Origin: Subsaximicrobium wynnwilliamsii
Lineage (GTDB): Bacteria > Bacteroidota > Bacteroidia > Flavobacteriales > Flavobacteriaceae
DNA length: 64,000 nucleotides
Direction of reading: 5' to 3'
NCBI RefSeq assembly: GCF_007997225.1
Contig: NZ_VORM01000010.1
Location: 62,001 to 126,000 of the forward strand
A program made the position numbers and the translations under genes. This document shows, piece after piece, positions 1 to 64,000 of the stretch. The notes below the pieces were generated by a model that saw only the letters and a list, made by a program, of their open reading frames with translations, ran no database searches and had not been told where the DNA came from. Each line of letters starts with the position of its first letter. Position 1 is the first letter of the stretch.

Positions 1-123
1 GCTAACGATCTTGCGCCACTCATAATAGCGACCACTTGGCTTTTTGGGATAGACCCAAGCGCGCTTGCCGTCATCGGTCAAGGTGCCAATAGTGTCCCTA
101 AAGCTTTCGTTTTCTGTGCTCAT
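1..123 (-). CDS. ccoG: CcoG, cbb3 oxidase accessory ferredoxin (N-terminus only)
   Basis: Only the first 41 codons are inside the window; the gene runs off the left edge. The start is the ATG at 123-121, and the N-terminus ends in the segment RAWVYPKKPSGRYYEWR, which fits the cytosolic start of CcoG/FixG proteins (membrane-bound polyferredoxins involved in Cu(II) reduction for cbb3 oxidase assembly). It lies 33 bp after ccoP, in the same direction as the oxidase genes, so it is probably the next gene of the same operon. The iron-sulfur and membrane segments cannot be checked here. Confidence 0.8.
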   Translation of the reverse strand, partial: MSTENESFRDTIGTLTDDGKRAWVYPKKPSGRYYEWRKIVS

Positions 124-156
124 TTTTTATCTAAATTTAGGCTTGCCTTATTGTAT

Positions 157-1110
157 TCAGTCTTTCTCGATTTCCAGTACGTCATTAGACTTCACTTCCA
201 TAGCGCTAGAGGGTATGGCTTCCTTTGGTGCATTCTCATCGACCCAAATATCACCCTCTTGTTCCTTACCATCGGTAGGTGTTGTGCCTTGAAATTGTAA
301 CACGTAACTGGACACTTGAGCCATTTCAGCTGGTTTTAGACTTTGTTTCCAAGCGATCATGCCTTTTCCTGCGCGACCACCTTCAGAAATTGTTTTGAAG
401 ACATTTTTTATGCCTCCACCTAAAATCCAATGCTTGTCGGTTAAATTTGGTCCAATACCGCCACCACCATCTGCTTTATGGCAAGCGACACAGTTCATTT
501 CATAAATGGTTTTACCCGCCTTTAAATCTGAGGCATCTACTAAAACAGTCACGGTGCTGAAATCCACCAAATCCTTGGCGCCTTTTTTATACTCTTCAAT
601 TTCCACCTTTGCCTGTTCCAAATTGGCTTGTAATTCATCATATTGATTCTCACCATCAAAGATGTGGTACCTTGCCATATAGACAAATGCAAAGACGATA
701 GAGGCATAGAACCCATAAAGCCACCATGGTGGCAGATCATTGTCCAACTCACGAATACCATCGTAGTTATGGTCTAGGATGATCTCATGCTCTTCCTCCA
801 TTTCCTTGCCGCCACGTAATTTGGCGTAGGTTTCTTTTACCCAAATCAACACCTTTGATTGGCTGCTGCGCTTTAGATTGTAGCGTTCTTTAGCTTCAGC
901 ATCTAAAGTTTGGTAGAGAATATTTTCCAAGGATCTCACTATGGCTTCAATACCAATGAGTAATAAGAGCACGAAAATTAAAAATAAGCTAACTTCAGGT
1001 CTCTCTATAATCGCCAATTTATTACCAGAATCAATGGTAAGTTCTACTAAAACGACAATAATGAGGAACACAATTGGTATCCTTAGCCAGGCTGGGATTG
1101 AGTTTTTCAT
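157..1110 (-). CDS. ccoP: CcoP, cbb3-type cytochrome c oxidase subunit III (monoheme)
   Basis: 317 residues. Two hydrophobic segments at the N-terminus (about 9-27 and 38-57) are followed by a cytosolic linker, the CcoP-type transmembrane segment starting at DNDLPPWWLYGFY (about 125-146), a charged coiled-coil-like stretch, and a periplasmic cytochrome c domain with a single CxxCH (MNCVACHKADGGGG). Most proteobacterial CcoP proteins have two c-type hemes; only one heme site is present here, with the later methionine of GKGMIAW a likely axial ligand. The ATG overlaps the ccoQ stop by 4 bp (ATGA), showing translational coupling. It passes electrons from soluble or membrane cytochrome c to CcoO. 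Confidence 0.93.
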   Translation of the reverse strand: MKNSIPAWLRIPIVFLIIVVLVELTIDSGNKLAIIERPEVSLFLIFVLLLLIGIEAIVRSLENILYQTLDAEAKERYNLKRSSQSKVLIWVKETYAKLRGGKEMEEEHEIILDHNYDGIRELDNDLPPWWLYGFYASIVFAFVYMARYHIFDGENQYDELQANLEQAKVEIEEYKKGAKDLVDFSTVTVLVDASDLKAGKTIYEMNCVACHKADGGGGIGPNLTDKHWILGGGIKNVFKTISEGGRAGKGMIAWKQSLKPAEMAQVSSYVLQFQGTTPTDGKEQEGDIWVDENAPKEAIPSSAMEVKSNDVLEIEKD

Positions 1111-1292
1111 AGGTCTGTGGTATTTTCATCCTCTAAAGGAAGATTGCTAACATTAGTGATATACTCTTTCTTTGCAGTAACGACCCACCAAAATAGGAGC
1201 ACAAAAAAAGTGAAAAATATAATTAGGGAGATCATGGGATATATTTCAATCCCAGTAATGCTCTCCATGTGGTTTTTTACAAATTTTAACAT
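1107..1292 (-). CDS. ccoQ: CcoQ, small cbb3 oxidase subunit
   Basis: 61 residues with one transmembrane helix (about 18-39, ISLIIFFTFFVLLFWWVV) followed by a short charged tail beginning TAKKEYI. Size, topology and position between ccoNO and ccoP identify it as the CcoQ/FixQ subunit, which stabilises the oxidase core. It starts 3 bp after the ccoNO stop and overlaps ccoP by 4 bp. Confidence 0.88.
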   Translation of the reverse strand: MLKFVKNHMESITGIEIYPMISLIIFFTFFVLLFWWVVTAKKEYITNVSNLPLEDENTTDL

Positions 1293-1295
1293 GGT

Positions 1296-3488
1296 CTATT
1301 GATTTTGTGATGTTGTGACTTCTAAATCCTTGACTTTAATATCTGTTCCCAAACGCTGTAAATAGGCGATCAAGGCTACGATTTCGCGGTTGCGCATCTC
1401 AATGAACTCCTCTCCAGCTGCTTTTTTATCGGCCTCGTAAGTATCCACAAAATCGGGATCGGAGTAGAGGTTTTGTTCAATGGCAGTGCCTTGATCCAAC
1501 ATAGACTGCTGTGCGTTTTCAATCTCAGCATCGGTGTAAGGCACCCCGAGTTTTACCATGACTCTCATTTTGTCCTCGGTCATGGATTTGTCCAACTCAT
1601 CGGTAATGATCCATTTATAAGACGGCATGATGGAGCCTGATGAGGTGCTTTGAGGGTCGTACATGTGGTTAAGGTGCCAACTATCTGAATATTTGCCGCC
1701 AACCCGATGTAAATCTGGACCAGTTCGTTTACTTCCCCATAGATGTGGGTGGTCATAAACAAACTCTCCGGCTTTGGAAAATTCACCGTATCGCTCAACC
1801 TCACTTCTAAATGGCCTTACCATTTGTGAGTGACAGCCTACACAACCTTCTCGTATGTAAAGATCTCGACCTTCCAATTCTAAAGCTGTGTAGGGTCTCA
1901 CGCTGCTTATTGTTGGTATGTTTGAGTCTATCATTAGCGTGGGTACAATTTGAACAATACCACCAATTAAAATGGCGATGGTCGCAAAAATGGTTAGTTT
2001 AACCGGCTTACGCTCTAACCAAGTGTGCCATCCCTCACCAGTTGTGCGGTGTTTTGAAACATTTTGTAATGCTGCAGCTTCAGCCAATTCATCGGCAATA
2101 GGACTTCCTTTTCTAATGGTTGCAATAATGTTGTACACCAACACGATCATACCAATAATGTAAAGGGTACCACCAATAGCTCTCATGGCGTACATTGGCA
2201 TGATTTCAGTCACAGTTTCCAAGAAGTTTCCGTAGAGTAAGGTGCCATCAGGATTAAATTGTTTCCACATACTGGCTTGGGTAAAGCCTGCAACATACAT
2301 GGGTAGGGCATACATGATGATACCCAGCGTGCCAATCCAAAAATGCAAGTTTGCCAATTTCACGGAATATAAGCTGGTTTTGGTCATTCTTGGGATCAAG
2401 TAATAAATCATACCAAAGGCCAAGAAGCCGTTCCATGCAAGCGCACCAACGTGCACGTGTGCAATAATCCAATCTGTATAATGGGCAATGGCATTCACAT
2501 TTTTGAGTGATAACATTGGACCCTCAAAGGTGGCCATCCCATAACCTGTGATTGCGACCACAAAGAATTTAAGAACAGGATCTGTTCTCACTTTATCCCA
2601 AGCGCCACGAAGTGTCAATAACCCGTTGATCATCCCACCCCAAGATGGCATCAATAGCATTACAGAAAAGGCAACCCCTAAGTTTTGCGCCCATTCTGGA
2701 AGGGCTGTGTATAGTAAGTGGTGAGGGCCTGCCCAAATGTAAATGAAGATGAGCGACCAAAAGTGGATGATGGATAAGCGATAGGAGTACACCGGCCTGT
2801 TCGCGGCTTTAGGCACAAAATAATACATTAAGCCCAAAAATGGTGTGGTCAAGAAAAAGGCTACCGCATTGTGCCCATACCACCATTGTACCAAGGCATC
2901 TTGAACACCGGCGTAAACAGAGTAACTCTTCAATCCGCTTACTGGTAATTCCAAACTATTGAAAATATGCAATACGGCTACGGTCACAAATGTGGCGATG
3001 TAAAACCAAATAGCCACATAGAGATGGCGTTGTCTTCTTTTGAGAATGGTACCAATCAAATTCCATCCAAAAACCACCCAAATCACGGCAATGGCGATAT
3101 CAAAAGGCCACTCGAGCTCAGCATATTCTTTTGATGTCGTATACCCTAGTGGTAAGGTAATCGCAGCACCCACAATAATCAATTGCCAGCCCCAAAAGTT
3201 GATATCACTAAGTTTATCGCTAAACATTCGCGCTTTCAACAAACGTTGGGAAGAGTAATACACCCCAGCAAATATGGCGTTCCCCACAAAGGCGAAAATA
3301 ATGGCGTTGGTATGCAATGGTCTTAATCGGCCAAAACTCAACCAGGATACACCATCGGTTAAGTTAGGGAATAAGAAGAGGTAGGCGAGTAGCAGGCCCA
3401 CAAGCATCCCAACAACGCCCCAGAACATCGTGGCGTAGAGAAATTTTTTGACAATCTTATTGTCGTAGTAGAATTGTTGAACTTCCAT
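1296..3488 (-). CDS. ccoNO: CcoNO, fused cbb3 oxidase subunits I and II
   Basis: 730 residues. Residues about 1-470 form the multi-helix heme-copper oxidase subunit I (CcoN) with histidine-rich segments such as WWYGHNAVAFF and DWIIAHVHVGALAWNG. Residues about 500-730 form CcoO: one membrane anchor, then a c-type heme site (REGCVGCHSQMVRPF) and the TGPDLHRVGGKYSD and GSIMPSYKW segments typical of CcoO. CcoN and CcoO are separate genes in proteobacteria; the fusion is usual in Bacteroidota. The complex reduces oxygen with high affinity and pumps protons. It lies 10 bp after ccoS. Confidence 0.97.
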   Translation of the reverse strand: MEVQQFYYDNKIVKKFLYATMFWGVVGMLVGLLLAYLFLFPNLTDGVSWLSFGRLRPLHTNAIIFAFVGNAIFAGVYYSSQRLLKARMFSDKLSDINFWGWQLIIVGAAITLPLGYTTSKEYAELEWPFDIAIAVIWVVFGWNLIGTILKRRQRHLYVAIWFYIATFVTVAVLHIFNSLELPVSGLKSYSVYAGVQDALVQWWYGHNAVAFFLTTPFLGLMYYFVPKAANRPVYSYRLSIIHFWSLIFIYIWAGPHHLLYTALPEWAQNLGVAFSVMLLMPSWGGMINGLLTLRGAWDKVRTDPVLKFFVVAITGYGMATFEGPMLSLKNVNAIAHYTDWIIAHVHVGALAWNGFLAFGMIYYLIPRMTKTSLYSVKLANLHFWIGTLGIIMYALPMYVAGFTQASMWKQFNPDGTLLYGNFLETVTEIMPMYAMRAIGGTLYIIGMIVLVYNIIATIRKGSPIADELAEAAALQNVSKHRTTGEGWHTWLERKPVKLTIFATIAILIGGIVQIVPTLMIDSNIPTISSVRPYTALELEGRDLYIREGCVGCHSQMVRPFRSEVERYGEFSKAGEFVYDHPHLWGSKRTGPDLHRVGGKYSDSWHLNHMYDPQSTSSGSIMPSYKWIITDELDKSMTEDKMRVMVKLGVPYTDAEIENAQQSMLDQGTAIEQNLYSDPDFVDTYEADKKAAGEEFIEMRNREIVALIAYLQRLGTDIKVKDLEVTTSQNQ

Positions 3489-3498
3489 AGTGAATTAA

Positions 3499-3684
3499 TT
3501 AATCTTTTGAATTGTCGGTCTTGGTTTTGGAATCCTCTTTTACGAGTTCATCGTCAAATAGCATTCTAACGGAAGGTGTGTAACTATCATCGTACTGACC
3601 ACTTCTTACTGCCATAATAAAGGCAATGAAAAACACCACAGCAACAATAATGCTGATACTCAGTAAAATATATATAACACTCAT
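3499..3684 (-). CDS. ccoS: CcoS, cbb3 oxidase maturation protein
   Basis: 61 residues: an N-terminal transmembrane helix (about 3-27, starting MSVIYILLSISIIVAVVFF) and a short cytosolic tail containing SGQYDDSYTPSVRMLFDD, the conserved CcoS pattern. CcoS is needed for cofactor (heme and copper) insertion into the oxidase core. It is the first gene of the ccoS-ccoNO-ccoQ-ccoP-ccoG run and follows directly on the promoter with an FNR-like site at 3705-3748. Confidence 0.9.
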   Translation of the reverse strand: MSVIYILLSISIIVAVVFFIAFIMAVRSGQYDDSYTPSVRMLFDDELVKEDSKTKTDNSKD

Positions 3685-3704
3685 ACCTATTAGAAGTTAT
3701 GGTT

Positions 3705-3748
3705 CAAAATTAAGTTGAATTGGGTTTTTAGAATATGATTTTTATCAT
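3705..3748 (-). promoter_or_regulatory. ccoS promoter with FNR-like operator
   Basis: On the minus strand a perfect Bacteroidetes -7 box, TAATTTTG (3712-3705), lies 20 bp upstream of the ccoS ATG. A perfect dyad ATGAT-N4-ATCAT covers 3735-3748 (centre 3741.5), close to the E. coli FNR consensus TTGAT-N4-ATCAA. If transcription starts about 5 bp after the box, the dyad is centred near -41.5, the class II activator position. The same geometry is repeated at ccoI. The boxes are read directly; activation by the nearby regulator is inferred. Confidence 0.7.
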
Positions 3749-3759
3749 GTTCCTATAAT

Positions 3760-5124
3760 TTATATGGTCATCGAGAAAATCTGGGTCTCGGATTGCTTTT
3801 GATGCAGTTTCAAATCGAAGGCCATACAAATGTTTCTAATGAAGGGTTTTGCAGCTTCCGGAATGGTCAACCGTTCGTTGCCCATATGCACAATGCCATC
3901 GTTTTCTGCCTCTTTCAGGGAGTCCAAAACCGATGCTAACTGCGGAAACGCCATGCGATCTTCCTCCCAAGCGGTTTCCAATTGACACATGATGTTCAAG
4001 ATGTGCTGTCTAATAATCAAGTCTTCTTCAGAAAGTAGATGCCCCTTAAACACTGGTATTTCTCCTGAAGCCACTAGGGCTTCATATTCCTTTACGGTTT
4101 TTACATTCTGCGCAAAGCCATACCAACTATCGCTAATGGCCGACATGCCCAGGCCAATCATCAACTGCGTGGTGTTGGTGGTGTACCCCATAAAATTGCG
4201 GTGTAGGGTTTGGTTTTTCATGGCCTTATAAAGCTGGTCAGATTTTAAGGCGAAATGGTCCATGCCAATTTCTTCGTAACCAAGGTCTAGAAACATTTGC
4301 TTTCCAGTTTCATAGAGGGCGCGTTTTTCATCGTCCTTTGGGATATCGGCTTCATCAAAACCGCGTTGACCAACACCTTTTACCCACGGCACATGCGCAT
4401 AACTGTAAAATGAAATACGATCGGGCAATAGACTTTTTGTTTTTTCAATACTATTTTTGATGCTGTCAAGGGTTTGAAATGGCAAGCCAAAAATCAAATC
4501 GTGGCTTATGGACGTATAGCCAATCTCTCGAGACCATTGGGTCACTTTCTCTACCTGCTCGAACGTCTGCAATCTGTGAATGGCCGCCTGTACTTTGGGA
4601 TCATAATCCTGAATCCCATAACTCACCCTGGTAAACCCTAAATCGTAAAGGGCTTGCAATTGCTCTTTTGTGGTATTGTTGGGATGCCCTTCAAAACTGA
4701 ACTCATAATCGGCGTGTAAAACCGAAGGTTCTAAAATGCCTTTGATCAACAAACTCAAATTCTCGCTAGAGAAAAAGGTTGGGGTGCCACCACCCAAATG
4801 GATTTCCTTGATGACTGGTTTTTCTGGCATTTCATTGACGTACAAGTCCCATTCCTTTAAAACAGTTTTTATGTAAGGATCTTCCATGCCATGGCGTTTG
4901 GTAATGTGTTTGTGGCAGGCGCAAAACGTACAAAGGCTCTCACAAAATGGTAAATGAATGTATAAACTAATGCCTTGATCGCTGTTGCTTTCTATAAAGG
5001 AACGCTTAAAGGATTTCATCCAAAGGTCTTTGGTAAAAGCCTCGAGATCCCAAAACGGAACGGTAGGATAACTCGTATATCGCGGTCCTGGAATGTTGTA
5101 TTTCTTAATGAGTGTTTTATTCAT
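3760..5124 (-). CDS. hemN: HemN, oxygen-independent coproporphyrinogen III oxidase
   Basis: Radical SAM enzyme converting coproporphyrinogen III to protoporphyrinogen IX without oxygen, in the cytosol. The cluster motif CESLCTFCAC (CxxxCxxC) follows YIHLPF, and GGGTPTFF and the C-terminal HemN domain are present. I chose the ATG at 5124-5122, giving 454 residues, close to E. coli HemN (457); the reading frame extends two codons further to a TTG that is less likely. It lies between ccoI (62 bp upstream) and ccoS, so heme supply and cbb3 assembly are encoded together and probably share the ccoI promoter. Confidence 0.95.
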   Translation of the reverse strand: MNKTLIKKYNIPGPRYTSYPTVPFWDLEAFTKDLWMKSFKRSFIESNSDQGISLYIHLPFCESLCTFCACHKHITKRHGMEDPYIKTVLKEWDLYVNEMPEKPVIKEIHLGGGTPTFFSSENLSLLIKGILEPSVLHADYEFSFEGHPNNTTKEQLQALYDLGFTRVSYGIQDYDPKVQAAIHRLQTFEQVEKVTQWSREIGYTSISHDLIFGLPFQTLDSIKNSIEKTKSLLPDRISFYSYAHVPWVKGVGQRGFDEADIPKDDEKRALYETGKQMFLDLGYEEIGMDHFALKSDQLYKAMKNQTLHRNFMGYTTNTTQLMIGLGMSAISDSWYGFAQNVKTVKEYEALVASGEIPVFKGHLLSEEDLIIRQHILNIMCQLETAWEEDRMAFPQLASVLDSLKEAENDGIVHMGNERLTIPEAAKPFIRNICMAFDLKLHQKQSETQIFSMTI

Positions 5125-5186
5125 GATCAATTCTTTTTAACAGATTGTCAATTTTATTTTTTTCTTCGGAAAATGAAGTGTTTCAA

Positions 5187-7625
5187 TCAAACTTTAGCCT
5201 GCCGCAAGGCGTTTGGTCTTTTTTGATGCTGAAACTTGGCAGCGTTCTTTTTAGGCGTTCGCAAGGCTCCAATATTATTGGTGGCAATGGTTGTGAACAC
5301 GACGATGCTGATGGAACTCAAAGGCATTAAAATCGCTGCAATCACGGGTGCCAATTGCCCGGTAACCGCAAAATAGAGGCCGATGCTGTTATAAAACAGT
5401 GAGAGTATAAAACTCCATTTCACAATACGGATGGCACTTTTTGAAGCCTTGATAAATTGATGGAGTTGGTTGAACTTGCTCGCATCCAAAATGGCATCAC
5501 AGGCGGGTGAGAATACGTTGACGTTTTCAGACAAGGCAATGCCCACGTCGCTTTGCGCCAAGGCACCAGCATCATTTAGACCATCGCCAACCATCAACAC
5601 TTTTGCGCCTTCAGTTTGATGAAATTTGATATACTCCAGCTTATCGTCTGGTTTTTGGTTGAAAATCAATTTGGTTTTTGAGGGCAACAACTTTTTCAAA
5701 TTTTCAAGCTCACCTTCGTTATCGCCAGAAAGAATGACCAAATCATACTGTTTTTTGAGTTGGTTGAACAATTTCGCCAAGCCCTTTCTATAACTGTTGT
5801 AAAAGGTGTATTTGCCTTTGTAGCTGTCGTTGGTGCTAATATGCACTTGTGTATTTAGTATGGAGGAATTTGCAGCGCCTACAAAACTCGCAGAGCCAAT
5901 TTTAATGCGGTCCAAATTGTGTGTGGCCTCAATGCCTTTGCCCAGATGCTCCTCAAAATGATTGAGTGTAATGATGTTGTTTTCATCCAAAATATCATAG
6001 AGCGTCCGGCTTAAAGGGTGGTTGGAGCCACGAAGCGTGTTCTTTAAAAGGATTTCTTCGGAAGCATTCAAGGTCACACCATCATAGGTGGCGCTGCTGT
6101 GCTTGTTGGAGGTGATGGTGCCGGTCTTGTCGAAAATGATGGTATCAATCGCTGCCAATTGTTCAATGACGGAGGCATTCTTGACGTAGAACTTCAGCTT
6201 ACCGAAGATGCGCAATAAATTACCGAAGGTAAAAGGCGCTGCTAAAGCAATGGCACAAGGGCAGGCAATAATAAGCACTGCAGTAAAGACGTTCATCGCT
6301 TTGGAGGCGTCAACAAAAAGCCAATAGGTGGTTGCAATTACCGCGATACTAAGTACTGCAAACGTAAATCGCTTACTGATTTTATTGGTTAATGTGGTAA
6401 AACCATCTTCCTTGTTTTTGCTAAAAACATCATTACTCCACAATTGGGTCAAATAACTTTGCTCGACAGATTTGATGGCTTCCATTTCCAAAACGCCAGA
6501 AGTCTGCTTGCCACCAGCAAACAATTTATCGCCAGAGACTTTACTCAATGTTTCCGATTCTCCCGTGACAAAACTGTAGTCTATTTTTGCCCTTCCGTTG
6601 ATGAGAATGCCGTCAACTGGGATCAATTCTTCGTTTCTAATGAGCAAACGGTCGCCCTTTTTAATGTCGTACACTTGGATTGGAGTTTCAATCCCTTCCG
6701 AAGAAATTATGGTAACCGCAATTGGGAAATACGATTTATAATCGCGCTCAAAGGATAAGAAATTATAGGTTTTTTGCTGAAAGAACCTGCCCAATAACAA
6801 AAAGAACACCAAGCCCGTTAAGCTGTCAAAAAAGCCCGAGCCCAAATCGAAAATGATTTCTACGGTACTTCGCAGAAACAATACGGCAATACCGAGTGCG
6901 ATGGGCACATCAATGTTGAGCAAATTGGCACGCAGTCCCTTGTAGGCCGATGTGAAATAATCGGCACCCGCATAAAACACAACGGGCAAGCTAAAGGCAA
7001 ACATCAGCCAACGGAAAAAGACTTTATACTGTTCCAGCCAAAATTCGCCGACTTCAAAATACTCGGGAAACGACAGAAACATCACATTACCAAAGGCAAA
7101 ACCAGCAATCCCCACTTTGTAGATGAGCGAGCGGTTCACTTTTTGCTGTCCAGTTTTAAAATCGTCTAATGAAATGTAAGGCTCATACCCAATGCTGCTG
7201 AGCAGCAATACGGTTTCTTTTAGTGACCCTTTTTCAGCATTGTAAGTTACCCTAACGCTCTTTTTTCCGAAGTTCACTTGTGAGGTCGTGATATTGGGAT
7301 TGAGTTTGTTGAGGTTTTCCAGAATCCAAATACAAGAACTGCAGTGAATATGCGGAATGTATAAATTGGCCACTTGGGTTTTACCGTCGTTGAATTCGGT
7401 AAGTTTCTCAATGATATTGGCTTGGGACAAAAAATCGTATTTCCCTTCAATTTCTTTAGGGACTGCACCAGGGGACGCCTGCAAATCGTAATAGCAAGTC
7501 AAGTCGTTTTCAGAAAATATCTCGTACACCGTTTTGCAGCCATTACAACAAAATGCTTTGTCGTCATAACGAATTACCGATGAGTTGCAATCATCACCAC
7601 AGTGGAAACAATGATTTTGTTCCAT
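5187..7625 (-). CDS. ccoI: CcoI, copper-exporting P-type ATPase for cbb3 assembly
   Basis: 812 residues. It has a cysteine-rich N-terminal metal-binding region (CFHCGDDC, then CCNGC), a heavy-metal-associated domain with IHCSSC near residue 95, eight predicted transmembrane segments, the intramembrane CPCAIALA copper motif, the phosphorylation site DKTGTIT and the hinge VGDGLNDAGAL. These mark a P1B-type ATPase of the FixI/CcoI branch, which delivers copper to the periplasmic side for oxidase assembly. It heads the leftward cluster and is divergent from the Crp/Fnr gene, with 105 bp between the two start codons. Confidence 0.95.
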   Translation of the reverse strand: MEQNHCFHCGDDCNSSVIRYDDKAFCCNGCKTVYEIFSENDLTCYYDLQASPGAVPKEIEGKYDFLSQANIIEKLTEFNDGKTQVANLYIPHIHCSSCIWILENLNKLNPNITTSQVNFGKKSVRVTYNAEKGSLKETVLLLSSIGYEPYISLDDFKTGQQKVNRSLIYKVGIAGFAFGNVMFLSFPEYFEVGEFWLEQYKVFFRWLMFAFSLPVVFYAGADYFTSAYKGLRANLLNIDVPIALGIAVLFLRSTVEIIFDLGSGFFDSLTGLVFFLLLGRFFQQKTYNFLSFERDYKSYFPIAVTIISSEGIETPIQVYDIKKGDRLLIRNEELIPVDGILINGRAKIDYSFVTGESETLSKVSGDKLFAGGKQTSGVLEMEAIKSVEQSYLTQLWSNDVFSKNKEDGFTTLTNKISKRFTFAVLSIAVIATTYWLFVDASKAMNVFTAVLIIACPCAIALAAPFTFGNLLRIFGKLKFYVKNASVIEQLAAIDTIIFDKTGTITSNKHSSATYDGVTLNASEEILLKNTLRGSNHPLSRTLYDILDENNIITLNHFEEHLGKGIEATHNLDRIKIGSASFVGAANSSILNTQVHISTNDSYKGKYTFYNSYRKGLAKLFNQLKKQYDLVILSGDNEGELENLKKLLPSKTKLIFNQKPDDKLEYIKFHQTEGAKVLMVGDGLNDAGALAQSDVGIALSENVNVFSPACDAILDASKFNQLHQFIKASKSAIRIVKWSFILSLFYNSIGLYFAVTGQLAPVIAAILMPLSSISIVVFTTIATNNIGALRTPKKNAAKFQHQKRPNALRQAKV

Positions 7626-7650
7626 ATTATTTGCTCATTTATACCTGGTG

Positions 7651-7694
7651 CAAAGGTCAAAAATCAACAAGCTTTAAAATATGATAATTGTCAT
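7651..7694 (-). promoter_or_regulatory. ccoI promoter with FNR-like operator
   Basis: The minus-strand element GACCTTTG (7658-7651) matches the Bacteroidetes -7 box TAnnTTTG except for the first base. The dyad ATGATAATTGTCAT covers 7681-7694 (centre 7687.5). The distance from the dyad centre to the last base of the box is 36.5 bp, exactly as at the ccoS promoter, placing the dyad near -41.5 of ccoI. A common regulator for both promoters is inferred. Confidence 0.6.
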
Positions 7695-7710
7695 GTTATG
7701 TGTATTTTTG
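7681..7710 (+). promoter_or_regulatory. Promoter of the Crp/Fnr gene sharing the operator
   Basis: Reading rightward, TATTTTTG (7703-7710) is a perfect -7 box 20 bp before the ATG of the regulator. The shared dyad (7681-7694) is centred about 22 bp from the end of this box, so it would cover the -33 region rather than the activator position. That arrangement suggests the regulator represses itself while activating ccoI; this is inference from spacing only. Confidence 0.5.
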
Positions 7711-7730
7711 CAGTTTATAAATAGTAGGGT

Positions 7731-8408
7731 ATGACCAGATGTGATCATTGTATTGCCAGGCAATTGAGTGCTATGAAATCCATGACGAAGGAGGAGCTTA
7801 AGCTGGTGTCAGACTGCAAGACGACGCGGTTCTTTAAAAAGGGAGATGTTATTTTTGAAGAGGGTGAGGCGCTCAATGGGGTTTTTTGTGTGAGGGATGG
7901 TGTTGCCAAGCTCACAAAATTGAATGCCAATGGCAAGGACCAGACTGTGAAATTATTGGGTCGTGGCGATATGATTGGGCAACGCTCGGTAATTAGCAAT
8001 GAACGCACCAATTTAAGCGCAGTGGCGCTCAATGATATTGAATTGTGCTATGTACCTAGAGATCAAATCGTAAACCCGCTTCAAAAAAATCAAGAGTTCT
8101 CTTTTGATGTGCTTCAAAATTTCGCAAAGGACTTAAAGAATTCTGAAGACGACCTTGTCAATATGGCACAAAAATCGGTAAAACAACGCATTGCCGAAAC
8201 CCTTCTTTATGTGCATCGTACCTTTGGTGTCGATGCCAATGGCTATTTAAGCGTAGTGCTCTCTCGAGAGGATTATGCGAGTATTGTTGGGACAGCAACA
8301 GAATCTACGATTAGAATCCTATCCCAATTCAAAAAAGACGGTTTCATTTCTACGGAAGGCAAACTTATTAAAATCGAAAATCTTGAGAAACTGAGACAGG
8401 TAGAATAA
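7731..8408 (+). CDS. Crp/Fnr-family regulator, likely FNR-like oxygen or redox sensor
   Basis: 225 residues: an N-terminal cysteine patch (MTRCDHCIARQL), a cyclic-nucleotide-type beta-roll (about 30-120), a dimer helix and a C-terminal winged helix with recognition sequence TATESTIRIL. Alignment by eye to E. coli FNR matches C4 and C7 to C20 and C23, and C106 (ELCYVP) to C122, but the third cluster ligand C29 is replaced by serine 13; other cysteines are at 29 and 53. The gene is divergent from ccoI and both share an FNR-like dyad. Regulation of the cbb3/hemN genes is a strong inference; iron-sulfur binding is uncertain. Confidence 0.85.
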   Translation: MTRCDHCIARQLSAMKSMTKEELKLVSDCKTTRFFKKGDVIFEEGEALNGVFCVRDGVAKLTKLNANGKDQTVKLLGRGDMIGQRSVISNERTNLSAVALNDIELCYVPRDQIVNPLQKNQEFSFDVLQNFAKDLKNSEDDLVNMAQKSVKQRIAETLLYVHRTFGVDANGYLSVVLSREDYASIVGTATESTIRILSQFKKDGFISTEGKLIKIENLEKLRQVE

Positions 8409-8409
8409 G

Positions 8410-8517
8410 TTGAATTTGAACTTGAATTTGAACTTGAACTTGAACTTGAACTTGAATTTGAACTTGAATTTGAACTTGAATTTGAACTTGAACTAAAATT
8501 TGAATTTGAACTTGAAG
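8410..8517. repeat. Hexanucleotide tandem array TTGAA(C/T), 18 units
   Basis: The array starts 2 bp after the stop codon of the Crp/Fnr gene. Eighteen in-phase hexamers are TTGAAC or TTGAAT, with one variant TAAAAT and a terminal TTGAAG. An open frame on the opposite strand through this tract codes only for alternating Gln-Ile/Gln-Val and is not a gene. The tract belongs to the class of stop-codon-abutting arrays seen later in the window, but has a 6-bp rather than 7-bp period. Confidence 0.95.
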
Positions 8518-8781
8518 CTGCACTTTACAAGCGTTATGGGTTTTAGTCTTTTTACTTGTAATTGAACCCGATATGTGGACATTGATTTTCGAGAGTTGCA
8601 GTAAGCCGAAAACAATGAGTAGCGAATGGCACGCATATCTCTCAGATATCACGAATCCACACAAAAAAGAAATAGAATTTCTTTTTAAAGCAAAGCAGGT
8701 GGCCAAAATTCTTAGCCCAACACTTATTTTTTAATAAAGCTTTAAGATTTGTGCGTCTAAATAGTCGTATTTTTATAGAGC

Positions 8782-9909
8782 ATGAAAAAAGAGAACAAAC
8801 ACAAAAAAGGCTTCGTCTTTAAACCTTACGAAGCGCCCAATCAATCCCCATTCGACAAACTTTTTGAGATCTTCAAGGAGTTGATTACCCACACCTCAGG
8901 CGATTTTGATGAAGCCATCGATTGGTTAAAGCAGTTGGACAAGGAATATGAATTGACCACTGCCGAATATACCATAGATGATTTTATCGAGGACCTTAAG
9001 AAAAAAGGATACATCAAAGAGGAAATCGATATTGATGGCAAGGGTGGGATGGCCATTACGGCCAAGACCGAACGCGCCATTCGCCAGCAGGCCTTGAACC
9101 AAATCTTTGGAGCACTTAGAAAAAGTGGTCGTGGCAATCATCAAAGTAAGAGTCCAGGTATTGGCGATGAGCACACTGGCGATTTTAGAGACTACCAGTT
9201 TGGGGATGCCCTGGATAAGGTGTCAATGACGGAAAGCTTGAAAAATGCACAAATCAATCATGGTATCGGGGATTTCAGTATTTCGGAAGATGATCTGGTG
9301 GTTGAGGAAACCATGCACAAATCCCAAATGAGCACCGTATTGATGATCGATATCAGCCACAGTATGATTCTCTATGGCGAAGATCGCATCACACCGGCCA
9401 AGAAAGTGGCGATGGCGCTTGCCGAATTGATAACCTCGCGTTACCCAAAAGACACTTTGGATATTATCGTTTTTGGTAATGATTCCTGGCAAATTGAAAT
9501 TGCCGATCTGCCCTATTTAAAAGTAGGTCCCTACCATACCAATACCGTGGCAGGATTGCAATTGGCGCTGGATTTACTCCGCAGAAAACGAAACACCAAC
9601 AAACAGATTTTTATGATTACCGATGGGAAACCAAGTTGCTTGCGTTTGCCCGATGGTCAATATTATAAAGACAGTAACGGCCTCAATCCGCATATCACGA
9701 ACAAGTGCTACGCCATGGCCGGACAAGCCAGAAAGTTACACATCCCCATCACCACCTTCATGATTGCGCAAGACCCTTATCTCATGCAATTTGTGCAAGA
9801 ATTCACAAAAGCCAACCAAGGCAAGGCCTTTTATACAGGCTTAAAAGGTTTGGGCGAGATGATTTTTGAGGATTATGAAACCAATAGGAAAAAACGGATT
9901 AGAGGATAA
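8782..9909 (+). CDS. VWA-domain protein (ChlD/CoxE-like), partner of the AAA+ ATPase
   Basis: 375 residues, no signal peptide, so cytosolic. The C-terminal half is a von Willebrand factor A domain with a complete metal site: DISHSM (DxSxS), a conserved threonine near NTVAGLQL, and MITDGKP. The N-terminal half is charged and helical. Such proteins act with MoxR/ChlI-type AAA+ ATPases as metal-dependent adaptors, as in magnesium chelatase I-D. The ATPase gene follows 145 bp downstream on the same strand. The real substrate cannot be read from the sequence. Confidence 0.85.
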   Translation: MKKENKHKKGFVFKPYEAPNQSPFDKLFEIFKELITHTSGDFDEAIDWLKQLDKEYELTTAEYTIDDFIEDLKKKGYIKEEIDIDGKGGMAITAKTERAIRQQALNQIFGALRKSGRGNHQSKSPGIGDEHTGDFRDYQFGDALDKVSMTESLKNAQINHGIGDFSISEDDLVVEETMHKSQMSTVLMIDISHSMILYGEDRITPAKKVAMALAELITSRYPKDTLDIIVFGNDSWQIEIADLPYLKVGPYHTNTVAGLQLALDLLRRKRNTNKQIFMITDGKPSCLRLPDGQYYKDSNGLNPHITNKCYAMAGQARKLHIPITTFMIAQDPYLMQFVQEFTKANQGKAFYTGLKGLGEMIFEDYETNRKKRIRG

Positions 9910-9920
9910 GCTCCTCCCGA

Positions 9921-10038
9921 CCTTCCCGAAAGGGAAGGAGCCAAGGCTAATCAAAATCTTCCTAAAAAGAAGATTTTACAAATAAAAATAAATTTACTAA
10001 TTAAACACCCCCAACAGTTCCCTCTCCCTTGGAGAGGG
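9921..10038. repeat. Three intergenic hairpins between the VWA and ATPase genes
   Basis: Three perfect inverted repeats occupy this gap: CCTTCCC-GAAA-GGGAAGG (9921-9938), a 9-bp stem AAAATCTTC/GAAGATTTT (9953-9977), and CCCTCTCC-CTT-GGAGAGGG (10020-10038), the last only 16 bp before the ATPase start. The GAAA-capped first stem lacks a T run, so a terminator is not clear. The third hairpin is followed by an AGGGAGAGG copy and looks like an interspersed repeat. They could set the ratio of the two proteins. Confidence 0.65.
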
Positions 10039-10054
10039 TTAGGGAGAGGCAAAT

Positions 10055-11515
10055 ATGACAGAAATTACAACACTAGGCGAATTAAAAAAATCAAAGTACC
10101 AATCGAAATCCATCAAGGATGAGCTGCGTGATAATTTGATTCAGAAAATAAGGAATAAAGAAACCACGTTTGAGGGCGTTCATGGCTATGAAAACACCGT
10201 GATTCCAGAATTGGAGCGTGCCATTTTATCAAGACATAACATCAACCTTCTGGGATTACGCGGTCAAGCGAAAACACGTTTGGCGCGACTCATGCTCAAT
10301 TTATTGGATGAGCACATCCCCTTGGTGGAAGGTTCTGAGATCAATGACGATCCCTTCAACCCAATATCGCGTTATGCGAAAGAGTTGATTGCTGAAAAAG
10401 GAGACGACACCCCAATTACATGGTTGCATCGCAGTGAACGGTTTGCCGAAAAATTGGCCACGCCAGATGTGACTGTTGCCGATTTGATTGGTGACGTAGA
10501 TCCCATAAAAGCGGCCAACTTGAAATTGAGTTATGCCGATGATCGCGTGATTCACTACGGAATGATTCCGCGTGCAAACCGATGTATTTTTGTCATCAAC
10601 GAATTGCCAGATTTGCAGGCAAGAATCCAGGTAGCCTTGTTCAATATTTTGCAGGAAGGGGATATTCAAATTCGTGGCTTCAAATTGCGATTGCCATTGG
10701 ATGTGCAATTTATATTCACAGCAAATCCTGAAGATTATACCAACCGAGGAAGCATTGTCACGCCTTTGAAAGATAGAATTGGAAGTCAGATCTTGACCCA
10801 TTATCCCACTGATATTGAGACCGCACGTTTAATCACAGAGCAAGAAGCCAAGTTGGTGGAAAGTCAAAAAGAAAACGTCATGGTGCCAGATTTGGCGAGG
10901 GATTTACTCGAGCAAATTGTTTTTGAAGCGAGAGAAAGTGAGTTTATAGATTCTAAAAGTGGGGTAAGTGCCCGATTGAGCATTACCGCTTTAGAGAACT
11001 TATTGAGCACTGCCGAGCGTCGTGCCTTGCGATCAGGTGACGAGAAAACAACCTTGCGAATGAGTGATTTTGTGGGGATCATTCCATCCATTACCGGGAA
11101 AGTGGAATTGGTTTATGAAGGTGAGCAAGAAGGTGCAGCCATGGTGGCTTACAACCTCATTGGTGAAGCGGTAAAAAGTTTGTTTCCAGAATTTTTCCCA
11201 GCGATTGAAAAGTTGAAAAAACAACAAGAAGAAACTCCCTACGACCCAATCGTATCTTGGTTCTTTAATCAAAAAGACGGATTCGAATTATTGGATGATG
11301 TGAGAGATAAGGAATATAAAAATTTACTCGATGCCATTTCCCCTTTGAATGATTTGTTGGCAGAACACCAGTCTAAGCTGAAAAAAGAAGACAGTTACTT
11401 CGTAAAGGAATTTGTGCTATGGGCTTTGGTGGAATTTAAGCAATTGAGCAAATTCCGCTTTACGGAAGGCATCCAGTTTCAAGATCCTTATGGCAGTTAT
11501 ATCAGTGGTATTTAG
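10055..11515 (+). CDS. AAA+ ATPase of the MoxR/magnesium-chelatase (ChlI) type
   Basis: 486 residues. The P-loop GLRGQAKT lies at about 64-71, the Walker B/sensor region is CIFVINELPDLQARIQVALF, and FTANPEDYTNRGSIVTPLKDR carries sensor 1 and an arginine-finger region, the pattern of ChlI-like ATPases. A helical C-terminal region follows. With the preceding VWA protein it forms a ChlI/ChlD-like pair; such pairs remodel or metallate protein complexes. No chelatase substrate-binding subunit or tetrapyrrole gene adjoins it, so a true magnesium chelatase is unlikely. Confidence 0.87.
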   Translation: MTEITTLGELKKSKYQSKSIKDELRDNLIQKIRNKETTFEGVHGYENTVIPELERAILSRHNINLLGLRGQAKTRLARLMLNLLDEHIPLVEGSEINDDPFNPISRYAKELIAEKGDDTPITWLHRSERFAEKLATPDVTVADLIGDVDPIKAANLKLSYADDRVIHYGMIPRANRCIFVINELPDLQARIQVALFNILQEGDIQIRGFKLRLPLDVQFIFTANPEDYTNRGSIVTPLKDRIGSQILTHYPTDIETARLITEQEAKLVESQKENVMVPDLARDLLEQIVFEARESEFIDSKSGVSARLSITALENLLSTAERRALRSGDEKTTLRMSDFVGIIPSITGKVELVYEGEQEGAAMVAYNLIGEAVKSLFPEFFPAIEKLKKQQEETPYDPIVSWFFNQKDGFELLDDVRDKEYKNLLDAISPLNDLLAEHQSKLKKEDSYFVKEFVLWALVEFKQLSKFRFTEGIQFQDPYGSYISGI

Positions 11516-11619
11516 TGCTTAATTGCTTTCAAGTCAATTTTTGATGCTTTTGAACGCTGCTGATTTTATAATATGTCATAATTTTAGATATGTTGAATCC
11601 ATTTATAAAACCGAATAGT

Positions 11620-11787
11620 ATGAAACCAGGAAAAAGTGAACAAGAGCACGAAAAGCAACGTGATTTGAACAAGCAAGGTCTAAAGGAACAAGCCATTAAT
11701 ATTAAAGAAAAGGCCTCAGACGGGAAGGAAATCAATCCTCAAGTGAAACAGAAACAGGAAAAGCACCAACCTCGGGATAATGCCTAG
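11620..11787 (+). CDS. Small highly charged protein, function unknown
   Basis: 55 residues from the ATG at 11620; the frame is open from another ATG at 11590 (65 residues). The product is very hydrophilic and rich in Lys, Glu and Gln (KPGKSEQEHEKQRDLNKQ), with no aromatic residues, and is probably disordered. It is followed by a strong terminator (11855-11890), which supports a transcript. The sequence TAATTTTA just upstream resembles a -7 box. No family is recognised. The biased composition could also be chance, so confidence is moderate. Confidence 0.45.
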   Translation: MKPGKSEQEHEKQRDLNKQGLKEQAINIKEKASDGKEINPQVKQKQEKHQPRDNA

Positions 11788-11854
11788 GGTATTGGCCAAT
11801 CAAAGTTGATGTACCTGAATGTTTTATCAAGTATACATTTGTATTACAATTATG

Positions 11855-11891
11855 AGACCTGCAAGATTTTAAACTCTTGCAGGTCTTTTTT
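11855..11891. terminator. Intrinsic terminator
   Basis: AGACCTGCAAGA (11855-11866) pairs perfectly with TCTTGCAGGTCT (11875-11886), an 8-nt loop between them, followed by TTTTTT. It lies after the small charged gene and the ATPase gene. Confidence 0.85.
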
Positions 11892-11896
11892 ATTTT

Positions 11897-11964
11897 AATT
11901 CCTCCAGAGGGTTGTATTCCCAGAGGCTTGCCTCGAAATATAAAGAACATCTTTCAATTCATAC
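11897..11964. repeat. 68-bp interspersed repeat, copy 1
   Basis: It matches 13935-14002 over the same 68 bp with about ten differences; the last 20 or so bases (AAGAACATCTTTCAATTCAT) are identical. It contains GAGGCTTGCCTC, which can form a short hairpin. The two copies sit on either side of the M1 peptidase gene. No coding potential is seen. Confidence 0.8.
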
Positions 11965-12101
11965 TTTGTGAGCTTGCTCCGAGCTCATTGATTGTTTAGG
12001 CTTCGGAATAGTTGCTGAGCTCCTGAATTGCATTTTATGGTTTAACCAACAAATTGGTTTGTTCAAACCTCACAGGTTTCGGTTTATCAATAAAGTTGAA
12101 C

Positions 12102-13748
12102 TCACAGTCTTTTGGAAAACACATAAAAATCAGCATCAAGGTCAATGGTCTTAATATTAGATTCAAGTTTCATGTTTTTCCATGCGGAAGTAGGGTATAG
12201 CCAAATTGCTTCATCGGCGATGCTGACTTGAACTGGCATTTTAAAATCAGCCACAACATTTGCCCAGCGGTATTTCAATTGATTGTTTTCAACGGAATAT
12301 TCCAAAGTTGGAATTCGTATATCTCGTAGATATTGATTGAAGAATGCGCTCAAATCCATTCCCGATTCTTGACTTATATAATCTTCAATTTGCTTGGTGG
12401 TGACCGTTTGATGATAGAATACTTCATTTAAGCCACGCAAAATCTGTCGCCATTTTTGATCGTCATTAATCAATTGACGCAGGGTGTGCAATATATTGGC
12501 ACCTTTGTAATACATATCGCCAGAGCCTTCTTGGTTTACGCCATAAGGCCCTATGATTGGCTTGTCGTTCTCAATGATGCGACGCGTGCCAATCACGTAA
12601 GCAGAGGAAGCTTCTTTTCCGTAAAAATAATCCAAGAATAAATTTTCAGAATACGCTGTGAAGCCTTCATGAATCCACATATCGGCAATGTCCTTGTTAG
12701 TGATATTGTTGGCAAACCATTCGTGGCCAGATTCGTGAATGATGATGAAATCGAATTTTAGTCCCCAACCGGTTCCAGACAAATCGCGTCCCAAATAGCC
12801 ATTCATGTATTGGTTGCCATAAGTCACAGAACTTTGATGCTCCATGCCTAAATACGGGACTTCCACAAGTTTAAAGCCATCCTCATAAAACGGATAGGGA
12901 CCAAACCAATATTCAAAAGCTTCCATCATTCTTGTGGCATCCTTAAACTGTACTTTGGCCTTTTCTAAGTTAGCGGGTAAAACGTAGTAATCCATAGTTA
13001 AATTACCGTTTTCGCCTGCATAGTCTTCCGCAAAATGTACATAATCGCCAACATTCACATTCACACCATAATTATTGATGGGATTGCCCACAAACCAATT
13101 GTAGGTCGAAGTGCCGTCTTTATGCTGCTCTTTACTGCGTAGCCTTCCGTTAGACACATCCATCAAATCTTTTGGCACGGTCACACTTATGAGCATGCTA
13201 TCCACTTCATCGTACATGTGGTCTTTGCAAGGCCACCAAACACTGGCACCCAGACCTTGGCACGAGGTGGCGATAAAATCATTGCCATTGTCATCTTTTT
13301 TCCATGAAAATCCGCCATCCCAAGGCGCTCTAACGGCTACTTTGGGGTGGCCTTCATAATAAACCTCCAAATTTTGTGTGCTTCCTTTTGGTTGTGGATG
13401 CTCAAGAGTTACAAAATGTGCGTTTCCGTCGCTTTTGAACTGCAATTCCTTACCATCTTGAACGATTTTACTAATGGTCAAAGGCGATTGCAAATCAATT
13501 TGAAGGGTCTTTTTTGGATTTAAAACTGTGTATTGAACTGTGTTTTTGCCCTTAATGGATTTATCGTCTGGATTGATTTGAACCTCTAAGTGGTAATAAG
13601 TCAAATCCCACCAAGCACGTTCTGGGGTAATGCTGCCACGCAAGCTGTCTTGATGTGTGAATTGTGCCTGTTTATCTGCCATAAGACCTTGGGCGGCTAT
13701 TGACAAATCAAAGGCTAAAAGCAGAATGCCTATTATAAAGTGCTTCAT
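12102..13748 (-). CDS. Secreted M1-family zinc metallopeptidase
   Basis: 548 residues with a signal peptide (MKHFIIGILLLAFDLSIAAQ). The zinc site HESGHEW is followed after exactly 18 residues by the glutamate of WIHEGFTAY, the M1 pattern HExxH-x18-E. The substrate-binding GxMEN motif is GMEHQ (asparagine changed). An N-terminal beta-sandwich precedes the catalytic domain; the large C-terminal helical domain of PepN is missing, giving the short form common in Bacteroidota. Predicted to trim peptides in the periplasm or outside the cell. The gene stands alone, convergent with the upstream ATPase cluster. Confidence 0.92.
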   Translation of the reverse strand: MKHFIIGILLLAFDLSIAAQGLMADKQAQFTHQDSLRGSITPERAWWDLTYYHLEVQINPDDKSIKGKNTVQYTVLNPKKTLQIDLQSPLTISKIVQDGKELQFKSDGNAHFVTLEHPQPKGSTQNLEVYYEGHPKVAVRAPWDGGFSWKKDDNGNDFIATSCQGLGASVWWPCKDHMYDEVDSMLISVTVPKDLMDVSNGRLRSKEQHKDGTSTYNWFVGNPINNYGVNVNVGDYVHFAEDYAGENGNLTMDYYVLPANLEKAKVQFKDATRMMEAFEYWFGPYPFYEDGFKLVEVPYLGMEHQSSVTYGNQYMNGYLGRDLSGTGWGLKFDFIIIHESGHEWFANNITNKDIADMWIHEGFTAYSENLFLDYFYGKEASSAYVIGTRRIIENDKPIIGPYGVNQEGSGDMYYKGANILHTLRQLINDDQKWRQILRGLNEVFYHQTVTTKQIEDYISQESGMDLSAFFNQYLRDIRIPTLEYSVENNQLKYRWANVVADFKMPVQVSIADEAIWLYPTSAWKNMKLESNIKTIDLDADFYVFSKRL

Positions 13749-14526
13749 GTTTTAAAAATGGTTTTATCCGGTTGTTTTCAATTGGAGGATTGAAGTTAAC
13801 AAAATTGTCGCAATCTTACATCATTTGATTTGCTAAGACCTGATTACTTTCAAACCTGTCCAATAGCGCTGAATTATTTCCGAAGAAAAATAAGCGATTT
13901 TGAGATCTTCTAAAGACATTTCGATTAAGATTTCAATCCCTACAGAGGGTTTTATTCCTCGAGGCTTGTTCCGAAATACAAAGAACATCTTTCAATTCAT
14001 ACCCCGCGGTTATTGATGCTTGTTCATAAGCTGTTCTTCGGAAACCTTGCCGTTATTAATAAAAACGCTTTGGGGTGTTTAGACTGAAACCCTTGCAAAT
14101 TGAAATCGGAATTTTGAAATCCCAGTGGTCTAATGTAAAATTTGCTTCGAGTTGCATTAAAAAATGACTCTAAGTATGGGTTATGCGTATTGCATGTTCC
14201 AATTGTACGTAATATCATACCATCCATACATATTTGTTGAGCTTATTTTTAAATTTAAGTTAGTTTTAGGTTGTTTATCAGGGTCTTGTGATGTTCACGA
14301 TTAATTTTTAAAGATCCTAGCCGATTTGCGCCGGAACCATAATTTTCACAAGGGTCACACCTAATTTTTGCTTAAGGGCAATAATTAGAAGCAAAATACA
14401 AACATCGGAACAGTGAAAAGTGAAGTCTGGTTAAGAGGAGTACACCATTCCAGATTAAACGTATGACATGTTTAAGCCTAGAGTGATTTATACTTAACAC
14501 AATTATCAACTAAAAACTTACACATT
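13749..14526. other. 778-bp intergenic region between divergent secreted-protein genes
   Basis: It contains the second 68-bp repeat copy (13935-14002). Short open frames, the longest 67 codons, have no signal peptide, family likeness or plausible start context. No RNA gene is recognised. The last 250 bp probably carry the promoter of the beta-helix gene, but no clear TAnnTTTG box was found. Confidence 0.6.
13935..14002. repeat. 68-bp interspersed repeat, copy 2
   Basis: Same orientation and length as 11897-11964. The copies diverge after their common end: copy 2 continues CCCCGCGGTTATTG and copy 1 TTTGTGAGCTTG. It contains GAGGCTTGTTCCG in place of the short hairpin. Confidence 0.8.
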
Positions 14527-15567
14527 ATGAAAACTTTAAAAATTACAATTTTATGCAGTTTACTGAGTTTGTTCAGTTTTTCCCAAACGGTACATACCGT
14601 TGACAATCGAGACCAATCTGGAGCTCAATTTACAAATTTACAAACAGCCATAGATGCCGCAAGTGCAGGTGACATTATTCAAGTCTACCCTTCAGAGGAT
14701 TCTTATGGGGCCGTTGATGTTGGGAAATCGCTCACACTTATGGGTTTTGGGCATAATCCTGCCAATACCGACGGGGAAGTCGCTACGATTTCAACGATTA
14801 CTTTTAGAAATAATTCTGCGGGTTCAGAAATCAAAGGGCTTTCTATATCATCCATTCGTTGTAGCTCTTCTACCACGAGTCCTGACCAGGATAATATTCG
14901 CATAATCAACAATCGCATTAATGCTGGCGTAACGGGTTCAACAACCGACAACTTGAGCGATAACTGGGTAATTGAAGGCAACTATTTTACAAGTACCGGT
15001 GACAACGTAAACCCTCAAAATGGCACCAATAATTGGCAAATAAAGAATAATTTCATGCGAGGGTATCTAATCTCCTTGAACAATACCTGTATTGTTACCA
15101 ACAATATTTTTCTCAGCACCTCCAGTTCTGCGATTTTTTTCTATAACAGTGATGGGCCTTTGGTAAATAACAATATTTTCTTAGCTACTGGTACCTTAAC
15201 CGAAATTGGCACTTCCCCTTCCACCATTACCTTTGTGAGTAACATCACTTACAGTTTTTATGGTGCGACGATTGCCGCACTTGCAGGTAGCAACAATTTA
15301 AATAATACAAATCCATTATTTGTGAATGTGCCATCAGATGCTGTAACCGATTTCTATAATAACAATTACGATTTGACTAGTGGTTCTCCAGGAATCAATG
15401 CAGGTAGTGATGGAACAGATATCGGTCTTTTTGGCAACAATTTTTTATTTGATCCCAACGGAAGGCCTAACCTTACACCGTATCCAGAAAGTATCACAAT
15501 TACCAATAGTGTTGTTGCTCCAGGACAAACACTTAATGTGAACTTTACAGCAACTCAAAAACAATAA
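14527..15567 (+). CDS. Secreted right-handed beta-helix repeat protein
   Basis: 346 residues with a signal peptide (MKTLKITILCSLLSLFSFS, cut near SQT). The body shows the NosD/pectate-lyase-like pattern of short Asn-rich coils (DNIRIINNRINAG, WVIEGNYFTS, WQIKNNFMRG, CIVTNNIFLS, PLVNNNIFLA) expected of a parallel beta-helix, then GIDIGLFG-like text (DGTDIGLFG) and a short C-terminal strand. There is no T9SS sorting domain. No catalytic residues are evident; carbohydrate binding or structural use is inferred. The next gene starts 2 bp after its stop, so both are co-translated. Confidence 0.75.
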   Translation: MKTLKITILCSLLSLFSFSQTVHTVDNRDQSGAQFTNLQTAIDAASAGDIIQVYPSEDSYGAVDVGKSLTLMGFGHNPANTDGEVATISTITFRNNSAGSEIKGLSISSIRCSSSTTSPDQDNIRIINNRINAGVTGSTTDNLSDNWVIEGNYFTSTGDNVNPQNGTNNWQIKNNFMRGYLISLNNTCIVTNNIFLSTSSSAIFFYNSDGPLVNNNIFLATGTLTEIGTSPSTITFVSNITYSFYGATIAALAGSNNLNNTNPLFVNVPSDAVTDFYNNNYDLTSGSPGINAGSDGTDIGLFGNNFLFDPNGRPNLTPYPESITITNSVVAPGQTLNVNFTATQKQ

Positions 15568-15569
15568 AC

Positions 15570-16571
15570 ATGAAACGTATATTACTTATCATATTTTTGA
15601 GTATTGGGCTTGTTTTTAGTGGCTGGAGCCAAATAACAGCAGCCGAGTACTTTATAGATGCAGATCCTGGCATAGGCAATGCAACCAACCTAACGATAAG
15701 CTCAGGCAACCAAATAGATACCAATTTCAGTATTCCAACTGTCGGTTTGAGCAATGGATTACACGTCCTGCACATTCGCGTCAAGGGCACGAGTAATGTC
15801 TGGAGTTTGTACTATCGTGATTATTTTTATATCCTCACTACTGAAGCGCCTGCAGCGGGTTCAAACTTGAGTGCCGCCGAATATTTTATAGATACAGATC
15901 CAGGCGTTGGTAATGCCATTGCTTTATCCATTGCCTCTGGGCAAACAATCGATAACACTTTCAGCATTCCAACCAGTGGACTTGCTAATGGCTTGCATGT
16001 ACTGCATATGCGTACGCAAGATCTTGACGGTACTTGGAGTTTGTATTACAGGGATTATTTTTACATACACAGCGTAAATAATTTCGTATCCACACCAATT
16101 ACAGGAGCCGAATACTTTTTTGATACCGATCCAGGTGTTGGCAATGGTATTTCAATTGCCATTACTGAAGGTTTCACGATTGATGAAACGCTGGCGATCC
16201 CAGTCCCAGAGGATATGACAGATGGAAACCATTATTTATACATTCGTGTGAAAAATATGGATGATAATTGGTCCACCTATATATTTGCGCTTTTTAGCGT
16301 AGACAGCAATTTGTCTGTAGAAGAAATCAATGATCAAGACTTTAAGGTTTTTCCTAATCCTGCACATACATTCCTGAATGTCAAAATTAATTCAGGCTTG
16401 GATTATTCGATACAACTATTCGATGTAAACGGAAAGGAACTCATACAAACCAAAACCAACGGCACACTCCATAAATTGGATTTTTCGAGCTATGCCGAAG
16501 GCCTTTATTTGCTGCATGTGACTGAGTCAAAGACAGGCAAACGCAGCGTTGTTAAAATCGTTAAATCTTAG
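15570..16571 (+). CDS. T9SS-sorted protein with three AEYFIDxDPG repeats
   Basis: 333 residues. After a signal peptide (MKRILLIIFLSIGLVFSGWS) come three repeats of about 80-90 residues, each opening with AEYFIDADPG, AEYFIDTDPG or AEYFFDTDPG and closing with a NGLHVLHIR and WSLYYRDYF type segment. The last 75 residues are a type A T9SS sorting domain (VFPNPAHTFLNVKIN to a final basic KIVKS), so it should be moved across the outer membrane by the Por system and fixed on the surface or released. It starts 2 bp after the beta-helix gene; the two proteins probably act together outside the cell. Confidence 0.85.
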   Translation: MKRILLIIFLSIGLVFSGWSQITAAEYFIDADPGIGNATNLTISSGNQIDTNFSIPTVGLSNGLHVLHIRVKGTSNVWSLYYRDYFYILTTEAPAAGSNLSAAEYFIDTDPGVGNAIALSIASGQTIDNTFSIPTSGLANGLHVLHMRTQDLDGTWSLYYRDYFYIHSVNNFVSTPITGAEYFFDTDPGVGNGISIAITEGFTIDETLAIPVPEDMTDGNHYLYIRVKNMDDNWSTYIFALFSVDSNLSVEEINDQDFKVFPNPAHTFLNVKINSGLDYSIQLFDVNGKELIQTKTNGTLHKLDFSSYAEGLYLLHVTESKTGKRSVVKIVKS

Positions 16572-16658
16572 GCGTAGAGATTGGGATTTCATTGATTAGT
16601 CAAACTCTATTTAGGATATAATCATAACAATTTTGGTCTATTGTTTTTAGACTTCTGG

Positions 16659-16720
16659 AAATTGCTATTTAAAACTTTTGTGAAAATCATTTTTAAAGGT
16701 TTTAAATAGCAATTTTTTTA
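16659..16720 (+). terminator. Intrinsic terminator with 17-bp stem
   Basis: A 17-bp arm ending TATTTAAAAC (16659-16675) pairs perfectly with GTTTTAAATAGCAATTT (16699-16715), 23-nt loop, followed by a T run to 16719. It lies 87 bp after the T9SS gene. The remaining stretch to 17109 (about 390 bp) shows no gene or recognisable RNA. Confidence 0.85.
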
Positions 16721-17109
16721 TGTAAACCAATTGTGAATCATTTTTGACTTCTGGAGAATTTATCCGGTTTCTAACATTTAGTAACCGCTCGTGAATAGAG
16801 ACTACACAGTATTGTTAATTTGATTGGGAAGATAGGATATTCATCTAATACCATTTTCTTGAGAAAGACACTGCTTTAAAAAGCTGAGAATAATGTGGTT
16901 CTTCCAATTATACAAGATGCAGTACCATCCATACATGGGATGCGCTATTTCAATATTAAGTGCTTAGATTTAACTTATAGCCCATTCTATATCAGGTCAT
17001 TGAAGTGATGGTGTAGCGAAAAAAAACTGGGATAAATATTGGTAAATGACCTTTTAATGATCGCGCCAAAGACAAGAAAAGTTAAATTTTTAATATAAAA
17101 TCCAGTAAC

Positions 17110-17985
17110 ATGAAATCTAGATTTAGTGTAGTGATTATAATGATTGCTTTTCTCGCAGGAGGCAGTGCCAATGCGCAATTCTTTAAAAAGTTGAAAAAGA
17201 AGGCCGAGCAAGCTGCTGAGCGGACCATTCTAAATAGAGCAGATGAAGAAGTCTCCAAAGGCACCGATAAAACCATTGACAAGGCGATAGAAGGAGACGC
17301 TAACAAACAAAAAGACTCCTCTAAGTCGAGGGACGCCATGAACAAAAGGGCCATGTCTGTTTATGGCGGCGATATGAATGATATTCCTGAAACCTATAAG
17401 TTTCAATACATCATGGATATGAAGATGACCACCAATAAAGATGACATGCGCATTAATTATTATATACAGCCCAACGCGAGTTATTTTGGAACTGCTGTTC
17501 CATCTGGTCAAGACAACAACAGTGTGGTGGTCTATGATCTTGCGAAGGAAGCCATGGTTACGTTTATCGATGCCAATGGACAAAAGATGGCTATGAAAGT
17601 CAATATGCCATTAGATGAAAAAATGCAAGAATCAATAAAAAACGGGCAACTAGGTCAAGACGGGTCTGCCGAGGATGTTGAGGTCACACCACTAGCGAGC
17701 AAGACCATTTTGGGCTATCACTGTAAAGGCTACCAAATCAAAAATGAGGATGGCAGCACTAAGGTCTATATTACTAATGAAGCACCCGTAAGTTTTGTAG
17801 GCATGTTTGCCAATATGAAAGACATGCAAAAAAATATGGGCTCATCAGCGATTCCGTTTGATGAAAATTCAATGATGCTGGAAATGGAATATAACTCCAG
17901 TACCCGGAAAAAAGAGCGCATGCATATGATTTGCACTGCAATAAAAGAGCAGTCTTTCAGCATAAGTAAGGCTGATTATAATTAG
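17110..17985 (+). CDS. Secreted DUF4412-type protein
   Basis: 291 residues with a signal peptide (MKSRFSVVIIMIAFLAGGSANA) followed directly by a basic amphipathic segment (FFKKLKKKAEQAAERTI). The remainder resembles DUF4412 proteins of Bacteroidota: a methionine-rich beta-strand body, a segment TILGYHCKGYQIKNEDGST and a C-terminal half listing YITNEAPVSFVGMF. Their role is unknown; the fold recalls outer-membrane lipoprotein carrier-like barrels. It is monocistronic, between a terminator upstream and the next signal-peptide gene 160 bp downstream. Confidence 0.7.
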   Translation: MKSRFSVVIIMIAFLAGGSANAQFFKKLKKKAEQAAERTILNRADEEVSKGTDKTIDKAIEGDANKQKDSSKSRDAMNKRAMSVYGGDMNDIPETYKFQYIMDMKMTTNKDDMRINYYIQPNASYFGTAVPSGQDNNSVVVYDLAKEAMVTFIDANGQKMAMKVNMPLDEKMQESIKNGQLGQDGSAEDVEVTPLASKTILGYHCKGYQIKNEDGSTKVYITNEAPVSFVGMFANMKDMQKNMGSSAIPFDENSMMLEMEYNSSTRKKERMHMICTAIKEQSFSISKADYN

Positions 17986-18144
17986 TGTTAATTAACGAAA
18001 AACAGAGGAGTTGGCTATGCTAAGATATTTCCACTTGATTTTTTAAAATGGGGTATCCCTGAAAGCATTTATTTGCAAAATAGGGGATGCTCACATTTTC
18101 GATTAGTTACAATGTTGTATAAATAACCTTTAAATAATACTCCC

Positions 18145-19287
18145 ATGAAACAAATTTTACTTTTAAGTTTTTCGTGCTTCGTTTTTTTTGTTCCATCAAA
18201 AGGTCTAAGCCAAACCGTTTACAAGGTCGATGAGAAAAAAATCTTCTCTTGGGACAGTAATGTTCCAGATTGGGAACAGGAAATCATAGAATCTTATGCT
18301 TACGCCAACGGTGGCATTAAGGAAACCACGATATTGGGGCTATTATTTCCAGGCTTGGAAACTGTATACCGCTTCAATAAAGTATATAATTCCAATAATG
18401 ACATTGTTACAAATACGAATCAGTTTTGGAATGAATCCACCAACCAGTGGTTTGATACTGAGATATCAACCTATGCTTACGACGGTTCAAACAATTTGAC
18501 CAGTAGGACCAGGCAAGCTTACGATTATGTTACAATGGCACTTGTTAATAGCACGAGAGAGATCATTACGTATTCTGGGACTAATATCCAAACGCAGACG
18601 TTCCAGGTATGGAATAGTTCAACCGCTACATGGGAAAATGATGAGCTTCTCGAGTTATTCTATACCTCGGGTTTGGCAACTTCTGGCGTTTACAGCATCT
18701 GGGATTCAAATAATGCAGCTTGGGAGCAAGATGAACAAATTACCGTCACCTACAACCTTAATGACTTGCCAGAAATGGTGCTTACCGAAACCTATGATGG
18801 CAGCAATTGGTCCAACGCAGAGCTCAGCCTATTTACCTATTCCGGGCTGTTGGAAACAGAATTGCTCAACCAATTTTGGAGTGGGTCTGATTGGGTAAAT
18901 CAAGAACGTGCGTTGAGTACCTACGATGCCAACAATAATCGTAGTGTCTATATTTTTGAGGATTGGGACGCCAACCTTGACAATTGGGAGCCTTCTTATA
19001 AGGAAGAGGTTTCCTATTCTGAAGCAACATTGAGCCTGGCAAATCAAAACTTATTTAAAACGCGTCTATTTCCAAACCCTGTCAAAGATGTTCTAAATAT
19101 AGAGTTTAGCTCTGGTTTTTCTACTGAAACAAATGTAAGTCTTTATGCATTGGACGGAAGACTCATCTTCTCCAAGACCATTGATCCATTAGAAATCAAA
19201 TCCAATTTGAACTTGGAGTTTTTGGCTCAAGGAACTTATATTCTGAAAATGGGAAATCTAAAAACCCAGCGAATTATTAAGAAGTAG
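18145..19287 (+). CDS. T9SS-sorted repeat protein with Trp/Asp-rich tandem repeats
   Basis: 380 residues: a signal peptide ending near GLSQT, then about six degenerate repeats of 35-40 residues with a W(D/N)S-x-W core (FSWDSNVPDWEQE, FWNESTNQWFDT, VWNSSTATWEND, IWDSNNAAWEQDE, FWSGSDWVNQE, DWDANLDNWEPS). The C-terminal 80 residues are a type A T9SS sorting domain (LFPNPVKDVLNIEF to RIIKK). A surface or secreted binding protein is likely. The ligand is unknown. Confidence 0.82.
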   Translation: MKQILLLSFSCFVFFVPSKGLSQTVYKVDEKKIFSWDSNVPDWEQEIIESYAYANGGIKETTILGLLFPGLETVYRFNKVYNSNNDIVTNTNQFWNESTNQWFDTEISTYAYDGSNNLTSRTRQAYDYVTMALVNSTREIITYSGTNIQTQTFQVWNSSTATWENDELLELFYTSGLATSGVYSIWDSNNAAWEQDEQITVTYNLNDLPEMVLTETYDGSNWSNAELSLFTYSGLLETELLNQFWSGSDWVNQERALSTYDANNNRSVYIFEDWDANLDNWEPSYKEEVSYSEATLSLANQNLFKTRLFPNPVKDVLNIEFSSGFSTETNVSLYALDGRLIFSKTIDPLEIKSNLNLEFLAQGTYILKMGNLKTQRIIKK

Positions 19288-19379
19288 TGGCTATTTTTAG
19301 ATGATGATGGTTGCAGGTAAATTCACTCGAATAAATGCAAAATAGTTAGACAACCGAGTCCGGTTTTGAACTTGAGATA

Positions 19380-19796
19380 TTAATTTTTAGAAAAGATTCC
19401 ATTTGTAAGAAGAACATTGTTGAGAAAATTATTAAGAATTAAAGACAACATTAAGCCAGCACTATCTATGGGATTGGTTACGCCATTTTCTAAATAACCA
19501 CAGCCCCTTAAAAATGTCTCGTGGTCTATATAGGTGTTTTCAATACTATTTATATTTGAAAATAAGCGTTCATTCAATTCTTTAGAATTATAATTATAAT
19601 AGGTCTGGTTCATTTCAGAAAATGAAAAAGTTGGCTCTTTAGTAAATAGTGTATCCATAGAGACTAACACAGATTCATACACTAGTTTTGGTTCTAATTT
19701 TATATCGGAAAATAAATACGATTTCTTATCTAAATCTTGAGAATAGATGCATTGAAGTGTAACAACCATAAATACAAGAAATCTGATAAATTTCAT
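19380..19796 (-). CDS. Secreted hypothetical protein
   Basis: 138 residues with a signal peptide (MKFIRFLVFMVVTLQCIYSQ). The rest is rich in Asn, Ser and Tyr with two cysteines (RGCGYLENG has one) and no family I recognise. It starts 2 bp after the stop of the preceding gene, so the two form an operon. The AT-rich composition of this block differs from the flanking housekeeping genes and suggests accessory DNA. Confidence 0.6.
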   Translation of the reverse strand: MKFIRFLVFMVVTLQCIYSQDLDKKSYLFSDIKLEPKLVYESVLVSMDTLFTKEPTFSFSEMNQTYYNYNSKELNERLFSNINSIENTYIDHETFLRGCGYLENGVTNPIDSAGLMLSLILNNFLNNVLLTNGIFSKN

Positions 19797-19798
19797 AG

Positions 19799-20368
19799 CT
19801 AGTTCTTTTTAACACGAAGTTGATTTATTTTAGAATAATCTGTAACCCCATGTATAGATGGCATATCCATAGAAAGTATAATGGTTTTAAACCCCAAATT
19901 CTCAAGCTTTTTTTTGTGTTTAATATAGCGCACGCCTAATTTTTTATAATCTACTGAAAACAGAAAAACAGCTACTATTTCGTCATTTTGGTCTAAGATG
20001 TCATTTGAATGCAAATTTTTAAGAATTAGGTCAACTTCGTAATTTTGTTGTTCTAATAAATTAGAAACAAGTTCATAAGAAAGTTGTCCAAACAATTTTT
20101 TTGGCGGGCAATAAGATTCGAGCTCGTTTGCTACTTCGTCTATGGTTATTATTTTATCTTTTCTAATAAAATAAGTGAACGCAGGAAAATAGAAAATGGT
20201 TTTTTTGGTCGCATCTAACGTATAATATATTTTTGTGCTATCTATAGCATATTTCCTATCTATGTATTCAAAATAACTACTTTTATCACTAAATCTAGTA
20301 TCAATTTGTCCTTGGCTCGTTAGAGCCAAGAAACAAGTCAATATCGTAAATTTTTTTTTAATGTTCAT
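19799..20368 (-). CDS. Secreted hypothetical protein
   Basis: I chose the ATG at 20368-20366, giving 189 residues starting MNIKKKFTILTCFLALTSQGQ, a clear signal peptide; the longer frame (to 20428) adds 20 residues that would spoil it. The mature part has alternating charged and hydrophobic segments (DEIVAVFLFSVDYKKLGVRYIKHKKKL and following) but no known domain. It lies 44 bp after the broken lipoprotein gene and 2 bp before the next gene. Function unknown. Confidence 0.6.
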   Translation of the reverse strand: MNIKKKFTILTCFLALTSQGQIDTRFSDKSSYFEYIDRKYAIDSTKIYYTLDATKKTIFYFPAFTYFIRKDKIITIDEVANELESYCPPKKLFGQLSYELVSNLLEQQNYEVDLILKNLHSNDILDQNDEIVAVFLFSVDYKKLGVRYIKHKKKLENLGFKTIILSMDMPSIHGVTDYSKINQLRVKKN

Positions 20369-20412
20369 TTGTATAAGGTACAATATATTTAAAAAAGTCG
20401 CCTTCAATAATT

Positions 20413-20903
20413 TTAAGATAAGATCCATTCTACTAATTTAATTTTACTTGTTAGGTAAAAACCTACACCGACATCAAGTGTTGTAAAATCAGAAGGCTGA
20501 TGATTAGGTGGGCCAACACTATTTTTGTCGAAATAAAAGACAATTTCATTCTTTACAGGGTCATAAACACCTACTGCTTTTGTTTCTTGAGTTGTACTAT
20601 TGTAAGCTGCGTTCTCGGTTCTAGGCGAAACTTTAGGTGTATTTGGTTCACAGTCAAAACTTATATTTAAGTTAGAATCATAACAGAACCCAAAACCACA
20701 GCGCAAGTACCTTTTTTTGCCCCAGCTTTCTTGAATAAAAATAGTTCATTTTCAAAAGTAAATTTCAAGTGCTGTCCTGCTCCACAAAAGAAGTTTCTAG
20801 CCTGTATTTCTGAATTTGACTTTTGCTCATTTATTATTGATTCATCGCTATCGTTTGAACAAGCGGATAAACTGAAAGCGACGACAAAAAATTGAATTTT
20901 AAA
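20413..20903 (-). pseudogene. Lipoprotein gene lacking a start codon and frameshifted
   Basis: Read leftward, the frame carries a lipoprotein signal (IQFFVVAFSLSAC, lipobox LSAC, then SNDSDES). No ATG, GTG or TTG precedes it: the frame runs into the direct repeat (from 20904 on), with TAA as the first in-frame stop upstream. At 20712-20718 an A7 run (GCA AAA AAA GGT) separates this frame from the continuation, KKRYLRCGFGFCYDSN and onward to the stop at 20413; a -1 shift joins them. The second part keeps a regular sequence over about 97 codons. A lost 5' end plus a frameshift points to a pseudogene, or less likely to programmed slippage. Confidence 0.7.
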
Positions 20904-21187
20904 GAAGTCAATTTTAAAATAAAAACAAGCACTTGTTTAAGTTGCAACGCTGTTGTCAAATCACATATTGAGAGGTTTTTTAATTTCTCAATTTGCTCAT
21001 TTCCAAGCATCCAAAGAAATAGAATAAAAACCAATCAGACAAATTTTCCTACAAAATAAAAACCACCGCTCAACCCAGGCCAAGCCTATAGACTACGGTA
21101 AAACCGTAACTGAAAGCCTAAAATCCTCAAAACTTTAACATTTGACTGTTAAAGTCTATTTTTTTTCATGCAAAAGCGTTTTTTTTT
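20904..21187. repeat. ~285-bp direct repeat, copy 1
   Basis: It matches 25062-25346 in the same orientation. About 215 bp of core differ at roughly six positions. It includes a perfect hairpin CTTTAACA-TTTGAC-TGTTAAAG and an ACGGT-AAA-ACCGT-type dyad. The left end coincides with the missing start of the lipoprotein pseudogene. The two copies bracket the peptide/GLPGLI/outer-membrane cassette, giving a 4.16-kb unit. Confidence 0.92.
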
Positions 21188-21265
21188 GTGATGAATTCGT
21201 GTCGTAAATAGTAAATTATACAGTGAGCGAGAAAGCGTTTGGTATTTTAACCTTGGGTTTTGGTT

Positions 21266-23935
21266 TTAGAAGCGGTACTCTAATTTTAAAAGCACAAACC
21301 TTGGCAGTAATCTATACTCGGTTGTTGAACTTCCAATATCACTGATTGAGAAATTTCTAAACCTTTTGGTATTGAACAAATTTTTGCCAGTAAGACCCAA
21401 AGTGAGTTTGTTTTCAATAACTTTATATCTTGCATCAAAATCCAAAAAATAATATGTATTATCTGTTTGTAAATTACCAAAATAATAGCGTTCTGATTGT
21501 AATTGAAAATCAATTTTCTTATTAAAGACCAATGATAAATCCAAAAAGCTCACGTTGTTTGTAAATGAATTATTAATAGTGGTTTCTATTTCTATCGTAT
21601 TCCATTTTGTACCAATATGATAATTGAAAACACCACTAAACCCTGAACGCAATTCTAAACCATAATTGTAGTTGTATGAAGTTACTCGTCTCAGGTCAGA
21701 ATTATTAACAATGTTTTTAAATTCACTTTTTGTATATGTTAAATCTAGCTTTAAATTAGAAGATATAAATTTGAAATAATAATCAAGTTTAGAATCAATA
21801 CTTATAAATTCACGGTCTTTAATTAGTATTTTTTCAGCCAAATTAAAGTTTTGATTTAATGCTGTATTGGTTGAAAAGAAATCGTGGTTTTTGCTATATA
21901 GAATAAATGTATTTGCAAAAAAGCGGTCACTCCAATTACCGAGTTGGTAGTTAAACACGAAACTTGAAGCATCTAATTGATTAAAATTTCCTGCTCCTTT
22001 TGAAAAGGAACGAAAACCAGTTAAAACAAAATCATTAAATACATCTAAAACTGTTGCATTTGTGGTATTGTAAGAGTATGAAGATGTTATTTTGTTGTTG
22101 TCATTTATTTCTAAATCAAAACCTAAACTTGGGTTGATGAAAAACGGATTTTGACTTGAAGCATTTCCATTATTATCTAAACGATTAAAAAGTTGATCAA
22201 CGTTTAGTTTTCCAACTATACCAAAATCATCGATTTTTAATCGGTATTTGCTTTTGAGATATAAGTCGTTAACTTGATAGGTCGTTTGGTTTTGATAATC
22301 GTTTGGTTGTTCTAAAACTGTGTTGTTTTCTAAAAGCGAAAATGTGGTTTGTAATTTATCTTTTCTAAACTCGTTGCCTAATTGTAGTTCAAGTAAGTTT
22401 CCATTATCCTTACGGTCCAATAAATGTGCATTTACGCCAACATATTGCATTTGGTTGATACTACGTTGATTCACATTGTTTACATTGGTAGTTGAAGGAA
22501 ACAAATCTTGATAGAAGAATTGATTAATAGCATAGTTTTGAGGTGTTTTTTCGTCAATAAAACGTCCTGTGACTAAAAAAACTTTTTTGTCTTTAAACTT
22601 ATTTGTGTAATTTATTTTTTGATCGAAAAGTGTGTTTTGGTGTTGTAGATTCTCAATCGTAGAATTACCATTAAACACTAAATTAGAACCATCATTAAAA
22701 GTACCGTTGTTATATTTTGTTGTAGCTTCAAGCATTTTAGTTTTAGAAATGTTGTAAGTAATATCCAATTTGCCAAATGCAACACTGTTTTTATTTTGCA
22801 GTTGATAATCTTCAATATTGGTAAAATTTGTACCGTTAACATCAACAATATTTATGCTGTTTCTAAAAAAGTCGGTTTCATCCCAATTAAAAAAACCGAG
22901 TGTTTTTATTTTTAGCTTTTCGGTTGGATTAAAAATAGCATTTAGAGAGACTAATTCCGCATTATTGAAATTAGTTCTGTTTTGTTTAAAATTAAGGTGG
23001 CCTGGCGATAAATTAAGAAGTGAATGCACACTTTGATTATCTCCTATACTTGCAGGCTCGTTCCTACGAGATGGACGAATTAGGTTTTCTATATCTCCTG
23101 TGGCGTCATAACCAATTGAATTTAGATTAGTGAAAAAGTAGTATTTATTCTTCTTACCAAAATTCATTAAATTACTTCTTAACTCATAAAAACTATCATT
23201 GCCAATACCTGTCTCAACATTGCCAAACCAAATACGTTTTGATTTTTCATCGAGTTTTAAGTTCAATGCGACTTTATTACTTTCTTCTATACCCTTTAGT
23301 AAGGGGTTATTAGAATAGTTCTTCAAAACTTCTACCTCTTCAATTGGATATGCAGGCATGTTTTTGGACAAAATTCTGTACCCATTTTCAAAAAGGTCAT
23401 CGCCATCTATCATTAATTTTTCTATTTCTTGATTACCTATTTTAATGACGCCATTATCATCAACTTGCAATCCAGGAATTTTTTTCAGGAGATCTTCTAC
23501 TGTTTGTTCCGAACCGTTCACAAAAAACTTTGTCTTAAAACTTATTGTGTCTTTTTTTATGTTAATAGGGTTTTCAGCTTGAATAATAATTTCGTCCAAA
23601 TCAAGAGTTTTTTCTTTTAGAATAACCTTGATTTTTAATTCTTTCTGATATTTAGTTAGTTCAATAGGAATTAGCTTCTTGTAGAAGCCAAGTGAAGTAA
23701 TTAGTAGGTGTAATTTTCCAAAAGTATCCGTTTGAATGTCAAAATGACCATTATCATTAGAATAGGTGTAAGATAAGATTGCATCATTTGTACTATCCTT
23801 TAATATGACATTGGCTGAACTTATAATGTTTTCATTTTCATCGATGACTAAACCACTTATTTTAGTCTGTGAGAAAAAATGTAATGGAATGATAAATATA
23901 AAAATTAGACTAAGCCATTTATTTTTCCCATTCAT
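21266..23935 (-). CDS. TonB-dependent-receptor-like outer membrane protein
   Basis: 889 residues: signal peptide (ending near HFFSQ), a carboxypeptidase-regulatory-like beta-sandwich (KISGLVIDENENIISSANV), a plug domain (TVEDLLKKIPGLQVDDNGVI, IEKLMIDGDDLF) and a long beta-barrel ending LLPRFVLLKLEYRF with the terminal aromatic typical of outer membrane barrels. No SusD partner adjoins it. Its start overlaps the end of the GLPGLI gene by 17 bp, so the two are translated together. It probably moves or displays a product of this cassette; the direction of transport cannot be told. Confidence 0.85.
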   Translation of the reverse strand: MNGKNKWLSLIFIFIIPLHFFSQTKISGLVIDENENIISSANVILKDSTNDAILSYTYSNDNGHFDIQTDTFGKLHLLITSLGFYKKLIPIELTKYQKELKIKVILKEKTLDLDEIIIQAENPINIKKDTISFKTKFFVNGSEQTVEDLLKKIPGLQVDDNGVIKIGNQEIEKLMIDGDDLFENGYRILSKNMPAYPIEEVEVLKNYSNNPLLKGIEESNKVALNLKLDEKSKRIWFGNVETGIGNDSFYELRSNLMNFGKKNKYYFFTNLNSIGYDATGDIENLIRPSRRNEPASIGDNQSVHSLLNLSPGHLNFKQNRTNFNNAELVSLNAIFNPTEKLKIKTLGFFNWDETDFFRNSINIVDVNGTNFTNIEDYQLQNKNSVAFGKLDITYNISKTKMLEATTKYNNGTFNDGSNLVFNGNSTIENLQHQNTLFDQKINYTNKFKDKKVFLVTGRFIDEKTPQNYAINQFFYQDLFPSTTNVNNVNQRSINQMQYVGVNAHLLDRKDNGNLLELQLGNEFRKDKLQTTFSLLENNTVLEQPNDYQNQTTYQVNDLYLKSKYRLKIDDFGIVGKLNVDQLFNRLDNNGNASSQNPFFINPSLGFDLEINDNNKITSSYSYNTTNATVLDVFNDFVLTGFRSFSKGAGNFNQLDASSFVFNYQLGNWSDRFFANTFILYSKNHDFFSTNTALNQNFNLAEKILIKDREFISIDSKLDYYFKFISSNLKLDLTYTKSEFKNIVNNSDLRRVTSYNYNYGLELRSGFSGVFNYHIGTKWNTIEIETTINNSFTNNVSFLDLSLVFNKKIDFQLQSERYYFGNLQTDNTYYFLDFDARYKVIENKLTLGLTGKNLFNTKRFRNFSISDIGSSTTEYRLLPRFVLLKLEYRF

Positions 23936-24698
23936 ATATCTTTTCTATACCTGAGCGTGTTATTGTTGTTTCTGAGAGTGTTACACCTTGAGGAACTCTA
24001 GCCTGACTTCTTTTTAAGTGTTCTTTTATTTGTTCTTCCGCATCATCCACAACGGTTTGATAATTAATCATTTTCATATCTTCCGGATAATTGAAGTTAA
24101 CTGCTTTTGTATAAGGAAATTTAATTTTTGTAACGCTCCAATGAAATATATTAGTGTCATTAACATTGTAAACTTCAAGAATTAAACCGGGTAAACCCTT
24201 AAATTTCCATGGTCCAAATGGTAATCCAATATCCTCAGTATACCAAGCGATTATCTCAGAACCTCTAAAATTAGCTCTTGCTTTTTTACAAGTGAAATCA
24301 TCTATTTTTTTGGTTTCATTCTGTAATTCCCAATTGAAACTAGATAAACTGTCTTTGATAATAGTGATTTCTTCATTAAATTTTTGTGTGAAGTATATAA
24401 TATCTGAATTTTGATTCATGTAAAAACGAGTAGCATCTAATTTTATTGTTTTTTGAGATACTGTGATTTTATTGCTATACTCATCAAATGTGGCAATATT
24501 TGTATTCTTTTCATTTTCAATTAAAAGAGAATCGATTATATAAATAGCTTTATCCTTTTCTGCTATCAACGTCTCCGTGTTTTTAAAGTTATTTTTTGTT
24601 GCTTGATATTCAACTAAAATTGTTTTGTTTTTTTGACTAAATCCTTCTTGAAACGATAGGATAACCGAAAATAATAAAATGTATTTATACATATTCAT
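23919..24698 (-). CDS. GLPGLI family secreted protein
   Basis: 259 residues with a signal peptide (MNMYKYILLFSVILSFQEGFS). The name-giving motif appears as KGLPGLILEVYN near residue 175, preceded by IAWYTEDIGLPFGPWKF, the usual layout of this Bacteroidota family. The biochemical role of GLPGLI proteins is not established; they are often encoded beside TonB-dependent-type outer membrane proteins, as here. It overlaps that gene by 17 bp and follows a terminator-like hairpin after the small-peptide gene. Confidence 0.9.
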   Translation of the reverse strand: MNMYKYILLFSVILSFQEGFSQKNKTILVEYQATKNNFKNTETLIAEKDKAIYIIDSLLIENEKNTNIATFDEYSNKITVSQKTIKLDATRFYMNQNSDIIYFTQKFNEEITIIKDSLSSFNWELQNETKKIDDFTCKKARANFRGSEIIAWYTEDIGLPFGPWKFKGLPGLILEVYNVNDTNIFHWSVTKIKFPYTKAVNFNYPEDMKMINYQTVVDDAEEQIKEHLKRSQARVPQGVTLSETTITRSGIEKIYEWEK

Positions 24699-24708
24699 AT
24701 TATGTTAA

Positions 24709-24737
24709 AAACCAACATCATAATGTGATGTTGGTTT
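24709..24737 (-). terminator. Terminator/attenuator between the peptide gene and GLPGLI gene
   Basis: On the minus strand AAACCAACATCA pairs perfectly over 12 bp with TGATGTTGGTTT across a 5-nt loop, and TTTTT overlaps and follows the second arm. It sits 11 bp after the stop of the small-peptide gene and 10 bp before the GLPGLI start. It would limit transcription into the two downstream genes, giving much more peptide message than export or processing message. Confidence 0.75.
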
Positions 24738-24748
24738 GTTTAGAATTT

Positions 24749-25000
24749 TTATAGTGCATTTAGAAATGCAACATGTTCATTTGCTTTTTCCACACAATTT
24801 GAATACGAAGTTGTGGTTGTTTCGTAATTTTGAGACGTTGTGAACGTTAACCCATTTTGTAAAGTTGTCGTAGTCTCTGTCGTGTATGTGCAAGTACCAA
24901 ATATCTCATAAACTTCATATTTAGTAACTGAACATTCATCATTTGCGAAAGCAAATGATCCTATTAGCATAAATGCTAATGCAAAAAAGGCATTTTTCAT
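24749..25000 (-). CDS. Small secreted Thr-rich, three-cysteine peptide precursor
   Basis: 83 residues. The signal peptide MKNAFFALAFMLIGSFAFA is cut before NDECS, leaving about 64 residues. The mature part has three cysteines (DEC, GTC, SNC) and threonine-rich stretches (TYTTETTTT, YETTTTSY), so it is secreted and probably disordered or beta-rich. No family is recognised. It heads the cassette, with copy 2 of the direct repeat as its upstream region and a terminator-like hairpin behind it. A structural or signalling peptide handled by the two downstream proteins is inferred. Confidence 0.75.
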   Translation of the reverse strand: MKNAFFALAFMLIGSFAFANDECSVTKYEVYEIFGTCTYTTETTTTLQNGLTFTTSQNYETTTTSYSNCVEKANEHVAFLNAL

Positions 25001-25061
25001 AATTTCTTGATTTTTAGACCCAATAATAAGGTCGACTAAATTTATTTTTGTGAGAAGTCAA

Positions 25062-25346
25062 GAAGTCAATTTAAAAATAAAACAAACACTTGTTTAAGTT
25101 GCAACGCTGTTGTCAAATCACATATTGAGAGGTTTTTTAATTTCTCAATTTGCTCATTTCCAACCATCCAAAGAAATAGAATAAAAACCAATTAGACAAA
25201 TTTTCCTACAAAATAAAAATCGCCGTTCAACCCAGGCCAAGCCTAGAGACTACGGTAAAACCGTAACTGAAAGCCTAAAATCCTCAAAACTTTAACATTT
25301 GACTGTTAAAGTCTATTTTTTACTTGCGAAAGCGTTTTTTTTTTTT
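25062..25346. repeat. ~285-bp direct repeat, copy 2
   Basis: Same orientation as 20904-21187 (offset 4157 bp in the core). On its gene-proximal side the sequence GAAGTCAA is duplicated in tandem (25054-25069). The element lies 62 bp upstream of the small-peptide start, so it is the likely promoter region of the cassette, as copy 1 is for the broken lipoprotein gene. No transposase or clear terminal inverted repeats are seen. Confidence 0.92.
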
Positions 25347-25762
25347 CGTAAGCAACAATTTGAGTCTTCTTTTTGAAGGCTGTATTTCAAATGTTATAAG
25401 ATTTATGCTGCTGAATTTAAAAATTAAATGAGATTTTTGAGCCAAAAGAATTAAACCCATTTTTGACAGGTATGTAAGCTTTTAAAATTGAAAAGATTTT
25501 ACTGTTGAAACAATAAGTCAAATCAAACGGAATAATCCCAAAATACGTTGACAACTAAATCAGCTTTCGGGCCTAAGATAATTTTGATTCTAAATTCAAC
25601 TTTTTCCGAAGCAAAAGGACTTAAGCGCCGAAATATCGAAAATAAATTTGTTGGAAGTGTTGCAGCTTTGATCCAGATTGCTTGGTAAAAGCGCATCTTG
25701 TGCAAGAGCGACGCATTAGTATTGTGATCAGGGTTTTTTTGCAATCTTGAAATATGGAATTT
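25347..25762. other. 416-bp intergenic stretch downstream of ribBA
   Basis: Short leftward frames exist (longest 73 codons, 25523-25744), but they have no start context, signal peptide or family match, and nothing supports them as genes. No RNA gene or terminator with a T run is recognised. Confidence 0.5.
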
Positions 25763-26917
25763 TTAATACCCCACGTATTCCACAATTTCCAATCCGTAAC
25801 CAATCATGCCAACCCGTTTGGTTTGTTGGCTGTTGGAGATCAATTTTAATTTATGGATGTTGAGGTCGTGTAAAATCTGTGCACCTATCCCAAAGTCCTT
25901 GGAGTCCATTTCAATGCTGGGCGCTTTGATTACTTCGCCAACAACCTGACTCTCCTTTAAAATCGACAAACGCTTCAAGAGGTTCATGGACTGCGATTGT
26001 TGGTTGATGAATAAGATTGCACCTTTGCCTTCAGAGGTTATTACCCTGAACATATCGTCCAGCTTCTCATCGGCATTATTGGTAAGGGTTCCCAAAATAT
26101 CATTGTTTACCAAAGTCGCATTTACACGGGTTAAAACCGCTTCTTCTCGCGGCCAAGTTCCCATGGTCAAGGCGATGTGAATTTGATCGTTTGTGGTTTG
26201 TTGATAGGCGCGCAATCTAAAATTGCCAAAGCGTGTTTCAATGTTAAAATCCTCTTTCTTTATGATAAGAGAGTCATGTTCCATGCGGTAAGCCACCAAA
26301 TCCTCAATCGTAATTATTTTAAGGTCAAATTTTTTGGCGACTTCAATCAGTTGAGGCAAACGCGCCATGGTGCCATCCTCATTGAGGATTTCCACTAAAA
26401 TACCAGCCGGTTGAAACCCAGCCAAACGTGCCAAATCCACAGCAGCTTCCGTGTGTCCTGTTCGTCTAAGTACGCCGCCATTTTTTGCCTTCAGCGGAAA
26501 AATATGTCCAGGACGTCCCAAATCATTGGGTTTGGTGTCGGCTTCTATGAGCGATTTTATGGTTTTAGATCTGTCGTGTACTGAGATTCCTGTAGTACAG
26601 CCATGACCTATCAAATCTACTGAAACCGTAAATTGCGTGTGGTGCAACACGGTGTTGTTTTGTACCATCATGGTCAGGTCCAACTCATCGCAGCGGTCTT
26701 CAGTCAAGGGCGCACAAATGAGACCTCGGCCATGTTTCGCCATAAAGTTGATCATTTCTGGCGTTACCGTTTCCGCAGCAGCGATAAAATCACCTTCATT
26801 TTCACGATTTTCATCGTCAACAACAATGATGACCTTGCCTTTTTTGATGTCTTCAATAGCTTCAGAAATAGAATTCAATTGCACCTTGGAGGTGCGATTT
26901 TCAATGCTGGTACTCAT
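25763..26917 (-). CDS. ribB: RibBA-type 3,4-dihydroxy-2-butanone-4-phosphate synthase with degenerate RibA half
   Basis: 384 residues. The N-terminal 210 residues are a complete RibB: VDDENRENEGDFI (metal-binding acidic loop), HTQFTVSVD, GHGCTTGISVHDR, RPGHIFPLKA and RRTGHTEAAVDL. The C-terminal 170 residues align with GTP cyclohydrolase II but lack the zinc cysteines (the GDALF to CDC region reads NNDILGTLTNNADEK) and the GRN catalytic segment (SQSMN). So it makes the four-carbon riboflavin precursor but probably not the cyclohydrolase reaction. A -7 box lies just upstream, although it also follows lptF/G by 32 bp. Confidence 0.92.
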   Translation of the reverse strand: MSTSIENRTSKVQLNSISEAIEDIKKGKVIIVVDDENRENEGDFIAAAETVTPEMINFMAKHGRGLICAPLTEDRCDELDLTMMVQNNTVLHHTQFTVSVDLIGHGCTTGISVHDRSKTIKSLIEADTKPNDLGRPGHIFPLKAKNGGVLRRTGHTEAAVDLARLAGFQPAGILVEILNEDGTMARLPQLIEVAKKFDLKIITIEDLVAYRMEHDSLIIKKEDFNIETRFGNFRLRAYQQTTNDQIHIALTMGTWPREEAVLTRVNATLVNNDILGTLTNNADEKLDDMFRVITSEGKGAILFINQQSQSMNLLKRLSILKESQVVGEVIKAPSIEMDSKDFGIGAQILHDLNIHKLKLISNSQQTKRVGMIGYGLEIVEYVGY

Positions 26918-26937
26918 TATAATTTAATTTTGTGATG

Positions 26938-26945
26938 CAAAGATA
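26938..26945 (-). promoter_or_regulatory. -7 box of ribBA
   Basis: The minus-strand octamer TATCTTTG is a perfect Bacteroidetes -7 box (TAnnTTTG), 20 bp before the ribBA start. It lies in the 32-bp gap behind lptF/G, so ribBA may be transcribed on its own as well as by read-through. Confidence 0.5.
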
Positions 26946-26949
26946 TGGC

Positions 26950-28821
26950 TTATTTGTCTAAAGAAAAGTCGTCACTCACTTTATTGCGTCTTATGTAAAA
27001 GGCCAAAGGATAGAACACAAAACCAAGCACCCACCATATCGGGTTTTTAGAAAGTTTCTTAGCCTCGAGGTAGTGATACATTTGGTGCAGGTTTCTGGTG
27101 GCCAACATAAAATAAATGAGTAAAATGACACCTGCTATTGTGAAGAGTTCTAAAGAAGCACTCGCCATTGCTGGTAGTTTGTTGTTTTTAAATATAAAAT
27201 GAAACACGAGAAGCGGGATGGCGATGCAATAGAATACCATCGTGCATTTGGCGTTGAATTTATAATCCACAAGCTTGGTCTCAAAAGCTGCGGAATCTTT
27301 GATTTTTACCCGATCTTCATGACCAATCAAATTGAGATTCTCAATAATGGTGTCGTCTAATGTGCTTTTCCTGGCGTTTGAAGCTTCTTTTTCTGCCTTG
27401 GGTTTAATTTTTAAAAGTTTTTTGATAGGTTCAATGATGTGGTCAAACTCCAATAAGCCGCGATCTTTGGTAGCCCTCGTGGTAAGGAATATGCTCAAAG
27501 GCAACATGATGGCCGTGGAGAGCCAAGTGGCAATTACTGAACTGAAAGTACCATCCAATGAACTGTTTTTAGCAAAAATACCAATAAAGTGATAGCTCAA
27601 AAACAGTAAAATGGCAATGACCAATGGTAGGCCAATGCCTCCTTTTCTAATTAATGCGCCCAAAGGTGCCCCTACAAAAAACAGAATGATGCAGGCGATG
27701 CCCAATACGTATTTTTCGTGCAAAGCGACTATATGCTTATTCATCCATTTGGTGTTGCCCGTAATACTTTGTTTATTGCTACTTACAATTTGTTTGGTGC
27801 TGCTTATGCTGTTACTGGCGAGATTGAGAAGCTGTATTTTGGTTTTATCATTAAAAAGATCGAGAATGGCTCCTGTATAAAGCGAATCTTTTTTTGGTTT
27901 AATGTTTAGAGGCAAGGAGGTGATTGCGGTTCTTCGGTAGAGCGTATTGGAGAAATTTTTAAGCGTCTCAACTTTCTTTTCTTGTAAACTATCTATGGTA
28001 AAATTCAAAGCCGAAACATCCAACATGTTATAGCGATTGTCATAACTCTTGTCATCAATGTCCACATCGTTGAGGCCTTCAATATCCACATTGATGGTGT
28101 ACTCGTCAAAATAACTTTTGGCGTGCGGTCGCTTTTTATTCTGTTTTGGATTTTGGTTACTGAAAATTTCCTCGTAACGATTGCCTTCATACAGTACCAA
28201 TTGTAGTATGGGGGAATTTTCATTGCTTTTTAATTCTCCTCTTTTGGCGATGATGATTTTTCTATTGGCCGTGCTTCTTCCAGATTTTTCGTGGATGACC
28301 ACCGTTTCCAAGAATTCATCATTTTCGCCGGTCTTTTTATCGACCTTAATATTGTAAGTGCCTATTTCATTGAACTGGCCTTCAGAAATAGCTAAGGCAG
28401 GCTTAACCTGAGCGATATTTTTTCTTAGGTTATACACATTGTAGTTTGCCCAGGGGATCACGTTATTGGAAAACACAAATGTGACAATGCCCAAAAGCAC
28501 AATAAAGAAACTCAAACCGCGCATGGCACGTTGCAATGAAATCCCGGTAGACTTCATTGCTGCAAATTCATAATTTTCGGCAAAAGAACCAAAAACCATG
28601 ATAGACACCAATAAAATGGTAAGCGGTAAAATTAAAGGGATTAGGGTAGGCGTAATGTAGAGCAGGAGTTTAACGATCACATAAGAATCGAGATCCTTGC
28701 CCGCCAGGTCGCCAATATATAGCCAAATTGCCTGTAAAACGAAAATGAACATGAGTATTAAAAACACGCTCAAAAAGGTTTTTAGGTAGGTCGTCAATAT
28801 ATACCTATCTAATATTTTCAT
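26950..28821 (-). CDS. LptF/LptG-family permease of lipopolysaccharide export
   Basis: 623 residues. It begins with the YjgP/YjgQ pattern LDRYILTTYLKTFLSVF, then has three N-terminal transmembrane segments, a periplasmic beta-jellyroll of about 250 residues and three more helices (including GAPLGALIRKGGIGLPLV), typical of LptF/G, the membrane part of the LptB2FG transporter. A Bacteroidota-type C-terminal extension adds a cytosolic helical part and about three further hydrophobic segments. It starts 20 bp after the lolA-like gene, so envelope lipid and lipoprotein trafficking genes are linked. LptF versus LptG cannot be settled. Confidence 0.9.
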   Translation of the reverse strand: MKILDRYILTTYLKTFLSVFLILMFIFVLQAIWLYIGDLAGKDLDSYVIVKLLLYITPTLIPLILPLTILLVSIMVFGSFAENYEFAAMKSTGISLQRAMRGLSFFIVLLGIVTFVFSNNVIPWANYNVYNLRKNIAQVKPALAISEGQFNEIGTYNIKVDKKTGENDEFLETVVIHEKSGRSTANRKIIIAKRGELKSNENSPILQLVLYEGNRYEEIFSNQNPKQNKKRPHAKSYFDEYTINVDIEGLNDVDIDDKSYDNRYNMLDVSALNFTIDSLQEKKVETLKNFSNTLYRRTAITSLPLNIKPKKDSLYTGAILDLFNDKTKIQLLNLASNSISSTKQIVSSNKQSITGNTKWMNKHIVALHEKYVLGIACIILFFVGAPLGALIRKGGIGLPLVIAILLFLSYHFIGIFAKNSSLDGTFSSVIATWLSTAIMLPLSIFLTTRATKDRGLLEFDHIIEPIKKLLKIKPKAEKEASNARKSTLDDTIIENLNLIGHEDRVKIKDSAAFETKLVDYKFNAKCTMVFYCIAIPLLVFHFIFKNNKLPAMASASLELFTIAGVILLIYFMLATRNLHQMYHYLEAKKLSKNPIWWVLGFVFYPLAFYIRRNKVSDDFSLDK

Positions 28822-28841
28822 GCAATAAAAAAGGGCTTAAA

Positions 28842-29483
28842 CTAGTCTAGTTTGTTGATGTAGTAATCTTGATACTTACTTTTGTCAAATGTAAATAAGC
28901 TTTTTGAAACGGGCTCGTTTGTTTTAAAAGAATTAACAGTGAGCGTGGTTTGCGTGCCGTTGTTGCCGGTTTCAATCAAATTATAGATGTGTTTGGTATT
29001 GGCGTCAATCCCCAAAAGTATCTGTTTGATTTCTGAATTGGAGTCTATTGGGACCAACTTCACGTATTGGATCTTACGACCTTTTAAATCTTGAACAATA
29101 TCCATTTTATAGGTATAGCCGGTTTTATAGAAAGAAAGCATCTTACTTGGCGTGATGGTGCCTTCATCTTCGGTATTGTCTGAAGAAATTGTAACCTCTT
29201 CATCCTCCGGACTAATAGTGTACAAAGTCTTGCCATCAAATAAGCGCGTAACTCCCAAAATATTCAAACGGTATTTTTCGCCTTGCATCTTGACGTCCCC
29301 ACGGGTTTCTTGGTTGATATTCTCGCTTGTGTTTTTGAGAACATATTTGAAGTCTATGGAAATATTGTCATAGGAGTTTGCTTTGTTATAAACTTCATTC
29401 AGTAGGTTTTCGGCCTGTTTGGCACTTTGTGCAAAAGACAGGCTGCCCACTAAAATTGCTAATACTAAACTTAATTTTCTCAT
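28842..29483 (-). CDS. lolA: LolA-like outer membrane lipoprotein carrier
   Basis: 213 residues with a signal peptide (MRKLSLVLAILVGSLSFAQ). The periplasmic half-barrel has the pattern of LolA (DISIDFKYVLKN, GDVKMQGEKYRLNILG, RLFDGKTLYTISPED, PSKMLSFYK), which carries lipoproteins from the inner to the outer membrane. It lies between ftsK (66 bp) and lptF/G (20 bp) in one leftward operon. Confidence 0.87.
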   Translation of the reverse strand: MRKLSLVLAILVGSLSFAQSAKQAENLLNEVYNKANSYDNISIDFKYVLKNTSENINQETRGDVKMQGEKYRLNILGVTRLFDGKTLYTISPEDEEVTISSDNTEDEGTITPSKMLSFYKTGYTYKMDIVQDLKGRKIQYVKLVPIDSNSEIKQILLGIDANTKHIYNLIETGNNGTQTTLTVNSFKTNEPVSKSLFTFDKSKYQDYYINKLD

Positions 29484-29549
29484 TGTGATTGTTGATTATT
29501 TTGGTAATTCCTGCAGTGCAAGTTACCAATACAGTTGTTTTTTTATAAA

Positions 29550-31964
29550 TTAATTTTCATCAGATAATAAAATTGCCAATGCTGCCAAATCTGTAATTAA
29601 CACCTGTCTGGCTTTACTGCCTTCAAAACCGCCAACAATACCAGCAGCTTCCAATTGGTCAATGATTCGTCCTGCACGGTTGTAGCCCAATTTGAGCTTG
29701 CGTTGTAAAAGTGAGGCAGAGCCTTGTTGTGAAATTACGATGATTTCTGCAGCTTCCTTAAAAAGCTTATCTCGATCGTCTATGTTATTATCAATAGTTG
29801 TGCCACCATCTTCACCAACGTATTCTGGCAGTAAATAGGCATCGGGATAGGCTTTTTGTCCGCCAATAAACTCGGTAACTTTCTCTACTTCTGGCGTATC
29901 CACAAAGGCGCACTGGATTCTTGTGATTTCATTGCCTTGGGTAAAGAGCATGTCACCACGACCTATCAATTGGTCGGCGCCAGAGCCATCTAAAATGGTT
30001 CTTGAGTCGATTTTTGAGGTCACCCTAAAGGCGATACGTGCTGGGAAATTCGCTTTTATAATACCTGTGATTACGTTTACCGACGGTCGTTGTGTGGCAA
30101 TGATCAAATGGATGCCTATCGCACGGGCCAACTGGGCGAGTCGTGCAATGGGGGTCTCTACTTCCTTGCCAGCGGTCATGATCAAATCGGCAAACTCATC
30201 TACCACCAATACAATATAGGGTAAATACGCGTGCCCATCATTGGGGTTTAATTTTCGTGCCTTGAATTTGGCGTTGTATTCCTTGATGTTTCGGCACAAG
30301 GCGTTCTTGAGCATTTCGTAGCGATTGTCCATTTCAATACAGAGTGAATTCAGGGTGTTGATGACCTTGGTATTATCTGTAATAATCGCCTCTTCACTAT
30401 CGGGTAGTTTCGCGAGGTAATGCCGTTCAATTTTATTGAAAAGCGTCAATTCAACCTTCTTGGGATCCACCAAAATAAATTTCACTTCGGCAGGATGTTT
30501 TTTATAGAGCAATGAGGTCAAGACCGCATTGAGCCCAACCGATTTTCCTTGACCTGTGGCACCCGCCATAAGCATGTGCGGCATTTTTGCAAGATCGACC
30601 ACAAAGGTCTCGTTGCTAATGGTTTTACCAAATGCAATGGGCAATTCCATGTCGCAGTTTTGGAATTTCTTGGAAGCAATTACCGAGCGCATTGACACAA
30701 TGGTCGCATTTTTATTTGGCACTTCAATACCAATCGTGCCTTTCCCAGGGATGGGGGCAATGATACGAATACCCAATGCCGAAAGGGAGAGCGCGATATC
30801 ATCTTCCAAATTCTTGATTTTTGATATCCGTACGCCAGCGTCGGGCACAATTTCGTATAATGTTACCGTTGGGCCAATGGTGGCTTTGATGCTCGCAATG
30901 CCAATTTTGTAATTATTTAAGGTTTCAACAATGCGGTTCTTGTTTTCCTCAAGTTCGGTTTGGTTGATCTTAATGCCTTCAGTATCATATCTTTTAAGCA
31001 GATCCAAAGGCGGAAATTGAAATTTGCTCAACTCCAGCGTCGGGTCAAATTGCCCAAAATCTTCAACTAATTTGTTGGAGAGGTTGTCTTCTTCAGACAC
31101 TTCTTCCTCAACGGTCTCAATCTCGATATCCAATTCGGTCTCGTCGTCGCTTTTTTCTTCGGAAGGCTTAGCAACTGAGACATTATGCATAGTTTCAGTC
31201 TTGGCTGCGGGCTTAGGTTCAGACATTTTTTTGTTCTCGGTTACCTTAAGGTCGAAGGCCGATTTGATATCTTCTGCTTCCGCGGAAAGATCGTTGTCCA
31301 GCGCCACTTCTTTAGGGTCGTCGGTGGATTTGAAGTCTGACTTAATATCGCTCTTGGCCCGTTTAAATAGATTTACAATGCTATGTCCAGTGACTTTGAA
31401 TCGAATGGCCAAGTAAACAATCAATACAAAAAGGAGTAGGAGGATGGTGCCAATTTTGCCAATGTAATCCTGCAAAAAACTATTGACTTCAAAGCCTATG
31501 GTACCGCCAAGCAAATCGTATTTATGTGCAAAGAAACCAAAGAAAACCGATAACCAAATCGCGATCAATGTGCCCCAGATCCAATAGCGGCGCAAGCGTG
31601 ACTTGTTGATGTCTAGGGTAATGTAAATGCCAGATAGAAATAATAACCCAGAGAAAATAAAGGATGAAATGCCAAACCCTTTTTTGATGAAGAGATCGCT
31701 AACCCAGGCCCCTAATTTATTGAGCCAATTCTCGGTTTTTACGTCTCGGGAAGCCAGTTGGTTCAAGGTGCTTTGATCGGCCTTACCTGTGAAAAAGAAA
31801 GAGAGGAAAGCAATAAACATCAACACACCAAGAATGATCAACAAGCTGCCAAAAATCAGTTTTTGCTGGCTTGATAATTTGAAACTAAACGTTTTGGAAG
31901 GTTTTTTCGTTGCTTTGCCGACCGTGGGTTTACTCTTAGTTGTTTTGGTCTTCTTTTTCGCCAT
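29550..31964 (-). CDS. ftsK: FtsK/SpoIIIE DNA translocase
   Basis: 804 residues: a basic N-terminus, four membrane helices (about 30-190), an acidic linker rich in Glu/Asp/Ser (about 200-310), the alpha/beta motor domain with P-loop GATGQGKSVGLN and Walker B YIVLVVDEFADLI, and a C-terminal winged-helix gamma domain (QQGSASLLQRKLKLGYNRAGR) that reads polar KOPS-type sequences. It pumps chromosome ends through the closing septum for dimer resolution and segregation. The linker is short compared with E. coli FtsK (1329 residues), as is usual in this phylum. It leads the operon with lolA and lptF/G. Confidence 0.96.
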   Translation of the reverse strand: MAKKKTKTTKSKPTVGKATKKPSKTFSFKLSSQQKLIFGSLLIILGVLMFIAFLSFFFTGKADQSTLNQLASRDVKTENWLNKLGAWVSDLFIKKGFGISSFIFSGLLFLSGIYITLDINKSRLRRYWIWGTLIAIWLSVFFGFFAHKYDLLGGTIGFEVNSFLQDYIGKIGTILLLLFVLIVYLAIRFKVTGHSIVNLFKRAKSDIKSDFKSTDDPKEVALDNDLSAEAEDIKSAFDLKVTENKKMSEPKPAAKTETMHNVSVAKPSEEKSDDETELDIEIETVEEEVSEEDNLSNKLVEDFGQFDPTLELSKFQFPPLDLLKRYDTEGIKINQTELEENKNRIVETLNNYKIGIASIKATIGPTVTLYEIVPDAGVRISKIKNLEDDIALSLSALGIRIIAPIPGKGTIGIEVPNKNATIVSMRSVIASKKFQNCDMELPIAFGKTISNETFVVDLAKMPHMLMAGATGQGKSVGLNAVLTSLLYKKHPAEVKFILVDPKKVELTLFNKIERHYLAKLPDSEEAIITDNTKVINTLNSLCIEMDNRYEMLKNALCRNIKEYNAKFKARKLNPNDGHAYLPYIVLVVDEFADLIMTAGKEVETPIARLAQLARAIGIHLIIATQRPSVNVITGIIKANFPARIAFRVTSKIDSRTILDGSGADQLIGRGDMLFTQGNEITRIQCAFVDTPEVEKVTEFIGGQKAYPDAYLLPEYVGEDGGTTIDNNIDDRDKLFKEAAEIIVISQQGSASLLQRKLKLGYNRAGRIIDQLEAAGIVGGFEGSKARQVLITDLAALAILLSDEN

Positions 31965-32047
31965 GCTTACTTTCCGCTAAACGGAAATCTTTAAATTCTT
32001 ACTAAAATCGTGAGTCTTGTTATTAATAAGTCCTGTTTGTAACTGGA

Positions 32048-32055
32048 CAAAAATA
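32048..32055 (-). promoter_or_regulatory. -7 box of ftsK
   Basis: TATTTTTG on the minus strand, a perfect TAnnTTTG box, lies 83 bp upstream of the ftsK start in the gap to the divergent aroQ gene. Confidence 0.45.
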
Positions 32056-32275
32056 CAAATTAGTAACGTTTATCCTAATGCAATTCGTATATTAAAATGT
32101 AGGGATGAAATTCTTTTAATGGCTTTTGATTTACTGGGTTTTAGACGTCAATTCGCTTTGATTTCTCAATAGTAATTCTCGACTAAACTGAGCTGTCTAT
32201 GGTCTTTAAATCCCATGATTGGCCTATTACATATTACTAGAGTTCAAACTCTGTTATTTTTAATATCTTTATGCA

Positions 32276-32695
32276 ATGAAGAAACTCATCATCATTAATG
32301 GTCCCAATCTAAATTTGTTGGGAAAACGCGAAACCAATATTTACGGTAACATGAGCTTTACCGATTTTTTCGAATCTATTGTCAAAAAGTTTCCCGATTT
32401 ACACTTGGAGCATTTTCAATCCAATATCGAAGGTGAGCTTATCGATAAACTGCAGGAGGTGGGCTTTGGTTATGACGGTATTATCCTCAACGCTGCAGCC
32501 TACACACATACCTCAATTGGCATTGGCGATGCGGTTAAAGCCATTGAAACCCCGGTGGTGGAAGTTCATATTTCTAACACCTTTTCACGCGAAGACTTTA
32601 GACATCAATCTTTTATTTCTCCAAATGCCCAAGGTATCATACTCGGTTTTGGCTTGCAGAGTTATGAGTTGGCGATACAAAGTTTCATTGCTTAA
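32276..32695 (+). CDS. aroQ: Type II 3-dehydroquinate dehydratase
   Basis: 139 residues, normal for this dodecameric enzyme of the shikimate pathway. It opens with IIINGPNLNLLGKRETNIYG (lid loop with the catalytic arginine and tyrosine), then HFQSNIEGELIDKLQ, ILNAAAYTHTSIGIGDA and VEVHISNTFSREDFRHQSFIS with the catalytic histidine. The start is the ATG at 32276; no Shine-Dalgarno is present. It is divergent from ftsK and single. Confidence 0.96.
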   Translation: MKKLIIINGPNLNLLGKRETNIYGNMSFTDFFESIVKKFPDLHLEHFQSNIEGELIDKLQEVGFGYDGIILNAAAYTHTSIGIGDAVKAIETPVVEVHISNTFSREDFRHQSFISPNAQGIILGFGLQSYELAIQSFIA

Positions 32696-32890
32696 GAACA
32701 GGTCCATGATAGTCTTCCTAAAGTTATGGGATTCTCATTCCAGCTTGGGTAGCCGTGTCAAATGAATTTAAACAAGAATCACTAAGATCTAAATAGAAAG
32801 GCTGAAACGGAGCTTTTTTGTAAGTGCAAGTGTAATTGTAAATCAAGTTAAAATCAATTGGGAACATTCAAATTTGAGGTCAAGCAAGTC

Positions 32891-33379
32891 ATGAAAAAAA
32901 GACTGATTTTAGTGATCGTGACACTTACTCTAACCAATTTGTTGGCTTTTTCTCAAGTCAAAAAGGTCGATTTTGGCATCAAAGGCGGATTGAATCTTAC
33001 CTTTTTCAATGTAGAGCAAGCCGATTTTGGACCTAATGCACGATCTGAAACTGGTTATTATGCCGGTGCTTACGTGGACTTTGAAATCGATGAGTTCCTT
33101 TCTATCCAACCCGAGCTTCTTTATGTTGGTCTCAACGATTTTCGATTTTTAAATGCGCCCATTTATGCCAAATACGAAGTGGCGGATAAATTCAATCTCA
33201 TGGTGGGGCCGAGTTTGAATTACTTTTTCGATTTTTTTACCGATAAATTCAAGGTACGCGGCGATCTTAGTGCTGCCTACCAAATAACACCTGCTCTCAA
33301 CGCCCACATCAAATACACTTTAGGTTTTGAAGTGCTTGCTCCCAACGGACTCTTTTTTGGGCTGGGACTCAAGCTGTGA
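32891..33379 (+). CDS. Porin-like outer membrane beta-barrel protein
   Basis: 162 residues from the ATG at 32891, which begins a signal peptide (MKKRLILVIVTLTLTNLLAFSQ); the frame extends to a TTG at 32858 that would add 11 unhelpful residues. The mature part is an eight-strand outer membrane barrel of the Bacteroidota OMP_b-brl_2 type: VDFGIKGGLNLTFF, GYYAGAYVDFEI, LSIQPELLYVG, ending FFGLGLKL. Function unknown. The gene runs straight into a heptanucleotide array (33383). Confidence 0.85.
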   Translation: MKKRLILVIVTLTLTNLLAFSQVKKVDFGIKGGLNLTFFNVEQADFGPNARSETGYYAGAYVDFEIDEFLSIQPELLYVGLNDFRFLNAPIYAKYEVADKFNLMVGPSLNYFFDFFTDKFKVRGDLSAAYQITPALNAHIKYTLGFEVLAPNGLFFGLGLKL

Positions 33380-33382
33380 CGC

Positions 33383-33494
33383 AGTTTTTAGAGGGTGGTT
33401 TTTAGAGGGTAGTTGTTAGAGGGTAGTTGTTAGTTGGTGGTTTTTAGAGGGTAGAGAAAAGAGAAAAGAGAAAAGAGAAAAGAGAAAAGAGAAA
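33383..33494. repeat. Heptanucleotide array, 16 units
   Basis: It starts 3 bp after the stop codon of the porin-like gene. Sixteen consecutive 7-mers stay in phase: AGTTTTT, AGAGGGT, GGTTTTT, AGAGGGT, AGTTGTT and so on, then six exact AGAGAAA units. Different 7-mers alternate without loss of phase, so the period is kept while the sequence changes. Confidence 0.93.
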
Positions 33495-33635
33495 AGCATA
33501 TAGACCGCTTCGCTTTAGACTATAGACAAGAAAAAGAGTTTAAGTTTATTGCAGCTCTGCTTAGGAAATGTGACTTTATTGACGAGTTAACTATTACAAA
33601 ACCGAAGGCTGGCTCATTGAGCTTGAGCGTAAAAA

Positions 33636-33668
33636 AAAAGGATTCAAATCATAGATTCGAATCCTTTT
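33636..33668. terminator. Bidirectional terminator between convergent genes
   Basis: AAAAGGATTC (33636-33645) pairs with GAATCCTTTT (33659-33668), with an A run before and a T run after, so it can end transcription from both the porin-like gene and lpdA. Confidence 0.8.
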
Positions 33669-33783
33669 TATATTTTTTGTCAATATCTTAAAATCAAGTC
33701 TTGATTCTAAATTCAATTAGCAAGCTGTACTTGGCAGTGCCGAGTAATCGATCTAGTACAAAATTTGAAAACATAATTTTATA

Positions 33784-33818
33784 CTACCCACTACCCACTA
33801 CCTACTGCCCACTACCTA
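33784..33818. repeat. Heptanucleotide array CTACCCA, 5 units
   Basis: Five in-phase 7-mers (CTACCCA, CTACCCA, CTACCTA, CTGCCCA, CTACCTA) end 1 bp before the complement of the lpdA stop codon. Read in the lpdA direction the array begins directly after the stop. Confidence 0.9.
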
Positions 33819-33819
33819 C

Positions 33820-35196
33820 TTAAAGATGTATCACTTCCCCATAAGCATCTGCCACAGCTTCCATTACTGCTTCGCTCATGGTTGGGTGTGGGTGTACGGT
33901 TTTGAGTACTTCATGTCCTGTGGTTTCTAGTTTTCGGCCTAAAACGGCTTCCGCTATCATGTCGGTTACGCCAGCGCCAATCATGTGGCAACCTAACCAT
34001 TCGCCGTATTTAGCGTCGAAGATCACTTTTACAAAACCATCTTTGGCGCCAGAAGCGCTTGCTTTACCAGAGGCAGAAAATGGAAATTTCCCCACTTTGA
34101 TATCCAGGCCTTTTTCCTTGGCTTGTTTTTCGGTTAATCCTACCGATGCAATTTCCGGAGAGCAATAAGTGCAACCTGGGATGTTTCCATAATCTAAGGC
34201 TTCTACATGTTGACCTGCGATTTTCTCCACACATAAAATCCCTTCCGCGGAAGCGACATGCGCCAAAGCCTGACCTGGAGTGATATCGCCAATAGCGTAG
34301 TATCCAGGGATATTGGTTTGGTAGTAATCGTTCACTAGAATTTTATCGCGGTCGGTGGCAATACCAACATCTTCCAAGCCTATGTTTTCTATATTGGATT
34401 TAATACCCACTGCTGAAAGCACCACATCAGCTTCCAAGACTTCTTCGCCTTTTTTGGTTTTAACCGTCGCTTTTACACCATCGCCAGAAGTATCCACTTT
34501 AGTAACCTCGGCGCTGGTCATGATTTTAATACCGCTCTTTTTAAAGCTACGCTCCAATTGTTTGGAAACGTCTTCGTCCTCAACAGGAACAATGTTTGGT
34601 AGGTATTCCACGATGGTTACATCGGTACCCATGGAATTATAGAAATAAGCGAACTCTACGCCAATAGCGCCAGAGCCGACTACAATCATTTTTTTAGGTT
34701 GTTTCTCCAAGGTCATTGCGGCCCTATAGCCAATCACTTTCTTGCCATCTTGCGGCAAAGCTGGCAATTCGCGGGAACGTGTACCTGTGGCGATGATGAT
34801 GTGATCGGCGCTGTATTCTTTTCCGTCAACATCGATTTTTTTACCGGTTTTCAATTTTCCGAAACCATTGATGACGTCAATCTTGTTTTTCTTCATCAAA
34901 AACTGAACGCCTTTACTCATGCCATCGGCAATGCCACGACTGCGTTTCACAACCGCGCCAAAATCGTATCCGGGTTCTTTGACCTTCAATCCGTAATCTT
35001 CGGCATGCTTCAAATACTCAAAAACTTGAGCGCTTTTGAGCAATGCTTTTGTTGGGATACAACCCCAATTTAAACAAACGCCACCAAGGCTTTCCTTTTC
35101 AATAATAGCGGTTTTCAAGCCCAATTGTGAGGCTCTAATTGCTGCAACATAGCCTCCAGGACCACTACCAAGCACTATAACATCGTATTTACTCAT
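33820..35196 (-). CDS. lpdA: Dihydrolipoyl dehydrogenase
   Basis: 458 residues. FAD-binding GSGPGGYVAAIRASQLG, the redox disulfide GGVCLNWGCIPTK, the NAD-binding GSGAIGVEFAYFYNSMG, the FAD segment GYYAIGDI and the C-terminal HPHPTMSE with the catalytic histidine-glutamate pair are all present. It reoxidises lipoamide in pyruvate and 2-oxoglutarate dehydrogenase complexes in the cytosol. It is not next to other subunit genes here, as is common in Flavobacteria. Confidence 0.97.
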   Translation of the reverse strand: MSKYDVIVLGSGPGGYVAAIRASQLGLKTAIIEKESLGGVCLNWGCIPTKALLKSAQVFEYLKHAEDYGLKVKEPGYDFGAVVKRSRGIADGMSKGVQFLMKKNKIDVINGFGKLKTGKKIDVDGKEYSADHIIIATGTRSRELPALPQDGKKVIGYRAAMTLEKQPKKMIVVGSGAIGVEFAYFYNSMGTDVTIVEYLPNIVPVEDEDVSKQLERSFKKSGIKIMTSAEVTKVDTSGDGVKATVKTKKGEEVLEADVVLSAVGIKSNIENIGLEDVGIATDRDKILVNDYYQTNIPGYYAIGDITPGQALAHVASAEGILCVEKIAGQHVEALDYGNIPGCTYCSPEIASVGLTEKQAKEKGLDIKVGKFPFSASGKASASGAKDGFVKVIFDAKYGEWLGCHMIGAGVTDMIAEAVLGRKLETTGHEVLKTVHPHPTMSEAVMEAVADAYGEVIHL

Positions 35197-35589
35197 CTTG
35201 TGAATTTTATCGGTTTTTAAGAAGCTACGAAGTTACAAAACCAAACGCTAAAATTATAGTATGTAAAACATTATTGTCCGTAAAAGAACCAAGGCGGCTT
35301 ACTTCGACTCGCTTTACCCAAGTCGTTGTAAGAATCAATCCCGAAGCTTTCAGGAAGACTTATATCGTAAATTATTGAAAACAGAGTTTTAAAAGCAGTA
35401 TATCTTGCCGAATTTTAAAGTCCGCTTACTTTATTTGCTTTGCCTCTAGGTCATTGATTGCGCATTGCCGTAAGGTTGGTAGGACGCTGCGCACATAGTT
35501 GAGTTGGAGGAAAATTAAATGTGGGTTAATGTCACTTACAAGCTGAGTTCTGATTTTATCAGTTATTTTGCTGCCGCTATGGAAATATC
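35197..35589. other. 393-bp intergenic region upstream of lpdA
   Basis: No gene, RNA or strong hairpin is recognised. It lies between the lpdA start and the end of the DinB-like gene, so it should hold the lpdA promoter, but no perfect TAnnTTTG box is seen on the minus strand close to lpdA. Confidence 0.5.
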
Positions 35590-36144
35590 TCAAACATCGT
35601 CCGTAAAATGTTTGCGTGCTTTATCTTGGCTGAATTTATTTTGATTATACGTCGCTGACTTCCCTTTGGGAATTGACAGCGACTGCCATGCCTCAGCCTT
35701 TATCAGCTTACCCAAAAAGACCATTTGCCCCACATGATAGGCGTAATGTGCCAATTGGCTGTTAATGGCTTCTGTCACGGTATGGCCTTCATTTCTAATA
35801 TAAATAAGTTGCTCAAGATCTTTGGGTTGAAGTGTGTGAAGCGCGCCGAACAGGCAGGTCCAGCCTCGATTCCATTGGTTTATGATTTGCACTTTTGTTT
35901 CTGCGGAAGCTATGAATTCGGCATCGCGTTCGCGCCAGGATTTTTCACCGTCTTCAGTCAAAAAGTGCGTCCATCTTGACAGCATATTACCGCAGAGGTG
36001 TTTTACAATTATGGCTGCAGAATTGCAATCGGCCACCATTTCCAGTTTCAGTTCATCAATGGTCAACACCTCCAAGGTTTTATCTCCAAGCATTTTATAA
36101 TACTCAAATTGTTTGGTTACACTATTAAGGTAGCTGTTGCTCAT
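35590..36144 (-). CDS. DinB-like four-helix protein (DUF1572)
   Basis: 184 residues. The fold markers of DUF1572/DinB-like proteins are present: an N-terminal helix with FEYYKMLGDKTLEVL, IIVKHLCGNMLSRWTHF with the first histidine, and SQLAHYAYHVGQMVFLGKLI with further histidines, together forming the expected metal site. These proteins are putative metal-dependent, thiol-linked enzymes of unknown substrate. The C-terminal tail is charged (DKARKHFTDDV). Confidence 0.8.
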   Translation of the reverse strand: MSNSYLNSVTKQFEYYKMLGDKTLEVLTIDELKLEMVADCNSAAIIVKHLCGNMLSRWTHFLTEDGEKSWRERDAEFIASAETKVQIINQWNRGWTCLFGALHTLQPKDLEQLIYIRNEGHTVTEAINSQLAHYAYHVGQMVFLGKLIKAEAWQSLSIPKGKSATYNQNKFSQDKARKHFTDDV

Positions 36145-36220
36145 GTTTTAAAGATACTATTTACTATAAAAATTTCCGAAGGATTTTCTAAAAAAAAAAT
36201 CCCAAACCCCAAAGCCAGTC

Positions 36221-36262
36221 TTAGGATTTTGGAATTTGGAATTTGGAATTTTAAGATTTGGA
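36221..36262. repeat. Heptanucleotide array TTTGGAA, 6 units
   Basis: TTAGGAT, TTTGGAA, TTTGGAA, TTTGGAA, TTTTAAG, ATTTGGA in unbroken 7-bp phase, ending 10 bp before the complement of the msrB stop codon. Confidence 0.8.
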
Positions 36263-36272
36263 GTTTATCTAA

Positions 36273-36767
36273 TTATTTCGCTGGTACAAACTTTAAAGCA
36301 TCCCCATTGATGCAATGGCGCTTTCCAGTAGTTTCCTTGGGGCCATCGTTGAATACGTGACCCAAATGGCCACCGCAAGTAGCGCAATGCTCTTCATTTC
36401 TGGAGTACCCGAGTTTGCTATCGGTCGAGAACGCAACATTGCCTTCAATCACACGGTCAAAACTTGGCCATCCTGTTCCAGATTCAAATTTATTCTCACT
36501 TTTATAAAGCGGCGTTTCACAGGCAGCACAAACGTAAGTGCCTTCTCGGTGATTATCGTTCAAGTCGCTTGAGAACGGTCTTTCAGTCCCTGCTTCACGC
36601 AACACGTAATATTGATCTGCCGTAAGCTCCTTTTTCCATTCGGCCTCGGTTTTACTTACTTTAAAATCTGTTTTCGTTGCTGTTGCTGTTTTTTGTGCGT
36701 TTGAATTGCAACTCAGTACGAGCGCGAAAATGCAAATTGCCATTAATCGTTTCATAGTTGTTTTCAT
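36273..36767 (-). CDS. msrB: Peptide-methionine (R)-S-oxide reductase MsrB, lipoprotein form
   Basis: 164 residues. The N-terminus is a lipoprotein signal (LVLSCNSNAQ), so the enzyme is exported and membrane-anchored. The MsrB domain has both zinc pairs (CAACETPL and HCATCGGHLGH), SGTGWPSF, and the catalytic RHCINGDAL cysteine near the end. It repairs methionine-R-sulfoxide in envelope proteins. Single gene, followed by a short heptanucleotide array. Confidence 0.95.
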   Translation of the reverse strand: MKTTMKRLMAICIFALVLSCNSNAQKTATATKTDFKVSKTEAEWKKELTADQYYVLREAGTERPFSSDLNDNHREGTYVCAACETPLYKSENKFESGTGWPSFDRVIEGNVAFSTDSKLGYSRNEEHCATCGGHLGHVFNDGPKETTGKRHCINGDALKFVPAK

Positions 36768-36938
36768 ATTTAGTTTTGTGCTAATAAGTCGCTAAGCAAA
36801 GTGTATCCTAACAGCTAAATTACACATTAAGCCAAATTTATGGTTTAGCGTCTTGTTAACTTGTAAGATTTCGTTAAATTACAGGAGAATTCGCACTTGG
36901 GTTCATTTAATCAATCAAAAATTGTTCATTATCGTTTT

Positions 36939-38144
36939 ATGAAAGTACTATTTTACACTAGAGAATTTCCGCCCTATGTTTATGGCGGTGCAGGCGTCCA
37001 CGTTGAGTATTTAGCTGAGGAGTTGGCCAAGCTCATGCCCATGGAGGTCAGGAGTTTTGGAGACCAGGATGCACATGCTGAAAATTTAAAAGTGAAAGGC
37101 TACGATTTTGAAAGTGAAGATTTCAAAACTGCCGATGCTAAGCTTAAAGCGGTCTTGCAAACTTTGAGAACCTGCGTCAATATGAACATAGACCCAGTGG
37201 ATGCCGATGTGGTGCACTGCCACACCTGGTACGCGCATTTTGCAGGCATCGTTTCCAAGCTTTGCTATGGAACGCCGTTGGTTATAACCACACATTCGCT
37301 GGAACCTTTGCGCCCATGGAAACGCGAACAATTGGGAAGAGGCTATGATGCCTCTTCATGGGTGGAGAAAACTGCCATTGAAATGGCAGATGCCGTAATT
37401 GCTGTGTCTAAGGAAACTAAAGAAGATGTACTCAAACATTTTGATGTGGATGAAGCCAAAGTGAAAGTGATCTATAATGGCATCAACTTGGTGGAATATA
37501 ATGTTACAGACAAAACGGATACCCTGGTCGCTCACGGCATTGATCCTACAAAACCTTACGTGCTTTTTGTTGGCCGAATCACAAGACAAAAGGGCATCAT
37601 TCATTTGGTCAATGCCATCAAACATATTCACGGGGAGACCCAAATTGTGTTGTGTGCAGGTGCGCCAGATACACCAGAAATTGCCCAGGAAATGAAAGAC
37701 AGTGTGGAGGCAGTTCAAAAAACACGTGATAATGTGATTTGGATTGATAAGATGTTGCCTAAACCTGAAGTCATACAGCTCTATTCTCATGCCGATGTGT
37801 TTTGCTGTCCGTCTATTTATGAGCCATTTGGTATAATCAATTTAGAAGCCATGGCCTGTGAAACGGCAGTTGTAGCCAGTGCGGTTGGCGGAATCAAGGA
37901 AGTTGTTGTCAATGATGAAACCGGGATTCTGGTTTCTGTAGAGCAACAAACTGAAGCGCCTTTTGAACCCCTGCATCCTGAGAAATTTTCGCAGGATCTT
38001 GCAGACTCCATCAACTATTTAGTGAATAATCCAACAATACGAAAACAAATGGGACTGGCAGGCAGACAACGCGTGGAGTCCACATTTGATTGGGCCGCCA
38101 TTGCCAAGCAGGTTCAAGAACTATATCAAACTTTAAAGCCATAA
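36939..38144 (+). CDS. glgM: GT4 glycogen synthase of the GlgM (maltose-1-phosphate synthase) type
   Basis: 401 residues from the ATG at 36939; the frame reaches back to a TTG at 36897 without merit. The N-terminus FYTREFPPYVYGGAGVHVEY and the C-terminal CPSIYEPFGIINLEAMAC closely follow the actinobacterial GlgA/GlgM family (M. tuberculosis Rv1212c) rather than the GT5 glycogen synthases. In mycobacteria this enzyme joins ADP-glucose and glucose-1-phosphate to maltose-1-phosphate. Because glgC, glgE and maltokinase follow directly, the GlgM role is likely, though chain-elongating activity cannot be excluded. glgC starts 4 bp after its stop. Confidence 0.88.
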   Translation: MKVLFYTREFPPYVYGGAGVHVEYLAEELAKLMPMEVRSFGDQDAHAENLKVKGYDFESEDFKTADAKLKAVLQTLRTCVNMNIDPVDADVVHCHTWYAHFAGIVSKLCYGTPLVITTHSLEPLRPWKREQLGRGYDASSWVEKTAIEMADAVIAVSKETKEDVLKHFDVDEAKVKVIYNGINLVEYNVTDKTDTLVAHGIDPTKPYVLFVGRITRQKGIIHLVNAIKHIHGETQIVLCAGAPDTPEIAQEMKDSVEAVQKTRDNVIWIDKMLPKPEVIQLYSHADVFCCPSIYEPFGIINLEAMACETAVVASAVGGIKEVVVNDETGILVSVEQQTEAPFEPLHPEKFSQDLADSINYLVNNPTIRKQMGLAGRQRVESTFDWAAIAKQVQELYQTLKP

Positions 38145-38148
38145 CATC

Positions 38149-39414
38149 ATGATCAACGACTCAGTACTCGCCATAATATTAGGAGGTGGGCAAGGCTCGC
38201 GCCTTTATCCCTTAACCCAAAAGCGTTCTAAACCTGCAGTTCCCATTGCTGGAAAATACCGCTTGGTAGACATCCCAATTTCCAATTGCATCAACTCAGA
38301 CATCAAGCGCATGTTTGTGTTGACCCAGTTCAATTCGGCGTCCTTGAATAGGCACATTAAAAACACCTATCACTTTAGTTTTTTCAGCTCGGCCTTCGTT
38401 GATGTGCTTGCGGCGGAACAAACCATTGGCAGTGAAGAATGGTTTCAAGGCACTGCCGATGCGGTAAGACAGAGCATGCATCATTTCTTATCACATGATT
38501 TTGAGTATGCACTCATTTTATCTGGCGACCAATTGTACCAGATGGATTTTAATGATATGATTGAGAGGCACAAGAAAAGCGGTGCAGAGATTTCCATTGC
38601 CACTTTGCCAGTAAACGCTAAGGATGCGACGTCTTTTGGTATTCTAAAAACCGATGACAATAGCATGATAAGCTCTTTTATTGAAAAACCAAATACGGAA
38701 GCCTTGCAAGGTTGGGAAAGCGTTGTAAGCGAGGAGATGTTCAAAGATGGTCGCCATTATCTGGCTTCAATGGGGATCTATATTTTTAATAAAGACCTAT
38801 TGGTAAAATTGATGGATGAACCAGATACGGTCGATTTTGGAAAGGAAATCATTCCGCAGTCCATTGATAAATACAAGACCTTCAGCTATCAATACGAAGG
38901 GTATTGGACCGATATTGGAAACATCGATTCCTTTTTTGAAGCCAATTTGGGCTTGACCGATGATATTCCGCAGTTTAATTTATACGATTCCCACAAACGC
39001 ATTTACACGAATGCCAGAATTCTTCCAACCTCAAAAATCACGGGTACTTTGTTATATAAAGCGGTCATTGCCGATGGCTGTATCATTCACGCCGACAAAA
39101 TTGAGCGCTCCGTAATTGGTATTCGGTCGCGAATAGGTAAGGAGTCTGTTGTGATCAATTGTTACATGATGGGTAGTGACGATTATGAATCTCTAAAATT
39201 CATAGATGACAACAATATTGAAATCTACATGGGCATTGGCGAGCGCTGTTTTATCAAGAATGCCATTCTCGATAAAAATTCGCGCATAGGTGATGATGTG
39301 GTCATTGATGGTAGCAAACATCATGAAGATGTGGAGACAGATAGCTATGTGATCAGGGACCAAATTGTGGTGGTTAAAAAGGGGGCGACCATAGCATCTG
39401 GAACAATTATTTAA
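38149..39414 (+). CDS. glgC: Glucose-1-phosphate adenylyltransferase
   Basis: 421 residues. The nucleotide-binding LGGGQGSRLYPLTQKRSKPAVPIAG-type N-terminus, GTADAVRQ, LILSGDQLYQMD, FIEKP and YWTDIGNIDSFFEAN are all present, and a left-handed beta-helix domain closes the protein. It makes ADP-glucose, the donor for the preceding GT4 enzyme. It lies 4 bp after glgM; a gap of about 140 bp separates it from glgE. Confidence 0.96.
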   Translation: MINDSVLAIILGGGQGSRLYPLTQKRSKPAVPIAGKYRLVDIPISNCINSDIKRMFVLTQFNSASLNRHIKNTYHFSFFSSAFVDVLAAEQTIGSEEWFQGTADAVRQSMHHFLSHDFEYALILSGDQLYQMDFNDMIERHKKSGAEISIATLPVNAKDATSFGILKTDDNSMISSFIEKPNTEALQGWESVVSEEMFKDGRHYLASMGIYIFNKDLLVKLMDEPDTVDFGKEIIPQSIDKYKTFSYQYEGYWTDIGNIDSFFEANLGLTDDIPQFNLYDSHKRIYTNARILPTSKITGTLLYKAVIADGCIIHADKIERSVIGIRSRIGKESVVINCYMMGSDDYESLKFIDDNNIEIYMGIGERCFIKNAILDKNSRIGDDVVIDGSKHHEDVETDSYVIRDQIVVVKKGATIASGTII

Positions 39415-39554
39415 TCAATCGCTTTTAGCTATTCTTGATTTAAATACATGAGTGGTTACGCATTTACAAATCTTGAGAATATCCAGCGCCACACTTATTT
39501 ACAACACTTTATTATAGTATTTTTACGAACAAAATCAATCAATTGACCAATAAC

Positions 39555-41492
39555 ATGCAGAATCAAAAACGAGTCGTTATAGAGGCGGTTAAGCCTCAAA
39601 TCAATTGTGGAGAACACTTTATAAAGCGGGTTATAAACGAGATCGTCATCGTAAATGCCAATGTATTTGGCGATGGGCACGATGTGATTGCGGTCGCTCT
39701 TTTATACAAGCACGAAAACGCAAAGAGCTGGAGCGAAACCCGCATGCAGGCTTTAGGTAATGATGAATGGAACGCTTCCTTTGTGGTAGAACAGCAGGGT
39801 TTTTATAGCTATAAAGTCCAAGCTTGGGTTGACGAAGCACTCAATTGGCAGCATGGTATTATTAGGAAAATTGAAGACGGGCAACATGTCAATTCTGAAT
39901 TGACCGAAGGCTCGGCACTGTTGGAACCTATTTCAAAGAAAGCAACCGAAGACGAGAAAGCGTTTCTCAATGCCTGCTCGGAAGCTTTTACAGATAAATC
40001 ACAATACGAGAAAGCCGTTGATGATGCCAGAAGCGAAAAACTGCATCAGTTGTTTGTTCAATATCCTGAAAAACACCATGCCAACGAATCGAAAGCGCTT
40101 CAGGTATATGTAGATCGAAAGAAAGCAAGATTCAGCACCTGGTATGAGTTTTTTCCACGCTCGGCTTCCGAAGAAAAAGGAGCACACGGCACATTTAAAG
40201 ACTGTGAGCGCTTACTCCCAAGAATTCAAAATATGGGTTTTGATGTGCTTTACTTTCCGCCAGTGCATCCTATTGGTGAAGTGAACAGAAAGGGCAAAAA
40301 CAATACCACCGCAGCTGGAGACGGCGACGTTGGATCTGCTTGGGGCATTGGCTCAAAAGACGGCGGTCATAAAGCATTGCACCCGCAGTTGGGGGCAATA
40401 GCCGATTTTAAAAGCCTTATCAAAAAAGCGAAAGCCCATAATATAGAGATTGCCATGGATTATGCCTTACAGGCGGCTCCAGATCATCCTTGGGTAAAAT
40501 CACATCCAGATTGGTTTAAATGGCGGCCAGATGGTACGGTGCAATATGCTGAGAATCCACCAAAAAAATACCAGGATATTCTTCCTATTTATTGGGAAAG
40601 CAATGACTACAAAGCGCTTTGGGACGAATGCCTTGATACCATGCTCTATTGGATCGATTGCGGCATTGAGGTGTTTAGGGTGGATAATCCGCATACCAAG
40701 CCCTATTTCTTTTGGAACTGGCTCATTTCCGAAGTAAAGAAAAAACACCCCAATGTGCTCTTTTTGGCAGAAGCATTTACAAGACCAAAAGTAATGCAAC
40801 GCTTGGCGAAAGAAGGCTACACCCAATCTTATACTTATTTTACTTGGCGAAACGGCAAAAAAGAGTTTGAAGATTACCTTACGGAATTGACCCAAACCGA
40901 TCAGCGTGAATACATGCAGCCCAACTTTTGGCCCAACACTCCAGACATCAACCCCTATCATTTACAAGGTGCAACCGAAGCAAAATACATTCAACGCTAT
41001 GCGCTTGCTGCGACCATGAGTTCAAGTATTGGTATCTACGGTCCTGTATTTGAGCAGATGATTGATCAAGCTATTCCTGGGAAGGAGGAGTATTACATGT
41101 CTGAAAAATTTCAGATTTGCAATTACGATTGGTCCAAGGAAAATAAGCTCTCATTGATCATTTCGCGCATCAATGCCATTCGACATGAAAACGAGGCACT
41201 GCAACAAACCAATAACATCAAGTTTTGTGACATTCAAAACGATAATCTCATCGCATTTTATAAATGGAATCAAGAACAAACCAATGAGTTGCTGATCATT
41301 ATTAGTTTGGACCAGTATTATCCACAACAAGGCCATGTGCAATTGCCTTTGCAAGCCTTGGGATTACAAGCAGGGCAGCAAGTACAAGTAACCGATTTGA
41401 TTACAGGAAGTAGCTACAATTGGTATAACGAGTGGAATTATGTGGAGTTGCACCCTACATTGCCATTCCACATCTTTAAAATACACAAATAG
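39555..41492 (+). CDS. glgE: GlgE, alpha-1,4-glucan:maltose-1-phosphate maltosyltransferase
   Basis: 645 residues from the ATG at 39555 (a TTG four codons earlier is the alternative). GH13_3 hallmarks are present: WYEFFPRSAS, DVLYFPPVHPIGEVNRKGKNN, the nucleophile segment EVFRVDNPHTKP, the acid/base LAEAFTRPKVM and YFTWRNGKKEFEDYL. These distinguish GlgE from ordinary amylases. It transfers maltosyl units from alpha-maltose-1-phosphate to growing alpha-1,4-glucan. The N-terminal beta-sandwich domain contains WNASFVVEQQGFYSYKV. maltokinase starts 2 bp after its stop. Confidence 0.96.
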   Translation: MQNQKRVVIEAVKPQINCGEHFIKRVINEIVIVNANVFGDGHDVIAVALLYKHENAKSWSETRMQALGNDEWNASFVVEQQGFYSYKVQAWVDEALNWQHGIIRKIEDGQHVNSELTEGSALLEPISKKATEDEKAFLNACSEAFTDKSQYEKAVDDARSEKLHQLFVQYPEKHHANESKALQVYVDRKKARFSTWYEFFPRSASEEKGAHGTFKDCERLLPRIQNMGFDVLYFPPVHPIGEVNRKGKNNTTAAGDGDVGSAWGIGSKDGGHKALHPQLGAIADFKSLIKKAKAHNIEIAMDYALQAAPDHPWVKSHPDWFKWRPDGTVQYAENPPKKYQDILPIYWESNDYKALWDECLDTMLYWIDCGIEVFRVDNPHTKPYFFWNWLISEVKKKHPNVLFLAEAFTRPKVMQRLAKEGYTQSYTYFTWRNGKKEFEDYLTELTQTDQREYMQPNFWPNTPDINPYHLQGATEAKYIQRYALAATMSSSIGIYGPVFEQMIDQAIPGKEEYYMSEKFQICNYDWSKENKLSLIISRINAIRHENEALQQTNNIKFCDIQNDNLIAFYKWNQEQTNELLIIISLDQYYPQQGHVQLPLQALGLQAGQQVQVTDLITGSSYNWYNEWNYVELHPTLPFHIFKIHK

Positions 41493-41494
41493 GT

Positions 41495-43126
41495 ATGGCA
41501 AAGCAGGAGATCAAGTCGGCAAATTTAAGTTCGACCTTTAGTTTTAGTGACAAATGGGAAACCCTTCTGGAAAACAAGGAGTTTATAAAGGTGTTCCTAT
41601 CAGACGTTCTCGAAAATTACATCGTGAAGCAACGTTGGTATGGGGGTAAGGCGAGCAGGATGAAATACATCGAACTGGCAGAGTATTTCAGGATTCAACA
41701 ACATGATGAGGTTTATTACGGACTCATCTTGGAAGTAAATTTCACGGAAGCTTTTTACCAGCATTATTTCCTGCCCATAGCCTTTGTTTCCGACGATAGT
41801 TTTGCCCAGGATGATCGCATCTTGCCCATCAGTATCCAAGATCAAGAAGGATTTATCATAGATGCCATCAATCTTGAAGCCTTTAGAAAATTAGTGTTTC
41901 AACGCCTTTTAACTGCCGTGGCTAAAGATAAAACCCGAGTGCGTTATCACAAGAGCGAGCTTTTTAAAGACTGCCAATATGAAAATTCACGGTTTATGGG
42001 CTTGGAGCAGAGCAATACCTCCATTGTTTATAACGAAAAATACGTACTAAAGTTTTTTAGACGCATCTATTCCGATCGCAATCCTGATTATGAGATGTCT
42101 AAGTTTCTATCTGAAAAGAAGGATTTCAAGAACACACCAGCTTATTTGGGCAGCATCCAAATCAAGGATATTGAAGGCACCAACATTACCATTGGGCTCA
42201 TGCAGGAAATGGTTGAAAACCAAGGCGACGCTTGGCAATACATGCTTAGTGAACTGCATAAGGTTTTTTGCAACTTGGAGTATAAGAATATAGATATTAA
42301 ATCGCTTCCTAAGACGGTCGATTTCGGCCAGTTGCAAATTCAGGATGTTCCAGCTCAAATCATCGATTGGGTAGGTCTCAATATCTTTACAAAAATTCAA
42401 ACGCTGGCCATGCGAACTGCAGAAATGCACATTGCACTAGGCAGCGAATTTGAGGAAACCGCATTCGCGCCAACCCATTTCAATGAAGATTATACGGTGT
42501 GGCTTAAAAACAGATTGCTTTACCAGTTTCAAAATCGCTTGAACACCATTGAAAACAGTCTGCACAAATTGGATGGCTTGGCTTTGGAATTGGCCAATGA
42601 GTTTCTGGAGAAAAAGAACATCATTAGAAGACGTTTTGTGAATTTTGACTGGACCAAGCTTAAAGGCGAACGCATTAGGGTGCATGGCGATTATCATTTG
42701 GGTCAGGTTTTGATAAAGGGTGATGATTTTTACATTCTCGATTTTGAGGGTGAACCTGAGAGCACCATTCGCGACCGTAAGGTCAAACAACCTCCACTTA
42801 AGGATGTCGCAGGCCTTTTTAGATCTTTCCACTATGCCATCTATGCGACCATCTTTAATAATATGGAGACTTATACGCATTCTCAGGAAGACCTCTTTGA
42901 AGCAGCCGAGGTCTTGTACCAATATTTAAAAGGTGTATTTTTGGGCGTTTATACCATTAAAGTGCAAGAGGCCAATCTCAACATTGGTTACGAGCAAGAG
43001 CGTATTTTTTTACTGAAATATGCCATGCTCGAAAAAGCCGTTTATGAATTGGGCTATGAGCTCAATTCTCGTCCGCGATGGGCCATAATTCCATTAAAGG
43101 GGATTTCTAACATTATTAACAATTAA
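41495..43126 (+). CDS. mak: Maltokinase (Mak/Pep2), free-standing
   Basis: 543 residues. The N-terminal cap has the family signature RWYGGKAS, and the kinase core has RVHGDYHLGQVL (catalytic loop) with YILDFEGEP (metal-binding aspartate), as in the Pep2/Mak family. It phosphorylates maltose with ATP to alpha-maltose-1-phosphate for GlgE. In many bacteria the kinase is fused to trehalose synthase TreS; here it is separate and no treS is in the operon. The gene lies 2 bp after glgE and 8 bp before glgB. Confidence 0.94.
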   Translation: MAKQEIKSANLSSTFSFSDKWETLLENKEFIKVFLSDVLENYIVKQRWYGGKASRMKYIELAEYFRIQQHDEVYYGLILEVNFTEAFYQHYFLPIAFVSDDSFAQDDRILPISIQDQEGFIIDAINLEAFRKLVFQRLLTAVAKDKTRVRYHKSELFKDCQYENSRFMGLEQSNTSIVYNEKYVLKFFRRIYSDRNPDYEMSKFLSEKKDFKNTPAYLGSIQIKDIEGTNITIGLMQEMVENQGDAWQYMLSELHKVFCNLEYKNIDIKSLPKTVDFGQLQIQDVPAQIIDWVGLNIFTKIQTLAMRTAEMHIALGSEFEETAFAPTHFNEDYTVWLKNRLLYQFQNRLNTIENSLHKLDGLALELANEFLEKKNIIRRRFVNFDWTKLKGERIRVHGDYHLGQVLIKGDDFYILDFEGEPESTIRDRKVKQPPLKDVAGLFRSFHYAIYATIFNNMETYTHSQEDLFEAAEVLYQYLKGVFLGVYTIKVQEANLNIGYEQERIFLLKYAMLEKAVYELGYELNSRPRWAIIPLKGISNIINN

Positions 43127-43134
43127 TACATCCT

Positions 43135-45045
43135 ATGTCAAAAGTTATTGCACACAGTCGTTTTACAGAATTTGATATCAATTTATTCAAAGCTGGAAAA
43201 CACTATCGCTTATATGAAAAATTCGGAGCACACATTAGCACCGTTGATGGTGTGGACGGGGTTTATTTTGCAGTTTGGGCACCCAGTGCAAAAACGGTTT
43301 CTGTGATTGGCGATTTCAATTTTTGGGTTGAAGGCACGCATCAATTGAACGTGCGTTGGGATTCCAGTGGTATTTGGGAAGGTTTCATTCCTGGAGCAGG
43401 TAAGGGCAGTACTTATAAATATAAGATACACAGCAATAACAACGATGTCAAGACCGAAAAGGCCGATCCTTATGCCCGGCGCTCAGAGCACAACCCTAAA
43501 ACCGCTTCTATAGTTTGGGACGACCCTTACCAGTGGAAGGATAGCAAGTGGATGAAAAAGCGTAAGAAGAACAATGCGTTAGATGCGCCATTTTCGGTAT
43601 ATGAAGTGCATTTGGGGTCTTGGAAACGCAAGCTGGAAGGCAATTCCGTTTTGACGTATAGCGAACTGGCGGAAGACCTGGTAAGCTATGTCAAAGACAT
43701 GAATTTCACACACGTGGAGTTGATGCCGGTCATGGAGTTTCCTTATGATCCAAGTTGGGGCTACCAAATCACAGGCTATTTTGCGCCAACCTCACGTTTT
43801 GGGTATCCAGAGGATTTTAAATTGCTGGTTGATAAATTGCACCAAAATGATATTGGGATCATTCTGGATTGGGTGCCTTCACATTTTCCAGAAGATGCCC
43901 ACGGACTCGGTTTTTTCGACGGCACCGCACTTTACGAGCATCCAGACCGCCGCAGGGGCTACCATACCGATTGGAAGAGTCTCATTTTTAACTACGGAAG
44001 GAACGAGGTCAAATCCTTCCTCATCAGCAATGCCATTTTTTGGTTGGATCAATTTCATGCCGATGGATTGCGCGTAGATGCCGTAGCCTCCATGTTATTT
44101 TTGGATTATTCAAGAGAAGATGGCGAATGGGAACCTAATATATTTGGGGGTCGAGAAAATTTGGAAGCCATGGCATTTCTTAGGGAAATGAACGACGCCG
44201 TTTACACTGCCTTCCCAGATGTACAAACCATTGCTGAAGAATCCACGGCATTTCCCATGGTTTCAAAACCCACTTCTATTGGCGGCTTGGGCTTTGGCAT
44301 GAAATGGATGATGGGTTGGATGCACGACACACTTCAATATTTTGCCAAGCCACCGGTGTATAGAAAGTTCCATCAAAATGACTTGACCTTCTCAATGACC
44401 TATGCCTTTACCGAGAATTTCATGCTGCCACTGTCCCATGACGAAGTGGTTTACGGCAAGAAATCCATTTTAGGCAGGATGCCGGGAGACGAGTGGCAGC
44501 GATTTGCCAACTTGCGTTTGTTGTATAGTTATATGTTCACACATCCAGGCACCAATTTGTTGTTTCAGGGTGCGGAATTTGCCCAGAGCAAGGAGTGGAA
44601 TTTTGAGCAGAGTCTTGATTGGCACTTATTAGACTATGCACCGCACCAAGGCATTCAGGCATTGATCAAGGATTTGAACGGCTTGTACAAATCCCAACCA
44701 GCGCTACATGAAAAACAATTTTCTGCGGAAGGCTTTGAATGGATCGATTATAATGATCATGAAAATTCAGTATTGGTTTACATTAGAAAATCAGATGACG
44801 AGAAAGACGATTTGATTATCGCCTGCAACATGACCCCTGTACCAAAAGAAAGCTATCGCATTGGCTTGCCGAAAAAAGGGAACTTGAAGGAACGCTTTAA
44901 TAGCGATCAAAAAAAATACTTCGGAAGTGGCGCTTATAAAAACAGCAAACTCAGCTCAGAAGCAGTTGCACATCATTTTAGAGACCATTCTGTAGAAATC
45001 GCGATCCCTCCATTGGGGATGGTGGTTTTTGGGTATGGGTCTTGA
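43135..45045 (+). CDS. glgB: 1,4-alpha-glucan branching enzyme
   Basis: 636 residues. A CBM48 N-terminal domain (GVYFAVWAPSAKTVSVIGDFNFW) is followed by the GH13 barrel with VELMPVMEFPYDPSWGYQ, the nucleophile region GLRVDAVASMLFLDYSRE, the acid/base AEESTAFP and the LPLSHDEVVYGKKS segment. It forms alpha-1,6 branches in the glucan made by GlgE. It is the last gene of the operon; a 21-bp repeat array starts 19 bp after its stop. Confidence 0.96.
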   Translation: MSKVIAHSRFTEFDINLFKAGKHYRLYEKFGAHISTVDGVDGVYFAVWAPSAKTVSVIGDFNFWVEGTHQLNVRWDSSGIWEGFIPGAGKGSTYKYKIHSNNNDVKTEKADPYARRSEHNPKTASIVWDDPYQWKDSKWMKKRKKNNALDAPFSVYEVHLGSWKRKLEGNSVLTYSELAEDLVSYVKDMNFTHVELMPVMEFPYDPSWGYQITGYFAPTSRFGYPEDFKLLVDKLHQNDIGIILDWVPSHFPEDAHGLGFFDGTALYEHPDRRRGYHTDWKSLIFNYGRNEVKSFLISNAIFWLDQFHADGLRVDAVASMLFLDYSREDGEWEPNIFGGRENLEAMAFLREMNDAVYTAFPDVQTIAEESTAFPMVSKPTSIGGLGFGMKWMMGWMHDTLQYFAKPPVYRKFHQNDLTFSMTYAFTENFMLPLSHDEVVYGKKSILGRMPGDEWQRFANLRLLYSYMFTHPGTNLLFQGAEFAQSKEWNFEQSLDWHLLDYAPHQGIQALIKDLNGLYKSQPALHEKQFSAEGFEWIDYNDHENSVLVYIRKSDDEKDDLIIACNMTPVPKESYRIGLPKKGNLKERFNSDQKKYFGSGAYKNSKLSSEAVAHHFRDHSVEIAIPPLGMVVFGYGS

Positions 45046-45064
45046 TTTACGAGAAGTGTTGTTT

Positions 45065-45365
45065 GATGGTGGTGCTGGGTTGTTTCACGGAAATGCTGGG
45101 TTGTTTCGCGGAGATGCGCTGAGGTTTCACGGAGATGCGCAGAGGGTTCACGGAGATGCTGGGTTGTTCCACGGAGATGCGCTGAGGGTTCACGGAGATG
45201 CTGGGTTGTTTCACGGAGATGCGCAGAGTGTTCATTGAGATGCTGGGTTGTTTCACGGAGATGCGCTGAGGTTTCACAGAGATGCGCAGAGGTTTCGCAG
45301 AGATGCTGGGTTGTTCCACGGAGATGCGCTGAGGTTTCACAGAGATACGCAGAGGGTTCATAAAG
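45065..45365. repeat. 21-bp minisatellite built from heptamers (43 heptamers)
   Basis: 301 bp = 43 x 7 with no phase slip. The basic unit is 21 bp, three heptamers, alternating between ATGCTGG-GTTGTTT-CACGGAG and ATGCGCT-GAGGTTT-CACGGAG types. Because 21 is a multiple of 3, all six frames tend to stay open (plus-strand text reads HGDAGLF/HGDALRV), but no start or function supports a protein. It begins 19 bp after glgB. Confidence 0.95.
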
Positions 45366-45396
45366 ACCTGTCAGGTTTTTAAAACCTGACAGGTCT
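45364..45396. terminator. Bidirectional terminator between glgB and acpH
   Basis: AGACCTGTCAGGTTTT pairs perfectly with AAAACCTGACAGGTCT around one T, a 33-bp near-perfect palindrome with a central T run on both strands. It closes the convergent glgB and acpH units and overlaps the last base of the array. Confidence 0.75.
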
Positions 45397-45422
45397 AACA
45401 GGTTAGATTATCCGATTACTTA

Positions 45423-46022
45423 TTACTCAAACTTACGCTCGATCTCTAAAAGCTTCTGCTGGCTAAAGTCACGAAGTTCCTCGAAAAAGCTGGTAAATTC
45501 ACGCTCAAATTCCGTGTAAAACTCCTTGAGTTCATTGGTCGCATGATTCATTCCAGAGATGTTTTTGGTGCGGCGGTTCATGCCATTCAGTACTTTTTGA
45601 ATGCCTTCGATTTTGGCATAACTCAGCAACCAATTATCGGCAATCATGTAAGGCATCATTTTTTGGATGCGTGCCGGCAACAGCTCATAATGATCTTCCA
45701 GACTGTCATAAAAACGTTCAATGTAAAGCTCCAAAGGCACATTTGAATACCGATGCCAATTCTTCGCCAGAAAATGATCGTAAAGAATATCCACAATGAC
45801 GCCGCTGTAATGGCTGTAATTTTTATGCAGCTTTTTAGTGCTCAATCGCACTGTGGGATGTGCATCGGTAAAGGTGTCGATTTGCCGATGCAACAAGATG
45901 CCTTTCTGAAGATTGATGGGGTACTTGGTGTAGTGTTTTCCGCGAATGCCATCGGCAATGAAATTACCAATGGTAATGGCTTCATGCTCCCCAGAAAGAT
46001 AGATGTGGGCTAAAAAATTCAT
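45423..46022 (-). CDS. acpH: Acyl carrier protein phosphodiesterase family protein
   Basis: 199 residues. The AcpH signature is clear: MNFLAHIYLSG at the start, IGNFIADGIRG, GILLHRQIDTFTDAHP and VDILYDHFLAKNW, supplying the histidine and aspartate metal ligands of the HD-like fold. It removes the phosphopantetheine group from acyl carrier protein; the family is broad, so the exact substrate is inferred. It is divergent from glmM. Confidence 0.85.
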   Translation of the reverse strand: MNFLAHIYLSGEHEAITIGNFIADGIRGKHYTKYPINLQKGILLHRQIDTFTDAHPTVRLSTKKLHKNYSHYSGVIVDILYDHFLAKNWHRYSNVPLELYIERFYDSLEDHYELLPARIQKMMPYMIADNWLLSYAKIEGIQKVLNGMNRRTKNISGMNHATNELKEFYTEFEREFTSFFEELRDFSQQKLLEIERKFE

Positions 46023-46069
46023 TGGTGTAATTTACGGATTTCGCATTTAGGATTCCAACTTTCTAATCG

Positions 46070-46077
46070 TATATTTG
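46070..46077 (+). promoter_or_regulatory. -7 box of glmM
   Basis: TATATTTG is a perfect TAnnTTTG box ending 23 bp before the glmM ATG. Confidence 0.5.
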
Positions 46078-46100
46078 TCTACTCATCATAAAAACAACAC

Positions 46101-47489
46101 ATGACACTCATTAAATCAATTTCAGGAATTAGAGGTACCATTGGAGGTAAAGTTGGTGATAATCTCACACCTATTGACGCTGTAAAATTTGCAGCCGCTT
46201 ATGGCACTTGGATCAAACAGCAGCGCAGCAAAGAAAATTATCGCGTGGTGGTTGGCCGAGACGCTAGAATTTCTGGGGCAATGATGCAAAATTTGGTCAT
46301 GAACACTTTAGTGGGTTTAGGAATCGATGTGATCGATTTAGGATTGTCAACAACGCCAACGGTAGAAATTGCAGTGCCGATGGAGCAGTCCGATGGCGGC
46401 ATTATTTTAACGGCCAGCCACAATCCCAAACAATGGAACGCCCTAAAACTCTTGGATGCCAAAGGTGAATTTTTGAATGCTGAAGAAGGCGCTAAAATCT
46501 TGAACATTGCTGAAAGCGATGCCATGACATTCGCAGAAGTGGACAATCTGGGCGAGATTCACGTTAACGATGCCTATATTGATATTCATATTGATGAGGT
46601 CTTGGACCTAGAATTGGTCAATGTGGAGGCTATCAAAAAAGCCGATTTCAAAGTGGTGGTCGATGGCGTCAATTCTACGGGAGGTATTGCAATTCCCTTA
46701 TTGTTGGAGCGTTTGGGTGTTGAAGCTGTGAAATTGTACTGTGAACCTAACGGCCATTTTCCGCACAATCCAGAACCTTTGAAAGAGCATCTTACCGATC
46801 TTTCCAAAGAAGTGGTAAAAGCACATGCCGATTTCGGGATTGCCGTGGATCCAGATGTCGATCGTTTGGCATTTATAGATGAAACTGGCGAGATGTTTGG
46901 CGAAGAATATACCTTGGTGGCCTGTGCCGATTATGTACTGAGCAAAACCCCGGGGAACACCGTGAGCAACATGAGCTCTACCCGAGCTTTGAGTGATATT
47001 ACCAAAAAGCATGGCGGTACTTATAAAGCCAGCGCCGTGGGTGAGGTCAACGTGGTCAACATGATGAAACAAAATAACGCGGTTATTGGAGGCGAAGGCA
47101 ATGGTGGCATTATTTATCCGGAATTACACTACGGAAGGGATGCCTTGGTAGGTGTGGCCTTATTTTTAAGTCTGTTGGCCGAAAAGAAAATGAGTGTGAG
47201 CGCACTTCGGGCCAGTTATCCGGATTACTACATGAGCAAAAAGAAAATAGAACTCACGGCAGATTTAGATGTTGACGCCTTGTTAACAGCGATGGAAGCA
47301 AAATATGCCGAAGAAAAACTGACAACGATTGATGGCGTGAAAATAGATTTTGAAAATTCTTGGGTTCACCTTAGAAAGAGCAATACAGAACCCATCATCA
47401 GAATCTATACCGAGGCAGCGTCACAAGCCGAAGCGCATGCGCTGGCAGATCGTGTTATTTCTGAGATCAAAGAGATTGCGGGGGTTTAA
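46101..47489 (+). CDS. glmM: Phosphoglucosamine mutase
   Basis: 462 residues of the alpha-D-phosphohexomutase family. The phosphoserine loop is LTASHNPKQWNALK, the magnesium loop DPDVDRLAFIDETGE, the sugar-binding loop GGEGNGGIIYPELHYGRD, and the phosphate loop RKSNTEPIIRIY. The GEGNGG-type sugar loop and wide conservation favour GlmM (glucosamine-6-P to glucosamine-1-P for UDP-GlcNAc) over phosphoglucomutase, although the glycogen genes nearby make the latter worth keeping in mind. It runs into a compound tandem repeat. Confidence 0.85.
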   Translation: MTLIKSISGIRGTIGGKVGDNLTPIDAVKFAAAYGTWIKQQRSKENYRVVVGRDARISGAMMQNLVMNTLVGLGIDVIDLGLSTTPTVEIAVPMEQSDGGIILTASHNPKQWNALKLLDAKGEFLNAEEGAKILNIAESDAMTFAEVDNLGEIHVNDAYIDIHIDEVLDLELVNVEAIKKADFKVVVDGVNSTGGIAIPLLLERLGVEAVKLYCEPNGHFPHNPEPLKEHLTDLSKEVVKAHADFGIAVDPDVDRLAFIDETGEMFGEEYTLVACADYVLSKTPGNTVSNMSSTRALSDITKKHGGTYKASAVGEVNVVNMMKQNNAVIGGEGNGGIIYPELHYGRDALVGVALFLSLLAEKKMSVSALRASYPDYYMSKKKIELTADLDVDALLTAMEAKYAEEKLTTIDGVKIDFENSWVHLRKSNTEPIIRIYTEAASQAEAHALADRVISEIKEIAGV

Positions 47490-47498
47490 CGCGAGGCG

Positions 47499-47955
47499 GA
47501 ATATTGAATATCGAATATTGAATTTTGAACGCTGAATAACGAAGTTTTGATTGTGACTTCGATTTCAAAATTCAACTACAAATGAATACGGAATATTGAA
47601 TTTTGAATACTGAACCCGAACACTGAAGTTTCGATCGTGACTTTGATTTCAAGTGCAACAGCAACTGAATACGGAATATTGAATATCGAATGTTGAACAC
47701 TGAATACTGAAGTTTTGATTGTGACTTCGATTTTAAAGTGCAGCTGGAGACTGAAGACTGAAGACTAGAGTCGGAATATTGAATACTGAATTTTGAACAC
47801 TGAATACTGAAGTTTCGATCGTGACTTCGATTTCAAAGTGCAACAGCAACTGAATACTGAACCCGAACACTGAAGTTTCGATCGTGACTTCGATTTCAAG
47901 TGCAACAGCAACTGCGGACTGAAGACTGCGGACTGAAGACTGAAGACTGAATCAA
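47499..47955. repeat. Compound tandem array: heptamers inside 85-100-bp higher-order units
   Basis: It begins 9 bp after the glmM stop with in-phase heptamers GAATATT, GAATATC, GAATATT, GAATTTT, GAACGCT, GAATAAC, GAAGTTT. About five longer units each contain a heptamer block, then GAAGTTTCGATCGTGACTTC or a variant (imperfect dyad), then a segment like AAAGTGCAACAGCAACTG. It ends with GACTGAA heptamers. No coding frame is credible. Confidence 0.9.
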
Positions 47956-48028
47956 GCCATCAACAACGAGTTTTTGCACAAGTCTTTAGTAAACCAAAAC
48001 GCAAACGAGAGTCAGCTGCGGTCTTGGT

Positions 48029-48931
48029 TCACGCTTTAACCTCATGGTAGTCTGAAGCAGACTTGTCTTTATGTTTCCAGCGTTTGTGCGTCCATAGATA
48101 ATACTGTGGTGCGCTTTTGATCTGTGCTTCCGTCAAGCGGAAAAACATATCGGTGATTTCATAATTCTCAAAGTCCTTCGCATTTTCGGTAATGGTCTCA
48201 AAAGAGGTTTCGTAATAGCCACGTTTCAGCCGTTTCACACTAAAAAACACCACTGCAAGATCCAAGCGTTTTGCCAACATTTCAGCACCCGTATGCATTG
48301 GGACCTTGTAGCCCATGAACTCTCCCCAATGTAGTGCCTTATTGGGTTTTGCAGATTGATCAGACACAAAACCGCAGATAAAGGGCGTACCCTTGACCTT
48401 AGCCCGCATTAAGATGGGAATGGTCTCTTTGGTAGTGATCAAATGGCTGTTGTATTTGGCGCGAATGCGTTTGATAAGCTTATCAAAATGCGAATTGACC
48501 AAACGCTTGTAAACCGCATAGCCTTTATTGTCGATATAATGCTGAAGAATGAAAATCCACTCCCAGCTTCCGTAGTGGGCACACATCAAAGCCACGCTGC
48601 GATTCCGTTGTTCGAGATCTTGTAGCAGTTCCACATTGCTAAAACGAAAACGCTTTTTCATTTCCGCTTTAGAAATGGTTAAGGATTTTATGGCCTCGAC
48701 CATCATATCGCAGAAGTGATGGTAGAATTGCTTGGTAATGGTTTTGATTTCTGCGGCGCTTTTTTCAGGAAATACAAGCTGGAGATTTTCCTTCACGGTT
48801 TTGCTGCGGTATCCAAAAATACGGTAAATGAAGAGGTATAGAAAGTCTGAAAATGCATATAATAACCTAAACGGAAGCATGGAAACCAACCATAAAAGGG
48901 GATACACGATTATGTAGACAACAAATTGCAT
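48029..48931 (-). CDS. LpxL/LpxM-type lipid A acyltransferase
   Basis: 300 residues with an N-terminal membrane anchor (about 5-35). The acyltransferase motif H(x4)E is AHYGSWEW at about 118-125; GFVSDQSAKPNKA and MPTHTGAEMLA-like text (VPMHTGAEMLAKR) follow, as in HtrB/LpxL proteins. It adds a secondary acyl chain to lipid A at the inner membrane. It is divergent from the rhomboid gene with overlapping promoter zones. Confidence 0.9.
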   Translation of the reverse strand: MQFVVYIIVYPLLWLVSMLPFRLLYAFSDFLYLFIYRIFGYRSKTVKENLQLVFPEKSAAEIKTITKQFYHHFCDMMVEAIKSLTISKAEMKKRFRFSNVELLQDLEQRNRSVALMCAHYGSWEWIFILQHYIDNKGYAVYKRLVNSHFDKLIKRIRAKYNSHLITTKETIPILMRAKVKGTPFICGFVSDQSAKPNKALHWGEFMGYKVPMHTGAEMLAKRLDLAVVFFSVKRLKRGYYETSFETITENAKDFENYEITDMFFRLTEAQIKSAPQYYLWTHKRWKHKDKSASDYHEVKA

Positions 48932-48947
48932 TGCGGGTAATAAGTAT

Positions 48948-48969
48948 TAGATTTGTAGCCGCAAATATA
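48948..48969. promoter_or_regulatory. Crossed divergent promoters of lpxL-like and rhomboid genes
   Basis: TAGATTTG (48948-48955, plus strand, 37 bp before the rhomboid ATG) and TATATTTG (48969-48962, minus strand, 31 bp before the acyltransferase ATG) are both perfect -7 boxes. They point past each other within 22 bp, so the two promoters overlap and polymerase binding should be mutually exclusive. Confidence 0.5.
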
Positions 48970-48991
48970 TGTATAATAAAAGGTTTTATTT

Positions 48992-49642
48992 ATGGGCAAT
49001 CTCAGTATCGTTTTAATCGTAATCATTGCAGCCAACGCACTAATTTCTTATAAGGGTTTCAACGATTATGGTTTTTTTGAGAAATACAAATTCAATGTGG
49101 GTCGCATTAGGGCCGGCGAGCAATTTAGGATGTTCAGTTCTGGGTTTTTGCATGCCGATACCACGCATTTGCTGTTTAACATGCTGACCTTATTCTTTTT
49201 TGCCGATCGCGTGATCTTTTTTGTGGGCAGTGTCAATTTCTTGGTTATTTATGTGGCCAGTTTGCTTTTGGGCAGCGTGTTGTCTTTTTATTTTCATAAA
49301 GAGGAATCACAGTATTCTGCAGTTGGTGCCAGTGGTGCCGTAACCGGCATCTTGTATGCTGCTATTCTGCTTGATCCTAGAATGAGCCTTTACATGTTTT
49401 TTATCCCCATTCCAATTCCTGCTTATGTCTTTGGGATTGGGTATTTGTTGTACTCAATTTATGGCATGAAAAATAGGGTGGGCAATATTGGTCACGATGC
49501 GCATTTTGGAGGTGCGATTGGTGGCTTCGTCATTACACTCATTATGGTGCCATCGCTTTTCCAAACCGATTTATTGATGGTGGGATTACTGTCTGTACCA
49601 ATTATTATTTTGTTTGTGATGCATAAAACGGGCAAATTATAA
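48992..49642 (+). CDS. Rhomboid family intramembrane serine protease
   Basis: 216 residues, six hydrophobic segments. The catalytic serine is in VGASGAVTG (GxSG), the partner histidine in HDAHFGGAIGG, and the conserved HLLFNML of helix 2 supplies the oxyanion-side residues. The usual N-terminal cytosolic domain is missing, giving a minimal rhomboid. Substrate unknown. Confidence 0.92.
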   Translation: MGNLSIVLIVIIAANALISYKGFNDYGFFEKYKFNVGRIRAGEQFRMFSSGFLHADTTHLLFNMLTLFFFADRVIFFVGSVNFLVIYVASLLLGSVLSFYFHKEESQYSAVGASGAVTGILYAAILLDPRMSLYMFFIPIPIPAYVFGIGYLLYSIYGMKNRVGNIGHDAHFGGAIGGFVITLIMVPSLFQTDLLMVGLLSVPIIILFVMHKTGKL

Positions 49643-49712
49643 GCATCCTTTAGGAATTGAATTGGCTTGAATGCTTGTTGTTTTCTTGAAAGATCAGTTT
49701 TTGGTAGAGGGC

Positions 49713-49803
49713 TTAGGACTTGCGATTTAGGATTTAAGACTTAGGACTTAAGACGTAGGACGTAGGACGTAGGACGTACGACTTAGTACGTAAGACTTAA
49801 GAC
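49713..49803. repeat. Heptanucleotide array TTAGGAC/GTAGGAC, 13 units
   Basis: Thirteen 7-mers in exact phase (TTAGGAC, TTGCGAT, TTAGGAT, TTAAGAC, TTAGGAC, TTAAGAC, three GTAGGAC, GTACGAC, TTAGTAC, GTAAGAC, TTAAGAC). It lies 70 bp after the rhomboid stop. Confidence 0.92.
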
Positions 49804-50406
49804 CTACACTAAAATGCCTAGGATTGACAATTATTGAGACAGTCTTTGATCAGCTCAAGCGGCACTAACACAAATTGTGTATCCACTTTTAATTCTAATA
49901 ATTATATGTTTCGTCAGACCCTCTGGATTTTTATTGGTCTCAAATAGAGTTGAAACTATGCACTTTAAGGCATTCCGCTTTAGCTTCTAAAAATGTTTTG
50001 CCACGAATTTCACGAACCGGCCTGTCCGCTAGGCAAGTTTTCACGAAACCGTTTCTTATCTAAAAGCGTTCACAATGAGATACGATTCATTTCACGAATT
50101 CAACAGCCTTTCAGTCTGTTTCAAAAAACCTATAGACTTGAATTCCATAGTGGTTGAGTTGCCCCACCAGCCGCGATTGAAGCAAAAATTGGCTACTACA
50201 AACATGATTTTAAATAAGCCATCGTTAAGGGTCGGAGGAAAAGGATTTTTGGCAATACGTCTAACGTTATCAACTAGTTGTGATTGATTGCCTTGGCAAT
50301 GAAAAAACGAATTTATAAAAGGCAAAAGGTATGACAAAAGTCATCTTCTTGTAGACTAATATAAGTCATATTTGTGGCTTATGTAATTTACAAAAAAACT
50401 TAAAAG
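49804..50406. other. 603-bp gene-poor stretch before the unknown 603-residue protein gene
   Basis: It contains short open frames of 70-81 codons without start context or family likeness. A fragment reading CGGCCTGTCCGCTAGGCAAG (50020-50040) resembles widely scattered Bacteroidota palindromic repeats. No RNA gene is recognised. Confidence 0.45.
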
Positions 50407-52218
50407 TTGACGTCATCTCAATCACTACATAGCTTTCATATCCCGGTAATGGGATTGGCTTATACCATCGACAGTCCAATTCGTGTGGCGCACTATGGCA
50501 TTTCGTCGGTTATCTCTATCATAGACGATGAGCTTATAGAAAAAATGAATGCTTTTTACAGCAAAAAGTTTAACCTCCCTCATCAAGAAATAGCTAAAAA
50601 AGCCCAAGATCATCGTGCCGAGCGCATTACTTCGTATTTGAATCTTGTGGACAGCATTGTTAAAGATAAATTCTCGAGATTCAAAATTGAATTGTCTGAA
50701 AGCAAGTCAGCCTTAGAGCAATTCATGGGCACTTTACCCAATAGCTCCGATTTCAAAGCAGGCCTTTCCAATTTATTGGACGAAGGCACTGCGCTGAAAG
50801 CACAGCTTAAATCCTATTTGGAAACGCATTTAAAAGCGGGTGATATTGATGTCAACATCATGACCAAAGTGGATAAGGATAATTTCATCAAAGGAGAACA
50901 ATTGCCTGTGGAATTTAATGATGCACATGCTTCGCTTCGCGGATTTGCCAATAGTAATTTAAATTCTTCCGTGGTACTTTCCGCAGGAATGAATCCCAGA
51001 CTGTACAGTTATTTCGAACAGTTTAAGGACTTCTTTCCAGATGCAGCAGGGCAGTTGAAAAAGCGAATCATTTTGAAGGTCAGCGATTACCGTTCCGCAA
51101 CCATTCAGGGAAAATTCTTGGCAAAAAAAGGACTTTGGGTTTCAGAATATAGAATTGAATCGGGTTTAAACTGTGGCGGGCACGCCTTTGCTACGGAAGG
51201 CTTTTTATTGGGTCCCATTTTAGAGGAGTTCAAAACTAAAAAAGCAGCATTAATTCAAGACACGCACGAGGTTTATGTGAAAGGCTTAAGTTTGAAGGAA
51301 ATGGCCGTTCCCGAGCAAGCACTCGATTTGAAAATCACGGTTCAAGGTGGTGTTGGTACAGCAGCAGAGCATGCGTTCTTGCTCAACAACTACCAAGTGG
51401 ATTCCGTTGGTTGGGGAACCCCGTTTTTATTGGTGCCAGAAGCGACCTCTGTAGATCGGAAAACTAGGGAATTACTCATGAACGCCAAAGAAAACGATTT
51501 GTATCTAAGTGGTATTTCGCCTTTGGGAGTGCCCTTTAATGCTATAAAAGGGACAACAAACGAGTTCTTTAAACAAAAGCGCATTGACGACGCTAAGCCA
51601 GGGAGCTCTTGCCCTAAGAAATTTTTAGCCTTGAGTAAGGAATTTGGGCCAGAAGGGATTTGTACCGCTTCAAAAAAATACCAAGATGTCAAATTGGAGG
51701 CCTTAGAAGCCAAAAAATCGGAAATATCCTCAGACCTCTATAACAATGCCAAAGCTAAAATAACCGAAAAAGCCTGCCTTTGCGTAGGCTTGGCAAACGC
51801 TTCCTACTTAGAAAACGATATAAAAATAAAAGGGCAGGAACAAGGCGTTGTCATTTGTCCGGGACCCAATTTGGCGTATTTTGATAAGGAAGTGTCGCTG
51901 TCTCAAATGATGCAACACATCAATGGGAATGCTTCGGTACTGGCCAGTGTGAATAGGCCAAATATGTTTGTGAAGGAATTGAAAATGTACGTGGATTATT
52001 TGCGAAATGACATCCGAAGCATTTCAGAAGACCTTTCAGCCAAACAAATTAAAAAATGGAAGGCTTTCAAAAACAATCTGTTTGATGGCATCGCCTATTA
52101 CCAAGCGCTGTTTGTGACGTCTTTGGCTGCTGAAGAAAAAGCGATTCAAAATGAGCTTCAGTTTTATAAAGATGAATTGATTGCGGTGCGTATCCCAGAA
52201 TTGGAACCGGTGCTTTAG
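50407..52218 (+). CDS. Large conserved-looking protein of unknown function
   Basis: 603 residues if started at the TTG at 50407, directly behind an in-frame TAA at 50401; the first ATG (50449) would cut off FHIPVMGLAYTIDSPI inside a segment that reads as structured, so TTG is preferred. No signal peptide or membrane helix. Notable segments are LNCGGHAFATEG, VQGGVGTAAEHAFLLNNY and WGTPFLLVPEATSVD, which recall phosphate-binding loops of flavin TIM barrels, and cysteines in CPKKF, GICTAS and ACLCVGLAN. I do not recognise the family with confidence; a flavin or iron-sulfur oxidoreductase is only a guess. Its 3' end is followed by a TTATGCC-TAAA-GGCATAA hairpin (52256-52273). Confidence 0.75.
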   Translation: MTSSQSLHSFHIPVMGLAYTIDSPIRVAHYGISSVISIIDDELIEKMNAFYSKKFNLPHQEIAKKAQDHRAERITSYLNLVDSIVKDKFSRFKIELSESKSALEQFMGTLPNSSDFKAGLSNLLDEGTALKAQLKSYLETHLKAGDIDVNIMTKVDKDNFIKGEQLPVEFNDAHASLRGFANSNLNSSVVLSAGMNPRLYSYFEQFKDFFPDAAGQLKKRIILKVSDYRSATIQGKFLAKKGLWVSEYRIESGLNCGGHAFATEGFLLGPILEEFKTKKAALIQDTHEVYVKGLSLKEMAVPEQALDLKITVQGGVGTAAEHAFLLNNYQVDSVGWGTPFLLVPEATSVDRKTRELLMNAKENDLYLSGISPLGVPFNAIKGTTNEFFKQKRIDDAKPGSSCPKKFLALSKEFGPEGICTASKKYQDVKLEALEAKKSEISSDLYNNAKAKITEKACLCVGLANASYLENDIKIKGQEQGVVICPGPNLAYFDKEVSLSQMMQHINGNASVLASVNRPNMFVKELKMYVDYLRNDIRSISEDLSAKQIKKWKAFKNNLFDGIAYYQALFVTSLAAEEKAIQNELQFYKDELIAVRIPELEPVL

Positions 52219-52374
52219 TTCTATGAGCAAGGGCGTCTGTTTTTTTAGCGATATTTTATGCCTAAAGGCATAATTCCGTAGCAATTTTCGATCAAACTTT
52301 GATTCCTTCGGAATATGCAATTCAGCATAATTCTCTAGGGGTCTAATTATTGTGAAATTTTGTTAGCCCTATTC

Positions 52375-52451
52375 TTGAACCTTGAACCCTGAACTTTGAA
52401 CTTTGAATCTTGAACCTTGAACCTTAAACCTTGAACTTTAAACCTTGAACT
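52375..52451. repeat. Heptanucleotide array TTGAACC, 11 units
   Basis: Eleven in-phase 7-mers (TTGAACC, TTGAACC, CTGAACT, TTGAACT, TTGAATC, TTGAACC, TTGAACC, TTAAACC, TTGAACT, TTAAACC, TTGAACT). The last base coincides with the complement of the stop codon of the TlpA-like gene. Confidence 0.94.
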
Positions 52452-53608
52452 CAATCCAGCAGTTCTGCGATTTTTCGTTCAAGACTTGCGCCTCTTAGGT
52501 TTTTAGCGATGATTTTTCCGTTGGCATCCAAGATAAAAGTGGCAGGGATGCTTTGAATCGCATAGGCCTTGGCCACAGGATCGTTGAAGTAGTTGAGATT
52601 AGAGACCTGGTGCCATGTAAGCTTATCGTCTTTTATGGCTTTGATCCAAGCCGCTTTTGGGTCTTGTTGCCGTCTATTGCCATCCAAGGACACGCCAACA
52701 ATTTCCAAGCCCTTATCATGGTATTTGTCATACACCTTCACAACATTGGGATTCTCGCGTCTGCAAGGGCCGCACCATGCTGCCCAAAAGTCGACGATGG
52801 TGACTTTTCCGAGATTATCATAAAGTTTAAAAGAAGTCCCTTCTGGCGTTGGAGCGGTAAAGTTGGGTGCCTGTTGCCCAATTTCCGTAGCCATTAAAGG
52901 GGCTATTGCAGCTTTGGTCGCCGCAATGCGCCTGTTTACTTCTTGTCCGAAATCAGAGGCCGTGATATCCTTCCCCAATGCAGCATAGCTTTGTTCCAAT
53001 TTGTTCACTTCCATTTTGCGTTTCCAGAGCATTTCATTGATTAGGATCAAAGAATAATAGTTATCGGTATTTGCTTTGATAAACTCGTAAGGATAGGCAT
53101 CCTTGCGCGCCTTGATCTGTGCCAATTTTTGAGATACGACATCAGGATCGGCATCATTACTAGTGGATTGCTTATTGAGCTGTTGCGCCAAAGTATTGTA
53201 CTCATCGTCAATGGCAGAGATGGTTTGGTTATAGGTTTTCAAGGCATCATTCGCATTGCTGCTTGAGATGTTGGAGTTGCCAACATCATTGGAGTCTATG
53301 GTAAGCCGCACTTCCTCAGGGATTAGAATTAAAGGCAAAGTCCCTTTGATGCTGTTCACGGTAAGCTCCACATATTGCGGACCCTTGAGTGAACCCTCAA
53401 ACGTAAAACGCTCGTTCAATACTATGGCAGTGTCGATAGAACGTTGGCGGCCTTTTTGATCCAAAACATGCAAATAGACACGAATGCCATTGTAAACACC
53501 TGGCGTTTCGCCAACAACGCGATAGCCTTCAATAGGTGTTTTCAATTCGGTGTTGCAAGAACATACCATTGCGCCTAAGCTTAGGAAGAAGAATAGCTTT
53601 TTCATCAT
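52451..53608 (-). CDS. TlpA-like thioredoxin lipoprotein with DUF4369-type N-domain
   Basis: 385 residues. A lipoprotein signal (LGAMVCSCN) is followed by a beta-rich DUF4369-like domain (about 25-110), a coiled helical region (about 120-235) and a thioredoxin domain with active site WAAWCGPCRREN and a cis-proline segment IQSIPATFIL. It is an envelope thiol-disulfide reductase of the ResA/TlpA group, probably facing the periplasm. Two consecutive ATG codons open the frame; a -7 box lies 18 bp upstream. Confidence 0.92.
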   Translation of the reverse strand: MMKKLFFFLSLGAMVCSCNTELKTPIEGYRVVGETPGVYNGIRVYLHVLDQKGRQRSIDTAIVLNERFTFEGSLKGPQYVELTVNSIKGTLPLILIPEEVRLTIDSNDVGNSNISSSNANDALKTYNQTISAIDDEYNTLAQQLNKQSTSNDADPDVVSQKLAQIKARKDAYPYEFIKANTDNYYSLILINEMLWKRKMEVNKLEQSYAALGKDITASDFGQEVNRRIAATKAAIAPLMATEIGQQAPNFTAPTPEGTSFKLYDNLGKVTIVDFWAAWCGPCRRENPNVVKVYDKYHDKGLEIVGVSLDGNRRQQDPKAAWIKAIKDDKLTWHQVSNLNYFNDPVAKAYAIQSIPATFILDANGKIIAKNLRGASLERKIAELLD

Positions 53609-53625
53609 TTCAAATTTCGTGACTA

Positions 53626-53633
53626 CAAATATA
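53626..53633 (-). promoter_or_regulatory. -7 box of the TlpA-like gene
   Basis: TATATTTG on the minus strand, a perfect TAnnTTTG box, lies 17 bp before the start codon, giving a very short leader. Confidence 0.5.
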
Positions 53634-53717
53634 CTAAGTTCTATAAGACATTAGCTTTTTCCTTTAACTCATAACGAGTTGCATGGGTTCCTCTTTTCAA
53701 ACTCGCCAAAATTCAAC

Positions 53718-53725
53718 TACTTTTG
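53718..53725 (+). promoter_or_regulatory. -7 box of mnmE, deciding its start
   Basis: TACTTTTG is a perfect TAnnTTTG box 14 bp before the ATG at 53740. It lies downstream of the farther in-frame ATG at 53683, so transcripts from it cannot use that start. Confidence 0.55.
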
Positions 53726-53739
53726 CTGAAACCTTCAAC

Positions 53740-55152
53740 ATGACCCATCACGATACCATCATTGCCTTGGCAACTCCTTCAGGAAACGGTGCCATTGCTA
53801 TTTTGAGACTTTCAGGAGCAGATGCGATAGCGATTGCCGATTCGGTATTTCGATCGGTAAAAACAGGAAAGTCGCTGCAAAACCAAAAAACGCATAGCCT
53901 TCATCTGGGTCATATCGTTGAAGATAAACGCGTGATTGATGAAGTCTTGGTGAGTTTATTCAAAAACCCCAATTCCTACACCGGAGAAGATGTGGTGGAG
54001 ATTTCTTGCCACGGAAGTACATATATTCAGCAAGAAATTTTACAGTTATGTCTGCGGAAGGGTTGCCGTATGGCCACAGCAGGCGAGTTCACATTGAGGG
54101 CATTCCTCAACGGAAAATTGGATCTTTCCCAAGCCGAAGCCGTTGCCGATTTGATTGCGAGCGACAACGAAGCGTCACATCAAATGGCGATGCAGCAGAT
54201 GCGTGGCGGATTCTCTTCAGAAATCGCCAAACTTCGCGAAGAGCTGCTCAATTTTGCCTCATTGATAGAATTGGAACTGGATTTTGCTGAAGAAGACGTG
54301 GAGTTTGCAGACCGGAGTCAGTTTAAGGCACTCATTGAGCGGATCGGTTTTGTGCTCAAACGGCTTATCGATTCCTTCGCCGTGGGCAATGTGATCAAAA
54401 ACGGAATTCCCGTTGCGATTGTGGGCGAGCCCAATGTGGGGAAATCGACGCTGCTCAATGCCTTACTGAATGAAGACCGCGCCATAGTTTCTGAAATTGC
54501 CGGCACCACACGGGATACCATTGAAGATGAGATTTCAATTGGTGGGATTGGGTTTCGGTTTATCGATACAGCCGGCATCCGTGAGACCAAGGATGTGGTA
54601 GAAAGCATCGGTATTAAAAAAACCTTCGAAAAGATAGACCAGGCTCAGGTGGTACTGTTTTTGGTTAGCGGCACGCAATTGGTTTCAGAAGTAGAAAAAA
54701 TGGAATCTTTTATCGTGGAAGTTGAAAAGGTGCGGAATAAGTTTCCGCAGAAACAATTGATCGTCATACTCAATAAGATCGATGAGATTGGCGCGCAAGA
54801 TTTAGAGGCTTTAGTGGCCGCATTAAAAACCCATGCGTCCCAGCTCATTCCCATTTCAGCAAAAACCGGGGCAGGCGTGGAGGAACTAACCGATGCGCTA
54901 CTAAATCTCATCAATACCGGGGCACTGCGCAACAACGAGACCATTGTGACCAATTCCCGGCATTACGATGCGCTGCTGAAAGCTTTTGCGGAAATTCAAA
55001 TGGTTAAGGAGGGCTTGGAAACCGATATTTCCGGAGATCTTTTGGCGATTGATATCCGCCAGGCGCTGTACCATTTTGGCGAGATCACCGGCGAGATCAC
55101 CAATGATGATTTGCTGGGCAATATTTTTGCTAATTTTTGCATCGGCAAATAG
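53740..55152 (+). CDS. mnmE: tRNA modification GTPase MnmE
   Basis: 470 residues from the ATG at 53740, the usual MnmE length and N-terminus (DTIIALATPSGNGAIAILRLSG). The tetrahydrofolate-binding N-domain, helical domain and inserted G domain are present: G1 GEPNVGKSTLLN, G2/G3 region GTTRDTIED and DTAGIRET, G4 NKID, and the C-terminal CIGK with the conserved cysteine. With MnmG it builds the cmnm5 group on U34 of tRNAs. The promoter box at 53718 excludes the farther start at 53683. Confidence 0.97.
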   Translation: MTHHDTIIALATPSGNGAIAILRLSGADAIAIADSVFRSVKTGKSLQNQKTHSLHLGHIVEDKRVIDEVLVSLFKNPNSYTGEDVVEISCHGSTYIQQEILQLCLRKGCRMATAGEFTLRAFLNGKLDLSQAEAVADLIASDNEASHQMAMQQMRGGFSSEIAKLREELLNFASLIELELDFAEEDVEFADRSQFKALIERIGFVLKRLIDSFAVGNVIKNGIPVAIVGEPNVGKSTLLNALLNEDRAIVSEIAGTTRDTIEDEISIGGIGFRFIDTAGIRETKDVVESIGIKKTFEKIDQAQVVLFLVSGTQLVSEVEKMESFIVEVEKVRNKFPQKQLIVILNKIDEIGAQDLEALVAALKTHASQLIPISAKTGAGVEELTDALLNLINTGALRNNETIVTNSRHYDALLKAFAEIQMVKEGLETDISGDLLAIDIRQALYHFGEITGEITNDDLLGNIFANFCIGK

Positions 55153-55352
55153 AATTGGTTTCCGATGCCTGTAGGATGGCTTCTTTTATTTGACTATTAG
55201 TCGGTTAGATTGATAAACAGCTGATTCCTATTTCTTTTATAAATACTTTTTGTACCACAAGTGTACTTGATTTTTAAGAGATGTAATACAAACGGCCCAC
55301 ATTTTGAAAATAGCACTGAAAGAACGCAAATCATCCAGTGGGAAAACGGGCA

Positions 55353-57059
55353 TCAAACACCGTTCACATAGATCTTATTGAATTCATGTTTCATTTCGGT
55401 GTTTCCGAGCATAACTATTTCTGCACCGTGTGGAAGTATTGTATTTGCCGCTAATACCGTTACGACTTCAGAATTTTCTTTTATGGCGATGACAGATAAT
55501 CCAGTTTTAGCGCCTATCCCAGATTCTGCAAGCGACTTACCTTCCAATGATTTTGGGATCGGGATAATAAACAAGGTAAAGCCCTCACCAAGAACGGTTA
55601 GGTCTTGACCTTTGGAAATGGATAAAACGGCTTCAGAACCTAAGGTGGAGTAGCTCAATACAAAATTAGCCCCTGCTTTTTGCATAATTTCAACATTTCG
55701 TGCTTCAGAGATACGGCTCACTATCCTTAAGTCCTTGTTCAGTTGACGACAATAGGAGGCGAGATAAATATTCGTGGTATCGTCATGGGTAGAAAGTAAT
55801 ACCGAAGGCGCTTCTAGAATTCCTGCCTTTTTTAGCAGTTTATAATCTGAGGCGTCACCAGAGAATACCTGATTGCAAAAAGGACTTACATTTTTGCATA
55901 CCTCAGGATCCATGTCAACGACATTCACTAAAACACCATTTTTATGTAAAGATTCTGCCGCCGCCAATCCTACCTTGCCCGCTCCAATGAGCAGTACAGG
56001 GTTAGGGTTTACATCGTAATCATTGAAAATCTCATCAATGTTATTGAGCTGTTCTTTATTTCCTATGATTACCAGAACGCTATAGTGTGTTAGTATTTCA
56101 TCACCTTTTATAGGTTGCAATTTTCCTCGCTCCCAAATGCCCACAATGCTGACCCCAAATTTTTGTCTCAAGCCTGTATCGCGGATGCGTTTAGAAACCA
56201 GCGGTGTATTGTGGATGGGCAATTCAGCGATTAATAGGTCTTCATATTGTCCTATGGCATGAGATTCTGCATGCTGTGTGTTTACCCTACTGGCCAATTG
56301 TTCGCCAAGCCATTTTTTTACGGGCAAGACATGGTCAGCGCCGCTGAGTTGCTGTACGTCTACAGATTCAATATTAGTGGCAATGGCAACTATGGGTGTT
56401 GTAGGGGCAATTTCCCTTATGGTAAGTATGATTTTAGTATTGAAAAAGTCATCCCTATTGACCAAAATCAGTTTCGCATCCTTAATATTGGCAAGTAAGA
56501 AGGTGTCCTTGTTATCCAAAGCGCCAATGAGCACAGGAATGTTTTCATCATGATTTTTAAGCGCTTTTTCTAGATCGTCTTCGATGATAAAATAGGGGGT
56601 GTTTTCCTGTTCCAATCGCTCTGTAAGATCCCTCGCTATAACATCATAAGAACATATTAAAATGTGATTTTTTGTTCCGGCAGGAACTTCGCGAGGCACC
56701 TTGTTTTTGTTTTTGGACTCTAAAAGAGGGACATAAAAGTGTCTGATAAAGGCAAAGGGCAAAACGATCATTAACATAAATATGCCAGAAAGCAACACGA
56801 TTATACTGAAAAGGCGACCAAGATCGGATGCAAATGTAATATCCCCGAACCCAAGCGTGCTCATAACCGTAAGTGTCCAATAAAAGCCTGTGACCCATGA
56901 ATGATCTTGGCCTTCAAGCCCCATAATGAAATGGAAAAGAATAGAATAAATGATGATGACAGCTGCTAAAAGGGCCAAATATTTAAGTAGCACCTTGTAG
57001 TTTCTCTTAAAGTCTGTGTCTTTCAAATAATAAGCTAACTGACTACCGACAAATTTCAT
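55353..57059 (-). CDS. Potassium channel with two RCK (TrkA-N/TrkA-C) units
   Basis: 568 residues. A two-helix pore module (about 25-110) has the selectivity filter TLGFGD. It is followed by a first TrkA-N domain (HILICSYDVIARDLTERL) with a TrkA-C part, and a second TrkA-N domain with a better Rossmann motif (LLIGAGKVGLAAAESL) and TrkA-C end. The first Rossmann glycine motif is weak, so ligand binding may be limited to the second. A gated K+ channel of the MthK/GsuK type is likely. Confidence 0.87.
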   Translation of the reverse strand: MKFVGSQLAYYLKDTDFKRNYKVLLKYLALLAAVIIIYSILFHFIMGLEGQDHSWVTGFYWTLTVMSTLGFGDITFASDLGRLFSIIVLLSGIFMLMIVLPFAFIRHFYVPLLESKNKNKVPREVPAGTKNHILICSYDVIARDLTERLEQENTPYFIIEDDLEKALKNHDENIPVLIGALDNKDTFLLANIKDAKLILVNRDDFFNTKIILTIREIAPTTPIVAIATNIESVDVQQLSGADHVLPVKKWLGEQLASRVNTQHAESHAIGQYEDLLIAELPIHNTPLVSKRIRDTGLRQKFGVSIVGIWERGKLQPIKGDEILTHYSVLVIIGNKEQLNNIDEIFNDYDVNPNPVLLIGAGKVGLAAAESLHKNGVLVNVVDMDPEVCKNVSPFCNQVFSGDASDYKLLKKAGILEAPSVLLSTHDDTTNIYLASYCRQLNKDLRIVSRISEARNVEIMQKAGANFVLSYSTLGSEAVLSISKGQDLTVLGEGFTLFIIPIPKSLEGKSLAESGIGAKTGLSVIAIKENSEVVTVLAANTILPHGAEIVMLGNTEMKHEFNKIYVNGV

Positions 57060-58401
57060 AATCTGTATTTTTAATTAGGGTTTGCAAATTGGTCATTTTA
57101 GCTTCTCAATCTATACAATTAGTTCCTGTTTTTTGTATGACGAAGCAGATTTCAAATATAGTATTCTAAAGGCTTAAGAATGTCATGTTTCCAAAAAAGA
57201 AAGCTGGCAATTGATTGTTCTATTGTGGTTCTTTAAACTGAAACAAGTGAATAAGACTTTTATTTTTTTTTAAATATCTGAATGCAAATGTATTAGCCAA
57301 TTCATAATAGCTTCTTATGTTCGGTTTGGTTAGACTATTTTAAGGAAAAACGCAGATTCAGAAAGCCTCTTAAAATGATTAATAGTTTCCGAATCTGGTT
57401 TTTACAAACTAATACCTGTCTAAAATATTCAATTATGGCAAAGAATTAAGTCGGTTTTTGGTTTTCAGAATATTGTGCTGAGATTGATGATTTTGAAACC
57501 GTAAATAATAAAATCATCGTAAGAGAAACATTGGTGTAAGATAAAGAACCAAGACCCTGCCTGCAGGCAGGCGCTGCGCTGCCAGAACATAGAATCAAGA
57601 CTTGATTGTAACTAATTGATAAACAGTAATCAATTGAAACGAAATGCCTGGCACTATGAAACCGAAATCACTGGCACAAATCGAACCGAATTATCCATTC
57701 ATACATTCAAAGACCTAATCATCTATACATCATTTTCAACCAGACACTAATGTAAGAGAAATTAAGCGTTTGATAATAGATTAAGGCTCTGGTTCACAGT
57801 GGCTATTATGGTTGAAATGACCGATTTTTGGAGTTTTGGCTCCTTTTAGTCCCGATATCTATCGGGAGGGGCAAGAACAAAATGCCGAAAATCCAATTAT
57901 TCTTTCCATGACCCTAAAGGGAATAATCGGATGTTCTAGGTTTGAGCCAACTTGAAAGATTTGTAATTTCAATTTTATTAATAATAGCAACGCTAGATTA
58001 AACTAGAGCTAGATTAAGTTAACAATGAACACGAGTAATCTTTATCACTAATTCAAAGACAAGGGTGATTTTTTAGTATATCTAGCCTCGTTACTATAAC
58101 GAGCGTAAACATTACTCGTGTTCAAAATGCCGAAATTCTATAATTAATTATTTAAATGGCTTTGGAAGCAGCTGGATTTCTGATTTCTGGAAAAGTTGGT
58201 AAGGAAAAATTACATCTCAATCATCGGCTGATGGCTGTTTTGGAGGGGGCTTGAATGTTGAGTTATCACGCTTAACTACATACTTTTCTCTGAAGAAGTA
58301 CAAGTAATGAATATCTTAAACGAGATAATTGCCTTTAAGCGATAGTATTCACGAATATTAAATTTCACAACTTTAAAGCTCTAAATTAATTTAGAAAACG
58401 C
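57060..58401. other. 1.3-kb gene-poor region with palindromes
   Basis: No credible gene. It holds a 16-bp perfect palindrome CCTGCCTGCAGGCAGG (57556-57571), a CCCGATA-TC-TATCGGG hairpin (57851-57866) of a kind scattered in Bacteroidota, and a 97-bp foldback (58027-58123). It separates the housekeeping block from the restriction island and probably contains decayed mobile or accessory sequence. Confidence 0.6.
58027..58123. repeat. 97-bp foldback with 13-bp inverted ends and inner hairpin
   Basis: GAACACGAGTAAT (58027-58039) is the exact inverse of ATTACTCGTGTTC (58111-58123). Inside, CTCGTTA-CTA-TAACGAG (58087-58103) forms a second stem. No coding sequence; no clear target duplication. A small non-autonomous element or a structured RNA are both possible. 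Confidence 0.65.
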
Positions 58402-58445
58402 GGATTGTAATCCCCAAAAAACAGAATATTTGGGGATTACAATCC
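58402..58445. repeat. 17-bp inverted repeat upstream of the ATPase pseudogene
   Basis: GGATTGTAATCCCCAAA (58402-58418) is the exact inverse of TTTGGGGATTACAATCC (58429-58445), ending 7 bp before the ATG at 58453. Each arm is itself near-palindromic (GGATT-GT-AATCC and GGATT-AC-AATCC), so the site can be read as a strong hairpin or as two adjacent operators for a dimeric repressor. Confidence 0.8.
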
Positions 58446-58452
58446 CTAAATA

Positions 58453-59562
58453 TGATTAATAGAGCCTTAGAGGAGCAGATTTTAACCGTTTTCGCAAAGG
58501 TAAAGCCATGCTTTTAATTGGTCCTCGACAAGTTTTAGCAAATTACTAGAGGGTAAGGAGCACCTGTTTCTAAATGGAGATGATCCTACGCTTAGAAAAT
58601 TACTTACTAACCCAAACATAGAACAACTTAAAAACATCATTGGAAATTATAAGCTTGTATTTATTGACGAAGCACAACGCATTGAAAATAGTGGCTTGAC
58701 TTTAAAACTAATTACCGACCAACTAAAGTCCGTTCAATTATTGGTTAGTGGCTCGTCTGCTTTTGAACTCAATAACCAAACACAAGAACCGCTGACAGGG
58801 CGAAAATGGGAATATCAATTATATCCTATTTCATGGAGAGCGTTCGAAAATAATGTTGGCTATCTTAAAGCGCAACAGCAATTAGAACTTCGCATTATTT
58901 ACGGCATGTACCCCGATGTTATCAATAATTTTGGGGATGAAAAAGAGGTTCTTAAACAGTTAACAGACAGTTATCTCTACAAAGACATCCTGAGTTATGG
59001 TGGTATTCGTAAACCTGAAATCTTAGAAAAATTATTAAGAGCTTTGGCGTTTCAAATTGGAAGTGAAGTAAGCTATAACGAACTGGCGCAACTTTTAGTT
59101 ATCGATAAGAAAACGGTGTCTAACTATATCGATTTGCTTTGTCAAGCTTATGTTGTTTTCAAATTGCCAAGTTTTAGTAAAAATTTACGCAACGAAATTA
59201 AAACCAATCAAAAGATTTATTTCTATGACACAGGAGTGAGAAACATGATTATTGGCGACTTAAATCCTTTAGAAGTACGCCAAGACAAAGGCCATCTTTG
59301 GGAGAATTTTTTAATCGTAGAACGATTAAAGCATAACGCTTACACTGGCTCATTAGCCAAAGGCTATTTCTGGAGAACTGTGCAACAGCAAGAAATTGAC
59401 TATGTTGAGGAAGTTGCAGGAGCAGTTACAGGATTTGAAATAAAATGGAATCCAAAAAGTAAAGTTAAAATTCCAAAAACTTTCTTGGAAACTTATAATA
59501 CAGATGTGAAAGTGATTGATAACGAGAATTTCAGGGAGTTTTTGAGCAGTAACCAATACTAA
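58453..59562 (+). pseudogene. AAA ATPase with DUF4143 domain, P-loop deleted
   Basis: The original gene starts at ATG 58453 (MINRALEEQIL) and shifts frame near 58494-58500, where the other frame continues FRKGKAMLLIGPRQV. The text then breaks at the point where GKTT of the Walker A motif belongs, and after another shift goes on as KLLEGKEHLFLNGDDP to the end at 59562. The remaining long frame keeps Walker B (LVFIDEAQRI), the sensor LLVSGSSAFEL and the DUF4143 part (FWRTVQQQEIDYVEE) but has no ATG near its start. Two frame breaks and loss of the nucleotide-binding loop make it a pseudogene. Confidence 0.85.
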
Positions 59563-59568
59563 GAATTC

Positions 59569-59919
59569 ATGAACAAAAAAGAACCGCTAACTAAACTCAA
59601 ACACGTTAAAGGCTTGGGCAAGGACGAAAAAGCCTACCTTACCAACCTGATTAACACCAAAAAGAAATACGGACTCGTATTGGAACACAAAGCAGAAGGC
59701 GTGGAAGAAGATTTGCGCCACAAATTGCCCATTTTAAAGGAAGTCAAAGAACACGCAATGATGAACGATATCGAGCGAAAAAAAAATCCCAATTACATTC
59801 TCATTGAAGTTGACAATTATCACATATTAACTTCCTTAAGCTTTACACATTATAATTCCATGGATGTTATTTATCTCGATCTGCCTTATAATGCAGGAGC
59901 TAAAGAGATGCCTAACTAG
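59569..59919 (+). pseudogene. Truncated type III restriction-modification Mod methyltransferase
   Basis: 116 residues. The text KLPILKEVKEHAMMNDIERKK, then NPNYILIEVDNYH and MDVIYLDLPYNAGAKE, matches the start of type III Mod adenine methyltransferases up to motif IV, where the catalytic DPPY is changed to DLPY; the frame stops five codons later. The remaining 500 or so residues, including motif I, are absent. It lies 7 bp after the ATPase pseudogene and 37 bp before hsdM, so it is a remnant of an older system replaced by the type I genes. Confidence 0.8.
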
Positions 59920-59956
59920 TATTCCATATTTTAAAACAAAAGAAAATTTACAATTA

Positions 59957-62344
59957 ATGAATACAACTTCCCACAATAAATTAGTATCCTTCATTTGGTC
60001 TATAGCCGACGATTGCCTTCGTGATGTTTACGTACGCGGAAAGTATCGCGATGTCATATTACCCATGGTGGTGCTTCGTCGTTTGGATGCTTTATTAGAG
60101 CCTACCAAAGAAGCCGTGTTGCAAGAGCTTGCTTTCCAACGTGATGAAGCCAAATTTACCGAATGGGACGAAAACGGACTTCGTGATGCTTCTGGCTATG
60201 TGTTTTATAATACGAGTAAATGGACTTTGCAATTGCTTCACGACACCGCCACCAACAGCCAACAGATTTTACTGGCCAATTTTGAAGATTATCTCAATGG
60301 GTTTAGTGACAACGTAAAAGAGATCATCGATAAGTTTAAGCTGCGAAGCCAAGTGCGGCATATGGCAGCTAAAGATGTCTTGCTGGATGTTCTGGAGAAA
60401 TTCACGTCTTCTCATATTAACTTGACGCCTTTTGAAAAGGAAGATCCTGAAGGGAGAAAATTGCCTGCGCTTACCAATCTTGGGATGGGTTACGTTTTTG
60501 AAGAACTGATTAGAAAATTTAATGAAGAAAACAACGAAGAAGCAGGGGAGCATTTTACACCCCGTGAGGTCATTGACTTGATGACCCATATTATCTTCGA
60601 TCCTATAAAAGACACCTTGCCGCCTGTAATGACCATTTACGATCCGGCCTGTGGGAGTGGGGGAATGCTGACTGAAGCACAAAACTTTATTAAGGACGAG
60701 GAAGGCGTGATCAAAGCTTTGGGTGATGTCTATCTCTTCGGAAAGGAAATCAACGACGAAACCTATGCCATCTGCAAAAGTGATATGATGATTAAGGGCA
60801 ACGACCCTGAAAATATTCGTGTGGGTTCCACCTTGTCAACCGACGAATTTGCGGGAACTAGCTTCGATTTTATGCTGTCCAATCCGCCTTATGGGAAATC
60901 TTGGAGCAGTGAACAGAAATATATTAAGGATGGCAAAGACGTTATCGACCCTCGATTTAAAATTGTGCTATCCGATTATTGGGGCGTAGAAGAAGAAGTT
61001 GATGCCACCCCACGCTCGTCCGATGGGCAATTGCTGTTCTTGATGGAAATGGTAAGCAAGATGAAATCGTTATCGCAAAGTGCCAGCGGGAGCAGGATCG
61101 CTTCCGTACACAATGGCAGCAGTTTGTTTACGGGTGATGCCGGCGGTGGAGAAAGTAATATCCGTCGCTACATCATAGAAAATGATTGGTTGGAAGCCAT
61201 CGTGCAAATGCCCAACAACCTGTTCTATAATACAGGCATCACTACTTATATCTGGATTTTAAGCAATAATAAAGCGACCCAGCGAAAAGGAAAGGTGCAG
61301 TTGATTGACGCAGGACAGTTATTCAGAAAATTGAGAAAGAATTTAGGAAATAAAAACTGTGAGTTTGCGCCTGAACATATCAACGAAATTCTAAAAGTGT
61401 ACACTGAAATGCAAGCCGTGGAAAGCGAAGGCGAAAATCAAATTGCGGCCCAAGTTTTTGACAATGAAGATTTCGGATATTATAAAGTGACCATCGAACG
61501 CCCAAAACGCCTAAAAGCACAATTTACGGAAGAACGCATAGAAAGCTTGCGCTATGATCGCATCTTGCAAGAACCGATGCAGTATGCGTATGAAACTTTT
61601 GGTGATAGTGTTTATAAAGATATAAGTCTGCATGCCAAAGCGATTTTGGACTGGTGCGAGCAAAACGATCTCAACCTTTCCGCAGCCAATAAAAAGAAAT
61701 TGACCAAAAAAGAGACTTGGAAAAAGCACCAACACTTACTGAGCCTAGCTAAGAAATTGGAAGTTCATTTTGGGGATAAAGTGTTTTCTGATTACAACGC
61801 CTTTGAAAATGAAGTCAGCCAAACCATCAAATCTGAAAAGCTGGATGCTTCGGCGGCTGACAAAAAAGCCATTTTAAATGCCGTAAGTTGGTACGATGCC
61901 GATGCTGAAAAAGTCATCAAGAAGAAAGAAAAGCTTTCCGGCGATAAACTGCAAAAACTGTTACAACACTTGGGATGCCAAGAAACGGATTTGGCAGACT
62001 TTGGATTTTTTCCAATGGGTCACACTGAGCGCAGTCGAAGTGCTAAAGGAGAACCTGCCAGCCGGGGCTGGTACCTCACTTACGAAACTGAAAGCGACCT
62101 GCGCGATACCGAGAATGTGCCTTTAAAGGAAAGCATTCACGACTACTTTTTAAAAGAAGTCAAGCCTCACGTGGCTGAAGCTTGGATCAATTTGGACACT
62201 ACCAAAATTGGCTACGAAATCAGTTTCAATAAATATTTTTATAAACACACGCCTTTACGACCTATTGAAGCAGTGACCAAAGATATTTTGGAGTTGGAGC
62301 AGCAGAGTGATGGCTTGATTGCGGAAATATTAAATTTGGTGTAA
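59957..62344 (+). CDS. hsdM: HsdM, type I restriction-modification DNA methyltransferase
   Basis: 795 residues from the ATG at 59957 (MNTTSHNKLVSFIWSIADD); the open frame extends into the mod remnant without merit. The N-terminal helical domain is followed by motif I IYDPACGSGGMLTEA and the catalytic NPPYGKSW, which mark an N6-adenine methylase. GEHFTPREVIDLM before motif I is typical of HsdM. A short in-frame insert (HTERSRSAKGEPASRG) near residue 692 comes from a palindromic repeat (62023-62042). rhuM starts directly after its stop. Methylates the recognition sequence chosen by HsdS. Confidence 0.95.
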   Translation: MNTTSHNKLVSFIWSIADDCLRDVYVRGKYRDVILPMVVLRRLDALLEPTKEAVLQELAFQRDEAKFTEWDENGLRDASGYVFYNTSKWTLQLLHDTATNSQQILLANFEDYLNGFSDNVKEIIDKFKLRSQVRHMAAKDVLLDVLEKFTSSHINLTPFEKEDPEGRKLPALTNLGMGYVFEELIRKFNEENNEEAGEHFTPREVIDLMTHIIFDPIKDTLPPVMTIYDPACGSGGMLTEAQNFIKDEEGVIKALGDVYLFGKEINDETYAICKSDMMIKGNDPENIRVGSTLSTDEFAGTSFDFMLSNPPYGKSWSSEQKYIKDGKDVIDPRFKIVLSDYWGVEEEVDATPRSSDGQLLFLMEMVSKMKSLSQSASGSRIASVHNGSSLFTGDAGGGESNIRRYIIENDWLEAIVQMPNNLFYNTGITTYIWILSNNKATQRKGKVQLIDAGQLFRKLRKNLGNKNCEFAPEHINEILKVYTEMQAVESEGENQIAAQVFDNEDFGYYKVTIERPKRLKAQFTEERIESLRYDRILQEPMQYAYETFGDSVYKDISLHAKAILDWCEQNDLNLSAANKKKLTKKETWKKHQHLLSLAKKLEVHFGDKVFSDYNAFENEVSQTIKSEKLDASAADKKAILNAVSWYDADAEKVIKKKEKLSGDKLQKLLQHLGCQETDLADFGFFPMGHTERSRSAKGEPASRGWYLTYETESDLRDTENVPLKESIHDYFLKEVKPHVAEAWINLDTTKIGYEISFNKYFYKHTPLRPIEAVTKDILELEQQSDGLIAEILNLV
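62023..62042. repeat. Palindromic repeat inserted inside hsdM
   Basis: CACTGAGCGCAGTCGAAGTG is a sequence I recognise as a highly dispersed intergenic repeat of Bacteroidota (reverse reading CACTTCGACTGCGCTCAGTG). Here it lies inside the hsdM reading frame and is translated as TERSRS, keeping the frame open. Confidence 0.75.
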
Positions 62345-63328
62345 ATGGATTCAGAAATTATTTTTTATCAAGCTGAGGACGGCCAAACAAAAATACAAAC
62401 ACGTTTAGAAAACGAAACCGTGTGGTTGACTCAAGAACAAATGAGTGTTCTTTTTCAGCGCGAACGCAGCGTGATCACCAAACATATTGGCAATGTATTT
62501 AAGGAGGGTGAACTGGAAGAGAAAAGCAATGTGCAAAATTTGCACATTAGTGGTTCAGACCGTCCTGTTAAATATTACAACTTAGAGGTCATCATTTCCG
62601 TAGGCTATCGGGTTAAAAGTCTTCAGGGCACTAAGTTTCGAATTTGGGCAACTGCTAGGTTACGGGAGTATATTGTAAAGGGTTTTACAATGAATGACGA
62701 ACTGCTTAAAGAAGCCGGAGGCGGTAATTATTTTGAGGAGCTATTGGCGCGAATCCGTGATATACGGTCTTCTGAAAAGGTGTTTTGGCGTAAAGTGCTT
62801 GATGTCTATGCCACGAGTATCGATTACGATGCAAATGCCGGAACCTCACAGCTGTTTTTCAAAACCATCCAAAATAAAATGCATTGGGCGGCACACGGCC
62901 AAACAGCGGCAGAAGTGATCTATAACCGAATTGATGCTGCAAAGCCTTTTTTAGGACTGACTACTTTTAAAGGCGAACAGCCTACCAAGCAAGAAGTGGG
63001 AATTGCTAAAAACTACTTAAACGAAGAGGAACTGAACATATTAAACCGAATGGTTACGGCTTATTTAGAAATTGCCGAATTACAAGCGCTGAACCGTAAG
63101 CCCATGTATATGAAGGATTGGATAGGCCGTTTAGATGATTTTCTAAAAATGACCAGGAATGATATTTTAGATAACGCTGGTACCATTAGCCACAAACAAG
63201 CCTTAGAAAAAGCAGAGCACAGTTATCAAGCATACAAAGACACGCTTAAAAATGAGCTGTCTAAAGTAGAACAGGATTTTATAAAACAATTGGACAACAC
63301 CCATAAACAACTTAAAAAGAAAAACTGA
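62345..63328 (+). CDS. rhuM: RhuM family protein in a type I restriction locus
   Basis: 327 residues. The family text is clear: IFYQAEDGQTKIQTRLENET, WLTQEQMSVLFQRERSVITKHI (a helix-turn-helix-like segment), YYNLEVIISVGYRVKSLQGTKFRIWA and a helical C-terminus with AEVIYNRIDAAKPFLGL. RhuM proteins are named after a Salmonella pathogenicity-island gene; the function is unknown. It sits between hsdM (0 bp gap) and hsdS (1 bp gap), so it is co-translated with the restriction system and probably modulates it. Confidence 0.93.
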   Translation: MDSEIIFYQAEDGQTKIQTRLENETVWLTQEQMSVLFQRERSVITKHIGNVFKEGELEEKSNVQNLHISGSDRPVKYYNLEVIISVGYRVKSLQGTKFRIWATARLREYIVKGFTMNDELLKEAGGGNYFEELLARIRDIRSSEKVFWRKVLDVYATSIDYDANAGTSQLFFKTIQNKMHWAAHGQTAAEVIYNRIDAAKPFLGLTTFKGEQPTKQEVGIAKNYLNEEELNILNRMVTAYLEIAELQALNRKPMYMKDWIGRLDDFLKMTRNDILDNAGTISHKQALEKAEHSYQAYKDTLKNELSKVEQDFIKQLDNTHKQLKKKN

Positions 63329-63329
63329 T

Positions 63330-64000
63330 ATGGAAGCAGTTGTAGAACGCACAAAACGTTACGAAAACTATAAAAATTCTGGCGTAGAATGGTTAGGGGA
63401 GATTCCGGAGCATTGGGAAGTGAGAAGGATTAAATATCTCTTTAATGAAATAAACGAACGAAGTGAAAATGGAAGTGAAGATTTGCTCTCAGTTTCTCAA
63501 TATACAGGAGTCACAAATAAAACTGATAAGGTTGAAGATGGCGGCATGCTTACTAATGCTTTGACTTTGGAGGGTTATAAAAAAGTACAAAAGGGAGATT
63601 TGGTAAGTAATATAATGCTTGCTTGGAACGGAAGTCTCGGCTTTTCACCCTTTGACGGGATTACAAGTCCCGCATATTCGATTTATAGATTGTATGATGG
63701 GAATGTTAAACGTTATTTTCATTATTTATTAAGAACTGAATTATATAAAGCTGAATATAAAAGGAATTCTTCTGGTGTTATTGAAAGTAGGTTGCGGTTA
63801 TATACGGATGACTTTTTCAACATATTATCTATTCTTCCACCTCTCGAAGAACAAACCGCCATCGCCGAATTTCTAGACGATAAAACCACCAAAATAGACC
63901 AGGCGATTGCCATTAAACAGCAACAAATAACCCTGCTTAAAGAACGTAAACAAATCCTTATCCACAAAGCCGTAACCCGTGGCTTGGATGATACTGTCGC
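63330..64000 (+). CDS. hsdS: HsdS, type I restriction specificity subunit (3' end outside window)
   Basis: 223 codons from ATG 63330, open to the window edge. The first target-recognition domain opens with GVEWLGEIPEHWEVRRIKYL, and closes with LPPLEEQTAIAEFLDDKT, followed by the conserved coiled-coil spacer (KIDQAIAIKQQQITLLKERK) that sets the distance between half-sites. A second recognition domain should follow beyond the window, and hsdR is expected nearby. It starts 1 bp after rhuM. Confidence 0.93.
   Translation, partial: MEAVVERTKRYENYKNSGVEWLGEIPEHWEVRRIKYLFNEINERSENGSEDLLSVSQYTGVTNKTDKVEDGGMLTNALTLEGYKKVQKGDLVSNIMLAWNGSLGFSPFDGITSPAYSIYRLYDGNVKRYFHYLLRTELYKAEYKRNSSGVIESRLRLYTDDFFNILSILPPLEEQTAIAEFLDDKTTKIDQAIAIKQQQITLLKERKQILIHKAVTRGLDDTV

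What the first reader, a model, noticed from the sequence alone, without database searches (positions are those of the whole stretch)
33383..52451. A family of stop-codon-abutting tandem repeats kept in strict 7-bp phase
Six arrays (33383-33494, 33784-33818, 36221-36262, 45065-45365, 49713-49803, 52375-52451) plus blocks within 47499-47955 have a heptanucleotide period that holds through up to 43 units although the heptamers differ between arrays and change inside arrays (AGAGGGT, AGTTGTT, AGAGAAA in one). Most begin 0-20 bp beyond a stop codon in the direction of that gene. Cyanobacteria have heptanucleotide STRR sequences (established), but there one heptamer recurs; here period and position are conserved and sequence is not. 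This suggests a length-measuring copying mechanism or a selected role at mRNA 3' ends.
Basis: partly seen in the sequence, partly recalled or inferred. Interest (0 to 1): 0.85.

Follow-up and report, generated by a model that had tools for sequence, protein, structure and literature searches.

The report
Seven-base repeat arrays after stop codons
One marine flavobacterium carries many short DNA arrays repeating every six or seven bases, often right after gene stop codons; such repeats are known in bacteria, but their sharp unit length and placement are unexplained.

Summary
In 564 kb of this genome, self-repeats at lag 7 (49) and lag 6 (36) dominate; lag 9 gives 6, lag 3 gives 3, and lags 4, 5, 8, 10, 11 give 0. 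In 800 kb of 18 congener genomes lag 7 gives 1 and lag 6 gives 5: a lineage-specific burst. Stop-codon abutment holds: 27 of 41 intergenic array clusters lie within 20 bp of a gene 3' end against 12.6 expected (22 of 34 against 9.6 without the window), with no 5' bias. Heptads from 27 other genomes repeat the bias; a dispersed element in this genome does not. The largest array (45065-45365) is a 21-bp repeat without a 7-bp signal. Period-6 arrays are nearly as common. Units are not arbitrary: 23 pairs of separate arrays share a heptamer, 1.1 expected. Best explanation: minisatellites growing by whole-unit slippage in the untranslated stretch after stop codons and reseeding other loci. Reverse-transcriptase copying is unlikely (no RVT_1 match). 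Heptamer repeats are known elsewhere; this is a strong, multi-sequence variant.

The parts
8407..8525 (+).
   Evidence: lag 6 identity 0.85, lag 12 0.89
32858..33379 (+). Gene, outer-membrane beta-barrel domain (PF13568); its stop is 3 bp before the array
33383..33496 (+). Heptad array: 14-bp AGTTTTT-AGAGGGT part, then 6 pure AGAGAAA units
33783..33820 (-). Heptad array (sense GTAGGTA/GTGGGTA), abutting the stop of the minus-strand lipoamide-dehydrogenase-like gene
33820..35196 (-). Gene, pyridine nucleotide-disulphide oxidoreductase (lpd-like; the gene name is recalled)
36221..36251 (-). Heptad array (sense AAATTCC), 21 bp after the MsrB-like stop
36273..36767 (-). Gene, SelR/MsrB domain
43135..45045 (+). 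Gene, branching-enzyme-like (CBM_48 + alpha-amylase; the name is inferred); stop 12-20 bp before the 21-bp array
45058..45366 (+). 21-bp repeat array (TTTCACGGAGATGCGCAGAGG type), not a heptad array
   Evidence: lag 7 0.21, lag 21 0.71; related units in two other arrays of this genome, on C30 and C49
46101..47489 (+). Gene, phosphoglucomutase/phosphomannomutase
47499..47951 (+). Composite region: heptad blocks (GAATATT, CTGAATA, GACTGAA) separated by repeated non-heptad segments, with 63- and 100-bp superunits; starts 9 bp after a stop
48992..49642 (+). Gene, rhomboid domain
49708..49807 (+). Heptad array (TTAGGAC/TTAAGAC/GTAGGAC), 65 bp after the stop
52373..52451 (-). Heptad array (sense GTTCAAG), abutting the stop of a minus-strand AhpC/TSA-family gene
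52451..53608 (-). Gene, DUF4369 + AhpC/TSA

Best explanation
These are short intergenic minisatellites with a 7-bp (and 6-bp) unit. Shown: they are tandem, phase-true, mostly intergenic, far denser in this species than in the congeners sampled, placed preferentially at gene 3' ends, and partly built from heptamers reused at separate loci. Inferred: arrays grow by slipped-strand mispairing or unequal recombination, which shifts by whole units and so keeps phase while point mutations change the unit and local re-expansion makes variants such as (AGAGAAA)6. Inferred: short pieces of arrays seed other loci by microhomology copying, so that unit length is inherited genome-wide. Inferred: they start or survive best right after stop codons because that stretch is transcribed but no longer covered by ribosomes (prone to R-loops and fork slippage) and because an insertion not divisible by three does no harm there. 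Why 6-7 rather than 5 or 8 is not explained; that such loops are too large for mismatch repair is recalled knowledge and would predict a broader peak.
For: Lag spectrum 7 and 6 with multiples. Near-absence in congeners. Position test in the own genome (27 of 41 against 12.6, 0 of 2000 permutations; without the window: 22 of 34 against 9.6, 0 of 2000; non-overlapping 0-20 bp, 18 against 8.4) and in 27 arrays from as many other genomes (12 within 10 bp against 5.1, 1 of 2000; 13 within 20 bp against 7.7, 10 of 2000). Not a general insertion tolerance: 15 intergenic copies of a ~100-bp dispersed element show no 3' bias (2 within 20 bp against 1.4). In the four array-bearing window genes whose orthologues were found, most orthologues stop within one residue of the same place, so those arrays probably did not create the stops. 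Same heptamers at separate loci, 23 pairs against 1.1, without shared flanks beyond repeats and palindromes. Sense-strand G>C 24:7 (p = 0.003) against 121:93 in array-free ends, as R-loops would favour (recalled). Of regions of at least 60 bp, convergent carry arrays in 12 of 45, tandem in 23 of 181, divergent in 2 of 47.
Against: No strain comparison shows unit-number change. No transcript or R-loop data. The sharpness at 6-7 (0 at 5 and 8) is not predicted by generic slippage. MutS1 is intact, so no repair defect was found that would explain the burst; other repair genes were not searched. The expectation that the stop codon itself seeds the units failed: register 0 ranked first in 6 of 23 period-7 arrays (3.3 expected), 4 of those 6 overlapping the stop. 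Exceptions: two Winogradskyella branching-enzyme orthologues run 34-35 residues longer, and single orthologues differ by 3-6 residues.
Confidence: 0.5

Rival explanations
1. Functional 3'-end elements: arrays act in the RNA, as stop signals in all three frames, as spacers, or by loading or excluding Rho, and are kept by selection.
For: Stop bias; stop triplets 9.7 per 100 nt on the sense strand against 4.6 on the antisense strand, 23:6 arrays of 32; arrays sit where congeners have hairpin terminators (median start 20-23 nt after the stop), and this genome has fewer such terminators (73 of 271 ends) than congeners (132 of 292, summed).
Against: Composition explains part of the stop-triplet excess; period-6 units give stops in one frame only; no array was seen by eye in the 130 nt printed after the same genes in the unnamed congeners; array-bearing and array-free ends in this genome differ little in terminators; the low terminator count is confounded with GC (18 of 57 in family loci of the same GC).
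Confidence: 0.2
2. Tolerance only: tandem repeats arise everywhere and survive after stops because nothing is constrained there.
For: Arrays are rare in coding DNA (lag 7: 4 coding, 45 intergenic); 18 period-8 arrays from other genomes show no significant 3' bias (5 against 3.7).
Against: The bias holds inside intergenic regions, also in tandem ones with at least 100 bp of free room (10 of 18 within 20 bp of the 3' side, 3 of the 5' side), and a dispersed element in the same genome lacks it.
Confidence: 0.18
3. A mobile cassette or transposon footprint (target duplication of 6-7 bp) spreads the arrays.
For: Same heptamers at separate loci.
Against: The 48 array flanks compared share only residual repeats and two palindromes; arrays reach many units.
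Confidence: 0.07
4. A templated, telomerase-like length-measuring polymerase makes the arrays.
For: Sharp 6-7 spectrum; reused units.
Against: No RVT_1 match in this genome, while 9 of the 22 congeners have one; the 8 of these 9 that were sampled lack the burst. Reverse transcriptases outside RVT_1 were not sought.
Confidence: 0.04

Closest known systems
GGGAATC / GGGGA(C/T)T heptamer repeats of Xanthomonas and Nostoc (PMC4692102; passages read)
   Same: 7-bp unit, intergenic, under-represented between divergent genes, close to stop codons on the sense strand (within 50 bp), prominent repeats not at the same genes in two related species, mostly transcribed in Xac
   Different: A G-quadruplex-forming unit there; here many units, only 4 of 46 holding GGG or CCC (counted from the list), plus period-6 arrays
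TAACTGA direct repeats of Beggiatoaceae, cyanobacteria and five Bacteroidetes (PMC4679880; passages, section 12)
   Same: Heptamer arrays between genes; the Gramella forsetii and Aequorivita sublithincola regions and two in Elizabethkingia also hold other heptamer repeats, and for three sets close relatives have shorter regions without obvious repeats
   Different: Particularly just before start codons there, one unit; here after stops, many units. TCAGTTA (its reverse complement) was seen by eye only as a variant unit in one array, L128 3234-3517
Cyanobacterial heptanucleotide repeats (Calothrix, three units; as cited in PMC4692102)
   Same: Heptanucleotide tandem repeats in several sequences
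   Different: Position near stops not described in what I read
Short (7 bp or less) tandem repeats used for typing Xanthomonas citri (PMC4045669; passages)
   Same: Short tandem repeats, described as having very high mutation rates
   Different: Strain variation is measured there; not testable here

Membership tests
Intergenic heptameric simple sequence repeats (general kind) | Tandem repeat with 7-bp period above chance | tested here: met
   (not met for 45058-45366)
Intergenic heptameric simple sequence repeats (general kind) | Between genes rather than in coding DNA | tested here: met
   lag 7, 45 intergenic and 4 coding of 49
Intergenic heptameric simple sequence repeats (general kind) | Unit number varies between strains | not testable with these tools
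   one genome per species held
Xanthomonas/Nostoc G-rich heptamers | Close to the stop codon, G-rich strand as sense | tested here: met
   as a bias, 24 of 31 arrays G>C on the sense strand
Xanthomonas/Nostoc G-rich heptamers | G-quadruplex-forming unit with GGG tract | tested here: not met
   4 of 46 units listed hold GGG or CCC (counted by eye)
TAACTGA repeats | Unit TAACTGA | tested here: not met
   0 of 46 commonest units; variant units in L128 only (by eye)
TAACTGA repeats | Just upstream of start codons | tested here: not met
   no 5' bias: 9 of 41 against 7.4 expected within 20 bp
Reverse-transcriptase-templated repeats | Reverse transcriptase in the genome | tested here: not met
   0 RVT_1 matches in G000 at E <= 0.001

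The most novel reading that the evidence does not exclude
A DNA-level process with a built-in 6-7 nt step acts where translation ends: fork slippage or template switching over the naked nascent RNA just behind stop codons writes arrays of many sequences. Once one species switches it on, arrays appear at many of its gene ends, while a few other lineages (such as G045 and G229) run a like process with an 8-nt step.
Probability: 0.15. Interest if true: 0.85.

Novelty: new variant of a known kind. Interest (0 to 1): 0.52.

Why it matters
The excess of heptamer repeats in bacteria is noted without an explanation in the passages read here. This species offers a sharp case to test one: a burst not seen in the 18 congeners sampled, two adjacent unit lengths, arrays anchored at stop codons, an intact MutS1 and no RVT_1 match. 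The same bias in other Flavobacteriaceae suggests that translation end, more than unit sequence, may set where such repeats form. If slippage is the cause, these 3' regions should vary strongly between strains.

Tried and rejected
Stop codon as seed of the unit: register test, 6 of 23 period-7 arrays against 3.3 expected; rejected as a general rule. Mobile cassette: flanks share only residual repeats and palindromes. Reverse transcriptase: no RVT_1 match. Mismatch-repair loss: MutS1 present with an open frame. RNA families: no Rfam match at gathering scores and no tRNA in the window. Arrays replacing terminators: suggestive but confounded by GC and threshold. The tool's 'control' (pattern read backwards) was not used, because AGT at 7-bp spacing is itself a heptad pattern; it is why G338, rich in AGT heptads, is not called an 8-bp genome. 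The period-8 count includes 4-bp TGAT runs, so it is an upper bound.

Limits of the counts. The base label leans to 6 and 7 for arrays seen only at multiples (45058 at lags 42 and 21, others at 12, 21, 30, 42 or 54); these stay in the 41 clusters, so the exact-lag counts are the evidence for period. Of 66 intergenic arrays with base 6 or 7, 65 lie between called genes and merge per region to 41 clusters. L100, L104 and L105 were left out because a repeat had selected them, and the small contigs and L107, L108 were left out too. At the loosest threshold (12) lags 5, 8, 9 and 10 give 3, 2, 12 and 1 against 56 at lag 7. One search uses 27 of 30 period-7 loci (30 genomes, none of them G000) and 18 of 20 period-8 loci (from 17 genomes). 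Genes were called by my own dicodon script, not by an annotation. Orthologues for the array genes at 8407, 47499, 49708 and 52373 were not found or not sought.
Full report
Source. The window is G000:C10:62001-126000, in a 4.90-Mb genome of 132 contigs, 99.98% complete. A branching-enzyme-like protein (43135-45045) is 86% identical (best segment) to Winogradskyella litoriviva. One congener handle (G006) has a contig of the same length as one of Psychroserpens mesophilus, so the genome probably belongs to that GTDB genus (inference). The 22 congeners have 3.1-4.2 Mb.

Check in the window. TRF and direct reading confirm 7-bp arrays at 33383, 33783, 36221, within 47499-47951, at 49708 and at 52373. 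The largest claimed array, 45065-45365, has lag-7 identity 0.21 against 0.27 for shuffles, but 0.71-0.78 at 21, 42, 63 and 84 bp; it is a 21-bp repeat. A 6-bp array at 8407-8525 was missed. Six of the seven named places lie within 21 bp of a stop.

Genome scale. I scanned 564 kb (window plus 25 stretches not chosen for repeats) for ungapped self-matches at each lag. Lag 7: 49 segments (45 intergenic, 4 coding); lag 6: 36 (24 and 12); lag 9: 6; lag 3: 3; lag 2: 1; lags 4, 5, 8, 10 and 11: 0; one shuffle of each sequence: 0 at all lags from 2 to 30. Without the window: 40 at lag 7 and 35 at lag 6 in 500 kb. Other thresholds keep the pattern; the loosest lets in a few at lags 5, 8 and 10 and 12 at lag 9. 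In 800 kb of 18 congener genomes the same scan gives 1 at lag 7 and 5 at lag 6; in 80 Flavobacteriaceae loci (1.65 Mb) 6 and 2, with 4 each at lags 8 and 9, a broad thin spread. Intergenic DNA is 17.1% here and 9.9% in the congener sample, but detected arrays cover only 5.6% of it, so they do not account for the larger gaps.

Position. Of 66 intergenic arrays with a 6- or 7-bp base label, 65 lie between called genes and merge to 41 clusters. Within 20 bp of a gene 3' end: 27, against 12.6 (s.d. 2.1) for uniform placement in the same regions, reached in 0 of 2000 permutations; 5' ends: 9 against 7.4. Without the window: 22 of 34 against 9.6, 0 of 2000; 5' 9 against 7.2. Counting only non-overlapping starts 0-20 bp after the stop: 18 against 8.4. 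Of regions of at least 60 bp, convergent carry arrays in 12 of 45, tandem in 23 of 181 (4 more lie in shorter ones), divergent in 2 of 47. As a control, 15 intergenic copies of a ~100-bp dispersed element in the same sample show 2 against 1.4. For four array-bearing window genes with orthologues at hand, most orthologues stop within one residue of the same place; exceptions are two Winogradskyella branching enzymes (34-35 residues longer) and single cases of 3-6 residues.

Family scale. TGA repeated six times at 7-bp spacing occurs in 184 of 397 family genomes, at 8-bp spacing in 68 of 397, 4-bp runs included; the window's genome has 107 and 0 overlapping hits. A few genomes favour 8, such as G045 (53 against 3) and G229 (24 against 7). 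Seven array-rich genomes (400 kb) give lag 7 = 10, lag 11 = 2, lags 4, 8 and 10 = 1 each, lag 6 = 0. Of 30 fetched loci from 30 other genomes, 27 could be tested: 12 within 10 bp of a 3' end against 5.1 (1 of 2000), 13 within 20 bp against 7.7 (10 of 2000). Eighteen period-8 loci: 5 within 10 bp against 3.7 (435 of 2000), a small sample. Both sets were chosen by a TGA pattern.

Sequence of units. Among the 46 intergenic arrays labelled period 7, 23 pairs in different stretches or more than 5 kb apart share the same canonical unit against 1.1 (maximum 5 in 200) for letter-shuffled units, for example AATCGTC at four places and AAATTCC at three. Their flanks share only residual repeats and palindromes. 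For 32 arrays with one neighbouring 3' end within 30 bp, 24 have G>C and 7 C>G on the sense strand (p = 0.003), and stop triplets are 9.7 against 4.6 per 100 nt on the other strand (23:6 arrays); 237 array-free ends show 121:93 and 6.7 against 6.4. Part of the stop excess follows from composition.

Mechanism. Shown: tandem phase, species-level burst, 3' bias, reused units. Inferred: growth by whole-unit slippage, reseeding by microhomology, and origin or survival in the untranslated part of transcripts. Not explained: the sharp 6-7 length. MutS1 is intact. RVT_1 has no match here, while 9 of 22 congeners have one and the 8 of these that were sampled lack the burst. The idea that arrays replace terminators is confounded.

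Literature. Papers were seen only as listings, passages or one section: heptamers in Xanthomonas and Nostoc near stops, TAACTGA repeats including Flavobacteriaceae with other heptamers nearby, a genome-wide survey, short typing repeats. The 2007 survey by Mrazek and colleagues is not held. Searches listed no paper that I recognised, from titles and abstract starts, as describing multi-sequence 6-7-bp arrays at stops in this family; subscription papers are mostly not held.

Noticed in passing
window 45364-45396: Palindrome with two perfect 16-bp arms (AGACCTGTCAGGTTTT and its complement around one base) at the end of the 21-bp array between two convergent genes, terminator-like; other palindromes lie beside arrays elsewhere.
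   Followed up: partly
window 11891-11993 and 13928-14003; L103, L124, L114, L120 and others: A ~100-bp dispersed, hairpin-forming element, 16 copies in 564 kb, 15 of them between genes.
   Followed up: partly
window 49948-50159; L094 from 11760; L106 from 18209: A ~210-230-bp intergenic repeat at 82-88% identity in several places.
   Followed up: no
window 57060-58695; L122 10773-12124; L111 1573-2179: Long intergenic region sharing a ~240-bp segment at 80% identity with L122 and a shorter one with L111.
   Followed up: no
G000:C30:57631-57967, G000:C49:45228-45952: The 21-bp unit's core (CACRGAGATGCGC) recurs in arrays with other superperiods, about 178 bp at C49; 4 of 298 other family genomes have the 20-base form with one mismatch allowed.
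   Followed up: partly
G000:C20:20514 and C55:41926: Five MutS-family matches in this genome, against 2-4 in congeners.
   Followed up: no
L016, downstream of the lpd orthologue: Winogradskyella undariae has a GCTAGAA array (eight units) directly after the stop of the orthologue of the gene next to window 33783-33820.
   Followed up: partly
G045, G229: Genomes with more 8-bp than 7-bp TGA arrays.
   Followed up: partly
L116 834-1624: Composite intergenic region alternating period-7 and period-6 blocks.
   Followed up: no
whole genome G000: Larger genome, higher GC (about 0.40 against 0.31-0.37), wider gaps and fewer hairpin terminators than the congeners sampled.
   Followed up: partly
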